Below are positions 1 to 64,000 of a stretch of DNA of 64,000 nt, in pieces. Each line of letters starts with the position of its first letter. Position 1 is the stretch's first letter. Under the pieces are notes generated by a model, which saw nothing but the letters and a program-made list of their open reading frames with translations, did not search any database and was not told the DNA's origin. The stretch is from Papaver somniferum. Taxonomy: Eukaryota > Streptophyta > Magnoliopsida > Ranunculales > Papaveraceae. Location of the stretch: assembly GCF_003573695.1 (NCBI RefSeq), contig NC_039364.1:234787656-234851655 (forward strand), read 5' to 3'. The translations under genes were made by a program, and so were the position numbers.

Positions 1-60
1 TTGATAGAAGAGTAGCAGTATCCTAATGGTGTCCGGATACCAACTCTTTTGCTTCTGCAG

Positions 61-1322
61 CAACAATTACATCAGCCTCCAGACCAATCGCTTTCTCAGC
101 TAGCCCAGGTCCTGTCTCAGCAAACACAAGTTTTCAGTCATCACAACAAGCATTCTCGCAGCGACAGCCAAAGTTGCATACTGTGCAGCAGTCTGGTTAG
201 AATCTATCTCAGCAGCCGAATGCCCAGGCAACTAAACTACAGGTTATTGCAGATATTGGATTTGTAAGCTTCTTTGTTACCTTCTTACTAGTGTAACATG
301 GATTAGGAACGTCCCACCGTAAACATGGACAATGGTGGTTTTATCTATGCGTATAGCTTTTTGACTATGGATTTTTCGTTGCAGTATTCATGGTCAAGAA
401 ACATTCCTCAAAGGCAGACAGTTTCCGACAGTCTTGCTACTGCAGCTGCTGCGCCTGGGTCTTCCACAACAATCACTACAGATCCTGCTTTAGTACCTAT
501 TGGTGGGCAGGTTGCACTTCTTCCTAGTGATTGGACCGAACACACCTCTTGTAAAGGGTACAAGTACTACTACTAAAACAGTGTAACAAGTGTAAGCCAA
601 GTAATGTTTTTTTTTATCGTTCTCTTTTCCTTATTACATTAATTTTTCACATTATTGTCTTACGATATGGTTTTGCACCTCTTAACTTGTGGAAGTGATC
701 CCATGTCTCTGAATTGCATTAACTGTAGTGGGAGACTCCGAAGAGTTAACCATATTTGAGCAACAACAGCAGCAAAAATTACCCATCCAGAAAAACCTCT
801 GATTCAAGAGTTTCAGTCTCAGTCACAATTGCAGTCGCAACCACAGGTCCTATCTACCCAACATGGCCCTCACAAAAAAGTCAGATTCAACGGCAGATGC
901 AGTTGCAGCAGCCTTCTTTATTTTTTTTTTGTTGGTCATCAAAATGCTCAGGTAAATTCCGAGATTTGTTGCATCTTGCTATTGGCCTTGGCCTTGGATC
1001 TCAAGTCTAGATTGTACTCAAGTTACATGATTTGGGTGTTAGTTGATTGTTTGAAGTATCTTGCGGCATGGGACTGCAGGAACATGGTTTCGCTCAATCA
1101 CAGGTTTCAGCCAATTCAAGTGACCCTGCTCGTTTCTAGCAGGTATGTGATGCTAACTTACTGATGAAAACGTTAGTTTACGGCCTCATGTTTCAGTTTC
1201 TTTGTTCTTTACCACCCACCTGAAACCAAAATGGAAAGAGTAAAAGACTGATGGTTTGCCTTATCTTTTTATCTTGCAGGGTCTTGAGGCACAGGAGTGG
1301 GCAGGGAAGAAAAAACCTACAG
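61..1322 (+). pseudogene. FCA: FCA-like flowering-time RNA-binding protein, C-terminal exons, degenerate
   Basis: FCA is a nuclear RRM/WW protein acting in RNA 3'-end processing and the autonomous flowering pathway. Only the Gln-rich tail and WW region are here; the RRM part would lie left of the window. Likely exons: 61-242 (Gln-rich), 385-591 (start of the WW domain, motif DWTEHTS..GYKYYY), 729-951 (Gln-rich block QEFQSQSQLQSQPQV), about 1070-1142, and 1280-1322 (GLEAQEWAGKKKPTG, the usual FCA C-terminal motif). Most borders have good GT/AG sites. The frame is broken several times: frameshift after SQQTQ, an extra TAA after YKYYY, a one-base loss before the EELTIFEQQ block, a frameshift near 800, and a CAG-to-TAG change at 1137-1139. 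I infer a dead copy. A functional FCA elsewhere is expected. Confidence 0.75.
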
Positions 1323-2842
1323 GTTCACCCTTCAATGTTTTTGTTTATCAAACTTTCATTTCCATGGCTTACAAGTTACAACCTATCAAATAGCTGATTA
1401 CGTTTGTGATTTACCATAATTTAGAATTGAAGAATAGATTCTGAACCAAAATGCCTGCTAAAGCTTAAGTACTTGATGAGAGGTTATGCCACATAATGGA
1501 AATGAGTGGTACAAAGAAGGTTAATGCGGCGGAATTTATGGTAATGAATGCATGCTAACAAAAGGAGAAGTCTGAAGGGTGAAAGCTATTGTTGTGATGT
1601 GCTCGTCTGATGTTATATGCAACCGCAATGTTGTTCACCTTTTGGTTTTCTAAAAAAGTTAAAATCTGTAACATCTATTCATAGTTCTTAATCATTTGAT
1701 TTTGGCCGGTTGGATTTTTGGCGTGTGTGAGCAAGAGTGAGCCGATGTAAGACCTGGAAGTAAGACTATTGACGTGCGTTCAAGCCCCCTTGTATTTGTA
1801 ATGAATCTAATGATGGTCATGGGTAATATTGGGCTGATTTAATTCAGAAAGCAAACTTGAGCAGCTCGAGTCCTGTGCACTTTCAAGTTCAAAACTTATT
1901 TGCTATCTTGGATAAGCTCCTTTAGTTCAACAACCATTTTAGTTGACCGTTTGAAGTCTTCATAGAAAGCCAGCGGAGTGTGCCACTTAAATACCTACCA
2001 ATTATCAAATGCTGCCAGTTATGCCAAGTCGAGAGCCGTTAGAGTTGCATTGTTGCTATTTCCAGAGGGAGTTTCGAGGCCGATTGGAAGGTCTGTACAC
2101 AGTGGACAATTAATCGCGGTTGGAACGAGGAAGTTGACCCATATTAAAACCTTCTTAAAATTTTGAAACACCTAGTTTTCAGTAAAGAATTAATAAAGAT
2201 GGAGTATATATCCTCTATGAAATATATTTAAAAATTGAATTAATTACCCTATTCGATGATTACAATGAAAATTAATGTTATGGTGTGATTCCAAAGCAGG
2301 GATAAATTAGTGCGAATTTGGGGAAAATACTTAAAAATTCTCATCTATTTTTGAACATAAAAAAAACTCGAAAACATCAACTAAATTGGAACAGAGGGAA
2401 TAGTATATTTGAAAAAGCTTTTTCTTTTCTTTTTGTGCCCACAATTTTCCATTGTATTTTTTAGATTTCCTGCTCTTAAGTATCGATTTCTGAAAAAGCC
2501 CCAATAGCTCTCTAAGAAGCTTCAGAGGATAAGGATTAGAGTAGGATTAATGGAAAACTGTAACTAACATGCTAGACCTCTTGGATTAGTTTTATTTGAG
2601 CTGGCCATCCTAATTCCATTGTCTTAACAAAACTGATAATCGCTATAATAATAGATGCCTCCGTTTCCCTTTTTCATGTTTTCTGAATTCCTTTATCAGG
2701 CCTTCGGCTAGGTGCCTCAATGATTCCTCCGAAATCAACGCCAACTGTTTCCCGGTTTCCTTCCGTTTCTGATAAAAGAATAGTATATCAATCAAGGCAC
2801 ATACAATTAACTAACATCGAGTTAAACCAGAAAGCGCACAGC
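1323..2842. other. Intergenic, no gene recognised
   Basis: AT-rich sequence between the FCA relic and the BMS1-like relic. Only short, low-quality open frames occur and none shows a family motif. The right border is where homology to the second BMS1-like copy (24.0 kb) stops, so 2843 is probably a rearrangement breakpoint. Confidence 0.5.
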
Positions 2843-4182
2843 GCCAAGTTCGGTTTTCACCTCAGTAAAACGAACAGCACGAATTTGTTCAACCGTCTGG
2901 CGCCTCCGAGCAGCGGCCTCTAATTCCCTTTCCCTCTGTCTCTCATCGCGTGCAATCTTCAAGTCTTCAATCTGGCGCTTTATAGATAGCTTTTCTTCCT
3001 CGGAAGTCGCACGGCTTTGTGCAACCATCAAGCATGGCCACCTCGACTGTAATTCGAGATCCCTGGTATCGAACGGATTGATATGCCTCTGCAAAAAGAA
3101 TAATAATATTATAAACCAAATCACAATTAAATATTTAAAGCTGTTAACTTCATTCATCACTGAATCCACAGTAAACAAAAACCTTGTAGTAAGATTCCAA
3201 GTTAGCAGGCACACAGAGATCACTAGCGAGTAAGCTCATAAGTATCAACCGCACCATGCCAAATACGGTAGGGCGGTTCTGGACCTCTCATTATGGGGTT
3301 GAAGAAGCGAGGAACCTCAACTTGTTCATATACATGAATGAAAATGGTATCACGCTTGCGAATTTTACGCTTAAATGTGCATTTTGCAATCCCTTCTAGT
3401 CCATGAGTAAGACCTTTCCCTGCAGGCTGCCCGTTAAAGAATACAGTCAGAAACACAAAAAACTAGCAATTAAATTGCTGCATCGAACACAATATACAAC
3501 AGAAGGATCCAAAATAAGTGCATATTGTTTGGAGGTTTAGACATTCACTCAGGGAAACAGATATTGGTTATTTTTAACACATTCTTATCAAGGAATATAA
3601 GATAATTACCACACTTTTTAATTTAACCAAAATCGAATTGTATGGATTATTAACTTAAATAAAATACATCAGACCTTGTTATCTGCCAGACTTTGTACAA
3701 CAGCAAGTTCAGTACCGGCAGGTGCAAGAGGGCCCCAAAACGTTGCAAGACAGGGCATGTCGATTTCTGCCATGGAAATCTTCCAGCGTATAAATGGGTC
3801 TTGTCTGGTGCCGCCTCCAACCAACCGAAACAACGATGGGGTCCTTTGTCTTCAATAACTTTATATGCCAACTATGTGGCTCAAGTTTCACCTAGAAGAG
3901 AAAACAGTATTCCTAAGGGCTTACAGAAGTAAACAGACATAAAGTGTCTCAAAAATACTTTACAATCAAATACTGAAGTATAATAACCTGCATACATCCA
4001 ACTTTTGCTTCCTCAAGACTGATGCCTCCAACAAGAATAGGCTGACAGGGATCATGATTTGTAACCATCTCAAATGGAACGTCATGAAACTCAAACCTTA
4101 AGTAAGTCCCTGCTCTGAAGCACTCGATCTCCATGTTAGAAAGCTCATCAAAATCGCTGACCTTGTCTGTGTTTGTCTGCTT
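2843..4182 (-). pseudogene. BMS1: BMS1-like gene copy A, 3' exons (C-terminal domain)
   Basis: BMS1 is a nucleolar GTPase of the U3 snoRNP/SSU processome needed for 40S maturation. Exon 3988-4182 has the conserved C-terminal block (GTYLRFEFHDVPFEMV, then PILVGGISLEEAKVG). Exon 3675-3891 has SWHIKLLKTKDPIVVSVGWRR and, in a shifted frame, MPCLATFWGPLAP with AVVQSLADNK. Exon about 3184-3428 has EGIAKCTFKRKI and QVEVPRFFNPIMRGPEP. Exon to 3088 begins RHINPFDTRDLE. Damage: a deletion with frameshift in exon 3675-3891; loss of two bases near 3230 turning TRASxLCVP into TR-stop; the usual exon around the FRI/VRTVSGIRGQ region is not found between 3457 and 3670. The 3' end breaks off at about 2843. 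The sister copy is at 22.6-25.8 kb. Confidence 0.75.
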
Positions 4183-4653
4183 CTAAATAAACATAGTTAA
4201 ATAAGGGAGAAGAGGATGAGTAACTAGAGAACCAAAGACTGGATAATTTGAACAAGAACAAGGTTAAGAAACAAATACAAATACCTAATTGCAAGAGGCA
4301 CCAGGCTAACATCTTAATAAACATAAATAGAAACCTTTCAGATTATTCTATAAGACTAGCAAAATTAACTTAAAAAAATGAAGGAAAGAGAAGTGATGCC
4401 ATCACTGTAATGATATGAACCGGTTCTCCATCCACATAAAGTGGTTAAGCACAAAGAAGCCATATCAGCCTCCTATTTCAGGAAAATCTTGTTTTTCCAC
4501 ATAATGGGGTATTATTTCTACTAGATATATGCAAACCATTTCTTTGACCGATTTAATAGAAATCTACAAAAGAATCACGAGGGCATGAGGTATAGCCATA
4601 AAGGGCCTCAAATTCCAGGCGAACTTCCTTTATACAAAATGCAGTATTAATTC

Positions 4654-5183
4654 TGTTGGCGCAATGCGGAAATGTGATGAGTTTATGGAAATAATTTGGA
4701 AAAAGAGGTTGGTTAATTGGAAAGTGAGGCTTTGATTAATATGAAAATGAAAATGTTACAAAAAATTTGTGTAGCAACTTTGGCTTACACTAGTTGTTTA
4801 TAAAGAGACACTTTGGCTCTTACTCTAACTCTCTAGCTCTCACTCTACTTTTTTCTTACTCTCACTTCAGTTTTGATTGGATTGATTACAAAATGAACCA
4901 AGATTGCCTATTTATAGGCAGTGAGTGACCGACCACACTCTTTCTAGAATAGTCTAGTATGCATTTAGACTAGAACGTTCTTTACTACTAGAATTATCAA
5001 CTGAGTTTGTACATTAAGAACTCTCTATACATTTGACAGATCAATCTAGGGTTATTACTGACTAGCCTACATCATTATAGACTTACTTTGTCTATAAGAT
5101 TATTAACTCTGAACCGTCTTCGGTAATCTAGACTTTTATATATTTACTTTTACAAAATCACAAATTAATGAATATCTTCAACA
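4654..5183 (-). repeat. 3' LTR of Copia 1
   Basis: 530-bp copy matching 9307-9837 at about 96%. It contains the palindromic TATA-type motif CCTATTTATAGG. It lies next to the purine tract at 5184-5194. Confidence 0.9.
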
Positions 5184-5190
5184 CACCCTC

Positions 5191-8100
5191 TTAATTTGTG
5201 ATGTTAAGCTTGTCTCTAAAATGATTGAACTTATCCACCGTGACTGCTTTCGTGAAAATGTCAGCATTTTGTTCTTGTGTTGGACAAAATTGGAGCTCAA
5301 TTTCCTTGTTTTCGACCAGCTCTCTGATAAAGTGATGTCGTAGCTCTATGTGCTTCGTCCGTCGGTGAAATACTGGATTTTTTGTCATTGCAATTGTAGA
5401 CATATTGTCACAGTAGATAGTCGTCGGCTGCTTTTGCCTTTGTTGTAGGTCGGTCAATATTCTTCTCAACCATACTGCTTCACATGCTGCACTTGTTGAT
5501 GCTATGTATTCTCCTTCGGCTGACGATAATGCCACCGTACCTTGTTTTTTAGAACTCCAAGAGATAACTTTTGTTCCCATACAGAAAACATAACCTGATG
5601 TGCTCTTTCGGTCTTCAATAGAACCTTCCCAATTGCTATCTGTGAAGCCAATTAAATCATTGTATTTTTATTTTGTATACTTGAGGCCAACATTCTTTGT
5701 TCCCTTGATATATCGAAGAATTCTCTTAGTGGCGGCATAGTGTAATTTGCTTGGCTCGCTCATAAACCGAGAAACAATGCTGGTTGCATTGACTATGTCT
5801 GGCCTTGTATTTGTTAAGTAGATCAGTGAGCCGACTAGACTTCTGAATAAGGTTGGATCAACTTTTGTCGCTCCATCATTTTTTGCCAACTTCTCATTAG
5901 TATCCATTGGAGTTGCAATTGGTTTGCAATCTATCATGTTGAACCTTTTCAGTAAGTCTTCTGCATATTTTTCTTGGGAAATGAATATTTCTTCTGGAGA
6001 TTGTTTTACTTGAATCCCAAGAAAATATCGCATAAGTCCTAAGTCTGTCATCTCATATTCTTTCATCATCTCCTTCTTAAATTTTTCTGCCATCTCTTGT
6101 TTTGTACTGGCATAAATTAAATCATCAACGTAGAGACAGACAATTAGGAAGTCCGTACCTTGTTTTCTTATGTAGAGGGATGGCTCACTTGGACTTTTCT
6201 TGAATCCATTATCTCGGAAATACTTGTCGATTTTGATATTCCATACACGCGGTGCTTGTTTGAGACCATATAGTGCTTTGCGGAGACGATAAACCATTTT
6301 TTCTTTTCCTTTTCGGATATATCCTTGAGGTTGTTCAAAGTAAACCTCTTCTTCAATTTCTCCGTTTAGGAATGCCGACTTTACGTCCAATTGGTGGACT
6401 TTCATTTTGAGTTGAGCTGCCAAGGCTAACACCATCCGGATTGTTTCCATGCGAGCGAATGGGGCGAATGTCTCGTTGTAGTCGATTCCTGGTTGCTGAG
6501 AATATCCTTTTGCAACTAGCCTTGCCTTGTGCTTCTGAATCGAACCATCTTCGTTGTATTTTGTCTTGTAGACCCATTTCAGAACAATTATTTCTTTGTC
6601 AATTGGATGATTAACAAGCTCCCATGTCTTATTTTTCTCGATTACTCGCATTTCTTCGTCCATAGCGTCTCTCCATTTTTCTTCTCTTGCCGCTTCCTCA
6701 TATCTTTGAGGCTCTAGTGCTATAAATACACAATTAGATAGTTCATAAATATCTCTTAGGGAACGCACCTTTCTAGGTGGTGCACTTGCTTCCTATGAAC
6801 TTGGACTTTGTTGTTTTGGACTAGGAGACCTCGGGCTTGCTGGTGGAGTACTTTCTTCCTGACGTGGCTGATCTGGATTGTCTTCCATGAGTAGTGGTAA
6901 CTCGTGGTTGTCTAGTTCATCATTCCAGTCCCATGATTTGAATTCATCAAAGATAACATCTCTTGAAATTACCAGTTCCTTTGTATCTGGCTTTATAAGT
7001 CTATAGGCTTTAGACTCTTCGTTGTATCCGATGAATATAAGCTTTTCTCCTTTTTCATCGAACTTTTCTCTACGTTGGGATGGAATATGTGAGTATGCGT
7101 CGCAACCAAAAATTCTGAAAGAAGTTACCTCGGGCTTTTTCTTATGCCAAGCTTCATATGGAGTCTTGTTGAGAACGGCCTTTGTTGGAAAACGGTTAAG
7201 GATGTAAACCGCCGTGTTGACTGCTTCTGCCCAGTAGCTATTGGGTAGCTTCCTTGCTTTTAGCATACTCCGAGCCATTTCCACGATCGTAGGATTTTTC
7301 CTTTCCGCGACGCTGTTTTGTTGTGGAGTGTATCGAACAGTAAGCTCCTTCTTAATACCGTTTTCTTTGCAATAATTGATAAATTCATTAGAAGTAAATT
7401 CTCCACCACGGTATGTACGGAAAACCTTTAGTTGATGACCACTTTGTTTCTCTGCCAATGCCTTGAACTCTAGGAATTTAGTGAATGCCTCGGACTTTTG
7501 CTCGAGAATATACACCCACATCATCCTGGTATAATCATCCACGAATAGGAGAAAATATCTTATGTTGTTGAGTGAAGTTGTCCTTGTCGGACCGCAGATA
7601 TCGGCGTGCACCAATTCGAGGGGCCTTCTTGCTCTCCACGATTTATTTGTAAATGGAAGTCTATGGAACTTTCCAAGAATACAACCTTCACATATTTTAT
7701 CTCCATTGTTCATATTTGGAAGACCAATTACCATGTTCTTTGATTTTAGAACCTTCAAGGATCTATAGTTGAGATGCCCGTACCTCAAATGCCATAACTT
7801 GCATTCGTTAATATGGTTGGTACTCATTGCACAATTTTCAATTGATGGCATAGATAAGGGAAAGATAAAATTTCCTGACATTTTTACTTTTGCCACCAAT
7901 TGCATATTAATTTTATCATAAATTGTGCATTCTCCATCTTCGAAATGTAGTGAGTACCTTTTTCTTATAAGTTGTCCAACACTTAATAAATTTTGAGCTA
8001 GGCCAGGAACATAAAGAACATCAGATATGTATCGAGTTTTACCTGACCTTGTACGTACGGATATGACTCCTCTTCCTTCAACATTCTGGAACTTTCCATC

Positions 8101-9258
8101 TCCAAGTTTAACTGGCGGAATCTCTTGTTCCTCCAATTTTACGAAATATTCTTTGTTTCCTGTCATATGGCTGTTGCTTCCGCTGTCGACATACCATATA
8201 CCATGTGCTTCTTGTTGTGTGCTGAGGAAGGAATAAAATACTTGATTTGGGGAATCATTTTTCTCAGAATAATTGGATTCATTAAGCCAACAATCTTTTT
8301 CCATGTGATTTAATTTATCACACTTGGTGCACTTGTACTTGCAATTTTCGGTTGCATGGCCAAACTTTTTGTAGACATTACAACGGAGATTTGAGGAGTA
8401 ATTTCTTCCGTACCTTTGGTTGTTGTTGTTTTTATAACCTCCTTTTCCTTTTCCACGTCCACGGTAGTAATTTTTGGGCCCTTGGTTTGATGTCGAGCCT
8501 TTTTCATACTGCGAGTTGGATGATGATCCCCCTTTGGAACTTTCTTTTCTGGCTTCCGTATTTTTTTCACTGAAATTTATTTTTGATTGAAATGCCTGCT
8601 CCAACGGTTGCTCCGTGAACCTATTTATTCTTTTCTCGTGCGCCTCGAGTGAACCCATTAATTCATGTACCGAGAGCGTCGATAAATTTTCTGACTCCTC
8701 AATGGCAGCGACGATATGATCAAATTTGAATGGTAAACTTCTTAATATCTTTTCTACCACTCTTTTATTTTCAATGGCATCTCCATAACTACTGATTTGA
8801 TTTACTATGCCAGTAACTCTTGAGAAAAAGTTCTGGATAGTTTCATTTTCTTTCATAAGTAAATTATCAAAATCTCGCCATAAATTTTGTAGTTTAATGG
8901 AGATTACCTTTTCTGATCCTTGGAATGCTACTTTGAGAATATTCTAGGCCTCCTTTGAAGTTTTCGCCACCGAAATTCGAGGAAAAATAGCTTTGCTTAC
9001 GCCCTGTTGTAGAAACAGTAGTGCTTTAGCATCTTTTTTCTTATTTTCCTTATACTCCTTTTTCTCTGCGTCCGTCCATGACGACAGAGTTTCTGCTGAC
9101 TCTGGTACTTTATAACCTTCTTCTACTAAATCCCATAGGTCTTGTGAAATGAATAATGTCTTCATTTGTAGACTCCAATAATCATAACTCTTACCATCAA
9201 AAATTGGAATTAGAATTTGGGCATAATTGAAACCTTGAATACTTTGGTTGATTGCCAT
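5191..9258 (-). pseudogene. Copia 1 gag-pol polyprotein with three in-frame stops
   Basis: One frame of about 1,356 codons runs from the ATG at 9258 (MAINQSIQGFNYAQ, a typical Gag start) to 5191. It is interrupted only by nonsense codons near 8944, 6790 and 5667. Order: Gag with a zinc-knuckle region, protease (WYVDSGSNSHMT), integrase (HADICGP), reverse transcriptase (YVDDLIYAS, in the 5668-6768 segment) and RNase H (VFHRRTKHIELRHHFIRE). Two key residues are also lost: the second integrase Asp is Tyr (RTYRGGEF instead of the usual RTDRGGEF type), and the second Cys of the first zinc knuckle is replaced (CNVYKKFGH). The copy is therefore inactive, but its frame is otherwise intact, which fits decay by point mutation only. 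Confidence 0.9.
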
Positions 9259-9306
9259 AGGTAGAGTTTTAGGATTACTGGGTTAGGTTTGCTCTGATAC
9301 CAAATT

Positions 9307-9837
9307 TGTTGGCGCAATGCGGAAATAAGATGGGTTTATTGAAATAATTTGGAAAGAGAGGTTGGTTAATTGGAAAGTGAGGCTTTGATTAATATGAAAA
9401 TGAAAATGTTACAAGAAATTTGTGTAGCAACTTTGGCTTACACTAGTTGTTTATAAAGAGACACTTTGGCTCTTACTCTAACTCTCTAGCTCTCACTCTA
9501 CTTCTTTCTTACTCTCACTTTAGTTTTGATTGGATTGATTACAAAATGAACCAAGATTGCCTATTTATAGGCAGTGAGTGACCGACCACACTCTTTCTAG
9601 AATAGTCTAGTATGCATTTAGACTAGAACGTTCTTTACTACTAGTCTTATCAACTGAGTTCGTACTTTAAGAACTCTCTAGATATTTGACAGATCAATCT
9701 AGGCTTATTACTGACTAGCCTAGATCATTCTAGACTTACTTTGTCTATAAGATTATTAACTCTGAACCGTCTTGGGAAATCTAGATTTTTCTATATTTAC
9801 TGTTTACAAAATCACAAATTAATGAATATCTTCAACG
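9307..9837 (-). repeat. 5' LTR of Copia 1
   Basis: Promoter LTR of the minus-strand element. A TATAAATA box on the minus strand lies at 9562-9569. The PBS follows at 9291-9302. The terminal base at 9837 is changed from the expected A to G. Confidence 0.9.
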
Positions 9838-11038
9838 AATCCCACCAAAAAAAATATGAACATTATTAGTCGCCTTTCTGGAGACTAGAAATTAGGTATG
9901 AAGAATAATTTTATTACCAGCAAAGGTTGAAATGTAGAATCAAAACAGTGGGTACCTTCAGGTTATTGGTATCAACAGACAGCAACGGGAAAGGATCAGT
10001 TAAGCTTGTAATGCTAGCTAAAGGAAAATCACCAACCCCAGCAATATGCACCTGGCACAATACACCTTAAGTCAGTTCGTAAATGCAAGGAAAAAAATAA
10101 ACAACTACACGCTAGATATGAAGACAGATATAGTACATTAGATAGAGAAACGTTTAAGAAAAAGAACATATCACGCAGAACTAGGAGCAATAATGCAAGC
10201 AGAATTACGCTAAAACCAACCAAAAAGTTATGTTCACAGAAGCAGTTTCTACTTTCTGGAAGTGATGGAATAACAAACAAGTCACTTGACTGGTAACCTG
10301 GCTGAGAAAGAAGTTCCTTAGATCCATTCTCGACGTCACATCCTCGAAGGTATCCTTCCAGCATAATGTCTCTTGGGCATTCTTTATCCATTTGCACTTT
10401 CTCAAGAGGAGTGACATCTTCAAAAAGATCTACCAGCATATAAGGACGTGCAACTCGCCATGACAAAGGATGGAATTCCATTGTGGATATGTAGCTTGCC
10501 AGCTCGCTAATTTCGTGCTCCAAATACCTGTTAACCACCATCAGCTGAGTAAGACGTGTTGATTGACTTTCCTTTAATGCTCTGTTTTTCTCCTTCGGGT
10601 GAGTCCCTCGGATTACAAATTGGCTTGATCATTAAAGAAAAAAACTAATATGATAGGAATAAGAAACTTACATCGCATTATGACGACTGGATAAGCAGAA
10701 CACTTTTGCTCCATTGTGTATGTTAGCTTGGAACTGGTCCAAGAGGTGTTTCTGAGTCTTTGCTAGTACATCTTCATCCTTGAAGCTATCAAGATATGTA
10801 AGCACACCCATAACCTTGGGAATGCCGTGAACTTTTAAGAGTTCGAGGAACTCGAACGTTTCCTGAAATCAACAAAAGAAATTACTTAGCAGCTTCCTAC
10901 ACTTGTACATCAGAAAAGATAAGGGTATAAGGAACAAAGTAATGGAAAACTGCAGAAGAAGCTAGTGACATACCATTTCAAACCCGTAACCCGCATCGAT
11001 GAGGAACATCACAGCATCTGCATACTTTGCATCATCAA

Positions 11039-11164
11039 TAATAGAATATATTTTACCTTATTTACCGGTCACAGGATATTCTCATTGATTGACCGTAATC
11101 ATAATAATATATATTGCCTAACATCCCTCTAAGGAAGTTAAGGCGTGTTTTACCAAAACCAACA
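11039..11164 (+). repeat. 5' LTR of Copia 2 (126 bp)
   Basis: Identical by eye to 14908-15033. It is unusually short for a Copia LTR and has TA..CA termini. Confidence 0.92.
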
Positions 11165-11280
11165 GCGCCCACAGCGCTCAGCGCCCACAGCGCTCAGGCT
11201 CAGCCAAACGCGGTGGCAGTCGATCGTCCTCCTCCACTGCGGCTCCACCACTGCTGCCAACTCCACCACATCTTTACCAG

Positions 11281-14200
11281 TTGTATCGTGCACCACATCC
11301 GGCTTACAACAATCACTGGACACCACAGTGGGCAACGCCACCTTGTCCGTATCCCACAGCACCTCCGGAAACAGCATGGCAGCAACCTTTCGGTCACAGC
11401 TCCAACCGAGGCCGTGGACGTGGTGGACAGTCACGCGGTCGACCTTCCAGTATTGGACGTGGACAGGCATATCTCACTCCATCCACGGAATACCTTCATC
11501 CCAGTGACATTGCCGAAGCGTACAGTTCCATGAGTTTACACTCTCCTGACGACGCTTTCTATATGGATACCGGTGCCACATCGCATCTCACCGCAGACTC
11601 AGGTACCCTAAACACTGTTTTTAATACTAGCAATGTTCGTTCCATCTTAGTTGGCAATGGTAACAGTATTCCAGTCATTGCTTCCGGTACCAAGTTCATC
11701 GACATTCCATCTCGCACCCTAAAGCTTAAAGACACTCTTGTTGCTCCTGACATCATAAAAAATTTGATTTCCGTTCGTAAATTCACCACTGATAATCATG
11801 TGTCTGTTGAATTTGACCCATCTGGTTTTTCTGTGAAGGATTTGAAATCGAGGAAGATTCTTCTTCGATGTAATAGTTCCGGGGAGCTCTACCCTATTAC
11901 TCCTTCTGCCGTGCCACCTTCAACTTCGATCTTGCCTCATCCAATATCCCTTCTCACGTGCTCCTATGATGTTTGGCACAGTCGTCTTGGCCACCCAGGG
12001 AAAGCTATCTTAGATAATTTACGTGCAAACTCTTCAATTCTATGTAATAAAAATCAGTCTACTAAACTTTGTCATTCCTGTCAAGTTAGTAAACATATTC
12101 GTCTGCCATTTTCTGATTCAAACTCTGTCACTTTTGCCCCGTTTGATATAATTCATAGCGACTTATGGACATCTCCATTGCATGTCGAGACTGGTTTCAA
12201 TTACTATCTTATATTGCTAGATGACTTCACAAATTATCTATGGATCTTTCCTCTCAAATTAAAATCCCAGGTTTATACCAAGTTTTTAGAATTTCGCTCT
12301 TTCGTTAAAACACAGTTTGAACGTGAAATCAAATCTTTTCAATGTGACATGGGTCGTGAATTCGACAACTCCTCATTTCACGATTTTGCTCACCAAAATG
12401 GGTTAGTTTTCCGTTTCTCATGTCCTCATACCTCCTCTCAAAACGGCAAGGCTGAGCGAATGATTCGTCGTGTCAATGACATCACTCGCACAATTATGTC
12501 TCATGCCTCAATCCCTCCCACCTATTGGGCCGACTCCCTTAATATGGCCGTCTACCTTCACAACATACTCCCTTACAAAATTCTCGACTACGCTTCTCCA
12601 GTTTCAATCCTTTATCAACGACAACCAACGTACTCTCATATTCGTATTTTTGGTTGTCTTTGCTATCCAAACCTATCCGCCACCACTCCTCATAAGCTTT
12701 CTCCTCGTTCTACTAGGTGTGTTTTTCTTGGTTTCCCAACACATCATCGTGGCTATCGTTGTCTCGACTTAGCCACTCACAAGATCATATTATCTCGACA
12801 TGTAACGTTCGATGAAAACGTTTTTCCTTTCAAAGAAAAACTTCCCATCGCATCCCACAGTCCAGAACCTCCGTCCACATCACCTCTCCCTCTTCTTCCC
12901 ATTCGTCTTCTCTACCCAACAGCTCTTAACCCTCAGACCAGCCTCCCTCCTGCCCTGCCATCTTCCGCAGTTTCTACACAACCTATTTCCGCTGCACAGA
13001 AACTACCGGCTACTCAGCACAATTCTGTCACTTCCCAACCAGTTCCTGCTGCACAGGAACTACCATCTAAACAGCAACTCTATACTCCTCCCCATCGTCG
13101 TTCACCTACAGCTACTCGACTCCACTCCACTGCACACCCAGATTCCAGCCCTGCAGTTTCTGCACACAGCGATCCAGCAGGGTCTGTCACTACCACGACC
13201 CCTGCCTGCCCTGCCCGGGCAGATCCACCATCATCTCCCACTCCGTCTGTTCCTGACAATTCAGTCACCTCATCTCGACCTGTCACCCGCGCCTCTCGTG
13301 GCATATTTCGTCCCACCCATCGTCTGAATCTTAATGTGCAAACACTGCAACCTCAATCAAATCTTCCAAAATCTCACCTGTCTGCTCTTCGTGATCCCAA
13401 CTGGACCAAGGCCATGCTAGATGAGTTCATTGCTATGTTAAAAACACACACTTGGGACCTAGTACCACGACCTATTGGTGCTCATGTTATTCGCTCCATG
13501 TGGTTATTTCGTCACAAGTTTAATGCAGATGGTACATTGCAGCGACACAAAGCCCGTCTTGTTGCCAACGGTAAGTCACAACAGGTTGGGGTTGATTGTT
13601 TTGAGACTTTTAGTCCGGTTGTTAAGCCAGCCACTATTCGTACCGTTCTCAGCATTGCCACGTCCAGATCCTGGCCGATTCATCAGTTGGATGTCAAGAA
13701 TGCCTTTCTTCATGGGGACTTGTCCGAGACAGTTTATATGTTTCAACCTCCAGGTTTTGTTGACCCTACTCGCCCTGATTACGTCTGTCGTCTTCGTCGA
13801 TCCCTTTATGGTCTCAAACAGGCGCCTCGGGCGTGGTTTCAGAGGTTTGCAACTTTCATTACAGGTTGTGGTTTTCGGGGTAGTGTTTGTGATCCATCTC
13901 TTTTCATTTACCGGTCCGGTCAGGATACTGCATACTTATTATTGTATGTTGATGATATCATACTCACTGCCTCTACTGATGCTCTACTGTCCCGTTTTAT
14001 TGACCTGATGAAACGGGAATTTTCTATGACTGATCTTGGCCCGTTGCATCATTTTTTGGGTATTACTGCCACTCGTTCTTCATCAGGGTTGTTTTTATCT
14101 CAGTCGCTCTATGCAAAGGATATTATTGCTCGTGCATCCATGACAAACTGCAATCCAGTGGCAACTCCGGTTGACACAAATTCTAAGCCGAGCGCTACTT

Positions 14201-14910
14201 CTGGTCCAGCAATTTCGGATCCTACTTTATACAGAAGTCTGGCCGGGGCGCTACAATACCTTACTTTCACTCGACCGGATATCTCTTATGCAGTCCAGCA
14301 GGTATGTTTATTTATGCATGATCCTCGAGAGCCTCACATGCAAGCCATCAAGCGCATTATTCGATATCTTCAGGGCACTATTGATCACGGTTTGTCACTA
14401 TCGGTTTCGAATATTTCTGCCCTAACCGCCTACTCTGATGCTGATTGGGCGGGTTGTCCTGACTCACGACGCTCAACCTCTGGTTATTGCATATTTCTTG
14501 GGGACAATCTTGTATCATGGTCCTCGAAACGTCAAGCAACTGTCTCCCGTTCCAGTGCCGAAGCAGAATACAGAGGCGTCGCTAATGCGGTGGCTGAAAC
14601 AACCTGGCTACGGAATCTACTTCTTGAGTTACATATACCATTACGGCGTGCTACTATGGTATATTGTGACAATGTGAGTGCTATCTACATGACTGGTGAT
14701 CCGGTTCAACATCAACGCACTAAGCATGTAGAGATTGACATCCACTTCGTTCGTGAAAGAGTTCGTATTGGTGACATTCGCGTCTTGCACATCCCTTCAG
14801 AAAATCAGTATGCTGATATCTTCACGAAGGGTCTTCCACGTCAGTTGTTTCTTAGTTTTCGTTCTAGTCTTAGCGTTTGTTCCTCTCCCGCTCACACTAA
14901 GGGGGTGTAA
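11281..14910 (+). CDS. Copia 2 Pol polyprotein (protease-integrase-RT-RNase H), open frame with Gag mostly missing
   Basis: A 1,209-codon uninterrupted frame. It is open upstream to 11122, so the start is uncertain. Residues 1-70 are a Pro-rich and Gly/Arg-rich Gag remnant (RGRGRGGQSRGR) with no CCHC knuckle. Protease motif YMDTGATSHL is near residue 95. Integrase shows HSDLWTSP near 290, CDMGREF near 360 and a downstream QNGKAER block. RT begins around DPNWTKAMLDEF near 700, with QLDVKNAFLHGDL and YVDDIILTAS. RNase H has YSDADWAGC, SSAEAEYR and HQRTKHVEIDIHFVRE. All catalytic positions I can check look intact. The Retrofit/Ale-like style is an inference. With Gag and PBS missing, it could only move with help, yet its LTRs say it moved recently. 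Confidence 0.88.
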   Translation: MYRAPHPAYNNHWTPQWATPPCPYPTAPPETAWQQPFGHSSNRGRGRGGQSRGRPSSIGRGQAYLTPSTEYLHPSDIAEAYSSMSLHSPDDAFYMDTGATSHLTADSGTLNTVFNTSNVRSILVGNGNSIPVIASGTKFIDIPSRTLKLKDTLVAPDIIKNLISVRKFTTDNHVSVEFDPSGFSVKDLKSRKILLRCNSSGELYPITPSAVPPSTSILPHPISLLTCSYDVWHSRLGHPGKAILDNLRANSSILCNKNQSTKLCHSCQVSKHIRLPFSDSNSVTFAPFDIIHSDLWTSPLHVETGFNYYLILLDDFTNYLWIFPLKLKSQVYTKFLEFRSFVKTQFEREIKSFQCDMGREFDNSSFHDFAHQNGLVFRFSCPHTSSQNGKAERMIRRVNDITRTIMSHASIPPTYWADSLNMAVYLHNILPYKILDYASPVSILYQRQPTYSHIRIFGCLCYPNLSATTPHKLSPRSTRCVFLGFPTHHRGYRCLDLATHKIILSRHVTFDENVFPFKEKLPIASHSPEPPSTSPLPLLPIRLLYPTALNPQTSLPPALPSSAVSTQPISAAQKLPATQHNSVTSQPVPAAQELPSKQQLYTPPHRRSPTATRLHSTAHPDSSPAVSAHSDPAGSVTTTTPACPARADPPSSPTPSVPDNSVTSSRPVTRASRGIFRPTHRLNLNVQTLQPQSNLPKSHLSALRDPNWTKAMLDEFIAMLKTHTWDLVPRPIGAHVIRSMWLFRHKFNADGTLQRHKARLVANGKSQQVGVDCFETFSPVVKPATIRTVLSIATSRSWPIHQLDVKNAFLHGDLSETVYMFQPPGFVDPTRPDYVCRLRRSLYGLKQAPRAWFQRFATFITGCGFRGSVCDPSLFIYRSGQDTAYLLLYVDDIILTASTDALLSRFIDLMKREFSMTDLGPLHHFLGITATRSSSGLFLSQSLYAKDIIARASMTNCNPVATPVDTNSKPSATSGPAISDPTLYRSLAGALQYLTFTRPDISYAVQQVCLFMHDPREPHMQAIKRIIRYLQGTIDHGLSLSVSNISALTAYSDADWAGCPDSRRSTSGYCIFLGDNLVSWSSKRQATVSRSSAEAEYRGVANAVAETTWLRNLLLELHIPLRRATMVYCDNVSAIYMTGDPVQHQRTKHVEIDIHFVRERVRIGDIRVLHIPSENQYADIFTKGLPRQLFLSFRSSLSVCSSPAHTKGV

Positions 14911-15033
14911 TAGAATATATTTTACCTTATTTACCGGTCACAGGATATTCTCATTGATTGACCGTAATCATAATAATATATATTGCCTAACATCCCTCTA
15001 AGGAAGTTAAGGCGTGTTTTACCAAAACCAACA
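14908..15033 (+). repeat. 3' LTR of Copia 2 (126 bp)
   Basis: Its first three bases (TAA) are also the stop codon of the pol frame. It is followed by the ATCAA target duplication. Confidence 0.92.
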
Positions 15034-15407
15034 ATCAATCATGCCATTGACATTATTCGGACACTCCACAAACTGTATCCTTCTTTTGTCACCTAACAAA
15101 AAACATCTATTGGGGCCTGCCACATTTCTCTTGCTACAGTGATCCCCCCTAAACACTTGATTAATAGGGTTTTTCCAACCTAGAACAGAAATAGGAATGG
15201 AACTAAGTTATAATTCCAAGAACTCATCAAATCAAACCAAATGACGTAATAATTTAACCGTAATTGTCTTCAGCTACAGTATAATAACCAGTAATTTACC
15301 TTGGGTGGTCCGTGAACAACAATTACATATGAAGGTCGTTTTTCTTCACTGGTATGATCAATAGAAGGTGGATGTGGATCGTTATGGTGATGATCATCAG
15401 TAATACC

Positions 15408-16600
15408 CTAAAATTAACACAAGTAGACGGATAAATAAAAATAAGATCGAAAACCCTAAAATCAAAAACAGAGATAGAGTGTACCTACCTCATCACACCT
15501 CTTATTCTTGTAGATCTTCAAATATGACAAACCGTGTTTGACATATGTATCTTCTTCTTGTTGGTTTGGTCTTTCGGGGATTTTTTGGTTTGTTCGGTTT
15601 TTGAATTATTTGGTTTCTGGATTTTCCAATCTCTGATATTTTGGGTTTTTTCTGTCGGTTTGGACAAGTTCTGTCTAGGTTGAAAATCGAACCACAGGCA
15701 GCCCTGCTGGGACCATTCCTTCATTGCGATATCGGGTGGGTGTCCTATGACTATGACTATGACTAACTTATTTTTATTTTTATTTTATGTTACAAATAAG
15801 GTTTTTAATAGAAAACTAACTTAAGGCGTTAGCAGCCATGATTACAATAGTATTATAGTTATATATTATAGCTAACATATTAAAGGAATTACATTAAAAG
15901 TAAAGCACAATTAATATAAGGTAAATGATAAAATCAAAGATTGGAGTTGGACACGCATATGTTATCTTGTTAAAAATCTTGATAGGGAAAACTTAAATCC
16001 AAATGGATAAAATCCTCACAAAGTAAAAGAGCCCAACGCGATGAAACCCTAAAGCGGTAACTAAAACTGAAATGGTAAAGACAACCAAAAAATTTGTAAA
16101 TCTTCAATAACGAAGCATTTCTCCATCGGTACCCAATGAGTAGTCTTCTAATACTGGCAATGTGTATGGTTTGAGCATTTTTGCTTGCAATAAAACTACC
16201 AAACGTATTCTTAAGCCCTTTTATCACGAGCAAGTCCGATAAAAATTAATGTCACGACGACTTGTACAGGAAAGAGATATCTTCTAAATGATTGAGGATG
16301 ACGGTATTGCCTTTTCCACAATCGAAGATTTGCTTGATGAGAGTTGCATCTTCGAAAAAATACAACCATAAGGAGCATAGCCAGTATGGATTTTAGCATC
16401 AGGAGCATTCATATTCCAATGCCAAGAAGAAGCCCAAAAGTAGGTTAAATTACACATCAATCTTACATATGAACAATTATATATATAGTTTTAGGAGAAA
16501 ATACTTTATTATGGTTGAAAGTTGTATCAAGATCGAATTCTAGAGTTTTTGGACCCATCATAGGAAATCAGATATCTTTCCCACGTACTAACTACACACG
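15408..16600. other. Upstream flank of BMS1-like copy A, no gene recognised
   Basis: Contains T-rich and A-rich sequence. The first BMS1 exon (basic N-terminus) could not be found. The open frames present show no family motif. Confidence 0.4.
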
Positions 16601-16620
16601 TATGCACCCCATAACGGATC

Positions 16621-16650
16621 TATAAAACCTTTTTCGTTCTCAAACCCTAA
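16621..16650 (+). promoter_or_regulatory. Possible promoter: TATA box and telo-box followed by a CT-rich leader
   Basis: TATAAAA at 16621 is followed 14 bases later by AAACCCTAA (telo-box) and about 80 bases of C/T-rich leader. This is the usual arrangement in plant ribosomal-protein and translation-factor promoters. No credible ORF follows: the first ATG near 16747 gives four codons. It could be a relic promoter or the start of a noncoding transcript. Confidence 0.35.
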
Positions 16651-17939
16651 TTGTATTTTCTCTTTCGTTCTTCGCTTCTCTTTTCTTCTTTTCCCTTACT
16701 TCTTCTCAATTTTTTTTTTGTTTATTCTGATCTTGTTCTTTGTTTTTATGGTTTCTTCTTGACCTAAAAATATGTGGGTTATATATGATTACCTTCCCGG
16801 TAATATAAAACCGAAATTAGTTTTCACAATCTTCACAACCTTAACTTTCAAAGACGAGTTTCTCTCCTTGTTATATTTTGATCTGATTTTTTCTCATTAT
16901 AGTTTCCTGATTCATAAATATTTTTGAAGTTGACTCACTGTTTAACTGATTTTTTAATAGGCACTAAGAAGTTTTCCCCCAAGAATCATTTCATCGGGGA
17001 CAAAGAACATATCATCTGATCCAAATAATGTCAGAATATACGATTTAGTTTATGTCATCAATTTTGTTTGAATTTATTTGTTAGTTCTGCATTCTGATTT
17101 TCTTTGATAGTTTTATGAAGGTACTATTCGTGATTGTTGAGGAATCATTACTTGAGGTTGAAAATCAAAGAATCTGAAATAAAAGCTGATTGTATTACCC
17201 TAAGGTTTTATGATAGGTAAGCTTCTAATAATTGTTATTTCGTTTTTTTATTCATTCAATTTTCGATATGCTTGGTAATTAGGACTGCATAAAACCGAAC
17301 CACAGCTAAAGAACCGAACCTAATTTTCATGAAACCGAACTGAACCATTAGCTAAATGGTATTTAAAAGTTATTAATTATAAAAAATCGAGATATCTCGG
17401 TACAACTCTGGTTTTTCCTAGATACCGAACTGAATCCATCGGTTACAACCGATTCACATTGGTCGTTGGATCTTAAAAAAAGATACCCTTGGATCTTAGT
17501 TTATTATAAGTTTATAACCCAAAAGAGCCTACTTTCTCCGTCTCATCTCACTCTTCGCCTCTTTTCAGTCTCATATTCCGGCTCCTTTTCCGGTTCATCT
17601 TCTTCACGACCCCAACTTCTTCCAAATTTCTCTTTAATTATCAGTACCTCTAACACTAAACTGATTTCATATCTTCACTATCTATGTAAACTTCCATTCC
17701 CGTTTCAATTTAATTTAATTCATTTTTACTTCAATTTTGTTAACTAATGGGTTTTGATGGAGATGTATTTTCATCATTGATTAAACATTTTTGAGTTGGT
17801 CCTGAAAAAGGTTTTGGTGTGAGATTCAGATTAAAAGAAGTATTACATAAGTTTGAAGTTGTTGCTGCTCTAGGTAGGTTGTTGTTGCACCTTTTCTGAT
17901 GACCACACCCAAGTAGATCTAACGACTATAATCTATTAA

Positions 17940-19440
17940 CACTTAAGATTCAAAGACAAATAGGATATAAAGAATCATGAAAGTAAATAGGAACACAAGA
18001 ATATAACATGGTTCGGCCTTATAGACCTACATCCACGGAGAAGAAATTTGTATTCTTATTATTGAAGTTCTTACCCTTTGATGTGTTACAAATATCACTT
18101 ACATTTATCACTCTTTTTATCTCTAAATATATCTCTAGAATTCTCTGCAGAAAGACCACCTAACCTTGCATGCCCATTTTCTTCTACATGGACTGGTATT
18201 TTCTTCTTCAGATAATGTTGTTAATCGTCCTTCGTCCGAGTACCTGACACGATGTAATTTCATCACAGTTGTACCGCACCTCCTCTGATCCTTCATTTAT
18301 TTATGAGCTTGGGAAGGCCCTCAAGCCTTTTTATCCATCCTGGGGTACTGGCTCAAGATCAAGCGGACAACCGGAACTTCGCCTTGCCTTATTTTTAGAC
18401 TTGACCATTTGAGTGATTTGACTACTCCTTACACTGTGTCATGCTTGTATATATGTAGCAGATATCTCGATTCATATGTAATCACCTTTTTAGACACGAT
18501 TCGGTGCATCCTCCTTACTTTCTTATCATGAGATCACCTCTTGTGATGCTTACACGGCGCCATTGGCTATTTATCCCTCACATAGGTGTGATGCCCCAAC
18601 CTAACCACATGTTTAGCTAATAGGATTACAATATAATTGAAGCATCAAATCCAGACTATCGATTTTAAGAATCTCAATTACATAAAGTGCTAATAACAGA
18701 ACCCAAACTCTATGATATTCATTATATAAATGAAAGTCTCTCGGGTGATACGTATATAATAATGTGTTGTTTATATAGAAATATTACATATCTAAAAGAT
18801 AAATAAACATATTTAAATTTGCTAATACTTTACGCTATGAAAATGGATATCTTCAGATGTATCATTTCTTCTTATTACTGAAAATTGAAGTGGGAACGAG
18901 TGAGCACATCATCCCAAAGGGGTGCTCAATAAAAATATATAATTTTCAAGTAATCACTAACATACTACTAAAAGATAAAATAATTAAAATATAAAAATAA
19001 AATAAAAAGAGTTAACACTTTTGGTACTAAGTACTAAACATAACATCGAAACAAGATTTTCAAACAAAAAAATACAGAAATAACATTTTGTAGTACAATC
19101 ATTGCTAAAGCAATCAAATATGATATGCATACGGCTGGTTATCCCAAGTTAATTTATAACATAATATTACCACGGCCTCCCGCGTTATTAAGAATAATAT
19201 TTGTAAACAGCCTCGTGTCCTATTAACATAATATTCAAATGGCCTCACGTCCTATTAAAGACAGAAATTTACTGTATAACATAAAAGTAATAATATTCGT
19301 AACAACCTCTCACCTAATAGAGGTTAGCGAGGAACTGTGTGGAAACCACATACACTCCTCGCGAGGAAATTACTTAACGCATAACACAGACACATCAAAG
19401 TACACACAACATGCGCAAAAACGGTAAAGACATATCATGC
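17940..19440. repeat. Probable degenerate LTR-retrotransposon noncoding remnants
   Basis: 17990-18080 has the ATGGTTCGGCCTTATAGACC-type segment followed by CTACATCCACGG, common in plant LTR elements. 18880-18930 has a GTGAGCACATCATCCC..GGGGTGCTCA segment. 19160-19250 repeats CGGCCTC[CA]CGT..TCCTATTAA motifs two or three times. No coding domain remains and no borders could be set. Confidence 0.3.
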
Positions 19441-22400
19441 TCACAAATAAAAAGGAGTCTTAATGATTACAAGAAGGTTACATGAGTTCCCACCTAATTA
19501 GAAGGAAAACCACTCCAATTCAAGTTTTTCGATCTACAATGTGCTATCCACGATTATCATCATCATTGTCATCATCTTGAACGTGTAATTACCATCTGAA
19601 TAAACATGACAATGATACATAAATGATCTTTCAGAATCCTAGTCGATATCCTTCGCTATATCTCAAACTTTGTTCTAAAACTCAATTACCTATTTTCTTG
19701 ATAAGTTTCGATTGATAGTTCTATGTCCAAATCATCCATCGTAAGGGTAACGAAAATAGCCAAAAACTGGGCAGAAAGCCACCGGAAAAGTCAATGGTCA
19801 ATTAACAGTCAAAGGATAAAGATAACGGTCAATCTAACGGTCAACATCCAACTTCCAGTCAAAGGTCAAGGTCCATATCATGTTAGTGAGTTAACTCAGT
19901 CAACTGACTGAGTCAGGCGAGTCAAACCGAGTCCAACTGATTCAACCCAGTCAGACTAAAACACACGGATAAGTCAGCTAAACTGACTGGGATAATTAAC
20001 ATGCCTAATTCTATTTCACCTGATGAGTTTGATTTCAATCATGCATATGATTACGTAGATGGAGGTGTTAATATAGTATTGGGAGAGAAAATTGAAAAAA
20101 CTTGTGAGATATAATTAATTTCTGGGAAAAAAGGTTGAAAAACTTGTGCTTATTGATCAGAAAAAACAAAGTACGGGTGAAAAAATCAGAAGCTTTCAAT
20201 TTCCGGAAAAAATAAATAAAACAATACAAAAATACGTGTGAAAAAACAAAGTGGTTTTATGAGGTTTTTTCCACTAATTAGGAAAGCCGTAATGTGCACC
20301 CTGGGCTCCACTAATTTGCTAGTGAAAACAATAAATGTACCAATATTGGCATTTTAATTGTGAAATCCGTGAATTTCACAAGTTGCGTATTGAGAAAGTA
20401 ATTTTTTCGATCCAAATTTGTGAAAAATCCAGTTTTCAAGGTTATTTTCAAGTAATAATTGTTAGTTTTTCTTGTCCATGGGTTGTAATTTTTGGGCATG
20501 AGAAAAAAAAATCACGAGTTATTTACGAAATTTTATTAGGAAATTTGGTTATTTTTGGTAAAGTAATATTTGGAGATTTTGTAGGATATGCTAAAAAAAT
20601 GGCAACGTGTTTTTTAAGAAAGAGATATTCATTAATTTTTTCACATAATCAAAAGGATATTTTTGTACTCAAATCTTTATTCAATTAATTATGGGTTACT
20701 CATATATACTAGAACACCGTTGTCTCGATAGGGAGGGCCGAGCGAAGAAAAACGAAACATCGCTGTCATGGTACTGTAAAAGAAAATTTGTGATCCCGAC
20801 ATTTTCTATAAATAAGCCAAACTGAAAAAATGAAAGTATCACTTTTCTCAAAACGGGGAGAGTACATCGTTTTATTAGATAGAAAATTAGCTGATGCATA
20901 AACTAAAATATGGATGCATAATGTGTTAACCATCCTTCGTGGTGGTTTGCATAATGTCTATGAAATCACTTTTTGAAAATTGTGCCTAAAGTGATAAGCA
21001 CCTCCTATTTTTTTCGTTAAAACGCTAAATTTGATATTGTTGTTTGTATTCATGGTGTAGATCTCTATAAAATCTTTTCAACGAGATAAAATTTGTAAAA
21101 TCAAAAGATACGGATTTTTAGATATGTTATCTTTTAGTTTGCTTACCAATTATACCCCTAAGAAATAAAAATACATAATCAGATTAAACGGAGAGATAAT
21201 TTTTTCCAATGAAAAATTCTAACCATGGACACTAAAAATTTCCAATCTTTCTGTCAAATTGCAAATTTGCGTTAGGTTTTATTTTACAGAAAAGTAGCCA
21301 TAAAAGGAATTCCTTCACTTTGGGCTCTGCGGCCCAACTATATAGAAAAAAATTTATTCTGGGTAGAAATGTTTTTTCCTAGTTTTAGGTAATAAGACAC
21401 ACGAAGCAATTACAGAATTACTCGCCATGATCCATAGAGACAAAACCATGAAAAAAAGAAAAGAAAAAGTAGTCATTTGCTGTCAGTTCAACCTCTAGCT
21501 TGGGGAATTGGCTGTTATAACATGGCAAGTTGTTTGTCTATGGACCCATGCTATCTGGATGTCTGCTTACAGGTAAGTGGTAACTGACGTTCAAATTCTT
21601 TCTTTTGAACTGGAAACTGCTCCAATTTTACAAATATTAACTTTTTATTTTGGAGTATTTTTAACCTGATTACGACTATGTTTGTACTTGTCTACGATAT
21701 TCTTGTGTCATTAAACCTTTCAAGACAAATTCTTCGAGCTTTAGAGCACGTGACGTGGTAAGGCTCCTTTCCCAGCCCCTTCTCATCAATGGACTCCTGA
21801 CGTATACCAAGGAGTGGGGTTGCTTGGATAAATTCCTACCTCTATATCTATCTCTGAGATGTTTGGACGTTTCGTCACAACATGATCAATCTACAACGAA
21901 AACCACTAGCGTCTAACCCAAAACTCTTTAGACTGGAGAAAGACAATGAAGTTCCGTTGAGTTCGTTTATCAATATCACTTTTCTAAAACTTCTCTAGGA
22001 GCTTTTCTATCAGTTTGCATTAGAGATTGAAAATTCAAGGAGGCACAGTACTTGAAGCTAAGGTAAACATATTGATTTTCGTAAAGTAATACCCGAGATT
22101 TTGCAACACCATTAACATTGTTGCAGTAGTAACCACCAATAAATAATGTTCAGTGATGTATTCAAGCCGATGAATGAGAAAAGAAAACGCATTTGTTTGT
22201 TCATAGGTGTTGGTTTTAACAGTGAAAGGAGTTTGAGTATGCAAATTGAACTTAAGAATTAACAAGAAATCAACCACAAGAAAGAAAAGCATCTTAACCA
22301 AATTCGAGGCACAAGTCCAGTAGCAAAAAAGTAGAAATGAAATTCTCCAAATAGTTGCTGAGAATCAATAATGTCAGAAACCATCACATAGCTCTGATGA

Positions 22401-22598
22401 TCAGTGGCAGTCCCAACTGGTGTGGGTGCACACGCTCAGTAGCTCCAAGGGGCGGCGACATATGATAAACTATTAAATAGAAACCGAAAGCTATTAATAC
22501 GATGACAGGTTTCTTAAAAATAAGCAATAGAGTAGCAGAAAATAATAATTCACCTAGAATCGTTCTTAGAAGCAAACAATGGAGTAACAAACCAATTT
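19441..22598. other. Gene-poor AT-rich stretch
   Basis: No supported gene. 19880-19960 is dense in GAGTCA/CAGTCA words (local low-complexity repeat). The remaining open frames are short and AT-rich without motifs. Confidence 0.4.
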
Positions 22599-22600
22599 AC

Positions 22601-25600
22601 CTTGAATGGTTCCCCCTGAAAACCTATCCTTGTTGCAAGCCGCCTGAATTCCTAATAGTAGAAGAAGAGGAATTCATCAAATGGAGAATGTTTATTACAA
22701 TAAATGAAAGACTTAGAATATAGAGACAGCAGACAGACACATTTATACCAGGCTGTCTGCATTTACTAACCTACGCATAGAGAGTGTACGAGTGTTAGCA
22801 TACACTACACTTCTAACCAATCAGAAACGAGTAAATATGGAACCAATGTAAAAATGACAGCACATATCTAATCAGTGTTATTACCTAACAGCATAACTAT
22901 TACATGTTCTTCCCATTGAGCAATACCATCTCCCTCATAGATGTTAAATCCAGATCTTGTAATTTCATCCACTGCATCTTTACAACCTAACCCCCCCATA
23001 GCCTATCATGTCCCGTTGGTAATTCAGCATTGAATATTTCATGCACTTCTTCCTTGTTTGCAAAAAACATTCTCGCCTCAAAGTTCTCATAACTCCCAAA
23101 TATCATTGCACAATGTGTGTCTGGTGGTAGAAAGGGAGCTTCAAATCCAACATTTTGAAACCACTGTACGAATCCTGCACATCTCTCCACAGTCCAAAAA
23201 GCACTCCGTTCTTCAGCAGTCTCATCGGCAGTCGCTATAGCATGTTCAATCTATAAATCAAGACATAAACATATTAAACATACAATCCAATAACAGCAAA
23301 CCCTATTACATACAGTAAGGAGATTACCTCTCGCCTAAAAATCCAGATAAATAGGTCACACCAACAACAGTCTCCTGAAGCTGAAACTAGCACTCGGTTA
23401 CCCACAAAGTGTATTTTATTACGATCGTCGGCCACTATTTCAAAATAATCTTCTGGGTAATGAGGGTAGGTAGTTGTAACGCGGCCATCAGCCATAAAGT
23501 ATAAGCCACTTATGTTGTTAATAGACAAGCACGTGGTTGCATGACTAACTTGGAAACCTGCTGCTGAACTTGGTGATGGGAGAATGTCACCAGTTGGCAT
23601 CCCCGCTTTCCCTTTCACATACTCTTTGTATTTCTTTATGAAGCCTTCTATCATGAGCCTTAAAGAGTTCTGATCATCCTCTAAGAATGGCAACTGTTTG
23701 TTGATATCCTCAGGCTTCTTTTGATTCTGTTAAAAAAACATAGTAACTTCGTTATGCAGTTGAAACAGCTGAACGAATAAAACCAAAATTACCAGGAAAA
23801 AAAAAACAACAATAAAAAACAACAAAACAAACAAAGTTAGATACCAAATCTCTCATTGAAGTCACCAAACCAGAGCAAATGTGCCACATTGTCTTGGTTA
23901 TTCCTACGGATACAACACTCAGAAGCTATCTGACAGCCTTTCTTTAACAAAGTACCATCATTTGAACATACATTAAAAAGACTTGAAAGTTCAGTTTTCA
24001 CCTCAATAATGCGAACAACACGAAGTTGTTCAAGTGTCTGCCACCTCCGAGAAAGGGCCTCTGATTCCCTCTCTCTCCGTCTCTCATCACGTAAAATCTC
24101 CAAGTCTTCAATTTGGCGCTTTATAGATAGCTTCTCTTCCTCGGAAATCGCACGCCTTTGTGCCACCATCAATTGTGGCCACCTTGAATGAAATTCGAGG
24201 TCCCTGGTATCGAACGGATTGATATGCCTCTGTAAAAAGAATAATGTGTTAAATATTAAAAGCAGTAAACCTAACTTTATTTTTTATATATTGAGTCCAC
24301 AGTAACCAAACCTTATAGAAAGAATCCATGTCTGCAGGCACACAGAGATTACTAGCTCGAGTGAGCTCATAAGCATCAACCACACCATGCCAAATACGGT
24401 CAAGTGGTTCTGGACCTCTCATTATTGGGTTGAAGAAGCGAGGAACCTCAACCTTTTGATATACATGCATGAAAACGGTATCGTGCTTGTGAATTTTCTG
24501 CTTAAATGTACATACAGCAATCCCATCTAGTCCATGAGTAAGATCTTTCTCAGCAGGCTGTCCATTAAAGAATACAATAAGAAACACAATAGGCGAGCAA
24601 TAAAATTGCTGCATAGAACACAATACAGAAGAAAAATTAAAAATAAGTGCAAAAAATTTGTATTTTATAGATTCGCTCAGGGAAACACTTATTGATTACT
24701 TGTAACACATTAATGAAGGTCTCGAATTCAAAATACAACTATGTGAACAAACTACTGTAAACCACTAAGAAATAGTAGTAGAGATTTCACCGCTTCATAT
24801 CTTTTGCTAGCTTAATAATAAACACAATTCAAATGCACATTAGAGAACATAAATACGAAAACTAGGCACAATAACCTTATTGATCTTCCCAGAAATTCCA
24901 CTCAGTCTTAATTTTTGCATTCTTGAAATAAGCAATTTCGAGATCCGATGTGAACATATTCTTTATAAGAGCAGTTTTCTTGAAAATCTTATATGGAGTC
25001 CCTATCCACTTGCGGTTCTTCACTATCTCTGCGCCATGGTTAAATACAAACACAGAAGCGTTTGCTAAAATCTAAAATGCAGCCTGGAAATTCAATTACA
25101 ATGTACTCAGCAGATTACATAAAAATCCAGGAAATCAAAAATTTAAAAAGGATGAATGCATTTGCTTCTTTATGCGGAATAATAAAATGATGTCATTCTT
25201 ATCAAGGAATACAATATAATTACCACACTTTTTGGGTTAACCAAAACGAATTGCATGGACTTTTAACTTAAGTAAAATACATCAGACCTTGTTGTCTGCC
25301 AGACTTTGTACAACAGCAAGTCCAGTACTGGGAGGTGCAAGACAAGGGTTGCTTTTCGGAGTGTAATTGAGCACTCGATTTTTTCCATGGCAGTCTTTTA
25401 GGGAATACATAGATCTTGTCTTGTACCGCCTCCAACCAACTGAAACAATGATAGAGTCCTTTGTCTTCAATAACTTCATATGCCAACTATGTGGCTCAAG
25501 TTTCACCTAGAAGAGAAAACAGGATTCATAAGGGCTTACAGTAGAAAACATGCATAAATTGTCTCAAAAATACTTTTCAATCAAATATTGAAGTATAATA

Positions 25601-25797
25601 ACCTGCATATATCCAACTTTTGCTTCCTCAAGACTGATGCCTCCAACAAGAATAGGCTGACAGGGATCAGGATTTTTAACCATCTCAAATGGAACATCAT
25701 GGAACTCAAACCTCACATAAGTCCCTGCTGTGAAGCACTCGATCTCCATGTTAGAAAGCTCGTCAAAATCGCTGACCTCGTCTGTGTTTGTCTGCTT
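22601..25797 (-). pseudogene. BMS1-like gene copy B: BMS1 C-terminal exons joined to unrecognised 3' exons
   Basis: Exons right to left. 25603-25797 has GTYVRFEFHDVPFEMV. 25288-25506 has SWHMKLLKTKDS..VSVGWRRYKTR and LAVVQSLADNK, in frame but about 10 residues short around CLA..PPSTG. 24312-24557 has DGIAVCTFKQKI..KVEVPRFFNPIMRG. 23845-24229 begins RHINPFDTRDLEF then a charged, coiled-coil-like stretch (SEEEKLSIKRQIEDLEILRD). 23328-23726, 22885-23250 and a 51-bp exon 22601-22651 (EFRRLATRIGFQGEPFK) have good splice sites but no family I recognise; motifs include SGLYFMADGRVTTTYPHY and FEARMFFANKEEVHEIF. The N-terminal GTPase half is absent. Defects: the 23845/23726 junction is out of phase by my reading and a run of seven G (22991-22997) shifts the frame. 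Either a decayed chimera or a gene mis-phased by my exon calls. Confidence 0.6.
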
Positions 25798-25820
25798 CTA
25801 AATGAAATATATTTGTGTTC

Positions 25821-26010
25821 AAAGATTACTCGATTTAGACCTGAGCTTCTCATTATGGTGAACTGGAGACGGAATATATCACATTTAAACATCTTGGGTT
25901 CAAAGATTACTCGATTTGGACCAGAGCTTCTCATTATGGTGAACGGAAGACGAAATATATCAAATTTCAACATCTCGGATTCAAAGATTACTCTATTTGG
26001 ACCTATGGCA
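25821..26010 (+). repeat. 81-bp direct tandem repeat, about 2.4 copies
   Basis: Units start AAAGATTACTC at 25821, 25902 and 25983, giving an 81-base period with about 85% identity. It lies at the 5' truncation point of BMS1-like copy B and may mark the rearrangement. Confidence 0.8.
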
Positions 26011-27180
26011 AAAGACTCAAGCCCGAAAAATGGTGCCCATCTATACAGGAGAACTCGGTACTTAAAAAAATCAACTAAGGGAATCATCTAGCTTCCAATG
26101 GTGCTTGCATATATGAAGGGAGAAATTTCATCTACAAGGAAAGGAAAGCCACTTTCTTGTAACTTTTTTCTCTCTGCTCACCCACTCTACTATCCCCTTC
26201 CTCCAACCTCCACAAACTTTTCAAGCTTCTCCCTGAGCTCGGATTTGGTCCACCTACAAAATCCGAACTCCAATCTCGTTTGTTTGTTTTGTTTTTAATT
26301 TCTGTTTGGGGGGGGTTTTCCAGGGTTATTTTCTCAGATTTTCGGGCTTTCAGCTCTAGATCTAGGTTGAAAAATTGGATTTTCTATTCGACCTCTCTTT
26401 CCATCCTTCTTCAGCCTTGTCTGTGATTCGTCTCTGACTTATATTTGATGGAGGATTTTTGGCGGAGGTGGTGGTGATGCAGCTTGATCTCCTCATCTTC
26501 GATCTATCCCTGGCCTTGTATGATGTTCTTTGGGTTTTCAGTTTATTAAAGGGAAGAGTTCATCAGAAGGCAGTGTTTCCTACTGTGAGATGGGTTGCTG
26601 ATTTTTTTGGATTCTCTTGCTAATCCATCTATTATTCTCCTTTTTTCTGATCAACATGAAATCAAAATCACTTTTCTCATAAATTCAAGGTACCTGTTTA
26701 TTATGATGGAGAAGTTGCGACGGATTTCGTGATCATTGTTTGGTTGTGGAAGATGGTGAGCTTTGGTGCAAGGATTCCGGCAACTTTGGCGGTGGTATGT
26801 GAGGAGAGTTTGGGTTCGGTGAATTGTGAAGGTTTCTATTTAGGCACTTTTTGGGTTAGGGTTTCTACTTAGGCTCTTTTCGGGTTTCTTCACTGTTTTT
26901 GGGCTTCTGCATTGTGCGTTGCATTTCCTTTGAAGGTTGTGTCTGGGCATACTCCACCATTTTAAAAGGGACGTTAAATAACAAAATGAGAAAGCTTCTT
27001 AACCAATTTTTTTTATAATAACAAATCTGTCTTTTATGTATTAGTGTTAATAATCTGGATTAGTGATTAAGATAATTTTCAGAATTAAGGTTTAAATGTG
27101 TAGATGAAAAATTTTGGGGGGGGAAATTTTATATTGAGAAGGAAAGAAGGAGAAAGTGAGAAATTTTATTTGTTGATTCA
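26011..27180. other. Noncoding, leader-like CT-rich sequence, no gene
   Basis: 26160-26300 is C/T-rich and resembles a plant 5' leader. No coding region with motifs follows until the Mutator-like relic. G runs occur at 26309-26315 and 27115-27122. Confidence 0.35.
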
Positions 27181-28954
27181 ATGGAGGATGAGGGGAGTCA
27201 TTATTCATCTAAAAAACCTAGGAAAATACACATCAACTACAACAATGATTTCCAAATGGCTGATTTCTTAGATTATGAGAATGATTTTACACAAACTCAA
27301 ACTCAAACTCAAGGTGATGATTTTTATGAGCCAAATCCATATGATGAAGACATTGATGAGGAACAAAATGCTTCTAATACACATGTACAATTCTATATTA
27401 TGCTTAATCTCACTTTTATAGCTCGAAACTATCAAGAGTCTGTATTTTTTCATCATGGTTCGGCGAACCAGGATGAGGTTCGGCTTACATCTATGAGCAG
27501 AACCAACCCCATGATGAACAGTTCGGCTAAGTGAAACTGTTTAGATATGCGCCAAACATATATTTTCCACTTCTAACCCATTTGTTAGACACTAGTTCGG
27601 CTTATATGAAATTTTCATTGTAAGCCGAACCTATTGCTGAGAGTTCTGGAATAAATTTTTTTAATGTTTCGGCTTATGTAATGAAAATCGTATGAGCCGA
27701 ACATATATTTTCCACTTCCAACCCATTTGTTAGACACTGGTTCGGATTATATGAAATTTTCATTGTAAGCCGAACCTATTGCTGAGAGTTCTGGAATAAA
27801 AATTGTTAATAATTCGGCTTATATAATGAAAATCGTATGAGCCGAACATACCCTTAAAAATTGTTGGGTACGTAATTTGTTGATGGTTCGGCACATATTA
27901 TGAATATCGTATAAGCCGAACCTGCGGTATATACAAGGTTCGACACATTCGTATTAGCTGAATCTAACTATTAATTTTTCCTTCGTTATATTGAACCTTG
28001 TGATATTCTTTGTAGATCACGTTTTTCGGACCTGTACCGATGGAAAATCAACCTGATCCAGTAGAAGTAATTCACGAAGATACTAAGGATCACTTCTAAA
28101 ATGATTTGGTATGTAAGAACATGATGTTTACCTTAATGTTGTAGGAATATTCCGAAATTTTTCTTACTAATTATTTGTGTTTGAATGAATGTAGAGATGG
28201 AAAACTAAACCCGAAGCACTGGCTTGGGCTGAGGAACAAGCGATGAAGATAAATTGCATACTAGTTAAAGGACGACAAAGCCGAGTGGATCGGTTTGAAT
28301 TGATTTGTGAGCGAAGTGGAACCGGCGATAGCAAGGTTAAAAAGGGTTCTCTATATGTCGGGAAGACCGGGAGAAAGAATAGGACAAAGACGAAGAAAAC
28401 AAAGTGCCCTTTCAAGATAGTTTTAAACCTCAAGCACAAGAATAAGTCTTTGAACAAATATGATGAATATTGGGTTATGAATAAACAAATAGATTGTCGT
28501 CATAACCACCCACGTCCACGTGACCTTCATGGACATGCAAAATTAGCGCGACTCAAACCCAACGAGATACTAGAAGTGAGTAAAATGACACGAGCACGTA
28601 TTCCACCGTCTAGGATTCTTAGTAAATTGAAGGAGGACGACAAGAATAACAAATCGACTATGCAAACTATCTACAATGCAAGAAATAAGATTAGAAGACT
28701 CAATTTGCAAGGTAGTATGGTGATGCAACAAGTGATGTGGTTAGGGGTGAAGCATAACTATGATTTCCAAAAGACTTGTTATGGGATTTGTTCAAAATTG
28801 TCATTTTATCGGCCTCAAGCTTAGACCCGGTTGCCCATTACCGCCCTTGATAGCTGCAGCCTTTTGGCCTAAATTTGAAAATAATTACGCAATGGGTTGG
28901 TGTGCAAATTATGTAATGGAAATGAATCTTTGGCAAGCTTTGAAATGGAAATGA
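27181..28954 (+). pseudogene. Mutator-like (MULE/FAR1-type) transposase, internally deleted
   Basis: Exon 1, 27181 to about 27387: acidic N-terminus with TQTQTQTQ. Exon 2, about 28015-28109: MENQPDPVEVIHEDTKDHF, then an in-frame TAA. Exon 3 from 28195 (RWKTKPEALAWAEEQA) carries the FAR1/WRKY-GCM1-like DNA-binding region: CPFKIVL, a Trp in the middle, and HNHPR, followed by STMQTIYNARNKIRR, typical of the segment before a MULE catalytic domain. After MVMQQ the catalytic DDE domain is absent. The sequence jumps, with a frameshift near 28790, to FVQNCHFIGLKLRPGCPLPP, like the tail of plant MULE proteins with an OTU/protease-like C-terminus. I infer an internal deletion derivative. No TIRs or TSDs were found. 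Confidence 0.65.
27470..27990 (+). repeat. Array of TTCGGCTTAT..AAGCCGAA hairpins, 145-bp period
   Basis: Inside intron 1 of the MULE relic, GTTCGGCTTAT and its inverse AAGCCGAAC alternate and form perfect-arm hairpins (for example 27595-27630). A 145-base unit repeats (ACATATATTTTCCACTTC at 27556 and 27701). One more arm pair lies at 28973-29007. The palindromes could be subterminal transposase-binding motifs; that is inference. Confidence 0.75.
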
Positions 28955-29176
28955 GCCTGACAAGATTTAATGTTCGGCTTATATGTGAGCATGGTAATTA
29001 GCCGAACCATACACTGATGACACAACAAAGTAAGAAGGAAATTTGAAAACTCAGTGAAATTTGAAAACTCAATGATTAACTATTACGCTATTGATTAAAA
29101 CATCAAATTCAAGGTGTCCATAAGACGAATCCGGTGCAGTTAACAATAAAAATAACTTGGAAACTTAAAAGTGCAG

Positions 29177-29449
29177 TTAAGGACGACCCTTCTTGTTAGT
29201 TGCACGACCACCTCCTCTTCCTCCTTGGCTTCTTCCTCCTTGGCGTTCATCTTCCGACACATCACCTCCACTTGTACCTTCACCAACTTGTCGAGACCTC
29301 TTAGTGGTAGGCCTTTGTGTTGGTACCTCGGATTCCTCAGGTCCTTGTCCTTTGTTTATAATTGCATCCCACTGGTTGTAGAGGTATTTATGTTCTTCAA
29401 CAGTCAAAGTTGTTTCGCAACCAAGTTTCTTATTCATTTTTTTCAACAT
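29177..29449 (-). CDS. Hypothetical protein with Gly/Arg-rich basic tail, partial
   Basis: A 90-codon frame: N-terminal half MLKKMNKKLGCETTLTVEEH, then acidic/Ser-rich, then GGRSQGGRGGGRATNKKGRP. Upstream in the same frame an ATG near 29510 gives MSSYARLEVVVE and then two stops, so the 5' part is damaged. It converges on the MULE relic and shares its edge hairpin, so it may be the second gene of that element. I do not recognise the family. Confidence 0.35.
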   Translation of the reverse strand: MLKKMNKKLGCETTLTVEEHKYLYNQWDAIINKGQGPEESEVPTQRPTTKRSRQVGEGTSGGDVSEDERQGGRSQGGRGGGRATNKKGRP

Positions 29450-29559
29450 CTCCCTACCCGCGATAACCTATTTTCATTCGACAACAACTTCCAACCGTGC
29501 GTACGAAGACATTTTTACCATGAACTAATATATGCAAAATCATTCTTACCATTATCTTG

Positions 29560-31950
29560 AGAGCCATCACTATTTCTTATGGGGTAGACTTGGCAGAGAT
29601 CTTGATTGGCTTATCATCTTTCTTTTCACTTCTCGATTATAGTGAATTGGGATTTCCTTTATACGTGGGCTCTCACATCAAATTGTGAGTTGCATTTCTA
29701 AGGGGTTTCACAACGTATTTTAAAATCATTATTTTCAATTTTGGTAATATTATTGTTTAACAATAAAAGTAATCAAATTGTTGAAATCCTTATTTTTTTT
29801 CTTACCAAATCATTATTTTTCAATATCTCAGCGATTTGACAAACCCACCATATCAAAACAATGTATTCATCATCTATTATTAGTTTCTTAGGGGAATTAA
29901 TAATAAAAGTAATTAATAAGTATGATTTTGTGTTCTGTAAAGTGAAACATAAAATCCAAATAACCTATTAATACTACTATTTTTTGTTTGTTTGTTTGTA
30001 ATATTAGCGTTCGATATCTTAAAACTGAATCCAAAACCTCTACAACTAATATTTCTTTTTGGTAATAATGTCGTTTAATATTTTAAAATTCATAAATTTA
30101 TGTGAAAAAATGAATTTGTTATTAGTAAAAGAATGATTTTGAGAACTGTAACCGGACATTGGACATTTTTTTTAACATTTATTTGTTCATTAATCATGTG
30201 ATTTATTTTGTGATTGATTTAGTTTTTTGATTTTTACGAATGTGATAATTACTTTAGGTAACAAAAAATTCTCTTTCCATTAAACAAAATCTAGTGGGGC
30301 CAGGAAATATTTTTCCTATTTTGTATTATGTCACGTCAAATAAATTTCCTTTAAAATATTTGGTGGGGCCAGAATCAACCAGGCTTCGCTGAATGAGAGC
30401 ATGGGTTGCACGGACACTCCGTTTTTTGAGTCGTGTCCGCGTCCGACTCACATCAGAAAGAGGACGCTCGTTGGACGCTGACACGACGAGTGTCCGACGA
30501 ACCAATATGTGCGTCCCACGCGCGTCTTGTTTGGATGCACCGGTGACTCGGGTTTAAAGCATTTTTTTTCCATTTTCATTTAAACTTCTTCTTTTATTTT
30601 TACTGTTATGAACTAAATAAAGAAAGGCAAACGTTCAGATCAATCATTTAAGTCTTTATTAGGGGTTTCTAAGTAGAAAAAGTGAAAAGACTTTGTAAAA
30701 CCATTTTTATGCACGTTATAGCCGTTAGATAGGAATTCAAACCGCAGTTCTTTTTTTTTCTAGCCAAAAACGTGCTCGCACCTATTATAACACGTTATAT
30801 CGGCCTTGACCATCGACAATGCTCCCAGGTTTATTTATTTTTTCAAATTCTAGTACAATCCTTGCATTTGATACATGCTTTAATAATGACTTGTATGAAA
30901 GAAAATATTACTAAAAAATCGTACTAATAAAACCCAAGCTAATATCTGTAATATAATCAGTCTTATTATGTGTGGATGGGAAGAGAGAAAAGGTCCCACA
31001 AATGTAAAAGATGAATTTGAGTTTATGGTATTGAGTTCCAATAACAGACATATTGTACCCAAAACCCGTTTATACAACGGTTATGTTTGAGTCAGATTCA
31101 AGGGTTGATGTTTGAGTATAATTTAAAGGTTGTTGTTTGAGATTGGTGATACTAAGGTCACAGATTCGCATAATGCAAATTCTAATATCATATGGTAATC
31201 AACCAATGAAATAGGGACTCATAAATGAAATAGGGATGTCGAACTTCAGATGGGGTAAACTAAATCATATTATACTAATAGCAAAATAGAAAAGAACACA
31301 GGTTGCACTTTACAGTTGCGCTTCAAATCATTTTTACAATTCCACAATGTTTTATATGTCAGTTTAGGAACATGTCCAAATTATGCAATCACATAAAAAT
31401 GTTGTTGTTCCACAAACAGCTAGAAGTGTGGACATGATCATATTTTCGATAGCATGCCATTAGAAAAGGATCCTGCTAACACAAAGCCACCATCGTACAC
31501 TCTCGTGCATCTCTCCTTTACATCCTGCACACGATGTGAAATCACCAATTCAGCCTTCCAAACCATTACCAGAAGCACAACCTGGGTAATATTCCTGAAG
31601 CATAAGAAAATCGTGACAATTTTCAAATCACATACATGCCACTGGGTTTTCTTTGAATATCTGCCACCTTTACATTTCCCGTTGATTTGTCAGCAGGTGA
31701 TATCATGTGGACAGACCAATCTGATAAGTAGAAACTGGTATACCTGAGATATTACTGAAAAAGACAGCGACCCTTTATTTGGCACCAAAGGTTTGTGGTT
31801 TCTGAGAAAAAAGAGCACTGCATAATTAACACCTAGTACAACGGTAATTCAAACTATACAACTAATATAATTGCTGCAAGGTGCCAAGATACGAACAAAA
31901 CCTTTTCGTTTGGCAGGTAGCATATCACTGTTACTATATCCCGCACATCT
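29560..31950. other. AT-rich intergenic, transposon-like segment but no gene
   Basis: 30400-30545 is GC-richer than its surroundings (GGACACTCCG.., GTGTCCGCGTCCGAC) and resembles dispersed transposon sequence, without identifiable ends. Nothing coding is supported. Confidence 0.35.
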
Positions 31951-31974
31951 GCCCGATCAACAATCCTTTCTTCT

Positions 31975-32545
31975 CAACTCCGTTGTAGTCCTCTTATCAT
32001 GAGTTCCCGGCCTGACAGCATAGTATGGTTTGTTTATTGTATTTATTTTACCAGGCAAATATTTCTGGATTTTTATTCTTCAACTTACAGACCTATCTAG
32101 AACTTGAGCTGCCAGGGTTACTCCACTGCCAAAACCTTGTTGTTGCTCATCATGATCACCTGTCCTTCCACTTGTAAATCATTTGCTAGTAGTTCCACAG
32201 TCCTCATTGTGACAACCAATCCAGGGTACCAGTCATATGAAGAGCTTCTCCCCTGACAGCAACTCCATAAGGCTCATACCATGATGAGTACCTCCAAGAG
32301 TCAACCCGTTTGTGGTATCATAAACACCAGTGGTGCGTAGACGACCCAGTTGAGGTCCTACAACCAGCACAGTGAATACCTGTTAGACCCGTACCAGTTG
32401 CGTTGTCATAAGCACCATCTCCACTGCGAAAGCCACTGGTCTCAGTCATCGGCCATAAGTTTCAGAGGATCCTAGACCTGGCTCGGTTGTGCATCCATAT
32501 TTGTCTGCTGTCTGAGTTGGAATACCAAGCAACACCAGTTGCTAC
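31975..32545 (-). pseudogene. Possible dehydrin/LEA-like relic
   Basis: Reading minus from 32545: TADKYGCTTEPGLGSSETYG resembles a dehydrin Y-segment (usually DEYGNP) followed by Gly/Thr-rich repeats (GAYDNATGTGLTG, TTGVYDTTNGLTLGGTHHG) and TGDHDEQQQGFGSG. Further down, near 31985, EKKGLL resembles the start of a K-segment. Three frames must be joined and stops occur. Dehydrins are disordered stress-protection proteins. The Gly-rich composition could be misleading, so this is tentative. Confidence 0.35.
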
Positions 32546-32559
32546 AATGTGAAAATGAA

Positions 32560-34065
32560 GGCAAAATAAAGAAAGTAGAACTTCCTTCCGAATATAGACA
32601 TACATTTAGGTGGTAGGCCATCACGTTAAGCAAGTAAGCACCAAAGATCAATAAATCAGTTGTTCACTGTTGGATTTCTACATTTCAATTTTGAGAAAAA
32701 TAGTAAAAATATTTTAGTTGAGATCATACCTCAGAGTGAAAGCTTCTCTCTATAAAATCTCTGCGTGAAAGCTCCTCTCTATAAATTAACCAGTATTCCT
32801 TATGGCAGGCAGGGATGGTACTGGGGGTGGCTTAGGGGTGCTCCAGCCACCCCCAAATCTCAAAAACTCACCCAAAAGTCATTTTTTCATGTGTACTTTT
32901 TTGGAAAAAATAATAATAGCACCCCTAAGAATTTAGTGTTTAGCCCATAGTGCTATTTTAGCCCACCTAGACTTCAAATCCTGCTTCCGTCGCTGATGGC
33001 AGAGCATGGTGTCAATGATCAAACTGCAAAAAACAATTAACACTAAGAACACCTTAACTGAGATACATCCATTTCTGGTTCCTGCACATATTCAATGCTC
33101 TTTTAGCACCAAAGCCTGGATTAAATTATAACCTTCACTATCACATCCTAATTCATATAGAAGCTCTAAATAGATTAAAAATAGTAACATTTGTATATCA
33201 TAACATTCAAATATATAGAACTCATCTTGGCTTGAAAGATGGCAGTTTAGAAATTAAATTTTCACTTTATCGACTGAAAGTTAATCTTCGTGATACTCAG
33301 AGATAAAACAAATTTTCACTTAGTTATTTACTCTAATTTATCAAAACCCTGTGATACTCAGAGAAGGATACAAAGAGAATTGCATGCATAATCTCAATCA
33401 GTATAAGGAAAAAAATACCGAATTCAATGAAAAATCAAGATTCAATAGCAAAACAATTCGGTGACAACAAAAAACTTTTGTATGAAATTCATAGTACATT
33501 CCACCTGATGTTGCAGTTGCCCGTGGAATGCTAGAGATACATTTGGCAACCTGGTGGTAATCCAAAACCATCTCTGATGCTTTTTCGGCAACCTGAAATT
33601 GGCAACCTGGAATGGTGAATACCAACTAATAGGGTAACCTGCAAGGGGCCTCATTGATAGAAATGAGTTGCAGTATATGACCATAAAGATAATTCAGGCC
33701 GTGCATTTCTGAAAATCAACAAACCAAAACTACTGGTGGGAACTGTTAATATTAATTTTTGTTATTACCAGTTCATGAAGCCGTAACTGCCTACCTGACA
33801 TCATCGAAACCACCAATTAATAACTCAACAACCGGGATAACATGAACACAAAATTAGACCGTTATCTGGCTACGCAAAAAAGAGAACAACAATGATCTAG
33901 CCGTCTTCCAAAAGAAGGTCAGACATTTTTAACTGTCCAAAAAATTCTTCTTATATGTCGGTGTTTAAAGAAAATATCTGATAACATAATGGCTGATAGC
34001 AGAAAATCACAAATGTCACAAAATGGAACAACATAAATTCATTTGTAGAAGACTAAGCATCCATT
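32560..34065. other. Intergenic, no supported gene
   Basis: Left flank of CACTA 1. Overlapping minus-strand frames at 33400-33690 share an exon-like stretch, but no family is recognised. Confidence 0.35.
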
Positions 34066-34300
34066 CACTACAAGAAAACCTGGCTTAAGCGACCAAAATC
34101 CTAGCAAGATCCCATAATTTTAGTCACTTTAAGGGTTTAAGCATCCAAAGTTGCAACTGCCATAAAGTTTGGCGGCTACAAACCTGTGTCATCTAATATC
34201 TAGCCACGACCGAATGTGTTTGCTCGCTACATCACTCTTTCAAGTCATCTATAGCAGCTTGAAAAGTGCTCAGGTAGCTATTCACTTTGAGGCACCGACT
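34066..34300 (+). repeat. CACTA 1 left terminal and subterminal region
   Basis: TIR CACTACAAGAAAA followed by GGCTTAAGCGACCAAAA and a run of similar short motifs. Near-identical to 54921-55160 of CACTA 2. Confidence 0.85.
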
Positions 34301-35748
34301 CCTAGCAACTAAAAAATGAATCGGTTGGTACAACCTCTCTGAGCAACCAAGTTTAAGCGGCCACCACATGTTCAAAAGAGAAGTCAGTTTTGTAAGTAGG
34401 CATTTGAAACCGATAATGATCTCATTTTAGTTTCTTATTGGTTAGATTAGTGTCATACGGATCATGGTTGTTATCTTAGTTTACTATTAGGGGTGCACAA
34501 TGTCCTGTCGGTCCGGTTTTTAGGCAAAACCATCGACCAAACCGTATACACCTCGGTTTTCGATTTCAAAACTGCCACGGAACTGTTGATGGATCGGTTG
34601 CGTTTGAAACCGATCCTAGTCCGCTTGGTCATTTTCCAGGCTACTACTGTTTTAACTGGTTCCAAATGAGAAAAAAAAACAAACAAAAGAAACCAAAAAA
34701 CTATCCTACAACATGAAATAGATCTCGAAGCTTTACCGAAACCTTGAAAATTTAAAACTATATCGATAATCCCTCCGGTCAAAAAATCTGTGGAACTTGG
34801 TCAATTATGCCGATTAACGCATCAATTCTTATCTCGGTGAAAAATAGAAATCAGCTTGGCCAAGGTGAAATTTTTGGTCTCGGATAAATTAAGTGAACTA
34901 AATGGATATCTGAGTTGACTTAATAGTCAACCATATAAACGCATGGAATCCAAGAAAAATCGAGTAACTATTGAATAAAATTGATTAATAACGGGTGAAA
35001 TTCATTTGGAATTAATAGGCAATAATACAATTATACCCATGGAATCCAAGGAAAATCGTGTGGAGCGAGCGATGTTGGATAAGGTTAATATATAACAAGT
35101 GAAATTGACTAAAGAGTATGGACATTCAGCTAAAATTATCAATAACATGAGAAGCCGATGTAATCCAAGAGAAAATGGGTGAGGTTGACCAACATAAAGT
35201 AAAACTGACAGATAAAAAAAGAAATTAAGTGTACTAAATGAAAATTCGATTTGATTTAATAGTTAACCATATAAACCCAGTGACTCCAGGAGCAATCGAG
35301 TGATGTCGAGTGATATTGAATAAAATTGATTGATAACATGTGAAATTGACTATAGTCAATCGGTGCATACAGTTAAAATGATGAATAATTAGAAGAAAAC
35401 CGATATATCTGATTGAAAATGAATGCGTCAACCAAATTTGGTAAGATTGACCGGTAACAAATAAAATTAAATGAAGTGGATGGAAATTTGATTTGAATTA
35501 ATTGGTAACCTTATAATTAAACCAATGGGAATCTAATAGAAATTGAGTGAGGCCGAGAGAGATTAGATAACATTAATATATAACGGATGAAACCTTTTTC
35601 CGGCGACTTCGAAAAAGAAAGTGGCTCCGAGGTCGAAACATGGCCGGGAGTGGACTACTATAAGTCGGAAACTATGTAAGAACGTACCAATGTACAATAT
35701 GCCAGAACATGATATTACTTCAAGACTTCTTGACGATATGTATACACG

Positions 35749-36360
35749 GTATGTGTATAATATGCCAGAACATGGTTTGTTTAACGTTTCAGGATATATT
35801 TCGAAGGAATCTTATCTATAAATGGATGAATTCATCGTTCGTACGGAGTAGATGCACTTATAGTAGTCCACTCACGGCAAGGTTACGATCTCGGAGCCAA
35901 GGTATGCGTACAATATGCCAGAACATGGTTTATTTAACGTTTCAGGGTATATTCCAAAGGAATCTTACATGTAAATGGATGAATTCATCATTCGTACGAA
36001 GTAGATGGACTTATAGTAGTCTACTCATGGCCAAGTTACGATCTCGGAGCCAAGGTATGCGTACAATATGCCAGAACATGGTTTGTTTAACGTTTCAGGG
36101 TATATTCCGAAGGAATCTTATCTGTAAATAAATGAATTCATCGTTCGTACGAAGTAGATGCACTTATAGTAGTCCACTCACGGCCAAGTTACGATCTCGG
36201 AGCCAAGGTATGCGCACAATATTCCAGAACATGGATTGTTTAACGTTTCAGGGTATATTCCGAAGGAATCTTACCTGTAAATGGATGAATTCATCGTTCG
36301 TACGAAGTAGATGGACTTATAGTAGTCCACTCACGGCCAAGTTACGATCGTATGCGTACA
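35749..36360 (+). repeat. 153-bp tandem repeat within CACTA 1, about 4 copies
   Basis: The phrase GTATGCGTACAATATGCCAG recurs at about 35901, 36054 and 36349 (with a variant at 36207 and a diverged first copy near 35750). The last unit lacks CTCGGAGCCAAG. The deceptive open frames across it come from the repeat. CACTA 2 keeps fewer copies (57000-57260). Confidence 0.85.
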
Positions 36361-36364
36361 ATAT

Positions 36365-36850
36365 GCCAGAACCTTGCCGAAGCTTCTTGGTTCACAGTTT
36401 GTATTCCGTTATACCACATTTGAAGTTCGAATCAACACTGAGCTTCATATTTATCGATTTAGATGATGTATCATGCTAAGTTTGAAGTCAGAACCCTCCC
36501 AGAGCTTCTTGACTCATAGTTTGTATGTTGTTATACCACATTTCAAGTTTGAATCAAAACTAAACTTCATATTTATCGATTTTGATGATGTATCATGCTA
36601 AGTCTTGAAGTCAGAAACCCTCCCGGAGGTTCATGGCTCATAGTTTGTATGTTGTTATACCACATTTGGAGTTCGAATCAACACTAAACTTCATATTTAT
36701 CGATTTCGATAATGTATCATGCTAAGTATGAAGTCAGAAACCCTCCCATAGGTTCTTGGATCATAGTTTGTATGTTGTTATACCACATTTGGAGTTCGAA
36801 TCAACACTGAGCTTCATATTTATCGATTTTGATGATGTATCCAGCTAAGT
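36365..36850 (+). repeat. About 123-bp tandem repeat within CACTA 1, 4 copies
   Basis: Units end TATTTATCGATTT.GATGATGTATC..GCTAAG at about 36480, 36602, 36726 and 36849. The same array is at 57250-57735 in CACTA 2. Confidence 0.85.
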
Positions 36851-37898
36851 TTGAAGTCTGAACCATCATGAATTTCGTGGTGCATCTCTAGTAATCTTAT
36901 AATCTGAGTTTACCAGTGTGAACTAAATCTACTTCATGACCTGTATGACTTGTAAAAATTACTTCATGACTATTCGAAATTCAAACCCGAAACACAAAAA
37001 CACAAAGAGAAAGCACAAAGAAACACACAATTTATCGAATTCATTTTTCGTTTTCCCGATTCATTCTTATATATTTTTTGGATTTTTTTATATCAGAATG
37101 TCGAAAATAATGTTCTAAATTTATTTATATTTTTTTTGGATTTTTTTTCATTTTAAAGGTTGATAATTAAACCGAAAACATGAGTTCGTATTAACACAAA
37201 AGAAACACAAATGCGTCTCAATCCGTATGAGCATCACAAATAAAATCTCAACCGTCAGATTGTTTTCTCAATCCGTATGGCTAGATCCAACGAACTCCGT
37301 CCATCACTTTCATTCACCCACCGAACCCTCCCAACCACTCGAACTCTATCTGTTTTGCTCTATCTTCATCTTCTCTGCTCTTCGTCTCCTCCATAGATCG
37401 ATGACCGGCGGCATTACTTGAGAAAATCTAATTCACTTAACCCATCTTTTACTCGTCATCGCCGTCTCCTCTCCCCCTCTTCACCTGCTTCTTTGAAACT
37501 CATTTTCTCTTCTTCTTTCTTCTTTTTCGTTCTTCTTTTTTGCTCTTCTTCAGTTGAAAATCGAGAGGTCAAATTGAGTTATGGCTTGAAGAAATTTATA
37601 TCGTGAGGATGTATAAAAGAAGCAGGAGTTGGTGTTTCTGCTAACTATGAAGAATAGGATTGAGTCCTGTTATGAATCGAGAACTAGGGTTTTCTCAGTG
37701 AATCGGTAATTGAGTTAGAAATTGAGAAATTAAAGTGGGTTCGGTGAACACATTATGATGAGGAAGAATTAGTGATTGATGTGTGAGTTTTAATGAAGAT
37801 TAGAGAAGCTAAGTTTTAGGTGATTATTATTGTTTTGATTGATGCTGATTTTTTGTTTGAATTAGAGTTTGAATGTGTGTTTGGGTTTTTTTGTGCAG

Positions 37899-37949
37899 AT
37901 ATTGTGGTGGATGATTTTGCGAGTTGCAGGAATCACATTATGGATCTCT
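37899..37949 (+). pseudogene. RBX1: RBX1-like RING-box exon captured in CACTA 1
   Basis: RBX1 is the RING subunit of cullin E3 ubiquitin ligases. The 51-bp exon sits between TTGTGCAG and GTAAGT and reads (D)IVVDDFASCRNHIMDLC, against the conserved DIVVDNCAICRNHIMDLC. One zinc-binding Cys of the CxxC pair is lost (NCAIC to DFASC). The next RBX1 exon is not found. A fragment only, possibly spliced into transcripts from the shared leader. Confidence 0.7.
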
Positions 37950-39130
37950 GTAAGTGGATCTTTGTGATTATTTTTTGCGGTTTCTTGAAATTGGAACTTT
38001 AATTTCCTGTTTTGTGTTTTGGGGCCATATGAAATTGTAATTAGGGTTTTGTTTCTCGTTTAAGTATTAGAATTGAAAGTTATCAAAATCTTGCAGCTGA
38101 ATTTCTTGTTGTGTCAGCTAATTTTTTATAGAATTTGTAACCACTTTCTAGGATTAAGTCAGCTAATTTGTTTTATTTTGTTGTATGTAACCTCTTTCTA
38201 GGATTAATAATTGAATTTGGAGCTTCATTGGATTGAATTTGATTAAGTTATTGCAGTATTTACTTCTAGTTGTATTCACTGGACTTAGGGATTGTATATC
38301 ATTTCTTATGTTTGAACTTATGATTGTTTTGGATGTGTATTGGATTGGTGTAGCCGAATTTTGTGGCTGAAGAGGATGTGGAAACAGTTGAAACTGCTGG
38401 AACACAAACAGTTGAATTCTGTGTAGACATATTTCTAAAATTCATGAATCCAGGAGGACTTACAAGTTGATTTAGGCATACTTAGGGTATATCTCTTGCT
38501 TCCTTTTAAATTTTGAGACTACTTTGATATGATACTGACTGATTATCTTGTTTGCATCTCACTTTTAGGATCTTCGATCTAAACTAGAGGAATTCTTCAA
38601 TGCACAAATGGCTTACTTGTGCGGATAGAATAGAAATCATGGTAACTCAGACTCCAGTCTTCAGTTTTATTTTTCTTCTCTTTTTTATGTTTGTTTGCTT
38701 ACTTTTCTTGAATTGTTGAGCTTACAACAGATGCTCGGTAAGCTTCACAATTTCTTAAACAAAGAGATTCCAGAAAACATGATTGTGAGGATTTCACATG
38801 GCTACATATAGTTCCCAATTCTCAAAGGCTGTGGCTCATGAAAACATGACTGCGAGGCAACGACAATTAAGAAAAAGGAATTTAGGTAACTCACTCTGTC
38901 TCTCTCTTTCTCTTAGTTCTTTATTACTAATTTCAACTTGTAGTTGATTCTTCCTGCCAATCTTACATGCTCAAGAGTTACGACAACAATGCCACTCAGT
39001 CTTAGTTACATAACCACTTCTAGGACAATGATACTGCCAAGGGAGCTAGTGTTTATTTGTGCAATGATGTTGTGCTTATTTCAGTATGGGTGAAAAAGAT
39101 GTGTTTGACCTTTTTACTGTTTTGTTGTAG

Positions 39131-40058
39131 GAAGACTGGTGGAGATGAGGAACGAATGGCAGCCATTGCAGCTTACATGAAGCTTAATTGGCAGGGCCTT
39201 CAGAAGAAGGTTGTCTTTGTTACTGTTATTACAGATCTCAACACCTTCCATCGCACATGGTGAGTTCCTTATTCTTATTAGTGTGAATTAGTACATATGT
39301 TGCTTTCACGTTATCAGATCAATCATTCAAACTTGCCTTTCAAATGAGTGAATCATTTTATCAGAAGAATATTTTAGACCATGCCTTTGATGTACAAAAA
39401 TGGAATCAGTTTATTCATAATACGAACGAACCATAGTTTTCTTGAGGATGATCTGTGAGCTTATACAATCATTCTTTTTTTGTTTCTGGTTCAACACTGG
39501 TGTCAACCAATGCTACTGCCCTTCAGACGAGGTTTCCAAGAGGGCGTTGGTTGATGGCCTAGAGTCTTCCCAGATTCGCGTGTTTGGTTTGCCCGTCAGG
39601 CCCTCGTTTTTTCGGCTGTAAAGAAAACTGCAAGAGCTCTCGGCGAAGCACTATTCAGTGCAGAACTTGGTAAACCAATTGGACAGATCACCATGGAAAG
39701 TCCAGTAAAGGTAATAGGTAATTCACTTGTTCTGTATATCTAATTATGTAGTCAAGTGGGATTGTTTTTTGATAAAATCAATTTTAGATGCTTTTACTGG
39801 AGTCAATAACAGTTTTCTTTGTTCACCACAGATCAGATGATTCGAGACCCAAATGGAGAAATGGATGGGTGCTTGTGACTGCATTGTAACCAAAGTATGG
39901 AGACACATTTCTTCTTATTAGTATTTTCCTGGAAACCCATTGGTTACTTTATCCATCTTTACTTGCATTGTCTTGTTTTTAGTTCTTATGATTATTATTT
40001 TTTGTAGGCTGGACTTGGAACAATTGCGGAGGCCCTGATAAGGGGCCTTCCAATCATG
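39131..40058 (+). pseudogene. MGD: MGDG synthase fragment captured in CACTA 1
   Basis: Monogalactosyldiacylglycerol synthase makes the main galactolipid of plastid membranes. Exon 39131-39259 has WQGLQKKVVFVTVITDLNTF; its first part (KTGGDEERMAAIAAYMKL) is not MGD sequence as I know it and may be another captured piece. Exon from about 39490 has [18 protein letters not shown] and [13 protein letters not shown], then, after a missing segment and a stop, KTARALGEALFSAELGKPIG. Exon about 39836-39895 has FETQMEKWMGACDCIVTK with TGA in place of Gly just before it. Exon from 40012 has AGLGTIAEALIRGLPI, then homology ends. Introns are retained, so it was captured as genomic DNA. Confidence 0.8.
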
Positions 40059-40818
40059 AAGCAATGGCTAGGCAGTTGTATTGCAGGCTCTGGTGTTGTG
40101 TTGGTGCAGTCGGTGTGTCCAAGGGCTAGAAAGGTTTTACTAAAACAAAAGTGTTGTTAGATTTTTAATTTTTTTTGGTGTTGAAGTTCTGTAAAACTGA
40201 TCTTATGTAGTAACAAACAACAGATCTTGTCTTTTTTTTAAGAAATGATGTAAATGATCTATGTGATATCATAAAACTTGATTCAGTTTTTAATTTGGTT
40301 CATAATTTGTTTTAGTATCAATTTTAATTTTAATTTTAATTTTAATTTCAATTTGGGATTATCTAAATCGAAATCGTCCAGATACTTCCGGCACCGGCAA
40401 AAAGTTTGGTAGCTCAAAAATATAAGCAACCAACTTCAGGTATTTCACTTGCTCTATTATTATGGTTGGTCTATCTATGAAGCGATCGGCGTTTCACTTG
40501 CTCTATTATGGTTGGTCTATCTATGAAGTGATCAACGTTTTACTTGCTGTATTTTGGTTGGTCTAGCTTTAAAGCGATCACTATTTTGCTTGCTCTAGGG
40601 AGGTCGGTTTAGCCATGAAGCAATTAAGAAAAAAGACGCTACATGATAGTTGCTTGATTACTAAAGCGATTGCCTAGCTGCTCTAGACTTGTAGAAATCC
40701 CACCTTTAGCAACTCGAGAGCGAGAGCCAAATTAAGTCGCTTTAAGGGTTAGAGCGACTCAATATGGGCTTTTCCAACCAAAAATGCCTGGTCGCTTAAT
40801 CCAACTTTTCTTGTAGTG

Positions 40819-42191
40819 ATTTATACCTATCTCTGGCTTTGGTATTGAAGTCAGGGAGTTGAAAAGGTAGTTTCTCAGTATCCCGTTTTTCTTATAAAAC
40901 CTAAAATAAATGCAGTCCAGTAATCATTTTACTGGACTGCACTTCCGCAACAAAGAAATGCATTCAGTCCATGTAAGTTGCACTGCAACATCAAATGTAA
41001 CCTAGCAACCTAGAAACTCCTTGCACCTCGAATTTGGACATTCATAACCTGAGAATTCACTATCTACAACTCAAACTTACCCAGCCCCCTTAGTTTGATA
41101 TGTGTCAAGAAAATATGTCAAGAAATAAACAATTCAAAGCAGTCAGTCAGTCAGTCCCTTGCAATGAAACATGTTGAGTAAATAACATCACTTATGAGTA
41201 AATAACTAACACTTCAACTGTGGACAAAACCAGAATATGTGTAACGGCTAAGAATGCCTTCAATCAATGGCATCGCGAGAGGTGCTGCTGAAATTGGAAA
41301 CAGAATCTCATGTTTCAAGTATGAGTTCAAAAAACTTGCAAGAATGCCTTCACTATGGGTGTATCACGAAGTCCGAAATTCTTAAAAAGGATGCATACTC
41401 TTTGCAAACCCCAGTGTATTTCACTATACTGCAGATTTGTGATCCATCTCTTGGCATTAAAACCCTATTTTTGCACTTGGTCCAAATTCAAATTAAAGTA
41501 AACTACCAATACTCAGTGATCAAATTTTTATTTTCGGCAAGAAAAAGTATATAATTTTTTGCTACATCTTGGGCATCCCAAATAATACCATCCGTGGTAA
41601 CAAAACACCACCTTTTAAGTATAGCCTTGCACACAGATAGTTATAGATTAATTACTTAATTTAATCAAACCATGAAAGGGAACAATTATTCACAAAATGA
41701 TACTTTTAATATCACCAATTTAGGTGCAGCGGTTTGCTTTGTGCACAACAACTGTGAATGAAGAAGACTTATAAATGCTACAAACCGTAAATCACGTCTG
41801 GTTGTAACTGATAAACCTTCACCTACAAAGATAAATCAAACTTTTCCGTGTATTCATTGTTTTGATGTTCTTTTATACAGTTGAGTAAACAAAAGAGACT
41901 GATGGAGATTGTATACAAAAGAGTAAACAAAAGAGACTGATGGAGACACACACACAGTTGATGTCACTATACATGATATCAGAACTATGAAAACATCATA
42001 GGTGCCTAATAAGAGTGGTGAATAAATCAAAATTACTGTATCATTTCTGACAAATTGTTCAACGAAATCAGATTCTGGTCATTCCTTTGGAGAGGTGTAA
42101 ATATTGGCAAAAAATTTAGAGAAGGAGACAGAGAGCGTTCCAAAGCTGTTAAGCACATGCCCAGCAAGAATACGAAGAATCATTTCCAGAG
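40819..42191. other. Intergenic between CACTA 1 and Copia 3, no gene
   Basis: Contains microsatellite-like CAGTCAGTCAGTCAG near 41140. The open frame at 41267-41554 has no motif and poor codon composition. Confidence 0.4.
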
Positions 42192-42449
42192 AGATAGAAC
42201 TCCTAGGTTAAAGGGTTAACTACTAGGTTTCAACTAAAGAGAAGAGAGACAAGATGACGAGGTTAAACAAGATAGTTTCAATTGATTTTTAGATACACAG
42301 AATATACAAAGACTCAATGCATATATATGCATAACTAACTTGAGGGTTAAGATACTATCTTTCCCAAATAAACACAATTCCCTAATATACAAAGACTTCC
42401 AAATATACAGGTTGAGTTAACTTGAGGGTTAAGTCACGTTGTGTTAACA
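42192..42449 (-). repeat. 3' LTR of Copia 3
   Basis: 258 bp, one mismatch to the other LTR. It contributes the TAA stop of the pol frame (TGTTAA at its start). Confidence 0.92.
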
Positions 42450-44483
42450 CCCTCCCGCAAGCTTGAACCTTAACAGAGAAAACCGATCACTAGAAAGTGG
42501 TTTGGTGAATATGTCCGCAATTTGATCTTTAGAAGATATAAAACGGACATCAAGAAGCTTGGAAGCTACTTGATCACGAACACAGTGATAATCAATTTCT
42601 ATATGTTTCGTCTGAGCATGAAATATAGGATTAACTGTGAGATAAGTTGCACCAAGATTATCACACCATAATATGGGAGGAGAGCGTGTGGATATACGAA
42701 GTTCAGAAATAAGCGACTGAATCCACATAATTTCGGCAGTAGCAATAGCAAGTCCTCGATATTCAGCTTCAGTACTAGAACGAGAAACAGTCTTTTGTTT
42801 ACGAGCACTCCAAGAAATAAAGTTACCACCCAAATAAACACAATATCCACTTGTAGAACGACGATCATCAAGAGAACCAGCCCAATCAGAATCAATATAT
42901 GCACTGAAAGATAATTGTAGAGAAGGGGATGGCTTAAGGAGTATACCAAACGTACTTGTATGCTTGAGGTAACGAAGAATACGTTTAACTAATCCCCAGT
43001 GAAACTCTGTAGGAGCATGCATAAATTGACAAACCTTATTGACAGCAAACGCAAGATCCGGACGAGTAAAAGTTAAATATTGCGAAGCTCCAACAATGCT
43101 ACGATATTCAGTAGCATCTGTTAATAAAGTGCTACGATCAGAGGAAATATCACCAGAAGTGCTTAGCGGAGTAGTAATTGGTTTAACGCCATCCATTTTT
43201 TCCCGAATAAGAAGATCTTGAGCATAACGATGTTGTGAGAGAAAGAGCCCCGAAGAAGTACGAATTGCCTCAATCCCAAGAAAATAGGATAATTGACCAA
43301 GATCTTTAATTGCAAATTCTTGCTGCAAACGAGAGAGAATAGAGGAAATACCTGTAGTACTAGAGCCAGTGACAATGATATCATCCACATACACCAACAA
43401 ATAGATCACACCATGAGTCCCAGTATGAATAAACAAGGACGAATCACACTTGGAAGTGACAAAACCAATTTGCAACAAAAAATTGCTAAGTCTGTGATAC
43501 CACGCACGAGGAGCCTGTTTAAGTCCATAAAGAGAACGATGTAATTTGCAAACATGTGTAGGAAAACGAGAATCAACATAACCTGGAGGTTGTTTCATAT
43601 AGACTTCCTCTTGAAGTTCCCCATGAAGAAAAGCATTCTGCACATCAAGTTGATGAATGGGCCAATTGGAGGATAAAGCCAATGTAAGAATAATACGTAT
43701 AGTGCATGGTTTAACAACCGGACTAAACGTTTCAGAGTAATCAATTCCTTCTTGTTGATTGTATCCTTTGGCAACTAGGCGAGACTTACGACGTGCAATG
43801 GTACCATCTGGATTACGCTTGATTCGAAAAACCCACTTACAACCAATAACATTCATAGAAGGATGATACGGGACTAAGGACCAAGTACCATTTCGAAGTA
43901 ATGCATTGACCTCATCGTCGGAGGATGTACGCCAGTCAAGGTCCTTATGAGCTTGAGAAATACAAGACGGTTCAAGAACGGAATCACAGATGAGAGCATA
44001 GCGTGAATTTGGTTTGAAAATACCATCTCTAGCTCTTGTAGTCATCGGGTGTGTAACAGGGGGAGCATCTGTTGAAGTTACAGATTGAGCAGCAGAAGAA
44101 GACGGCAACAATAACTGAGAGTTGGACGAATCAGGAACAGGAGACAATGAATCGACAGCATCAGGTGTTGGCGACAGCGGAAGAGTAACAGCAGGTGACG
44201 GCTGAGAATGAGAGACAGAAACCGGCAGCGAATGATTAGAGAAGGATGTTTTCGGCTGAGAAGTAACAGAAGATGACGGCTGATGATTGGAGACAGAAAC
44301 AGACGGCTGATGATTGGAGACAGAGGTTGGCGGCTGATGATTGGAGACAGAGTTTGGCGGCTGATGATTGGAGACAGGATTTGGCGACTGATGATTGGAA
44401 ACAGAATTTGGCGGCTGATGATTGAAGACTGGCGGCTGATGATTGGAGACTGGCGGCTGATGATTAATAGGCACTGATACCAA
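42444..44483 (-). CDS. Copia 3 reverse transcriptase-RNase H frame with proline-rich repeat leader
   Basis: A 679-codon open frame. It has no ATG at its left end: the first codon is TTG inside the PBS. Residues 1 to about 60 are tandem NHQPP-type repeats, then a Ser/Pro-rich linker ending in TRARDGIFKPN (the usual integrase C-terminal tail). RT starts near DLDWRTSSDDEVNALL, with VYVDDIIVTGSS and QLDVQNAFLHGEL. RNase H has YIDSDWAGSLDDRRSTSGYC, SSTEAEYRG and HAQTKHIEIDYH. The catalytic YVDD is intact. It lacks Gag, protease and integrase core, so it is non-autonomous. The open frame and near-identical LTRs indicate recent insertion. Confidence 0.85.
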   Translation of the reverse strand: MVSVPINHQPPVSNHQPPVFNHQPPNSVSNHQSPNPVSNHQPPNSVSNHQPPTSVSNHQPSVSVSNHQPSSSVTSQPKTSFSNHSLPVSVSHSQPSPAVTLPLSPTPDAVDSLSPVPDSSNSQLLLPSSSAAQSVTSTDAPPVTHPMTTRARDGIFKPNSRYALICDSVLEPSCISQAHKDLDWRTSSDDEVNALLRNGTWSLVPYHPSMNVIGCKWVFRIKRNPDGTIARRKSRLVAKGYNQQEGIDYSETFSPVVKPCTIRIILTLALSSNWPIHQLDVQNAFLHGELQEEVYMKQPPGYVDSRFPTHVCKLHRSLYGLKQAPRAWYHRLSNFLLQIGFVTSKCDSSLFIHTGTHGVIYLLVYVDDIIVTGSSTTGISSILSRLQQEFAIKDLGQLSYFLGIEAIRTSSGLFLSQHRYAQDLLIREKMDGVKPITTPLSTSGDISSDRSTLLTDATEYRSIVGASQYLTFTRPDLAFAVNKVCQFMHAPTEFHWGLVKRILRYLKHTSTFGILLKPSPSLQLSFSAYIDSDWAGSLDDRRSTSGYCVYLGGNFISWSARKQKTVSRSSTEAEYRGLAIATAEIMWIQSLISELRISTRSPPILWCDNLGATYLTVNPIFHAQTKHIEIDYHCVRDQVASKLLDVRFISSKDQIADIFTKPLSSDRFSLLRFKLAGGC
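44283..44470 (-). repeat. Coding minisatellite (NHQPP/VSNHQPP units) in Copia 3
   Basis: GGCTGATGATTGGAGAC recurs about eight times on the plus strand, in 18- to 27-base units that all keep the reading frame. It makes the whole variable N-terminus of the pol remnant. Confidence 0.85.
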
Positions 44484-44740
44484 GATAGAACTCCTAGGTT
44501 AAAGGGTTAACTACTAGGTTTCAACTAAAGAGAAGAGAGACAAGATGACGAGGTTAAACAAGATAGTTTCAATTGATTTTTAGATACACAGAATATACAA
44601 AGACTCAATGCATATATATGCATAACTAACTTAAGGGTTAAGATACTATCTTTCCCAAATAAACACAATTCCCTAATATACAAAGACTTCCAAATATACA
44701 GGTTGAGTTAACTTGAGGGTTAAGTCACGTTGTGTTAACA
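44483..44740 (-). repeat. 5' LTR of Copia 3
   Basis: 258 bp, followed directly by the PBS on the minus strand. It lacks a clear TATAAA box; ATATATATGC is the nearest candidate. Confidence 0.92.
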
Positions 44741-44745
44741 CAGAG

Positions 44746-45800
44746 CAGTTTGTCGAGGAGTTAATTAATTAGACATAGAACTGGTGGCAGTGGCCATTAA
44801 GTATCGAAGATTCATGCAAATACTTAAACAGATTTGTTGAAAAAAATCGGTGTCAAAAATAATGATTAGTTTAGTGATAGTATCTTGATTCACAATTTCC
44901 ATGAAGCTTATGATCATTTACAACTTCGAAAGCCCACCAATGTTGTCAAAGATGCATTCAGATTATGTATCTGAATTGTGAACTTCTGTCAATTTTTCTG
45001 GCTCTCCCAATTCTGCATGGTACTTAAATCACCATTGAACCCGCTGTTGGTATCATCCGTGGATCAAGAAATAAGTGAAAACGGACCTTGCTAATAAGGT
45101 ACCGTTATATGATTTTCAACCAGCCATAAAGGTAGCATCCAGCAAACCCCAACAAAACAATTTCACTCGCATAGGCCATTGTTACCGCCTGAAAACACCA
45201 ACAACAAAACTCGCAGAAGCCATTATTATTTCACATCACATGACCTAAGCATGATTCCCGTTGAACTGAGTCTCACTTGCTGACAACAAAAGTATCAGTA
45301 ACTGAAGCAACAAAAATTATCATGGATCCATCATCTACGGTTGCACCCGGTTGTTTCTCTTGTTGTTGGTATCCTTTCTGCTAGTTCATTGTTACCCGGT
45401 TGCACCCATCATCTACGGTTAGGTGTTTAAAAAAATTATCATGGATCCAGTAAAACAAATTTGTATGCATCATCTACGGTAATCTCTTAAAAAGAAACTT
45501 CATGGTTCTCCATAAAAACAAATTTGCACCCGTCATCTACGGTTATCAGCCAAATGACAAAGAGGAATCTTCTTATGTATTGTAAGTCCAAAAGCTTCAG
45601 TCATATCAACTTCGTCTAATTTCATTCCCGAACGCAAGCTCCAGTGAAAAACAATGCAGCAAGGACGAGTTCAACAAGAATGCAGCAAGGACGAGTTCAA
45701 CAAGTACAACCTAAAAACAGATACCGGACTTGCGTCTAAATCATCCAACTCATCCACGGGAACTTTGGAATTTGGAATGTGATACTGGGAATCTTATAAT
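44746..45800. other. Intergenic with short degenerate repeats
   Basis: ATCATCTACGGTT or close variants occur four times (45339-45550), and AATGCAGCAAGGACGAGTTCA is duplicated near 45650-45700. No gene seen. Confidence 0.45.
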
Positions 45801-45804
45801 CCCT

Positions 45805-45812
45805 TATAAATA
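45805..45812 (+). promoter_or_regulatory. TATA box candidate
   Basis: TATAAATA lies 72 bases before the ATG of the mini-ORF at 45884, a normal plant TATA-to-start distance, followed by a C-rich leader. Confidence 0.4.
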
Positions 45813-45883
45813 CCACATGATAACTAACCTTGAGCGCATCACACCTTTCTCATCCTCCTAAAAATATTCAGCACCTTCAAACA

Positions 45884-46018
45884 CGATGATCATCTGTCTA
45901 CTCTATTATGTTTTAGTTTTATCATCATCTCTTCCACTGGCACCAATAACTGAAGCAACAAAAGTATCAGTACTTACTGAGTCATTTTACTACGCTCTTG
46001 CACTTCAATGGAAGCGAT
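45884..46018 (+). pseudogene. Mini-ORF resembling the start of a T2-type ribonuclease
   Basis: A 44-codon frame: hydrophobic signal-like start MIICLLYYVLVLSSSLPLAP, then TESFYYALALQW, which fits the first conserved block of plant T2/S-like ribonucleases (FDYFYLVLQWPG). Directly after the LQW motif the frame ends in KR-stop instead of the expected PG..C. The downstream sequence is a rearranged patch of direct and inverted repeats. T2 ribonucleases are secreted or vacuolar RNA-degrading enzymes. I infer a first exon cut off by rearrangement; the match is short. Confidence 0.4.
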
Positions 46019-46300
46019 AAAATTTAGTATCAGTACTTACTGAGTCATTTTACTAAACTTTAAAACGTTTTCACCACATTTTAAAGTGGTGATAGAAGGA
46101 AGCGATAGAATTTAGTGAAAACGTTCAACAAGTGGTGATTCTTCTATCGCTTCCTTTTCACTAACTTCTTCCATTTTGGCTTTCTAATTTGAAGAATTTT
46201 GATTTTTTTTTTCTTTCTTTCCTCCTCTCCTACGCACTCTCTCACTCTAACACTCCATCTCTCAACTAAAACTGATCATGAAGTGCAAGAGCGTAAATAC
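45961..46300. repeat. Local direct and inverted duplications after the RNase-like exon
   Basis: AGTATCAGTACTTACTGAGT and the following bases occur at 45966 and 46029. TACGCTCTTGCACTTCA (45991-46007) returns inverted at 46277-46293. GGAAGCGATAGAA near 46097 returns inverted as TTCTATCGCTTCC near 46141. The pattern suggests template-switch repair. Confidence 0.7.
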
Positions 46301-47012
46301 TGGATCATATGCCGGACCAGTTGTACAGTGTGGGGTCGCTTGTCCCCGGGGTTCTCGTTACATACTGCTCGATTCAATATTTGGGAGAGAATACAACTCC
46401 CATCAAAGGGACAATTCAATATTTAGAAATTTAAGATCAATGAAAGAAAAAGGTAACAAAAAAATGCCAAAGACCTTCCAACTACTCTCGTTTCCAGCTT
46501 CAATATTAAGGAACTTCAGATCAAAGTAAAAAAAAAAAAAAAAAAAAGTAAAAGAACAAAGAACAGAGCTTCAAGTGCTGTCCTTCCCATTTTATACAAC
46601 CATTATCGAACCAGACGTGTAGATGGATGGATGGTTAGAACCATTCTCGTAACCAGACGAAAAGGCTTCATTTTCGTTATGCTATTCTCAATAGTGTTAG
46701 AAAGTTTAACTAGGATATAGGATGGATGGATGGTTAGGAGAAAAAGTAGTTCCAATGTCAGGTAGAAAACAATACAGTTATGCTATTTTAGAACCAGATG
46801 AGGACGACGAGGGTGTTCAGAAGGTATCTTGTCCTCCCAAACAATTCCATTCACATTAAAAGAAACAAATTGGAAGAAGATTGAAAATCAAAAACGATTA
46901 TGAAGAGAAGCATTGATGTTAAATCAGATTTAAGGTTTCATTTCTAACAACCGGAAACAAAGGGTTTCTGGCAGGACGAGAATTCATTCTGATTTGCGGC
47001 GTTTGGATCAGG
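46301..47012. other. Upstream region of the F-box gene
   Basis: Contains a run of about 20 A near 46530 followed by an 80-bp dispersed repeat, and GATGGATGGATGG microsatellite pieces. No gene and no clear TATA box could be assigned. Confidence 0.4.
46549..46632 (-). repeat. Dispersed about 80-bp repeat, copy 1
   Basis: Nearly identical to 53664-53745 (one or two changes). Both copies are preceded on the plus strand by a poly-A run, so read on the minus strand they end in poly-T, as some plant SINEs do. No tRNA-like head could be confirmed. Confidence 0.7.
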
Positions 47013-48383
47013 ATGTTATCTTCTTCATCATCATCAGGTATGAATATTCCTGTGGACAATAATTCTTCATCATTATCAGCGACAAAAGTAGCCAACAATT
47101 CTGATGTTTTATCACAAATTCTATTATGTCTACCTGTAAAATCTCTATTGATCTTCAAATCTGTATCCAAAAAATGGTTATTTTTAATATCTGACCCATA
47201 TTTCGCTAAGAATCATTCTTGTCGGAAGACCAGCTTTAAAATCACTGGGTTGTTCATACAGAAATTAAGAAGTCCTTCAGTTCCTCCTGATGAACCAGAA
47301 TTTGAATTTCCTTTTATCTTCCTTAACAATGATGATGCTATTACCGGTGGCGGAGGAGTCCCCCTAAAAACCCTAGATTTTGTGGAAGTGCCTCCGCGAA
47401 ATTCGGAAGGTCCTATTCATGAAAGTAACTTAAGAATAGAACATTCTTGTAATGGTCTATTATGTTGCACTAGGATAACATCTCAGACGTCCAAGGAGCC
47501 GCGTATCGTAATCCGCCACATTTACATTTACAATCCAACCACAAAACGATACAAAGCTCTTCCTCGGTCCCCCTTTAGAGATGTCGTCAAATATTATTGG
47601 AATGCAGTTAAAAGTGTATCTTTAGCTTTTGATCCAATCAAGTCTCCAGATCACTATCAGGTTATCTGCATCTGGATAGATATAGGGAAATTTTATGAAC
47701 ATGATGTTTATTATATCGAAATATACTCCTCTAAAACAAACTCATGGAGGTTATCTGCGGAGAGTCCTTTTTCAGCACGTCGTCTCAGTTCCTCTAGGGC
47801 GCCAGGTGCGTTATGGAACTGTTTCCTTGGGCCAGGTGTGTTTTGGAATGGTTGTTTGCATTGGATCTCGCAATTCTCGATCATGGAAGATGAAGCGTCA
47901 CTGTATTTTGATATCGAACAAGATTTAGTAAAGCCGCTGCCGTTACCAGCTGTATGTAATGATAATATGTGGTATATTAAATATCTTGGAGAGTGTAGAA
48001 ATCATTTGTATCTTGTAGGGGCTCTTGGATCATGTCCTGATAATTACAGCATCTTCGAAATGGAGAAAGATTACAGTGGGTGGAATCTTATATACAAGGT
48101 CGACCTAGAAAGAATTATAAATGCATACCACCTAGAGTCGGTGACGAATTATAACAATACCATCGATTATTGTGTGTTGGTAATGTTTCTTGGGGAAGCC
48201 GAAGAGAAATCATCAAAAAAATTGATGTTGTTGATAAATGCTACTCAACTTATATCCTATGATCTGAAAGAGATGAGCTATAGGGAGATCTATTATTTCG
48301 ATCCAAAAACTCTCACCATGACTGCAAACTCAGGCTCACGGGGTCATGTTCATCAGTACATAGAGTCGCTTGCCTGTGTTTGA
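47013..48383 (+). CDS. F-box protein (At5g07610-type)
   Basis: A single-exon 456-codon frame. The F-box lies at about residues 28-66: DVLSQILLCLPVKSLLIFKS, then VSKKWLFLISDPYF, which is the SKP1-binding motif with the usual LPVKSL core. The rest has the pattern of F-box-associated substrate domains: a CNGLLCC block near residue 148, IYNPTTKRYKALP near 170, LAFDPIKSP near 208, and IYSSKTNSWR near 238. Such proteins are substrate adaptors of SCF ubiquitin ligases. Length and lack of introns are normal for the family, and there are no frame defects. Start chosen at the first ATG; an alternative is Met10. The substrate cannot be inferred. Confidence 0.88.
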   Translation: MLSSSSSSGMNIPVDNNSSSLSATKVANNSDVLSQILLCLPVKSLLIFKSVSKKWLFLISDPYFAKNHSCRKTSFKITGLFIQKLRSPSVPPDEPEFEFPFIFLNNDDAITGGGGVPLKTLDFVEVPPRNSEGPIHESNLRIEHSCNGLLCCTRITSQTSKEPRIVIRHIYIYNPTTKRYKALPRSPFRDVVKYYWNAVKSVSLAFDPIKSPDHYQVICIWIDIGKFYEHDVYYIEIYSSKTNSWRLSAESPFSARRLSSSRAPGALWNCFLGPGVFWNGCLHWISQFSIMEDEASLYFDIEQDLVKPLPLPAVCNDNMWYIKYLGECRNHLYLVGALGSCPDNYSIFEMEKDYSGWNLIYKVDLERIINAYHLESVTNYNNTIDYCVLVMFLGEAEEKSSKKLMLLINATQLISYDLKEMSYREIYYFDPKTLTMTANSGSRGHVHQYIESLACV

Positions 48384-49896
48384 ATATTTTCATGGCCTCT
48401 CTCACTTGTTACACTTAACTAAAGTTAATCTTCAACTTAATAATGTCATGTTCACCCCTTGTTTTGTGTCATGCAATCAGTTCTGAAAATATATCCATTT
48501 ATGTTGTTTACTATCCTTATTGGCTTGCATTACTGCTTTACTATGCACGGGACTCCCAGATAAAAAAATTTAAGTTGATTTTTTTCCAAGTCAAGTAATA
48601 ATGCATAGACTTGGCAAAATGAATAATGGACACAGGTAATAGCAAGTAATTTTTTTATGGTGCTTACTACTTCAAAGTTCAAATGCCTCTTTTGATAACA
48701 TATTTTGTATAACACTGTTATTATTTGGTTAACTTTTATTCTCACAATTTATTATTGTCTCTATAATTTCTTTGTTCGTACAATTTCATAACTGTGTCGT
48801 TAGTTGTTACATTAGTTTAAAAAATGTTCGACTTCCATCATATATCTGTAGCATACGTTAGAAATGATATCAGTTAAATCTTGAGTATTTTCTTCTAGTT
48901 GTCCAACTTTTGGTTCAAAATCATCAACAACCTAAAAACCCCAGGCCATTTCTGACACCACGTCGGGAGTTGCAGTAACCTCCTTTCTCATTGGCCGGTG
49001 AACGAAACCCTTTTTTCCGATTGGGTGAAAAGCAACTTATACCCCTAAATTTCATGTCCGTTAATTTTTAAAAGAATTGGCTCGATCTGACGCTCCAAAT
49101 CAAATGACAACTTAGCAGATTCTTTAAAAATCCCCAAAAAAAAAAAAGGAAATCTTTAAGAAAAAAAAAATCCTGGATTTCCATATTTAAAAAAAATAAT
49201 GCAGTATCCAAAGAATTAAGAATAAGATCTAACGACTTCTAAAAATATAATGAAGTGTCAAAGAACCGAGAATAAAAATCTGACGACTTCTAAAAATTCT
49301 ATTCATACTATGGTAACTTTGCATGTCTATTCAATGGAAACAAATTAATGCTGAGTTCGTGAGTATCTAGAAAACCAAGAATAAAATCTAAAAACTCCCA
49401 AAAATTCTCTTCAAACTATGATATTATTGCATGTCTATCAAATGGATATGGAAACAAATTCTATCGTTGGCAGTTAATGATATGTTTACATACAAATTGC
49501 ACTTCTATTGAATGGAAACAAAAGAGGAAATTGCGTGGAGTTTTAGGGTAGAGAGGTGTATATAAGCTACGCAGAGTTCACGGATATTCACGCTCAAACA
49601 CAGTATTGAGCAGTCATTCTTTCTTCTTTTTTAGCTAATTGATTTTAGGCTACTTATACAACCAGTTGTTGATTTTGAATAAATTGATTCCGGGTATTAA
49701 TCGTTTGTGGTTTCGTTGTTTTTAATTTTTTATATTCTTTTTTAGGGTTAGACTATCTATATTAGGATATACTAATACATCCGGTTGTGATTTCGATTAA
49801 ATTGATACCGGGTGAATAAGCAACGATTTTAATGCTTATTCAAATCTGCAGGGACATTTTACACACCATTCATCGATCTTGAACCAGGCAAGACAA
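48384..49896. other. Intergenic, no supported gene
   Basis: AT-rich. A block around 49195-49450 repeats the phrase AGAATAAAATCTA/ACGACTTCTAAAAA three times with drift. TATATAAG near 49558 on the plus strand could be a promoter, but no ORF follows. Confidence 0.4.
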
Positions 49897-50630
49897 CTAA
49901 CAAAGTTGTGAAATTTTATCATCCCACAGCTCGTAATTAGCTTCATTGAACGAGTATATTCTCCCCGACTTCGGTATTTGAATGTTCTTGTGCGTAAGTA
50001 CAAACTCGCCGTACATTGGGTCCAATGTGAACGCGAAAACTCGATTCCCGATTGAGAGCACAAAGACCACCATGGTTGAATACATGCAGTAACCGGCTGC
50101 CAAAAGAGTGCTGCCAGGTTGACACGCACTCACCACACATCTCTGCTCCTTTTTTCCCAGCTTCAGATCAGACTGATCAGCGTCATCATCGTCATCGTCG
50201 TCATAATCAACAAGGCACGGCTCTTGATCATCAGGACTGTAAATTCCGAATATGGATCCAGTAGTTAAACCGGTGTCAATGATGGAGGAACCATCGATTG
50301 GGTCAAATACAACAGTGTAGTTACCGGAATAAGTTTCTTCGATCGCAATCGGGACATCTTCTTCCTCAGAGGCTATAATACCCGTACGTCCAGTGGATCT
50401 CAGAACACCTGGTTGGCAATGAAGTCAAGCTTTCGCTGGTCATCACCTTGGATGTTGATAAATCCCTGAGAACCGGTGAGGTTGGAGAGTGTAGCTCTCT
50501 GAAGCAGGGAAGTGATTTGTTTGCAAGCAAGGGAAATGCTGGAGAGGACAATGGCAAGCTCGGAATCGATGTTTCCTTGTCATTCTTGATACAACAACCA
50601 GGTAGTCAGGGTTTCAATCTCGAATGCATT
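49897..50630 (-). pseudogene. Intronless FBPase retrocopy (chloroplast type)
   Basis: Fructose-1,6-bisphosphatase fragment read from about 50630: [71 protein letters not shown] and [18 protein letters not shown], then YSFNEANYELWDDKIS, and stop at 49897-49899. It runs without interruption across positions where the neighbouring copy (51.3-52.6 kb) has introns (after ISNE and after DDVSA), so it looks like a processed copy. Damage: a stop after WLLYQE, about 10 bases lost between NQVF and LRSTG, substrate/metal motif DGSSNID changed to DGSSIID, and the C-terminal third missing. The acidic regulatory loop (CLVDYDDDDDDADQ) marks it as chloroplast type. No clear poly-A or TSD seen. Confidence 0.75.
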
Positions 50631-50639
50631 ACTAGTAGT

Positions 50640-51292
50640 TCCCTTTCTGTCCACCTGCTGCTTGTCGTTGACCTATCCCTGATTCACCGATGCTGCTACA
50701 CAGCCACACTGGTATCTTCTAGTCCTTTTGTTGACGTAATGGAAAGACTTAGTAATGCCGCTGCTAGAAAAGAAACCGTCCTGCGGCTGCCGAAGAATCT
50801 GTGAAGATGATGCTGTTGGAGTTGCTCCAGTGCTCATTATCATCATCATTATCTTTCTGTTGGTTTATTTCAAAGAATTTTAAGGCTGGTGGTGAAGATA
50901 GATAATGGTAGGTCCTCTTCTTATCCTCTGTTGTCTTTAACTTTACTGAATGAATGGACACAGTTGATCCCGCTTATGATTAGTAAAATCAATGCACAAA
51001 TATACCGGTTTGTGATTTGCCTATAAGATTAACACAAATGCAGGATATTTCTGGATTTATCTCTGGAAATGTGTGGATCTGTTGGGTAACGGATCATAGT
51101 ATATTATTAATTTTGATACCAATTACAAAACAAAACATGTCATACATGCGAAAATGGGAGAACAGAAAAAAAAAAAAAAGAAAAAAAGAAATCTCGAAAA
51201 TGAATTTTCTAATGAACATATCATTTTCTTGAATTCGTCACTAAAACTGATAAATTATGATGCCGTCAGCGATGATTCTATCATGTCTATGA
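50640..51292. other. Between the two FBPase copies, no gene
   Basis: 50640-50870 may hold the decayed transit-peptide region of the retrocopy. The rest is AT-rich with an A-rich run near 51170. Confidence 0.4.
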
Positions 51293-52552
51293 TCATTCAG
51301 CAGCCAAGTACTTCTCCAATTTATCCACCTCGTCCACGCTTCCAATGTACAGAGGAACACGCTGATGAATCTGCAAGAAACATGTAGGCGTAATTCGGTG
51401 AAAACGAAATAAAAAGTAATTCATGAACACATGGAGGTAGAATTACATGTCTCAGTAGTATGGATGCACTCACCTCTGTTGGTTGGATATCAAGAACTCT
51501 CTGGTGGCCGTCAGAACCTTTACCTCCAGCTTGTTCAGCCAAGTAGCTCATAGGAGCACACTTGTACAAGAGCCTGAGCTTCCCATTCTTGCTCATACTA
51601 TCTCTTGGGTAACCGTATATCCCTCCGTAAAGCAATGTCCTATGGAAATCACCTACAAGACTACCAATGTAACGTGCTGAATATGGCTTTGGATCCGGGA
51701 TTTTGAGATCATCAATGTACTTCTTCAGCTTGTCGTCCCACATTTGGTAGTTGCCTTCGTTGAAATAGTAGATCTTTCTTGATTTGGGGATCTGCACTTT
51801 CTCTTGAGTCAACACAAACTCACCATACATGGAATCCAACGTGAAGGAGTAGACACCTTTCCCGACGGACAACACAAAAATCACGGAGATCGAGTACATG
51901 CAGTATCCTGCGGCCAACAGGTTGGTCCCTGGTTGGCATACGCTCACTATGCACTTTTGCTTCTCTTGGTCCAACTGCATTGTTTGGATATACAGAACTT
52001 TTGGTTAGCTATGAAAACTAGGAATGTCAGATTTCTAAAAGAACGTGTTTGCATATACGTACAGCGGATACATCATCTCCAAAATCAGCAAGACATTCGT
52101 CGTTAGGATGGTAGATACCAAAGATGGATCCAGTTGATACAGCAGCGTCGATGTTGGATGAGCCGTCTAGGGGATCAAATACGACAATGTAGTTCCCAGA
52201 GTAACTCTCTTCCACTGCAACAGGTACATCTTCTTCCTCTGAAGCTATAATCCCTGTTCTTCCACTTGATCTCAAGCAGCTTGAGAACACCTAAACCACA
52301 TTCATGCATCTATGTAATAAATTATACATGCTACATGGCAATAAAAATGCTATGCCAATTAAGGAATTGGATTTCTAATGGTGTGGTAAAATTACTTGAG
52401 TGTTACCAAAACTAATTTATACAAAATTTCACAATGGATTCATTCAGTTTAGTAGATACCTCATTGGAGATAACTTCGAGCTTCTTCTGGTCTTCGCCTT
52501 GAATGTTAACGGCACCTTGACCTCCAATCTTGGCTGAAGTAGTGCATGACAT
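51293..52552 (-). CDS. Chloroplast-type FBPase, N-terminally truncated but open across four exons
   Basis: Exons 52552-52460, 52290-52063, 51974-51474 and 51370-51293 join in phase with GT/AG borders, giving 299 residues. FBPase converts fructose-1,6-bisphosphate to fructose-6-phosphate (Calvin cycle). Seen: [20 protein letters not shown], metal/substrate motif [10 protein letters not shown], the redox loop with three Cys ([20 protein letters not shown]), [32 protein letters not shown], and end [15 protein letters not shown]. The first ATG gives [11 protein letters not shown] before the conserved [10 protein letters not shown]. The usual transit peptide and about 100 following residues (including TLTTWLL) are missing. 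A LINE fragment lies just upstream. A full catalytic core is not expected without the N-terminal helices, so it may be a dying gene; the open frame is notable. Confidence 0.7.
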
Positions 52553-52699
52553 TTAGCTTCCCAATCTGGAGACACAACAAACCTATCTAATCATGAAATA
52601 ATAGGAGGATTTTGAAGATTAGACCATGTAAATATGCCTCCAGCCATTGGCAGATCTATAAAATTTTGTGTATCTAAAAAAATTCCTGAACTTTCTTCT

Positions 52700-53560
52700 A
52701 TTAATTAATCTGCCTCCATCTCTATTTCTCTCTGAGTGAGTGAAAATTGCATTTTAGTCTCCATCTATGCACCAAGGCTTATGCATAATAGTTCTAATAT
52801 CAGAAATTTGTTGCCGAAATTGAGCAAAATCTTAAGGATCAGAAGCACCATAAACAGATGTGCAAAGCCAAACAAAACCATCTTTGACATTTCAGAATCT
52901 AATAGTTAGAGAAAAAACACCCAATAAAGATTTCTCCATGATTAAATCCCCACCATTGCATAGAACAATTATGCCTCCATATCTTTCATTCGAAGGAAGA
53001 AAAGCATATTCACATTTGTTACTACCCCATAATGAATGCACTAACGAATCAGTGACACACTCCATTTTCGATTCTTGGATAGCACATAGAGAAACTTTCT
53101 TCTTCCTGATAGCATTTCTGACTGATTGAATCTTTGGATCATCGTGAAGACCTCTAACGTACCAAGTCATACTCTTAATATCCATTACATACCTTAGTAG
53201 TCCCCACTGCAGTTGAAGATTTGGAAATTCCTTCAGCTTCAATATTCAAATCTTCATCTGAATCAAATCACCTCCCCCCCCCCCCCCCCCCCCCCCCCAT
53301 CCATCGAGATCTTCGTTAGCTTCTTATGATTGTTTTAACCGCAACAGAAGATCTTTATAAATCGATCTTGAAATTCGGTTATCATAATTAATCCTCAGTT
53401 GCTTATTGAAAGAGACATGAAAGTCTACCATATTATGAATTTCAAAATCCTGAGAAGCATTGGGGATTGAATTATCAACAGCTCTGGCTTCCCCCCATCC
53501 AGCCCATATATTGATCCGGTACTAAGTGGTATTGGTCTTGGGCAGGGCGAATTCGTATTT
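52700..53560 (-). mobile_element. LINE (non-LTR) retrotransposon fragment: ORF1 end and endonuclease start
   Basis: On the minus strand 53560 to about 53300 holds a coherent ORF1-like stretch (NASQDFEIHNMVDFHVSFNK). 53270-53170 has DSDEDLNIEAEGISKSSTAV and a stop. Then ORF2 starts MDIKSMTWYVRGLHDD near 53180 (usual AP-endonuclease start MxWNxRGL), with AIRKKKVSLCAIQESKM carrying the catalytic-type ES/ET..M motif, and YGASDP..PWCIDGD with stops near 52780. RT is absent. It lies immediately 5' of the truncated FBPase gene. Confidence 0.7.
53274..53298. repeat. Homopolymer of 25 C inside the LINE fragment
   Basis: An uninterrupted C25 (G25 on the minus strand) interrupts LINE ORF1. Long C/G homopolymers are rare in plant nuclear DNA and may be an assembly artefact. 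Confidence 0.9.
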
Positions 53561-53663
53561 GAATTCACATGAAGATATCCTACCATCCAAAATGTTTAGA
53601 AAGACCAACAGTAATCCAATCTTATTCCAACAAATATGCGAATTAAGTAAAAAAAAAAAAAAC

Positions 53664-53745
53664 TAAAAGAACAAAGAACAGAGCTTCAAGTGCTGTCCTT
53701 CCCATTTTATACAACCGTTATCGAACCAGACGTGTAGATGTAATA
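53664..53745 (-). repeat. Dispersed about 80-bp repeat, copy 2
   Basis: Matches 46549-46632 and is likewise preceded by poly-A on the plus strand. A GA microsatellite (GAGAGAGAGAGAG) follows at 53767. Confidence 0.7.
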
Positions 53746-54057
53746 TACCAGAATCCAAAAAAAAAAAGAGAGAGAGAGAGAGGAAGATGTAAACTGAATA
53801 CAAACTCATTGAATCTAAAATTCTATGTATTTTTTTCAAAAAGGGAATTACTGATTCTCATATCAGAGACTGTCCCCTCCCTATATGGTTTGCTACAAAT
53901 CAAATCAAACCATTATATCATTGTGGAATATGGATACTGCAAACAGCAGAAAAAGAAAAGAAAAAGACTATATTTCTCCACAAAATCTGTGTACCTGGGA
54001 GATATCACGGTTTAATATCTCTGCCTTGGTGTGAAAACAAAAACATGCACACTATCT

Positions 54058-54448
54058 CTACTTTGAGGCATCAAATTGTCCAAACTTGTGTTTTTCTTCG
54101 TGCAACTGCTTGATCACATCATCAAGCTCTGGAAATGCCGATACAAGAAGCATCTCAAGAAGGTTGTAAACTAACTGCTTTAAACAAACAGAAGACTGCA
54201 CCAAAAACAGCCATAAAAAAAGACATAAGGAACTGTAAAATGATCTTAAAAGAATGAAAACAAGACTTAAGACACAGATTTGAGGTCTTTTTATAATGTT
54301 GTATATATAAGGGGTCCATGCCTCCATCTTAGAAATCAAATTTTCTGTGCTTATATGACAGTTACCTGAGAAAAGAAATATAGATCCTTCACAAAATTTT
54401 CGTACTCCTTGCGGCCAAAAAGACTTACTACAGTTGCTGGTGCTTTAT
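54058..54448 (-). CDS. Last two exons of an unidentified gene
   Basis: Exon 54366-54448 (DKAPATVVSLFGRKEYENFV, KDLYFFSQ) and exon 54058-54195 (SSVCLKQLVYNLLEMLLVSA, FPELDDVIKQLHEEKHKFGQ, FDASK-stop) join in phase with clean GT/AG sites. The composition (amphipathic helices, a charged C-terminal tail) and lack of defects look like a real protein C-terminus. I do not recognise the family. Earlier exons are missing: Copia 4 begins at about 54591, so the gene is either truncated by that insertion or continues beyond it. Confidence 0.5.
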
Positions 54449-57400
54449 CTGCAAAATGACGACAGATTGGAATAGGATTAATTGAAAAAAGAGAGGACAA
54501 AAGATGCTCGAAGACTGGAAATGAGTGTTATCATACTGAAACTCCAAAGAAATGACAATAACATAACCAAATATATGATTGTGTACAATTTGTTAAAAAT
54601 GTAAACTTGATTTAGATTAATCAAAAATATTCTATAAGACTTAATTAGTAAGAAAATGTAAAAAAAAATGTGACAATGGAGGAATCTGGAACAAGTATTA
54701 GATTAGAGAAATCTAGAGTCAAAGTCAGCAACTAGATGTAAAAGAAATGTAAAAAAACGAGTGTTTTTTAGTGTAGGCCATACACTAGAGAGGTAGGGAA
54801 GGATCTAGACCTTATAGAAGTCGGTCAATCAATACCTATAAATAGGCATCAGTTGTACCCATTTAAGTTGTAAGTGGGACAAAACACCAAGTGAGGTATA
54901 GGTGTAAGATTGAGGGTCGACACTACAAGAAAACATGGCTTAAGCGACCAAAATCCCAGCGAGAGCCCATAATTTTAGTCACTTTAAGGGTTTAAGCATC
55001 CAAAATTGCAACTGCCATAAAGTTTGGCGGCTACAAACCTATGTCATCTAATATCTAGCCACGACTGAATGTGTTTGCTCGCTACATCACTCTTTCAAGT
55101 CATCTATAGCAGCTTGAAAAGTGCTCAGGTAGCTATTCACTTTGAGGCACCGACTCCTAGCAACTAAAAAATGAATCGGTTGGTACAACCTCTCTCTGAG
55201 CAACCAAGTTTAAGCGGCCACCACATGTTCAAAAGAGAAGTCAGTTTTCGAAGTAGGCATTTGAAACCGATAATGATCTCATTTTAGTTTCTTATTGGTT
55301 ATATTAGTGTCATACGGATCATGGTTGTTATCTTAGTTTACTATTAGGGGTGCACAATGGCATGTCGGTATGGTTTTTAGGCAAAACCACTGACCAAACC
55401 GTATACACTCGGTTTTCGATTTCAAAACTACCACTGAACTGTTGATGGATCGATTGCGTTTGAAACCAATCCCAGTCCGCTCGGTCATTTTCTGGCTACT
55501 ACTGTATTAACGGGTCCAAATAAGAAAAAACAAACAAACAAAAGAAACCAAAAAACTATCCTACAACATGAAATAGATCTCCGAGCTTTACCGAAACCTT
55601 GAAAATTTAAAATTATATCGATAATTCCTTCGGTCAAAAAATCTGTGGAACTTGGTCAATTATGCCGATTAACGCATCAGTTCTCATCTCGGTGAAAAAT
55701 AAAAATCAACTTGGCCAAGGTGAAATTTTTGGTCTCGGATAAATTAAGTGAACTAAATGGATATCTGAGTTGACTTAATAGTCAACCATATAAACGCATG
55801 GAATCCAAGAAAAATCGAGTAACTATTGAATAAATTTGATTAATAACGGGTGAAATTCGTTTGAAATTAATAGGCAATAATACAACTATACCCATGGAAT
55901 CCAAGGAAAATCGTGTGGAGCGAGCGATGTTGGATAAGGTTAATATATAACAGGTGAAATTGACTAAAGAATATGGACATTCGGCTAAAATTATCAATAA
56001 CATGAGAAGCTGATGTAATACAAGAGAAAGTGGGTGAGGTCGACCGACATAAAGTAAAACTGACAGATAAAAAAAAAATTAAGTGTACTAAATGAAAATT
56101 CGATTTGATTTAATAGTTAACCATATAAACCCATTGACTCCAGGAGCAATCGAGTGATGTCGAGTGATATTAAATAAAATTGATTGATAACATGTGAAAT
56201 TGACTATAGTCAATCGGCGCATACGGTTAAAATGATGAATAATTAGAAGAAAACCGATATATCTGATTGAAAATGAATGCGGCAACTAAATTTGGTAAGA
56301 TTGACCGGTAACAAATAAAATTAAATGAAGTGGATGGAAATTTGATTTGAATGAATCGGTAACCTTATAATTAAACCAATGGGAATCTAAGAGAAATTGA
56401 GTGAGGCCGAGAGAGATTGGATAACATTAATATATAACGGATGAAAATTTTTTCCGACGACTTCGAAAAGAAAGTGGCTCCAAGGTCGAAACTTGGCCGG
56501 GAGTGGAATACTATAAGTCGAAACTATGTAAGAACGTACCAGTGTACAATATGCCAGAACATGATATTGCTTGAAGACTTCTTGACGATATGTATACACG
56601 GTATGCATAACCAACTGTTACCATTAGTATGCATGCCCTTTTTATCTGAGTTCGGGACTTACTGGCGATATATATACACGGTATGCATACTATTTTGATA
56701 TGACTTCGCGAACTTTTAAGAACACGTACGCACACATGTATGCACACTTTTTGGATATGATTTCACAACTTCCAAAGGTACCCATACTCGGTATGCATAC
56801 CTGGTTGAACTGACATAGTTTGGAAGCGTAAGTGCAAAGGCAAAAGTACATGAAGTACCTAAGGTTAAGCATACTTGTTGTGCAAACCTTGACCATGGCT
56901 CTAGTTCATTTTTGCTATATTTCTCACACACACTTCTAAGAAAAATTGCAAGTTCAAGCTTGTCTTGTTTAAACTCAGGAAATATATTCCGAAGGAATCT
57001 TATCTGTAAATGGATGAATTCATCGTTCGTACGAAGTAGATGCACTTATAGTAGTACACTCACGGCAAGGTTACGATCTCGGAGCCAACGTATGCGTACA
57101 ATATGCCAGAACATGGTTTATTTAACGTTTCAGGGTAGATTCCGAAGGAATCTTACATGTGAATGGATGAATTCATCGTTCGTACGAAGTAGATGGACTT
57201 ATAGTAGTCCACTCACGGCCAGGTTACGATCGTATGCGTACAATATGCCAGAACCTTGCCGAAGCTTCAAGGTTCACAGTTTGTATTCCGTTATACCACA
57301 ATTTAAGTTCGAATCAATACTGAGCTTCATATTTATCGATTTAGATGATGTATCATTATAAGTTTGAAGTCAGAACCCTCCCAGAGCTTCTTGGCTCATA

Positions 57401-58842
57401 GTTTGTATGTTGTTATACCACATATGAAGTTTGAATCAAAACTGAACTTCATATTTATCGATTTCGATGATGTATCATGCTAAGTTTTAATTTAGAAACC
57501 CTCCCTGAGGTTCTTGGCTCATAGTTTGTATGTTGTTATACCACATTTGGAGTTCGAATCAACACTAAGCTTCATATTTATCGATTTCGATGATATATTA
57601 TGCTAAGTTTGAAGTCATAAACCCTCCCATAGGTTCTTGGATCATAGTTTGTATGTTGTTATACCACATTTGGAGTTCGAATCAACACTGAGCTTCATAT
57701 TTATCGATTTTGATGATGTATCCAACTAAGTTTGAGGTCTGAACCATCATGAATTTCGTGGTCCATCTCTAGTAATCTTATAACCTGAGTTTACCAGTGT
57801 GAACTAAACCTACTTCATGACCTATATGACTTGTAAAAATTACTTCATGACTAGTCGATATTCAAACCCGAAGCACAAAGAGAAAGCACAAAAACACAAA
57901 GAGAAAGCACAAAGAAACCCACCAATTATCGAATTCATTTTTCATTTTCCCGATTCATTCTTATACATTTTTTAGATTTTTTTATATCAGAATGTCGAAA
58001 ACAATGTTCTAAATTTATTTATATTTTTTTGGATTTTTTTTCATGTTAAAGGTTGATAATTAAACCGAAAACATGAGTTCGTATTAACAAAAAAGAAACA
58101 CAAATGCGTCTCAATCCGTATGAGCATCACAAATAAAATCTCAACCGTCAGATTCTTTTCTCAATCCGTATGGATGGATCCAACGAACTCCGTCCATCAC
58201 TTTCATTCACCCACCAAACCCTCCCAACCACTCGAACTCTATCTGTTTTGCTCTATCTTCATCTTCTCTGCTCTTCGTCTCCTCCATAGATCCATGACCG
58301 GCGCCATTACTTGGGAAAATCTAATTCACTCAACGCATCTTTTACTCGTCATCGCCGTCTCCTCTCCCCCTCTTCACCTGCTTATTTGAAACTCATTTTC
58401 TCTCCTTATTCTCTCTTCTTCTTTCTTCTTTTTCGTTCTTCTTTTCTGCTCTTCTTCAGTTGAAAATCGAGAGGTCATATTGAGGTATGGCTTGAAGAAA
58501 TTTATATCGTGAGGATGTATAAAAGAAGAAGGAGTTGGTGTTTCTGATAATTATGAAGAATAGGATTGAGTCCTGTTATGAATCGAGAACTAGGGTTTCC
58601 TCGGTGAATCCGTAATGGAGTTAGAAATTGAGAAATTAAAGTGGGTTTGGTGAACACAGTATGATGAGGAATATTTAGTGATTGATGTGTGAGTTTTAAT
58701 GAAGATTAGAGAATCTAGGGTTTCTGTTCTTTCCCAATATAGATATTAGGGTTCTTGGATGTAATTGAATCAAGTGACTGAAACTGAAATTGAGGTTTTA
58801 GGGGAAAGATTAGAGATGGGAATGTTTGATTTGAAAACTTTG

Positions 58843-58999
58843 AGGTCGTGGTGGTGGTAGAGGCAGAGGAGTCAGCAAAGAAGGAGGTTGTGGTGGTGGT
58901 GGAATGAAAGGTGGTAGTAAAGTGATTGAGTACAGAGTCTAGAATCCTTTTAGATCAAAGCTTGCTGCTGCTGTACTTGGTGGTGTTGACAATTTTTGG
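58843..58999 (+). pseudogene. FIB: Fibrillarin fragment captured in CACTA 2
   Basis: Fibrillarin is the box C/D snoRNP 2'-O-methyltransferase of the nucleolus. One frame reads a GAR-like stretch (GRGGGRGRG), then GGGGMKGGSKVI, then directly EYRV-stop-NPFRSKLAAAVLGGVDN, matching the two sides of the usual KGGSKVIV..and EYRVWNPFRSKLAAAxLGGV motifs with the about 45 residues between them missing and the Trp codon changed to TAG. The methyltransferase core is absent. Confidence 0.75.
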
Positions 59000-59263
59000 A
59001 TTTTAAGTATTATTTGTGTATAATGTTTGGGATTTCACTTTGTGTTTTTACTTTTTTTTTTCTCTGTCATTGTTTTAACATAATGGTGTTTGATTTTATC
59101 ATCTCTACAAGGTAGTGAATTTTCTTTATGGTTTTGTACTTGTCCAGTTTAGCGGTAATATATTACATTTGTGATGCTAAGAAGCTCTGTGTAATTTTAT
59201 CGTACTAGTATCACAATTCATCATATGCTTGATAATAATAAGAAGCATGTTTTCCTCCTATAG

Positions 59264-60826
59264 GAAGATGTTGGAACTTATGTCCAAGCTGGGATTTGCG
59301 GCTTACCGCTTTTCTGTTTCATGGTCTCGTATTTTCCCTGGTAATTCATCTGCTACCTTGTCGAATTTAAATGTTTCTTACTGTTGTTTTGTGAGAGTTG
59401 TGAAGTAAAAGAATATCACTCTCTTTTGTTTCTTCATTTATTTCAACCGTCAACTCTTTATGGAACTAAATTTAGGTCTCTTTCTGTTAGCGCAGATGGT
59501 TTGGGAACAAAGGTCAATGAGGAAGGAGTTGCCTACTACAACAATCTCATTAATGCTCTGCTTGATAAAGGTCCTTGTTTATTACTTGGCTGTCCCTTCC
59601 ATTGATGATTAAACTGCTTAGTTGAATATCGTTTGTTCTGCAGGTTTGCAGCCATACTTGACATTATATCATTGGGATCTACCGAACCATCTTCAAGAGT
59701 CAGTGAGAGGATGGTTATCCGACAAAATTGTGTAAGTTTGATAATAAAATCTTATTTCTGGTTTGCATATCCCATTCTGTGTAGCTTATGAACTAATGAG
59801 TGGATGCCATACTTTATTTGGGAATCATGCAGAAAATGTTTTGCAATATATGCTGAGACTTGCTTTGCGAGTTTCGGGGACCGAGTAAAACATTGGATCA
59901 CATTAAATGAACCTCTTCAAACTTCGGTAAATGGACATGATATCGGGATATTTTCTCCTGGAAGAAGTGAAAATTCTTCTACTGAACCATATCTGACTGC
60001 ACATTATCAACTTCTGGCTCATGCAGCACCTGTTTCCATATACAAGAAAAAGTTTCAGGTGATTTCTTCGATCTGTGCTTTGATGCTTTTACATTTCCTG
60101 ATAATTGTCTAAAATTTTAAATTTATTTATTTGTGTGGCTCTTATGAAAAATGAAACAAAAAAAAAAGAAAAACATTCTCTCATATACGGAAAGTTTGAT
60201 AATTAATATACGGATAGACTTCCATTTTCTCTTATAGTAAGCTACAAACACGGACGATTTATGTGCAAATGATAAGAAAAAAAAACGGTTTGTTTACAAT
60301 AGCAGTTAGATGCTCTGCAGTGCCGAAAAAATATGGTGAAAACAACCTCATCATTCAACTGACACGGGATTTATATTCTTTAATACATATGCTTATAAGA
60401 GTACTAAATAGTCTCAATGTACTGTTGCTATCGTCCCTATTAACAGTTCCCATCAATTTCACCATTTTTCATGTTCGTAATTTTGTATCTCTTGTAGGCT
60501 CAGCAGGGTGGTGAAATAGGAATAGTAGTTGATTGTGAATGGGCAGAGCCTTTTTCGGATAAGATGGAGGATAAAATTGCTGCTTCAAGGAGTCTTGATT
60601 TTCATTTTGGGTGGTATTTGGATCCAATATATTTTGGAGACTATCCTAAGACCATGCGTGAGAAACTTGGAGATCGGCTTCCAAAATTCTCAGATGAAGA
60701 TAGAGAGTTGTTAAGGAACTCGGTAGACTTTCTGGGTATAAATCACTATACAACAAGATTAATTGCTCATGCGACAACAAGCCCTGGATATGGGCATCAT
60801 TATCATGATCAACAAATGGAACAAAT
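59264..60826 (+). pseudogene. GH1 beta-glucosidase fragment (BGLU42-like) captured in CACTA 2
   Basis: Five exons with introns kept: 59264-59341 (ELMSKLGFAAYRFSVSWSRI; one extra G shifts the frame at its start), 59492-59570 (NEEGVAYYNNLINALLDKG), about 59644-59731 (LQPYLTLYHWDLP), 59833-60059 (HWITLNEP, containing the acid/base Glu), and about 60497-60826 (GEIGIVVDCEWAEPFSDK, GWYLDPIYFGDYP, SVDFLGINHYTTR). A short GGEAIGEK piece follows near 60900. The catalytic-nucleophile exon (TENG) and N-terminus are missing. GH1 enzymes hydrolyse beta-glucosides. Captured as genomic DNA. Confidence 0.82.
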
Positions 60827-62430
60827 TGGTACAACACTTACTTAAAGGTTTATGTTTTTGAATTTTGTATAAGCTTATGATCAGTTCAATATCCTGGGGG
60901 TGAGGCTATTGGCGAGAAGGTACTGAATCTACTGATAATATCCAGCTAGTTTTCTCTCTAACACATGCATTCAGCTTTTATTTGAGTTTAATTCTGTTGA
61001 AAATGTCATTTATGCCAGGCTGCATAAAATGTCATTTATGCCATTATACCAGTTGTGATGGTAGCTGCTCTATATTTTCTTGATCACAGTATTGCTTCTC
61101 AAATAGCACAGCAGAAGGAATTCAATGGGTCTTCTATTGCAGGGGAAGATTTGTTGTTGATGTTCTGTTCATGGTACTTCTGGTGATGAAGAAATGGATG
61201 ACATGATGGGTGATGGTTGTGTATGTTGTAGGCTTTTGGTTTGAGGTTATTGCACTGAATTGCTGAGAGCTTCGCACTGGTGGAATGGATGAATAAGTTG
61301 CATATAGAGACTCACAACAAGAGCAGATGATGGCGTGCTGAGAAGCTGAGGATTGTTGGTGCTGATTCTGCAGTAGCTAGGATTGTTGGGTATCCTTCTA
61401 CTTTTGCAGCCTAAACTTTGACATCAAAACCATATCTAGAAAATATGGTATCATGTCGCAAAAGTATGAATCTGAATGAATCTGAGTGAGTTTCAGAAGA
61501 AGCATGATGTGGCCTTCAAAGCTTTAAGTATTTGGTAAGAAGAAGCATGATGTAGCCTTCAAACTTAAAGTATGTTGAAGAGTTTGTAATTTGTTTTTTT
61601 TTAAAGAAATGAGATTGTATTTTTATTTAATTTTTGTAAAATGAGATTGTAATTTTTCCTGATTAACAATTGATGTTTTAAATTGAATTTAATGATATTA
61701 AATTAAATTAATTTTGCTTTGCATTTAGTTTGTTGTGTATTTTCTTTTTGTTTAATTATGATTTCATTTTTTATTCAGCCGAGTCAAAATTGGTCGGAAG
61801 CCTTTAAATGAACCGGAACATTATGTGTAATGAGCAACTAATTTTTGACAAACTCAAAGGTTATAGCAACTAATTTCAGACAAGCTGAAAGTTTGCACCG
61901 ACTAAAATCTTGTACATCCAATACCCTTGAGCAACTTATTATTGGTCAGTTAAGTTGCTCTAAACCTTTGTCAACGTAACATATTACTCGCTAAGATGGT
62001 TGAAATAAATTTAGGGCAACTCACTCTAGGATAATTGGAATAAACTGAAAGCAAGCATATTTGTTAATCGTTGATGGTAGTTGAAACATTCTTAGAGCGA
62101 GTGCCTAGCTGCTCTAGACCTATAGAGATCCCACCTTTTGCAACTCAAGAGCGAGAGCCAAATTAAGTCTCTCTAAGGGTTAGTGCGACTTAATATGGGC
62201 TTTTGCAACCAAAATTGCCCGGTTGCTTAATCCAGTTTTTCTTGTAGTTCGAGTCTTATAAACAAAAGTGAATTTGTATGGATCAGTGTTTGAGAGCAAT
62301 AGAATTTTCATTTCCATAAACCACAATGAGTGTTTGTGAGCCTATTTTCAAATCTTAGCCAAACCCATTTAGCCATTAACCCCAAAACCATTTCCAACAA
62401 AGTGGTAGGTATCAGAGCCATAAGATCCTA

Positions 62431-63900
62431 ATGGCTAGTGAAATGTTTCCTTTTCATGTCCCTAAACTCACTAAAGATAACTATGAAAATTGGAGCATCC
62501 AAACATACACAATGAGGATTCCATCCATAAGATCCTTCCTTCTTCGGTGAATCAAGTTCGCTACAAGGCAAGGTTAGTTGCAAAAGGTTATGCCCAAAGA
62601 GAAGGGATTGACTACAATGAGGTGTTCTCTCCGGTGGTAAAACACTCATCAATCCATATTTTGTTGTCCTTGGTAGCACAATATGATTTAGCAGCTAGAT
62701 GTTAAGACAACGTTCTTACATGGGGATCTAGAAGAAGAGATCTATATGACTCAGCCGAGTGGGTTCAAGGTTGCTGGAAAAGAAGATTGTGTATGTAAAC
62801 TGAAGAGATCATCGTACGGGCTAAAACAGTCTCCAAGACAATGGTACAAGCGATTTGACCAGTTTATGATAGGCCAAACATACACAAGAAGTTACTATGA
62901 CCATTGTGTATACTTTAAGAAGATACGTGATGGGTCTTTCATATATTTTCTATTGTATGTCGATGATATGCTGATTGCATCGAATAACAAGAAAGAGATT
63001 GATAATTTGAAGAACAAGTTGTCATCTAAGTTTGAGATGAAAGATCTGGGAGAAGCTAAGAAGATTCTTGGCATGGAGATTCAACGTGACAAAGAGAAGG
63101 ATAAAGTTTGTTTGTCTCAAAAGGCATATTTGAAGAAAGTGTTACAGAAGTTTGGTGTCTACGAAGGAATTAAATCTGTAAGTACTCCCCTTGATGCTCA
63201 TTTTAAGTTGAATGCTCGTATGTCTCCCACTACTGAACAAGAGCAAAAGCATATGGCCCAAGTACCATATGCTGAAGCTGTTGGTAGCTTGATGTATACG
63301 ATGGTATGTACAAGGCCGGATATTTCACATGCAGTTAGTATGGTCAGCCGATATATGCATCGTCCTGGTAAGGGACATTGGCATGCGGTGAAATGGATTT
63401 TGAGGTATCTTTATGGTACGGTTAATGTTGGCTTGGAGTTTCTGAAAGATAGAAGTAACAATCAGTTGTGTGTTGGGTGTGTGGATTCTGACTATGCTGG
63501 TGTTTTGGACAAAAGACGTTCAACTACAGGGTATGTATTTACCGTAGTAGGGGCACCAGTAAGCTGGAGATCAATCTTGCAGTCTACTGTGGCACTTTCA
63601 ACTACGGAGGCGGAGTATATGGTAGTGACTGAAGCATTTAAGGAGGCTATATGGTTTTAAGGTTTGCTAGATGATTTAGGAGTTGTGCAAAACCAACTGC
63701 ATGTGCATTGTGATAGTCTAAGTGCAATTTATTTGGCTAAGAATCAAGTGCATCATGCTAGAACCAAACATATAGATGTACGATTTCACTTTGTGAGCGA
63801 AATTCTTTAAGATGAAGACATTCTACTTGTGAAGATCAATACCAAAGACAATCCAGCTGATATGTTGACTAAAGTAGTATCTGGGATAAGGTTTCGACAT
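62431..63900 (+). pseudogene. Copia 4 gag remnant fused to RT-RNase H, frameshifted
   Basis: Gag start at 62431 ends at TGA 62548-62550. RT enters in another frame ([20 protein letters not shown]) and shifts again near 62700 before [20 protein letters not shown]. The longest open part, 62746-63660, holds the palm with LLYVDDMLIAS and RNase H CVDSDYAGVLDKRRSTTGYV and STTEAEYM. After the TAA at 63658-63660 the same frame continues with SLSAIYLAKNQVHHARTKHIDVRFHFV. Protease and integrase are absent. Confidence 0.8.
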
Positions 63901-64000
63901 TGTTTGAAATTGATCCACATCCTTCCAGTTTTGTGAAAGGCTCTTTTTGGGGTAAAGGTTCTTATGAACCTGGTGGAGGTCTTCTAGCAAGGCCATTTAA

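Follow-up and report, generated by a model that had tools for sequence, protein, structure and literature searches.

Two neighbouring non-autonomous CACTA elements of opium poppy share a leader and a more diverged tail and differ in host-gene cargo

Results

The window that we analyzed, a 64,000-nucleotide stretch of Papaver somniferum DNA, contains two copies of a non-autonomous CACTA element, which lie in the same orientation and 14.1 kb apart. With E up to 1e-3 as the limit, neither element matched any other part of the window. Their limits and target site duplications (TSDs) are as follows.

34066-40818, + strand: element 1, non-autonomous CACTA element (6753 bp)
34063-34065 (left copy) and 40819-40821 (right copy), unstranded: TSD ATT of element 1
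54921-62249, + strand: element 2, non-autonomous CACTA element (7329 bp; terminal base of the 3′ end changed)
54918-54920 (left copy) and 62250-62252 (right copy), unstranded: TSD CGA of element 2

The 13-mer CACTACAAGAAAA was found exactly at 34066 and 54921 (both +) and, reversed, at 40806-40818, with an expected chance count of 0.0045 over both strands of the window given its base composition. At the 3′ end of element 2, 12 of the 13 bases were matched, the terminal base being T and not G. A preliminary description of this DNA had assigned CACTA ends and 3-bp TSDs to both elements, and this held up, since CACTA-type terminal inverted repeats are exact at three of the four ends and the duplications read ATT/ATT and CGA/CGA. 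Over 30 bp, the terminal inverted repeats of element 1 agree at 27 positions and those of element 2 at 24. We also chose a subterminal motif, AAGCGAC, by eye and afterwards counted it allowing at most one mismatch. It was clearly enriched at the 3′ end of element 1 (9 vs. 0.94 expected) and marginally so at both 5′ ends (3 vs. 0.84-0.90 expected, p 0.05-0.06), while the 3′ end of element 2 showed no enrichment (1 vs. 0.71 expected, p = 0.52). A 36-base element-end pattern had no exact match in viral contigs, a collection from which records near the window's genome were possibly omitted.

Between these ends, the two elements have in common a 5′ module (leader) and a 3′ module (tail), and each leader carries tandem repeats.

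34066-37817, + strand: leader of element 1, from blastn to element 2
35748-36349, + strand: 153-bp tandem repeat in the element 1 leader (∼3.9 copies, TRF)
36384-36862, + strand: 123-bp tandem repeat in the element 1 leader (3.9 copies)
40643-40818, + strand: tail of element 1 with terminal inverted repeat
54921-58723, + strand: leader of element 2, from its match to element 1
57274-57743: 123-bp tandem repeat in the element 2 leader (3.8 copies)
62074-62249, + strand: tail of element 2

By blastn, the common 5′ side, described earlier as ∼3.7 kb, resolved into two blocks, with bases 1-1688 of element 1 being 95.6% and bases 2036-3752 being 93.7% identical to element 2. The leader is not strictly constant as had been claimed. 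The region separating the two blocks measures 347 bp in the first element and 377 bp in the second and differs between the copies. Element 1 has the 153-bp repeat here, for which TRF lists no array in element 2, where a second repeat finder reported one 300-nt stretch; ∼0.36 kb of element 2 has no long match in element 1. Element 1 also gave three stray Pfam matches, of which a methyl-CpG-binding domain scored 21.1 bits where the cut-off is 21 (E = 2.4e-4), while DUF6668 (E = 1e-4) and zf-C2H2_12 (E = 0.056) both stayed below the cut-off. None of the stretches was significant alone and all lie in or near the tandem-repeat leader, and we tentatively read them as repeat artefacts.

Behind the leader, each element carries its own set of host-gene pieces.

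37899-37949, + strand: RBX1 exon DIVVDDFASCRNHIMDL, element 1, AG before and GT after
38340-38910, + strand: exon-like stretches in the element 1 cargo, from translations
39132-40154, + strand: MGDG-synthase chimera, element 1, several exons
58838-59000, + strand: fibrillarin fragment, element 2, one stop
59264-60919, + strand: beta-glucosidase-42-like (GH1) fragment, element 2, six exons
61000-61043, + strand: two 18-bp direct repeats with 8 bp between them, where the GH1 fragment breaks off on its 3′ side

Pfam and PDB matches upheld the cargo names given from the letters, namely RBX1 and MGDG synthase in element 1 and fibrillarin and beta-glucosidase in element 2. RBX1 was identified by phmmer against PDB (E = 4e-5), MGDG synthase by PF06925 (E = 1e-7) and 4wyi (E = 4.5e-43), and fibrillarin by PF01269 (E = 1.1e-4, below the curated cut-off) and PDB (E = 5e-7). 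The exon-like stretches at 38340-38910 had no Pfam match except Ribosomal_L39 for one of them, which we took as chance (E = 0.17, below cut-off). In element 2, the fibrillarin fragment, judged against the known protein, appears to have an internal deletion. The GH1 fragment is preceded by AG and followed by GT at all six exons, has 277 codons without a stop, reads near its start as if carrying one extra base, and shares 94-95% identity with a predicted protein of P. armeniacum that is full-length. The direct repeats at its 3′ break may mark a repair-type junction. Since introns with GT/AG borders are still present in the cargo, the host pieces were acquired as DNA. Judged from reading frames only, they are most likely baggage undergoing decay.

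The MGDG-synthase chimera has internal deletions, one frame change, and one stop. In tblastn analyses, intact MGDG proteins matched 39183-40058 only, whereas poppy chimera proteins matched 39132-40154. The 31-aa deletion of this cargo recurs in four predicted proteins, two from P. somniferum and one each from P. atlanticum and P. bracteatum; three of them have the non-MGDG C-terminal fusion of element 1 as well. As these junctions are common to several poppies, the chimera is probably older than the split of several Papaver species, its relatives being known from predicted proteins only. Since proteins of other poppies contain the chimera as well, it is not a capture confined to this 28-kb stretch.

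When we compared the two interiors with each other, blastn at E up to 1 returned matches of 22, 19, and 16 bp only (E = 0.002, 0.096, and 0.34), and six-frame blastp returned six weak matches (best E = 0.048). None of the 12 frame translations of the two elements contained a transposase domain (Pfam, E up to 0.1). The comparisons of the interiors bear on whether both copies descend from one ancestral interior that was deleted differently in each. While the recognised cargo pieces of both are oriented like the leader and come after the same leader end, the interiors share nothing beyond the three short matches, and the four predicted poppy chimera proteins match element 1 and nothing in element 2 (E up to 1), making differential deletion highly improbable.

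The tail told a different story from the leader. The ∼0.2 kb that had been described as common to both 3′ sides was recovered as a 175-bp tail with 86.3% identity, a divergence of 13.7% compared to 4-5% in the leader. The tail has 24 mismatches in 175 positions against 66 in 1674 for the proximal leader (p = 1e-6), and the contrast persisted when proximal and distal leader were combined (p = 1.8e-6), without CpG sites (p = 2.6e-6), and on transversions only (p = 0.0012). When only the first 175 bp of the leader served for comparison, the contrast was weaker (p = 0.002, or p = 0.02 on transversions). Among 2364 leader windows of 175 columns, none had 24 or more mismatches and the highest had 16. 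Since no leader window tested approaches the divergence of the tail, leader and tail differ in their history. In the AT-rich sequence before the 175-bp tail, the local score between the elements was 61.5, and the highest score among 200 shuffles was 58.

Discussion

We consider it probable that both are non-autonomous Pack-CACTA-type elements of one poppy family and hybrids of a common leader with different cargo-plus-3′ modules. A transposase encoded elsewhere would move both in trans, and one 5′ module would have been joined to two different cargo-plus-3′-end modules, the pieces of host genes having entered as DNA, introns included. This joining could result from neighbouring elements being mobilised together in an aberrant way, or else from a template switch while the gap left by excision is repaired. 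The greater divergence of the tails suggests that they separated earlier than the leaders. Of the earlier proposal of repeated capture or cargo exchange, the different multi-gene host-exon cargo behind a common leader, without a transposase domain, stands. Tail divergence is far above leader divergence, so two fixed ends around an exchanged interior would be too simple a picture, and one 5′ module joined to different cargo-plus-3′ modules is more likely. The unusual detail of this pair is the apparent swapping of the cargo along with the rear end.

Two other histories deserve consideration. If a cargo-free ancestor with one leader and one tail gave rise to two descendants that took up different host pieces with no exchange of ends, unrelated interiors behind a common leader would follow, and the Tpn1 family provides a precedent for host sequence replacing the interior while the ends are kept (PMC5105172). 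However, such independent captures predict equal divergence of leader and tail, and the observed 4-5% versus 13.7% makes them rather unlikely. The main rival to a hybrid origin is gene conversion of the leader, by which older elements with their own cargo and tails exchanged the leader only, making it look young. Two similar sequences in the same orientation at a short distance (14 kb) suit such homogenisation, which would yield an identical leader/tail contrast. Yet divergence is spread quite evenly over the proximal leader (14 full bins of 120 columns, with 2 to 9 mismatches per bin) with no obvious old patch, and the repeat region is not alike in the two elements. We therefore regard homogenisation as unlikely, if less so than independent captures.

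Pack-CACTA, Tpn1, and Tgm-Express are well-known examples of CACTA elements that capture genes and keep their ends while the cargo varies. Pack-CACTA (Pack-TYPE) elements are described in Arabidopsis, maize, and rice, those of maize often carrying host pieces from more than one locus (PMC8903248, PMC13317346), and local insertions in the same orientation have been reported (PMC8903248). The poppy pair resembles them in its CACTA ends, TSDs, absence of a transposase, host coding pieces, and same-orientation neighbours. The proposed model of Pack-CACTA formation invokes hybrids arising via aberrant joint mobilisation of neighbouring elements (PMC8903248, PMC13317346), and a difference in history between leader and tail is what we would expect under hybrid-element models. 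In comparison with what these reports present, the poppy pair, known from sequence alone, adds an asymmetric leader/tail divergence that bears on hybrid formation.

In the non-autonomous CACTA family Tpn1 of Ipomoea nil, captured host genes replace the interior and the termini are retained; the terminal inverted repeat is 28 bp, and tandem repeats of 122 bp and 104 bp lie on the 5′ and 3′ sides (PMC5105172). The 123-bp tandem repeat of the poppy leader is like the 122-bp repeat by description, with no kinship claimed. In the soybean CACTA element Tgm-Express1, which holds host gene fragments, five in number and unrelated to one another, splicing makes use of the intron borders of the fragments, and chimeric transcripts have been demonstrated (PMC1947982). 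The poppy elements likewise hold host fragments with intron borders, as read from their DNA. Among titles and the opening parts of abstracts, we found no prior paper on CACTA gene capture in poppy, which does not prove that none exists.

Gene pieces in non-autonomous transposons may reflect either new capture or fusion of neighbours, and leader-versus-tail divergence is a simple sequence test applicable to any Pack-TYPE family. More tentatively, the pair might belong to a two-part cassette family, in which a common 5′ module was repeatedly joined to interchangeable cargo-plus-3′-end modules, some of which (the MGDG chimera) would predate several Papaver species, occur throughout the genus, and have been annotated there as genes. 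If so, cargo would be handed between elements and not newly captured each time. Some annotated MGDG synthases, from opium poppy as well as P. atlanticum, have the same broken structure as the transposon cargo and call for caution.

Two CACTA elements with a common leader and different cargo

The 13-mer end CACTACAAGAAAA occurs exactly at 34066 and 54921 and reversed at 40806-40818 in the window, where 0.0045 occurrences would be expected by chance. At the 3′ end of element 2, the terminal G is replaced by T. Together with the TSDs, these ends bear out a preliminary description in which both elements had been claimed. They lie 14.1 kb apart in identical orientation, and are delimited by ends and flanks as follows:

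34066-40818, element 1, TSD ATT
54921-62249, element 2, TSD CGA

Pfam scans of the six-frame translations of both elements, with stops entered as X, revealed no transposase domain (E up to 0.1).

When we compared the two elements, we observed a match of 95.6% over element 1 bases 1-1688, 93.7% over bases 2036-3752, and 86.3% over the final 175 bp. The leader contains tandem arrays of a 153-bp unit and a 123-bp unit, the former in element 1 only according to TRF, and the mid-leader of element 2 includes ∼0.36 kb without a long match to element 1. A Pack-CACTA family with a constant leader and swapped cargo had been proposed. The two high-identity blocks uphold a leader common to both elements, but since the mid-leader repeat region differs between them, it is not constant.

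The captured pieces proved to be those named in the preliminary description, namely RBX1 and MGDG synthase in element 1 and fibrillarin and beta-glucosidase in element 2. RBX1 is represented by one exon with AG and GT borders, and element 1 additionally carries MGDG-synthase exons and exon-like stretches without assigned identity. The fibrillarin piece has a stop and a gap relative to the known protein. The beta-glucosidase-42-like piece comprises six exons, all of which are preceded by AG and followed by GT (6/6), and its 277 codons contain zero stops, with one apparent extra base near the start of the piece as judged against poppy proteins. Its best relative is P0001 of Papaver armeniacum, predicted as a full-length protein of 482 aa, with 95% identity in the search and 16 differences in 277 residues upon alignment; a second P. 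armeniacum protein (P0002) and a P. somniferum protein (P0003) differ at 37 and 50 residues, respectively. On this basis, we take the host genome to be that of a poppy. Two copies of an 18-bp sequence flank 8 bp at the 3′ break of the beta-glucosidase piece (61000-61043), an arrangement that we infer to be a mark of repair-type joining. The introns retained in the cargo mean that it was captured as DNA. All four recognised pieces point in the leader direction, which is not significant at n = 4.

The poppy pair belongs to an already described kind, the gene-carrying non-autonomous CACTA elements. Described examples are Tpn1 of Ipomoea nil, a non-autonomous CACTA element with retained ends and replaced interiors (PMC5105172), maize Pack-CACTA elements with capture from multiple loci (PMC8903248), Tgm-Express1 with cargo from five genes and intron borders used in splicing (PMC1947982), and Chenopodium CACTA elements with captured fragments (PMC8978399).

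Divergence of leader and tail

We counted 66 mismatches in 1674 aligned bases of the proximal leader (3.9%), 41 in 839 of the distal leader (4.9%), and 24 in 175 of the tail (13.7%). The tail differs from the proximal leader with p = 1e-6 and from both leader blocks with p = 1.8e-6 (2.6e-6 with CpG sites removed; 0.0012 for transversions only). When the comparison was restricted to the first 175 leader bases, which hold 7 mismatches, p was 0.002 (0.0016 and 0.02, respectively). Lastly, among 2364 overlapping 175-column leader windows, taken over the two blocks joined end to end with the repeat region between them omitted, none had 24 mismatches and the maximum was 16.

Had only the interior been exchanged between copies of one ancestor, both ends would be expected to have diverged equally. 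Given the observed contrast, either the tails separated before the leaders or the leaders were homogenised. In the formation model outlined in PMC13317346 and PMC8903248, terminal deletions in two neighbouring elements give rise to a hybrid Pack-CACTA enclosing the intervening DNA; we infer from this model that the two ends of such a hybrid may differ in descent. The main rival to an earlier separation of the tails is gene conversion of the leader across 14 kb, which would produce the same contrast. What adds interest here is that the leader's history is separable from that of cargo plus tail.

The MGDG chimera in other poppies

Protein searches with the MGDG pieces of element 1 gave 521 proteins, the best 120 of which were considered, and, in a second search, 51 proteins, all of which were considered. 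Among the matches listed were five poppy proteins: P0121 and P0123 (P. somniferum), P0122 (P. californicum), P0241 (P. atlanticum), and P0269 (P. bracteatum, partial). A 31-residue MGDG stretch kept in P0122 and in the Macleaya protein P0124 is absent from the other four poppy proteins and from element 1, where the frame changes at the deletion joint (entered as X). Following RGLPIM, three of the four deletion-bearing proteins continue, as element 1 does, into non-MGDG sequence (KQW.GSCIA...), and P0269 stops short of this fusion point. The N-terminal-side fusion of element 1 is also found in two of the four (P0121 and P0241). One-by-one alignment took in 4 of the 51 second-search matches, the other 47 including several without an organism name.

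As a tblastn control, matches of the intact P0122 and P0124 were confined to 39183-40058 of element 1. Those of P0241, P0121, and P0123 extended to 40145, 40112, and 40154, respectively, and started at 39132 for P0241 and 39156 for P0121. At E up to 1, the leader and element 2 gave no match to any of the four chimera proteins.

Several differences speak against a simple picture. P0121 diverges again farther along (FYIGEK...), P0123 has a different N-terminus and includes as protein what we take for an intronic stretch of element 1, five fusion residues are absent from P0241, and element 1 is missing an additional MGDG stretch that P0121, P0241, and P0269 retain. Since the 31-residue deletion is common to P. 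bracteatum and P. somniferum, which split 9.7 million years ago according to PMC9174169, it would be at least that old, barring introgression. P0121, P0123, and P0241 are annotated at source as (probable) MGDG synthase but, like the transposon cargo, have lost the 31 residues and terminate in unrelated sequence. The chimera is of added interest in that it occurs in several poppies and is annotated there as genes.

Setting of the elements and other features of the window

Just downstream of element 2 we found the primer-binding-site-like GGTATCAGAGC at 62408 and a copia reverse transcriptase-like frame at 62692-63660, named by eye, and to the left of element 2 a TATA-like sequence. Element 2 most likely lies inside a copia 5′ LTR; we found no clear LTR start around it and no second LTR in the window. 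The remaining features, with the copia-type elements recognised by eye, are:

46923-48383, between elements 1 and 2, a 486-codon open frame with an F-box domain (Pfam PF00646, E = 1.7e-6)
11039-15033, a copia-type element, apparently a very young insertion, with 126-bp terminal repeats 100% identical, ATCAA at both flanks, and a 1262-codon open frame in which little gag is apparent
42192-44741, a short copia derivative with 259-bp repeats 99.6% identical, a possible TSD CAGAG, and a 684-codon reverse transcriptase-like frame, with no gag or integrase part apparent and a 27-bp repeat array within it
4649-9836, a copia-type element with 535-bp repeats 95.7% identical and frames on the minus strand
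49897-52274, minus strand, two similar, closely spaced fructose-bisphosphatase-like gene pieces, named from translation, one with an acidic run
2846-4198 and 23987-25814, a duplication in two blocks, 81% and 88% identical
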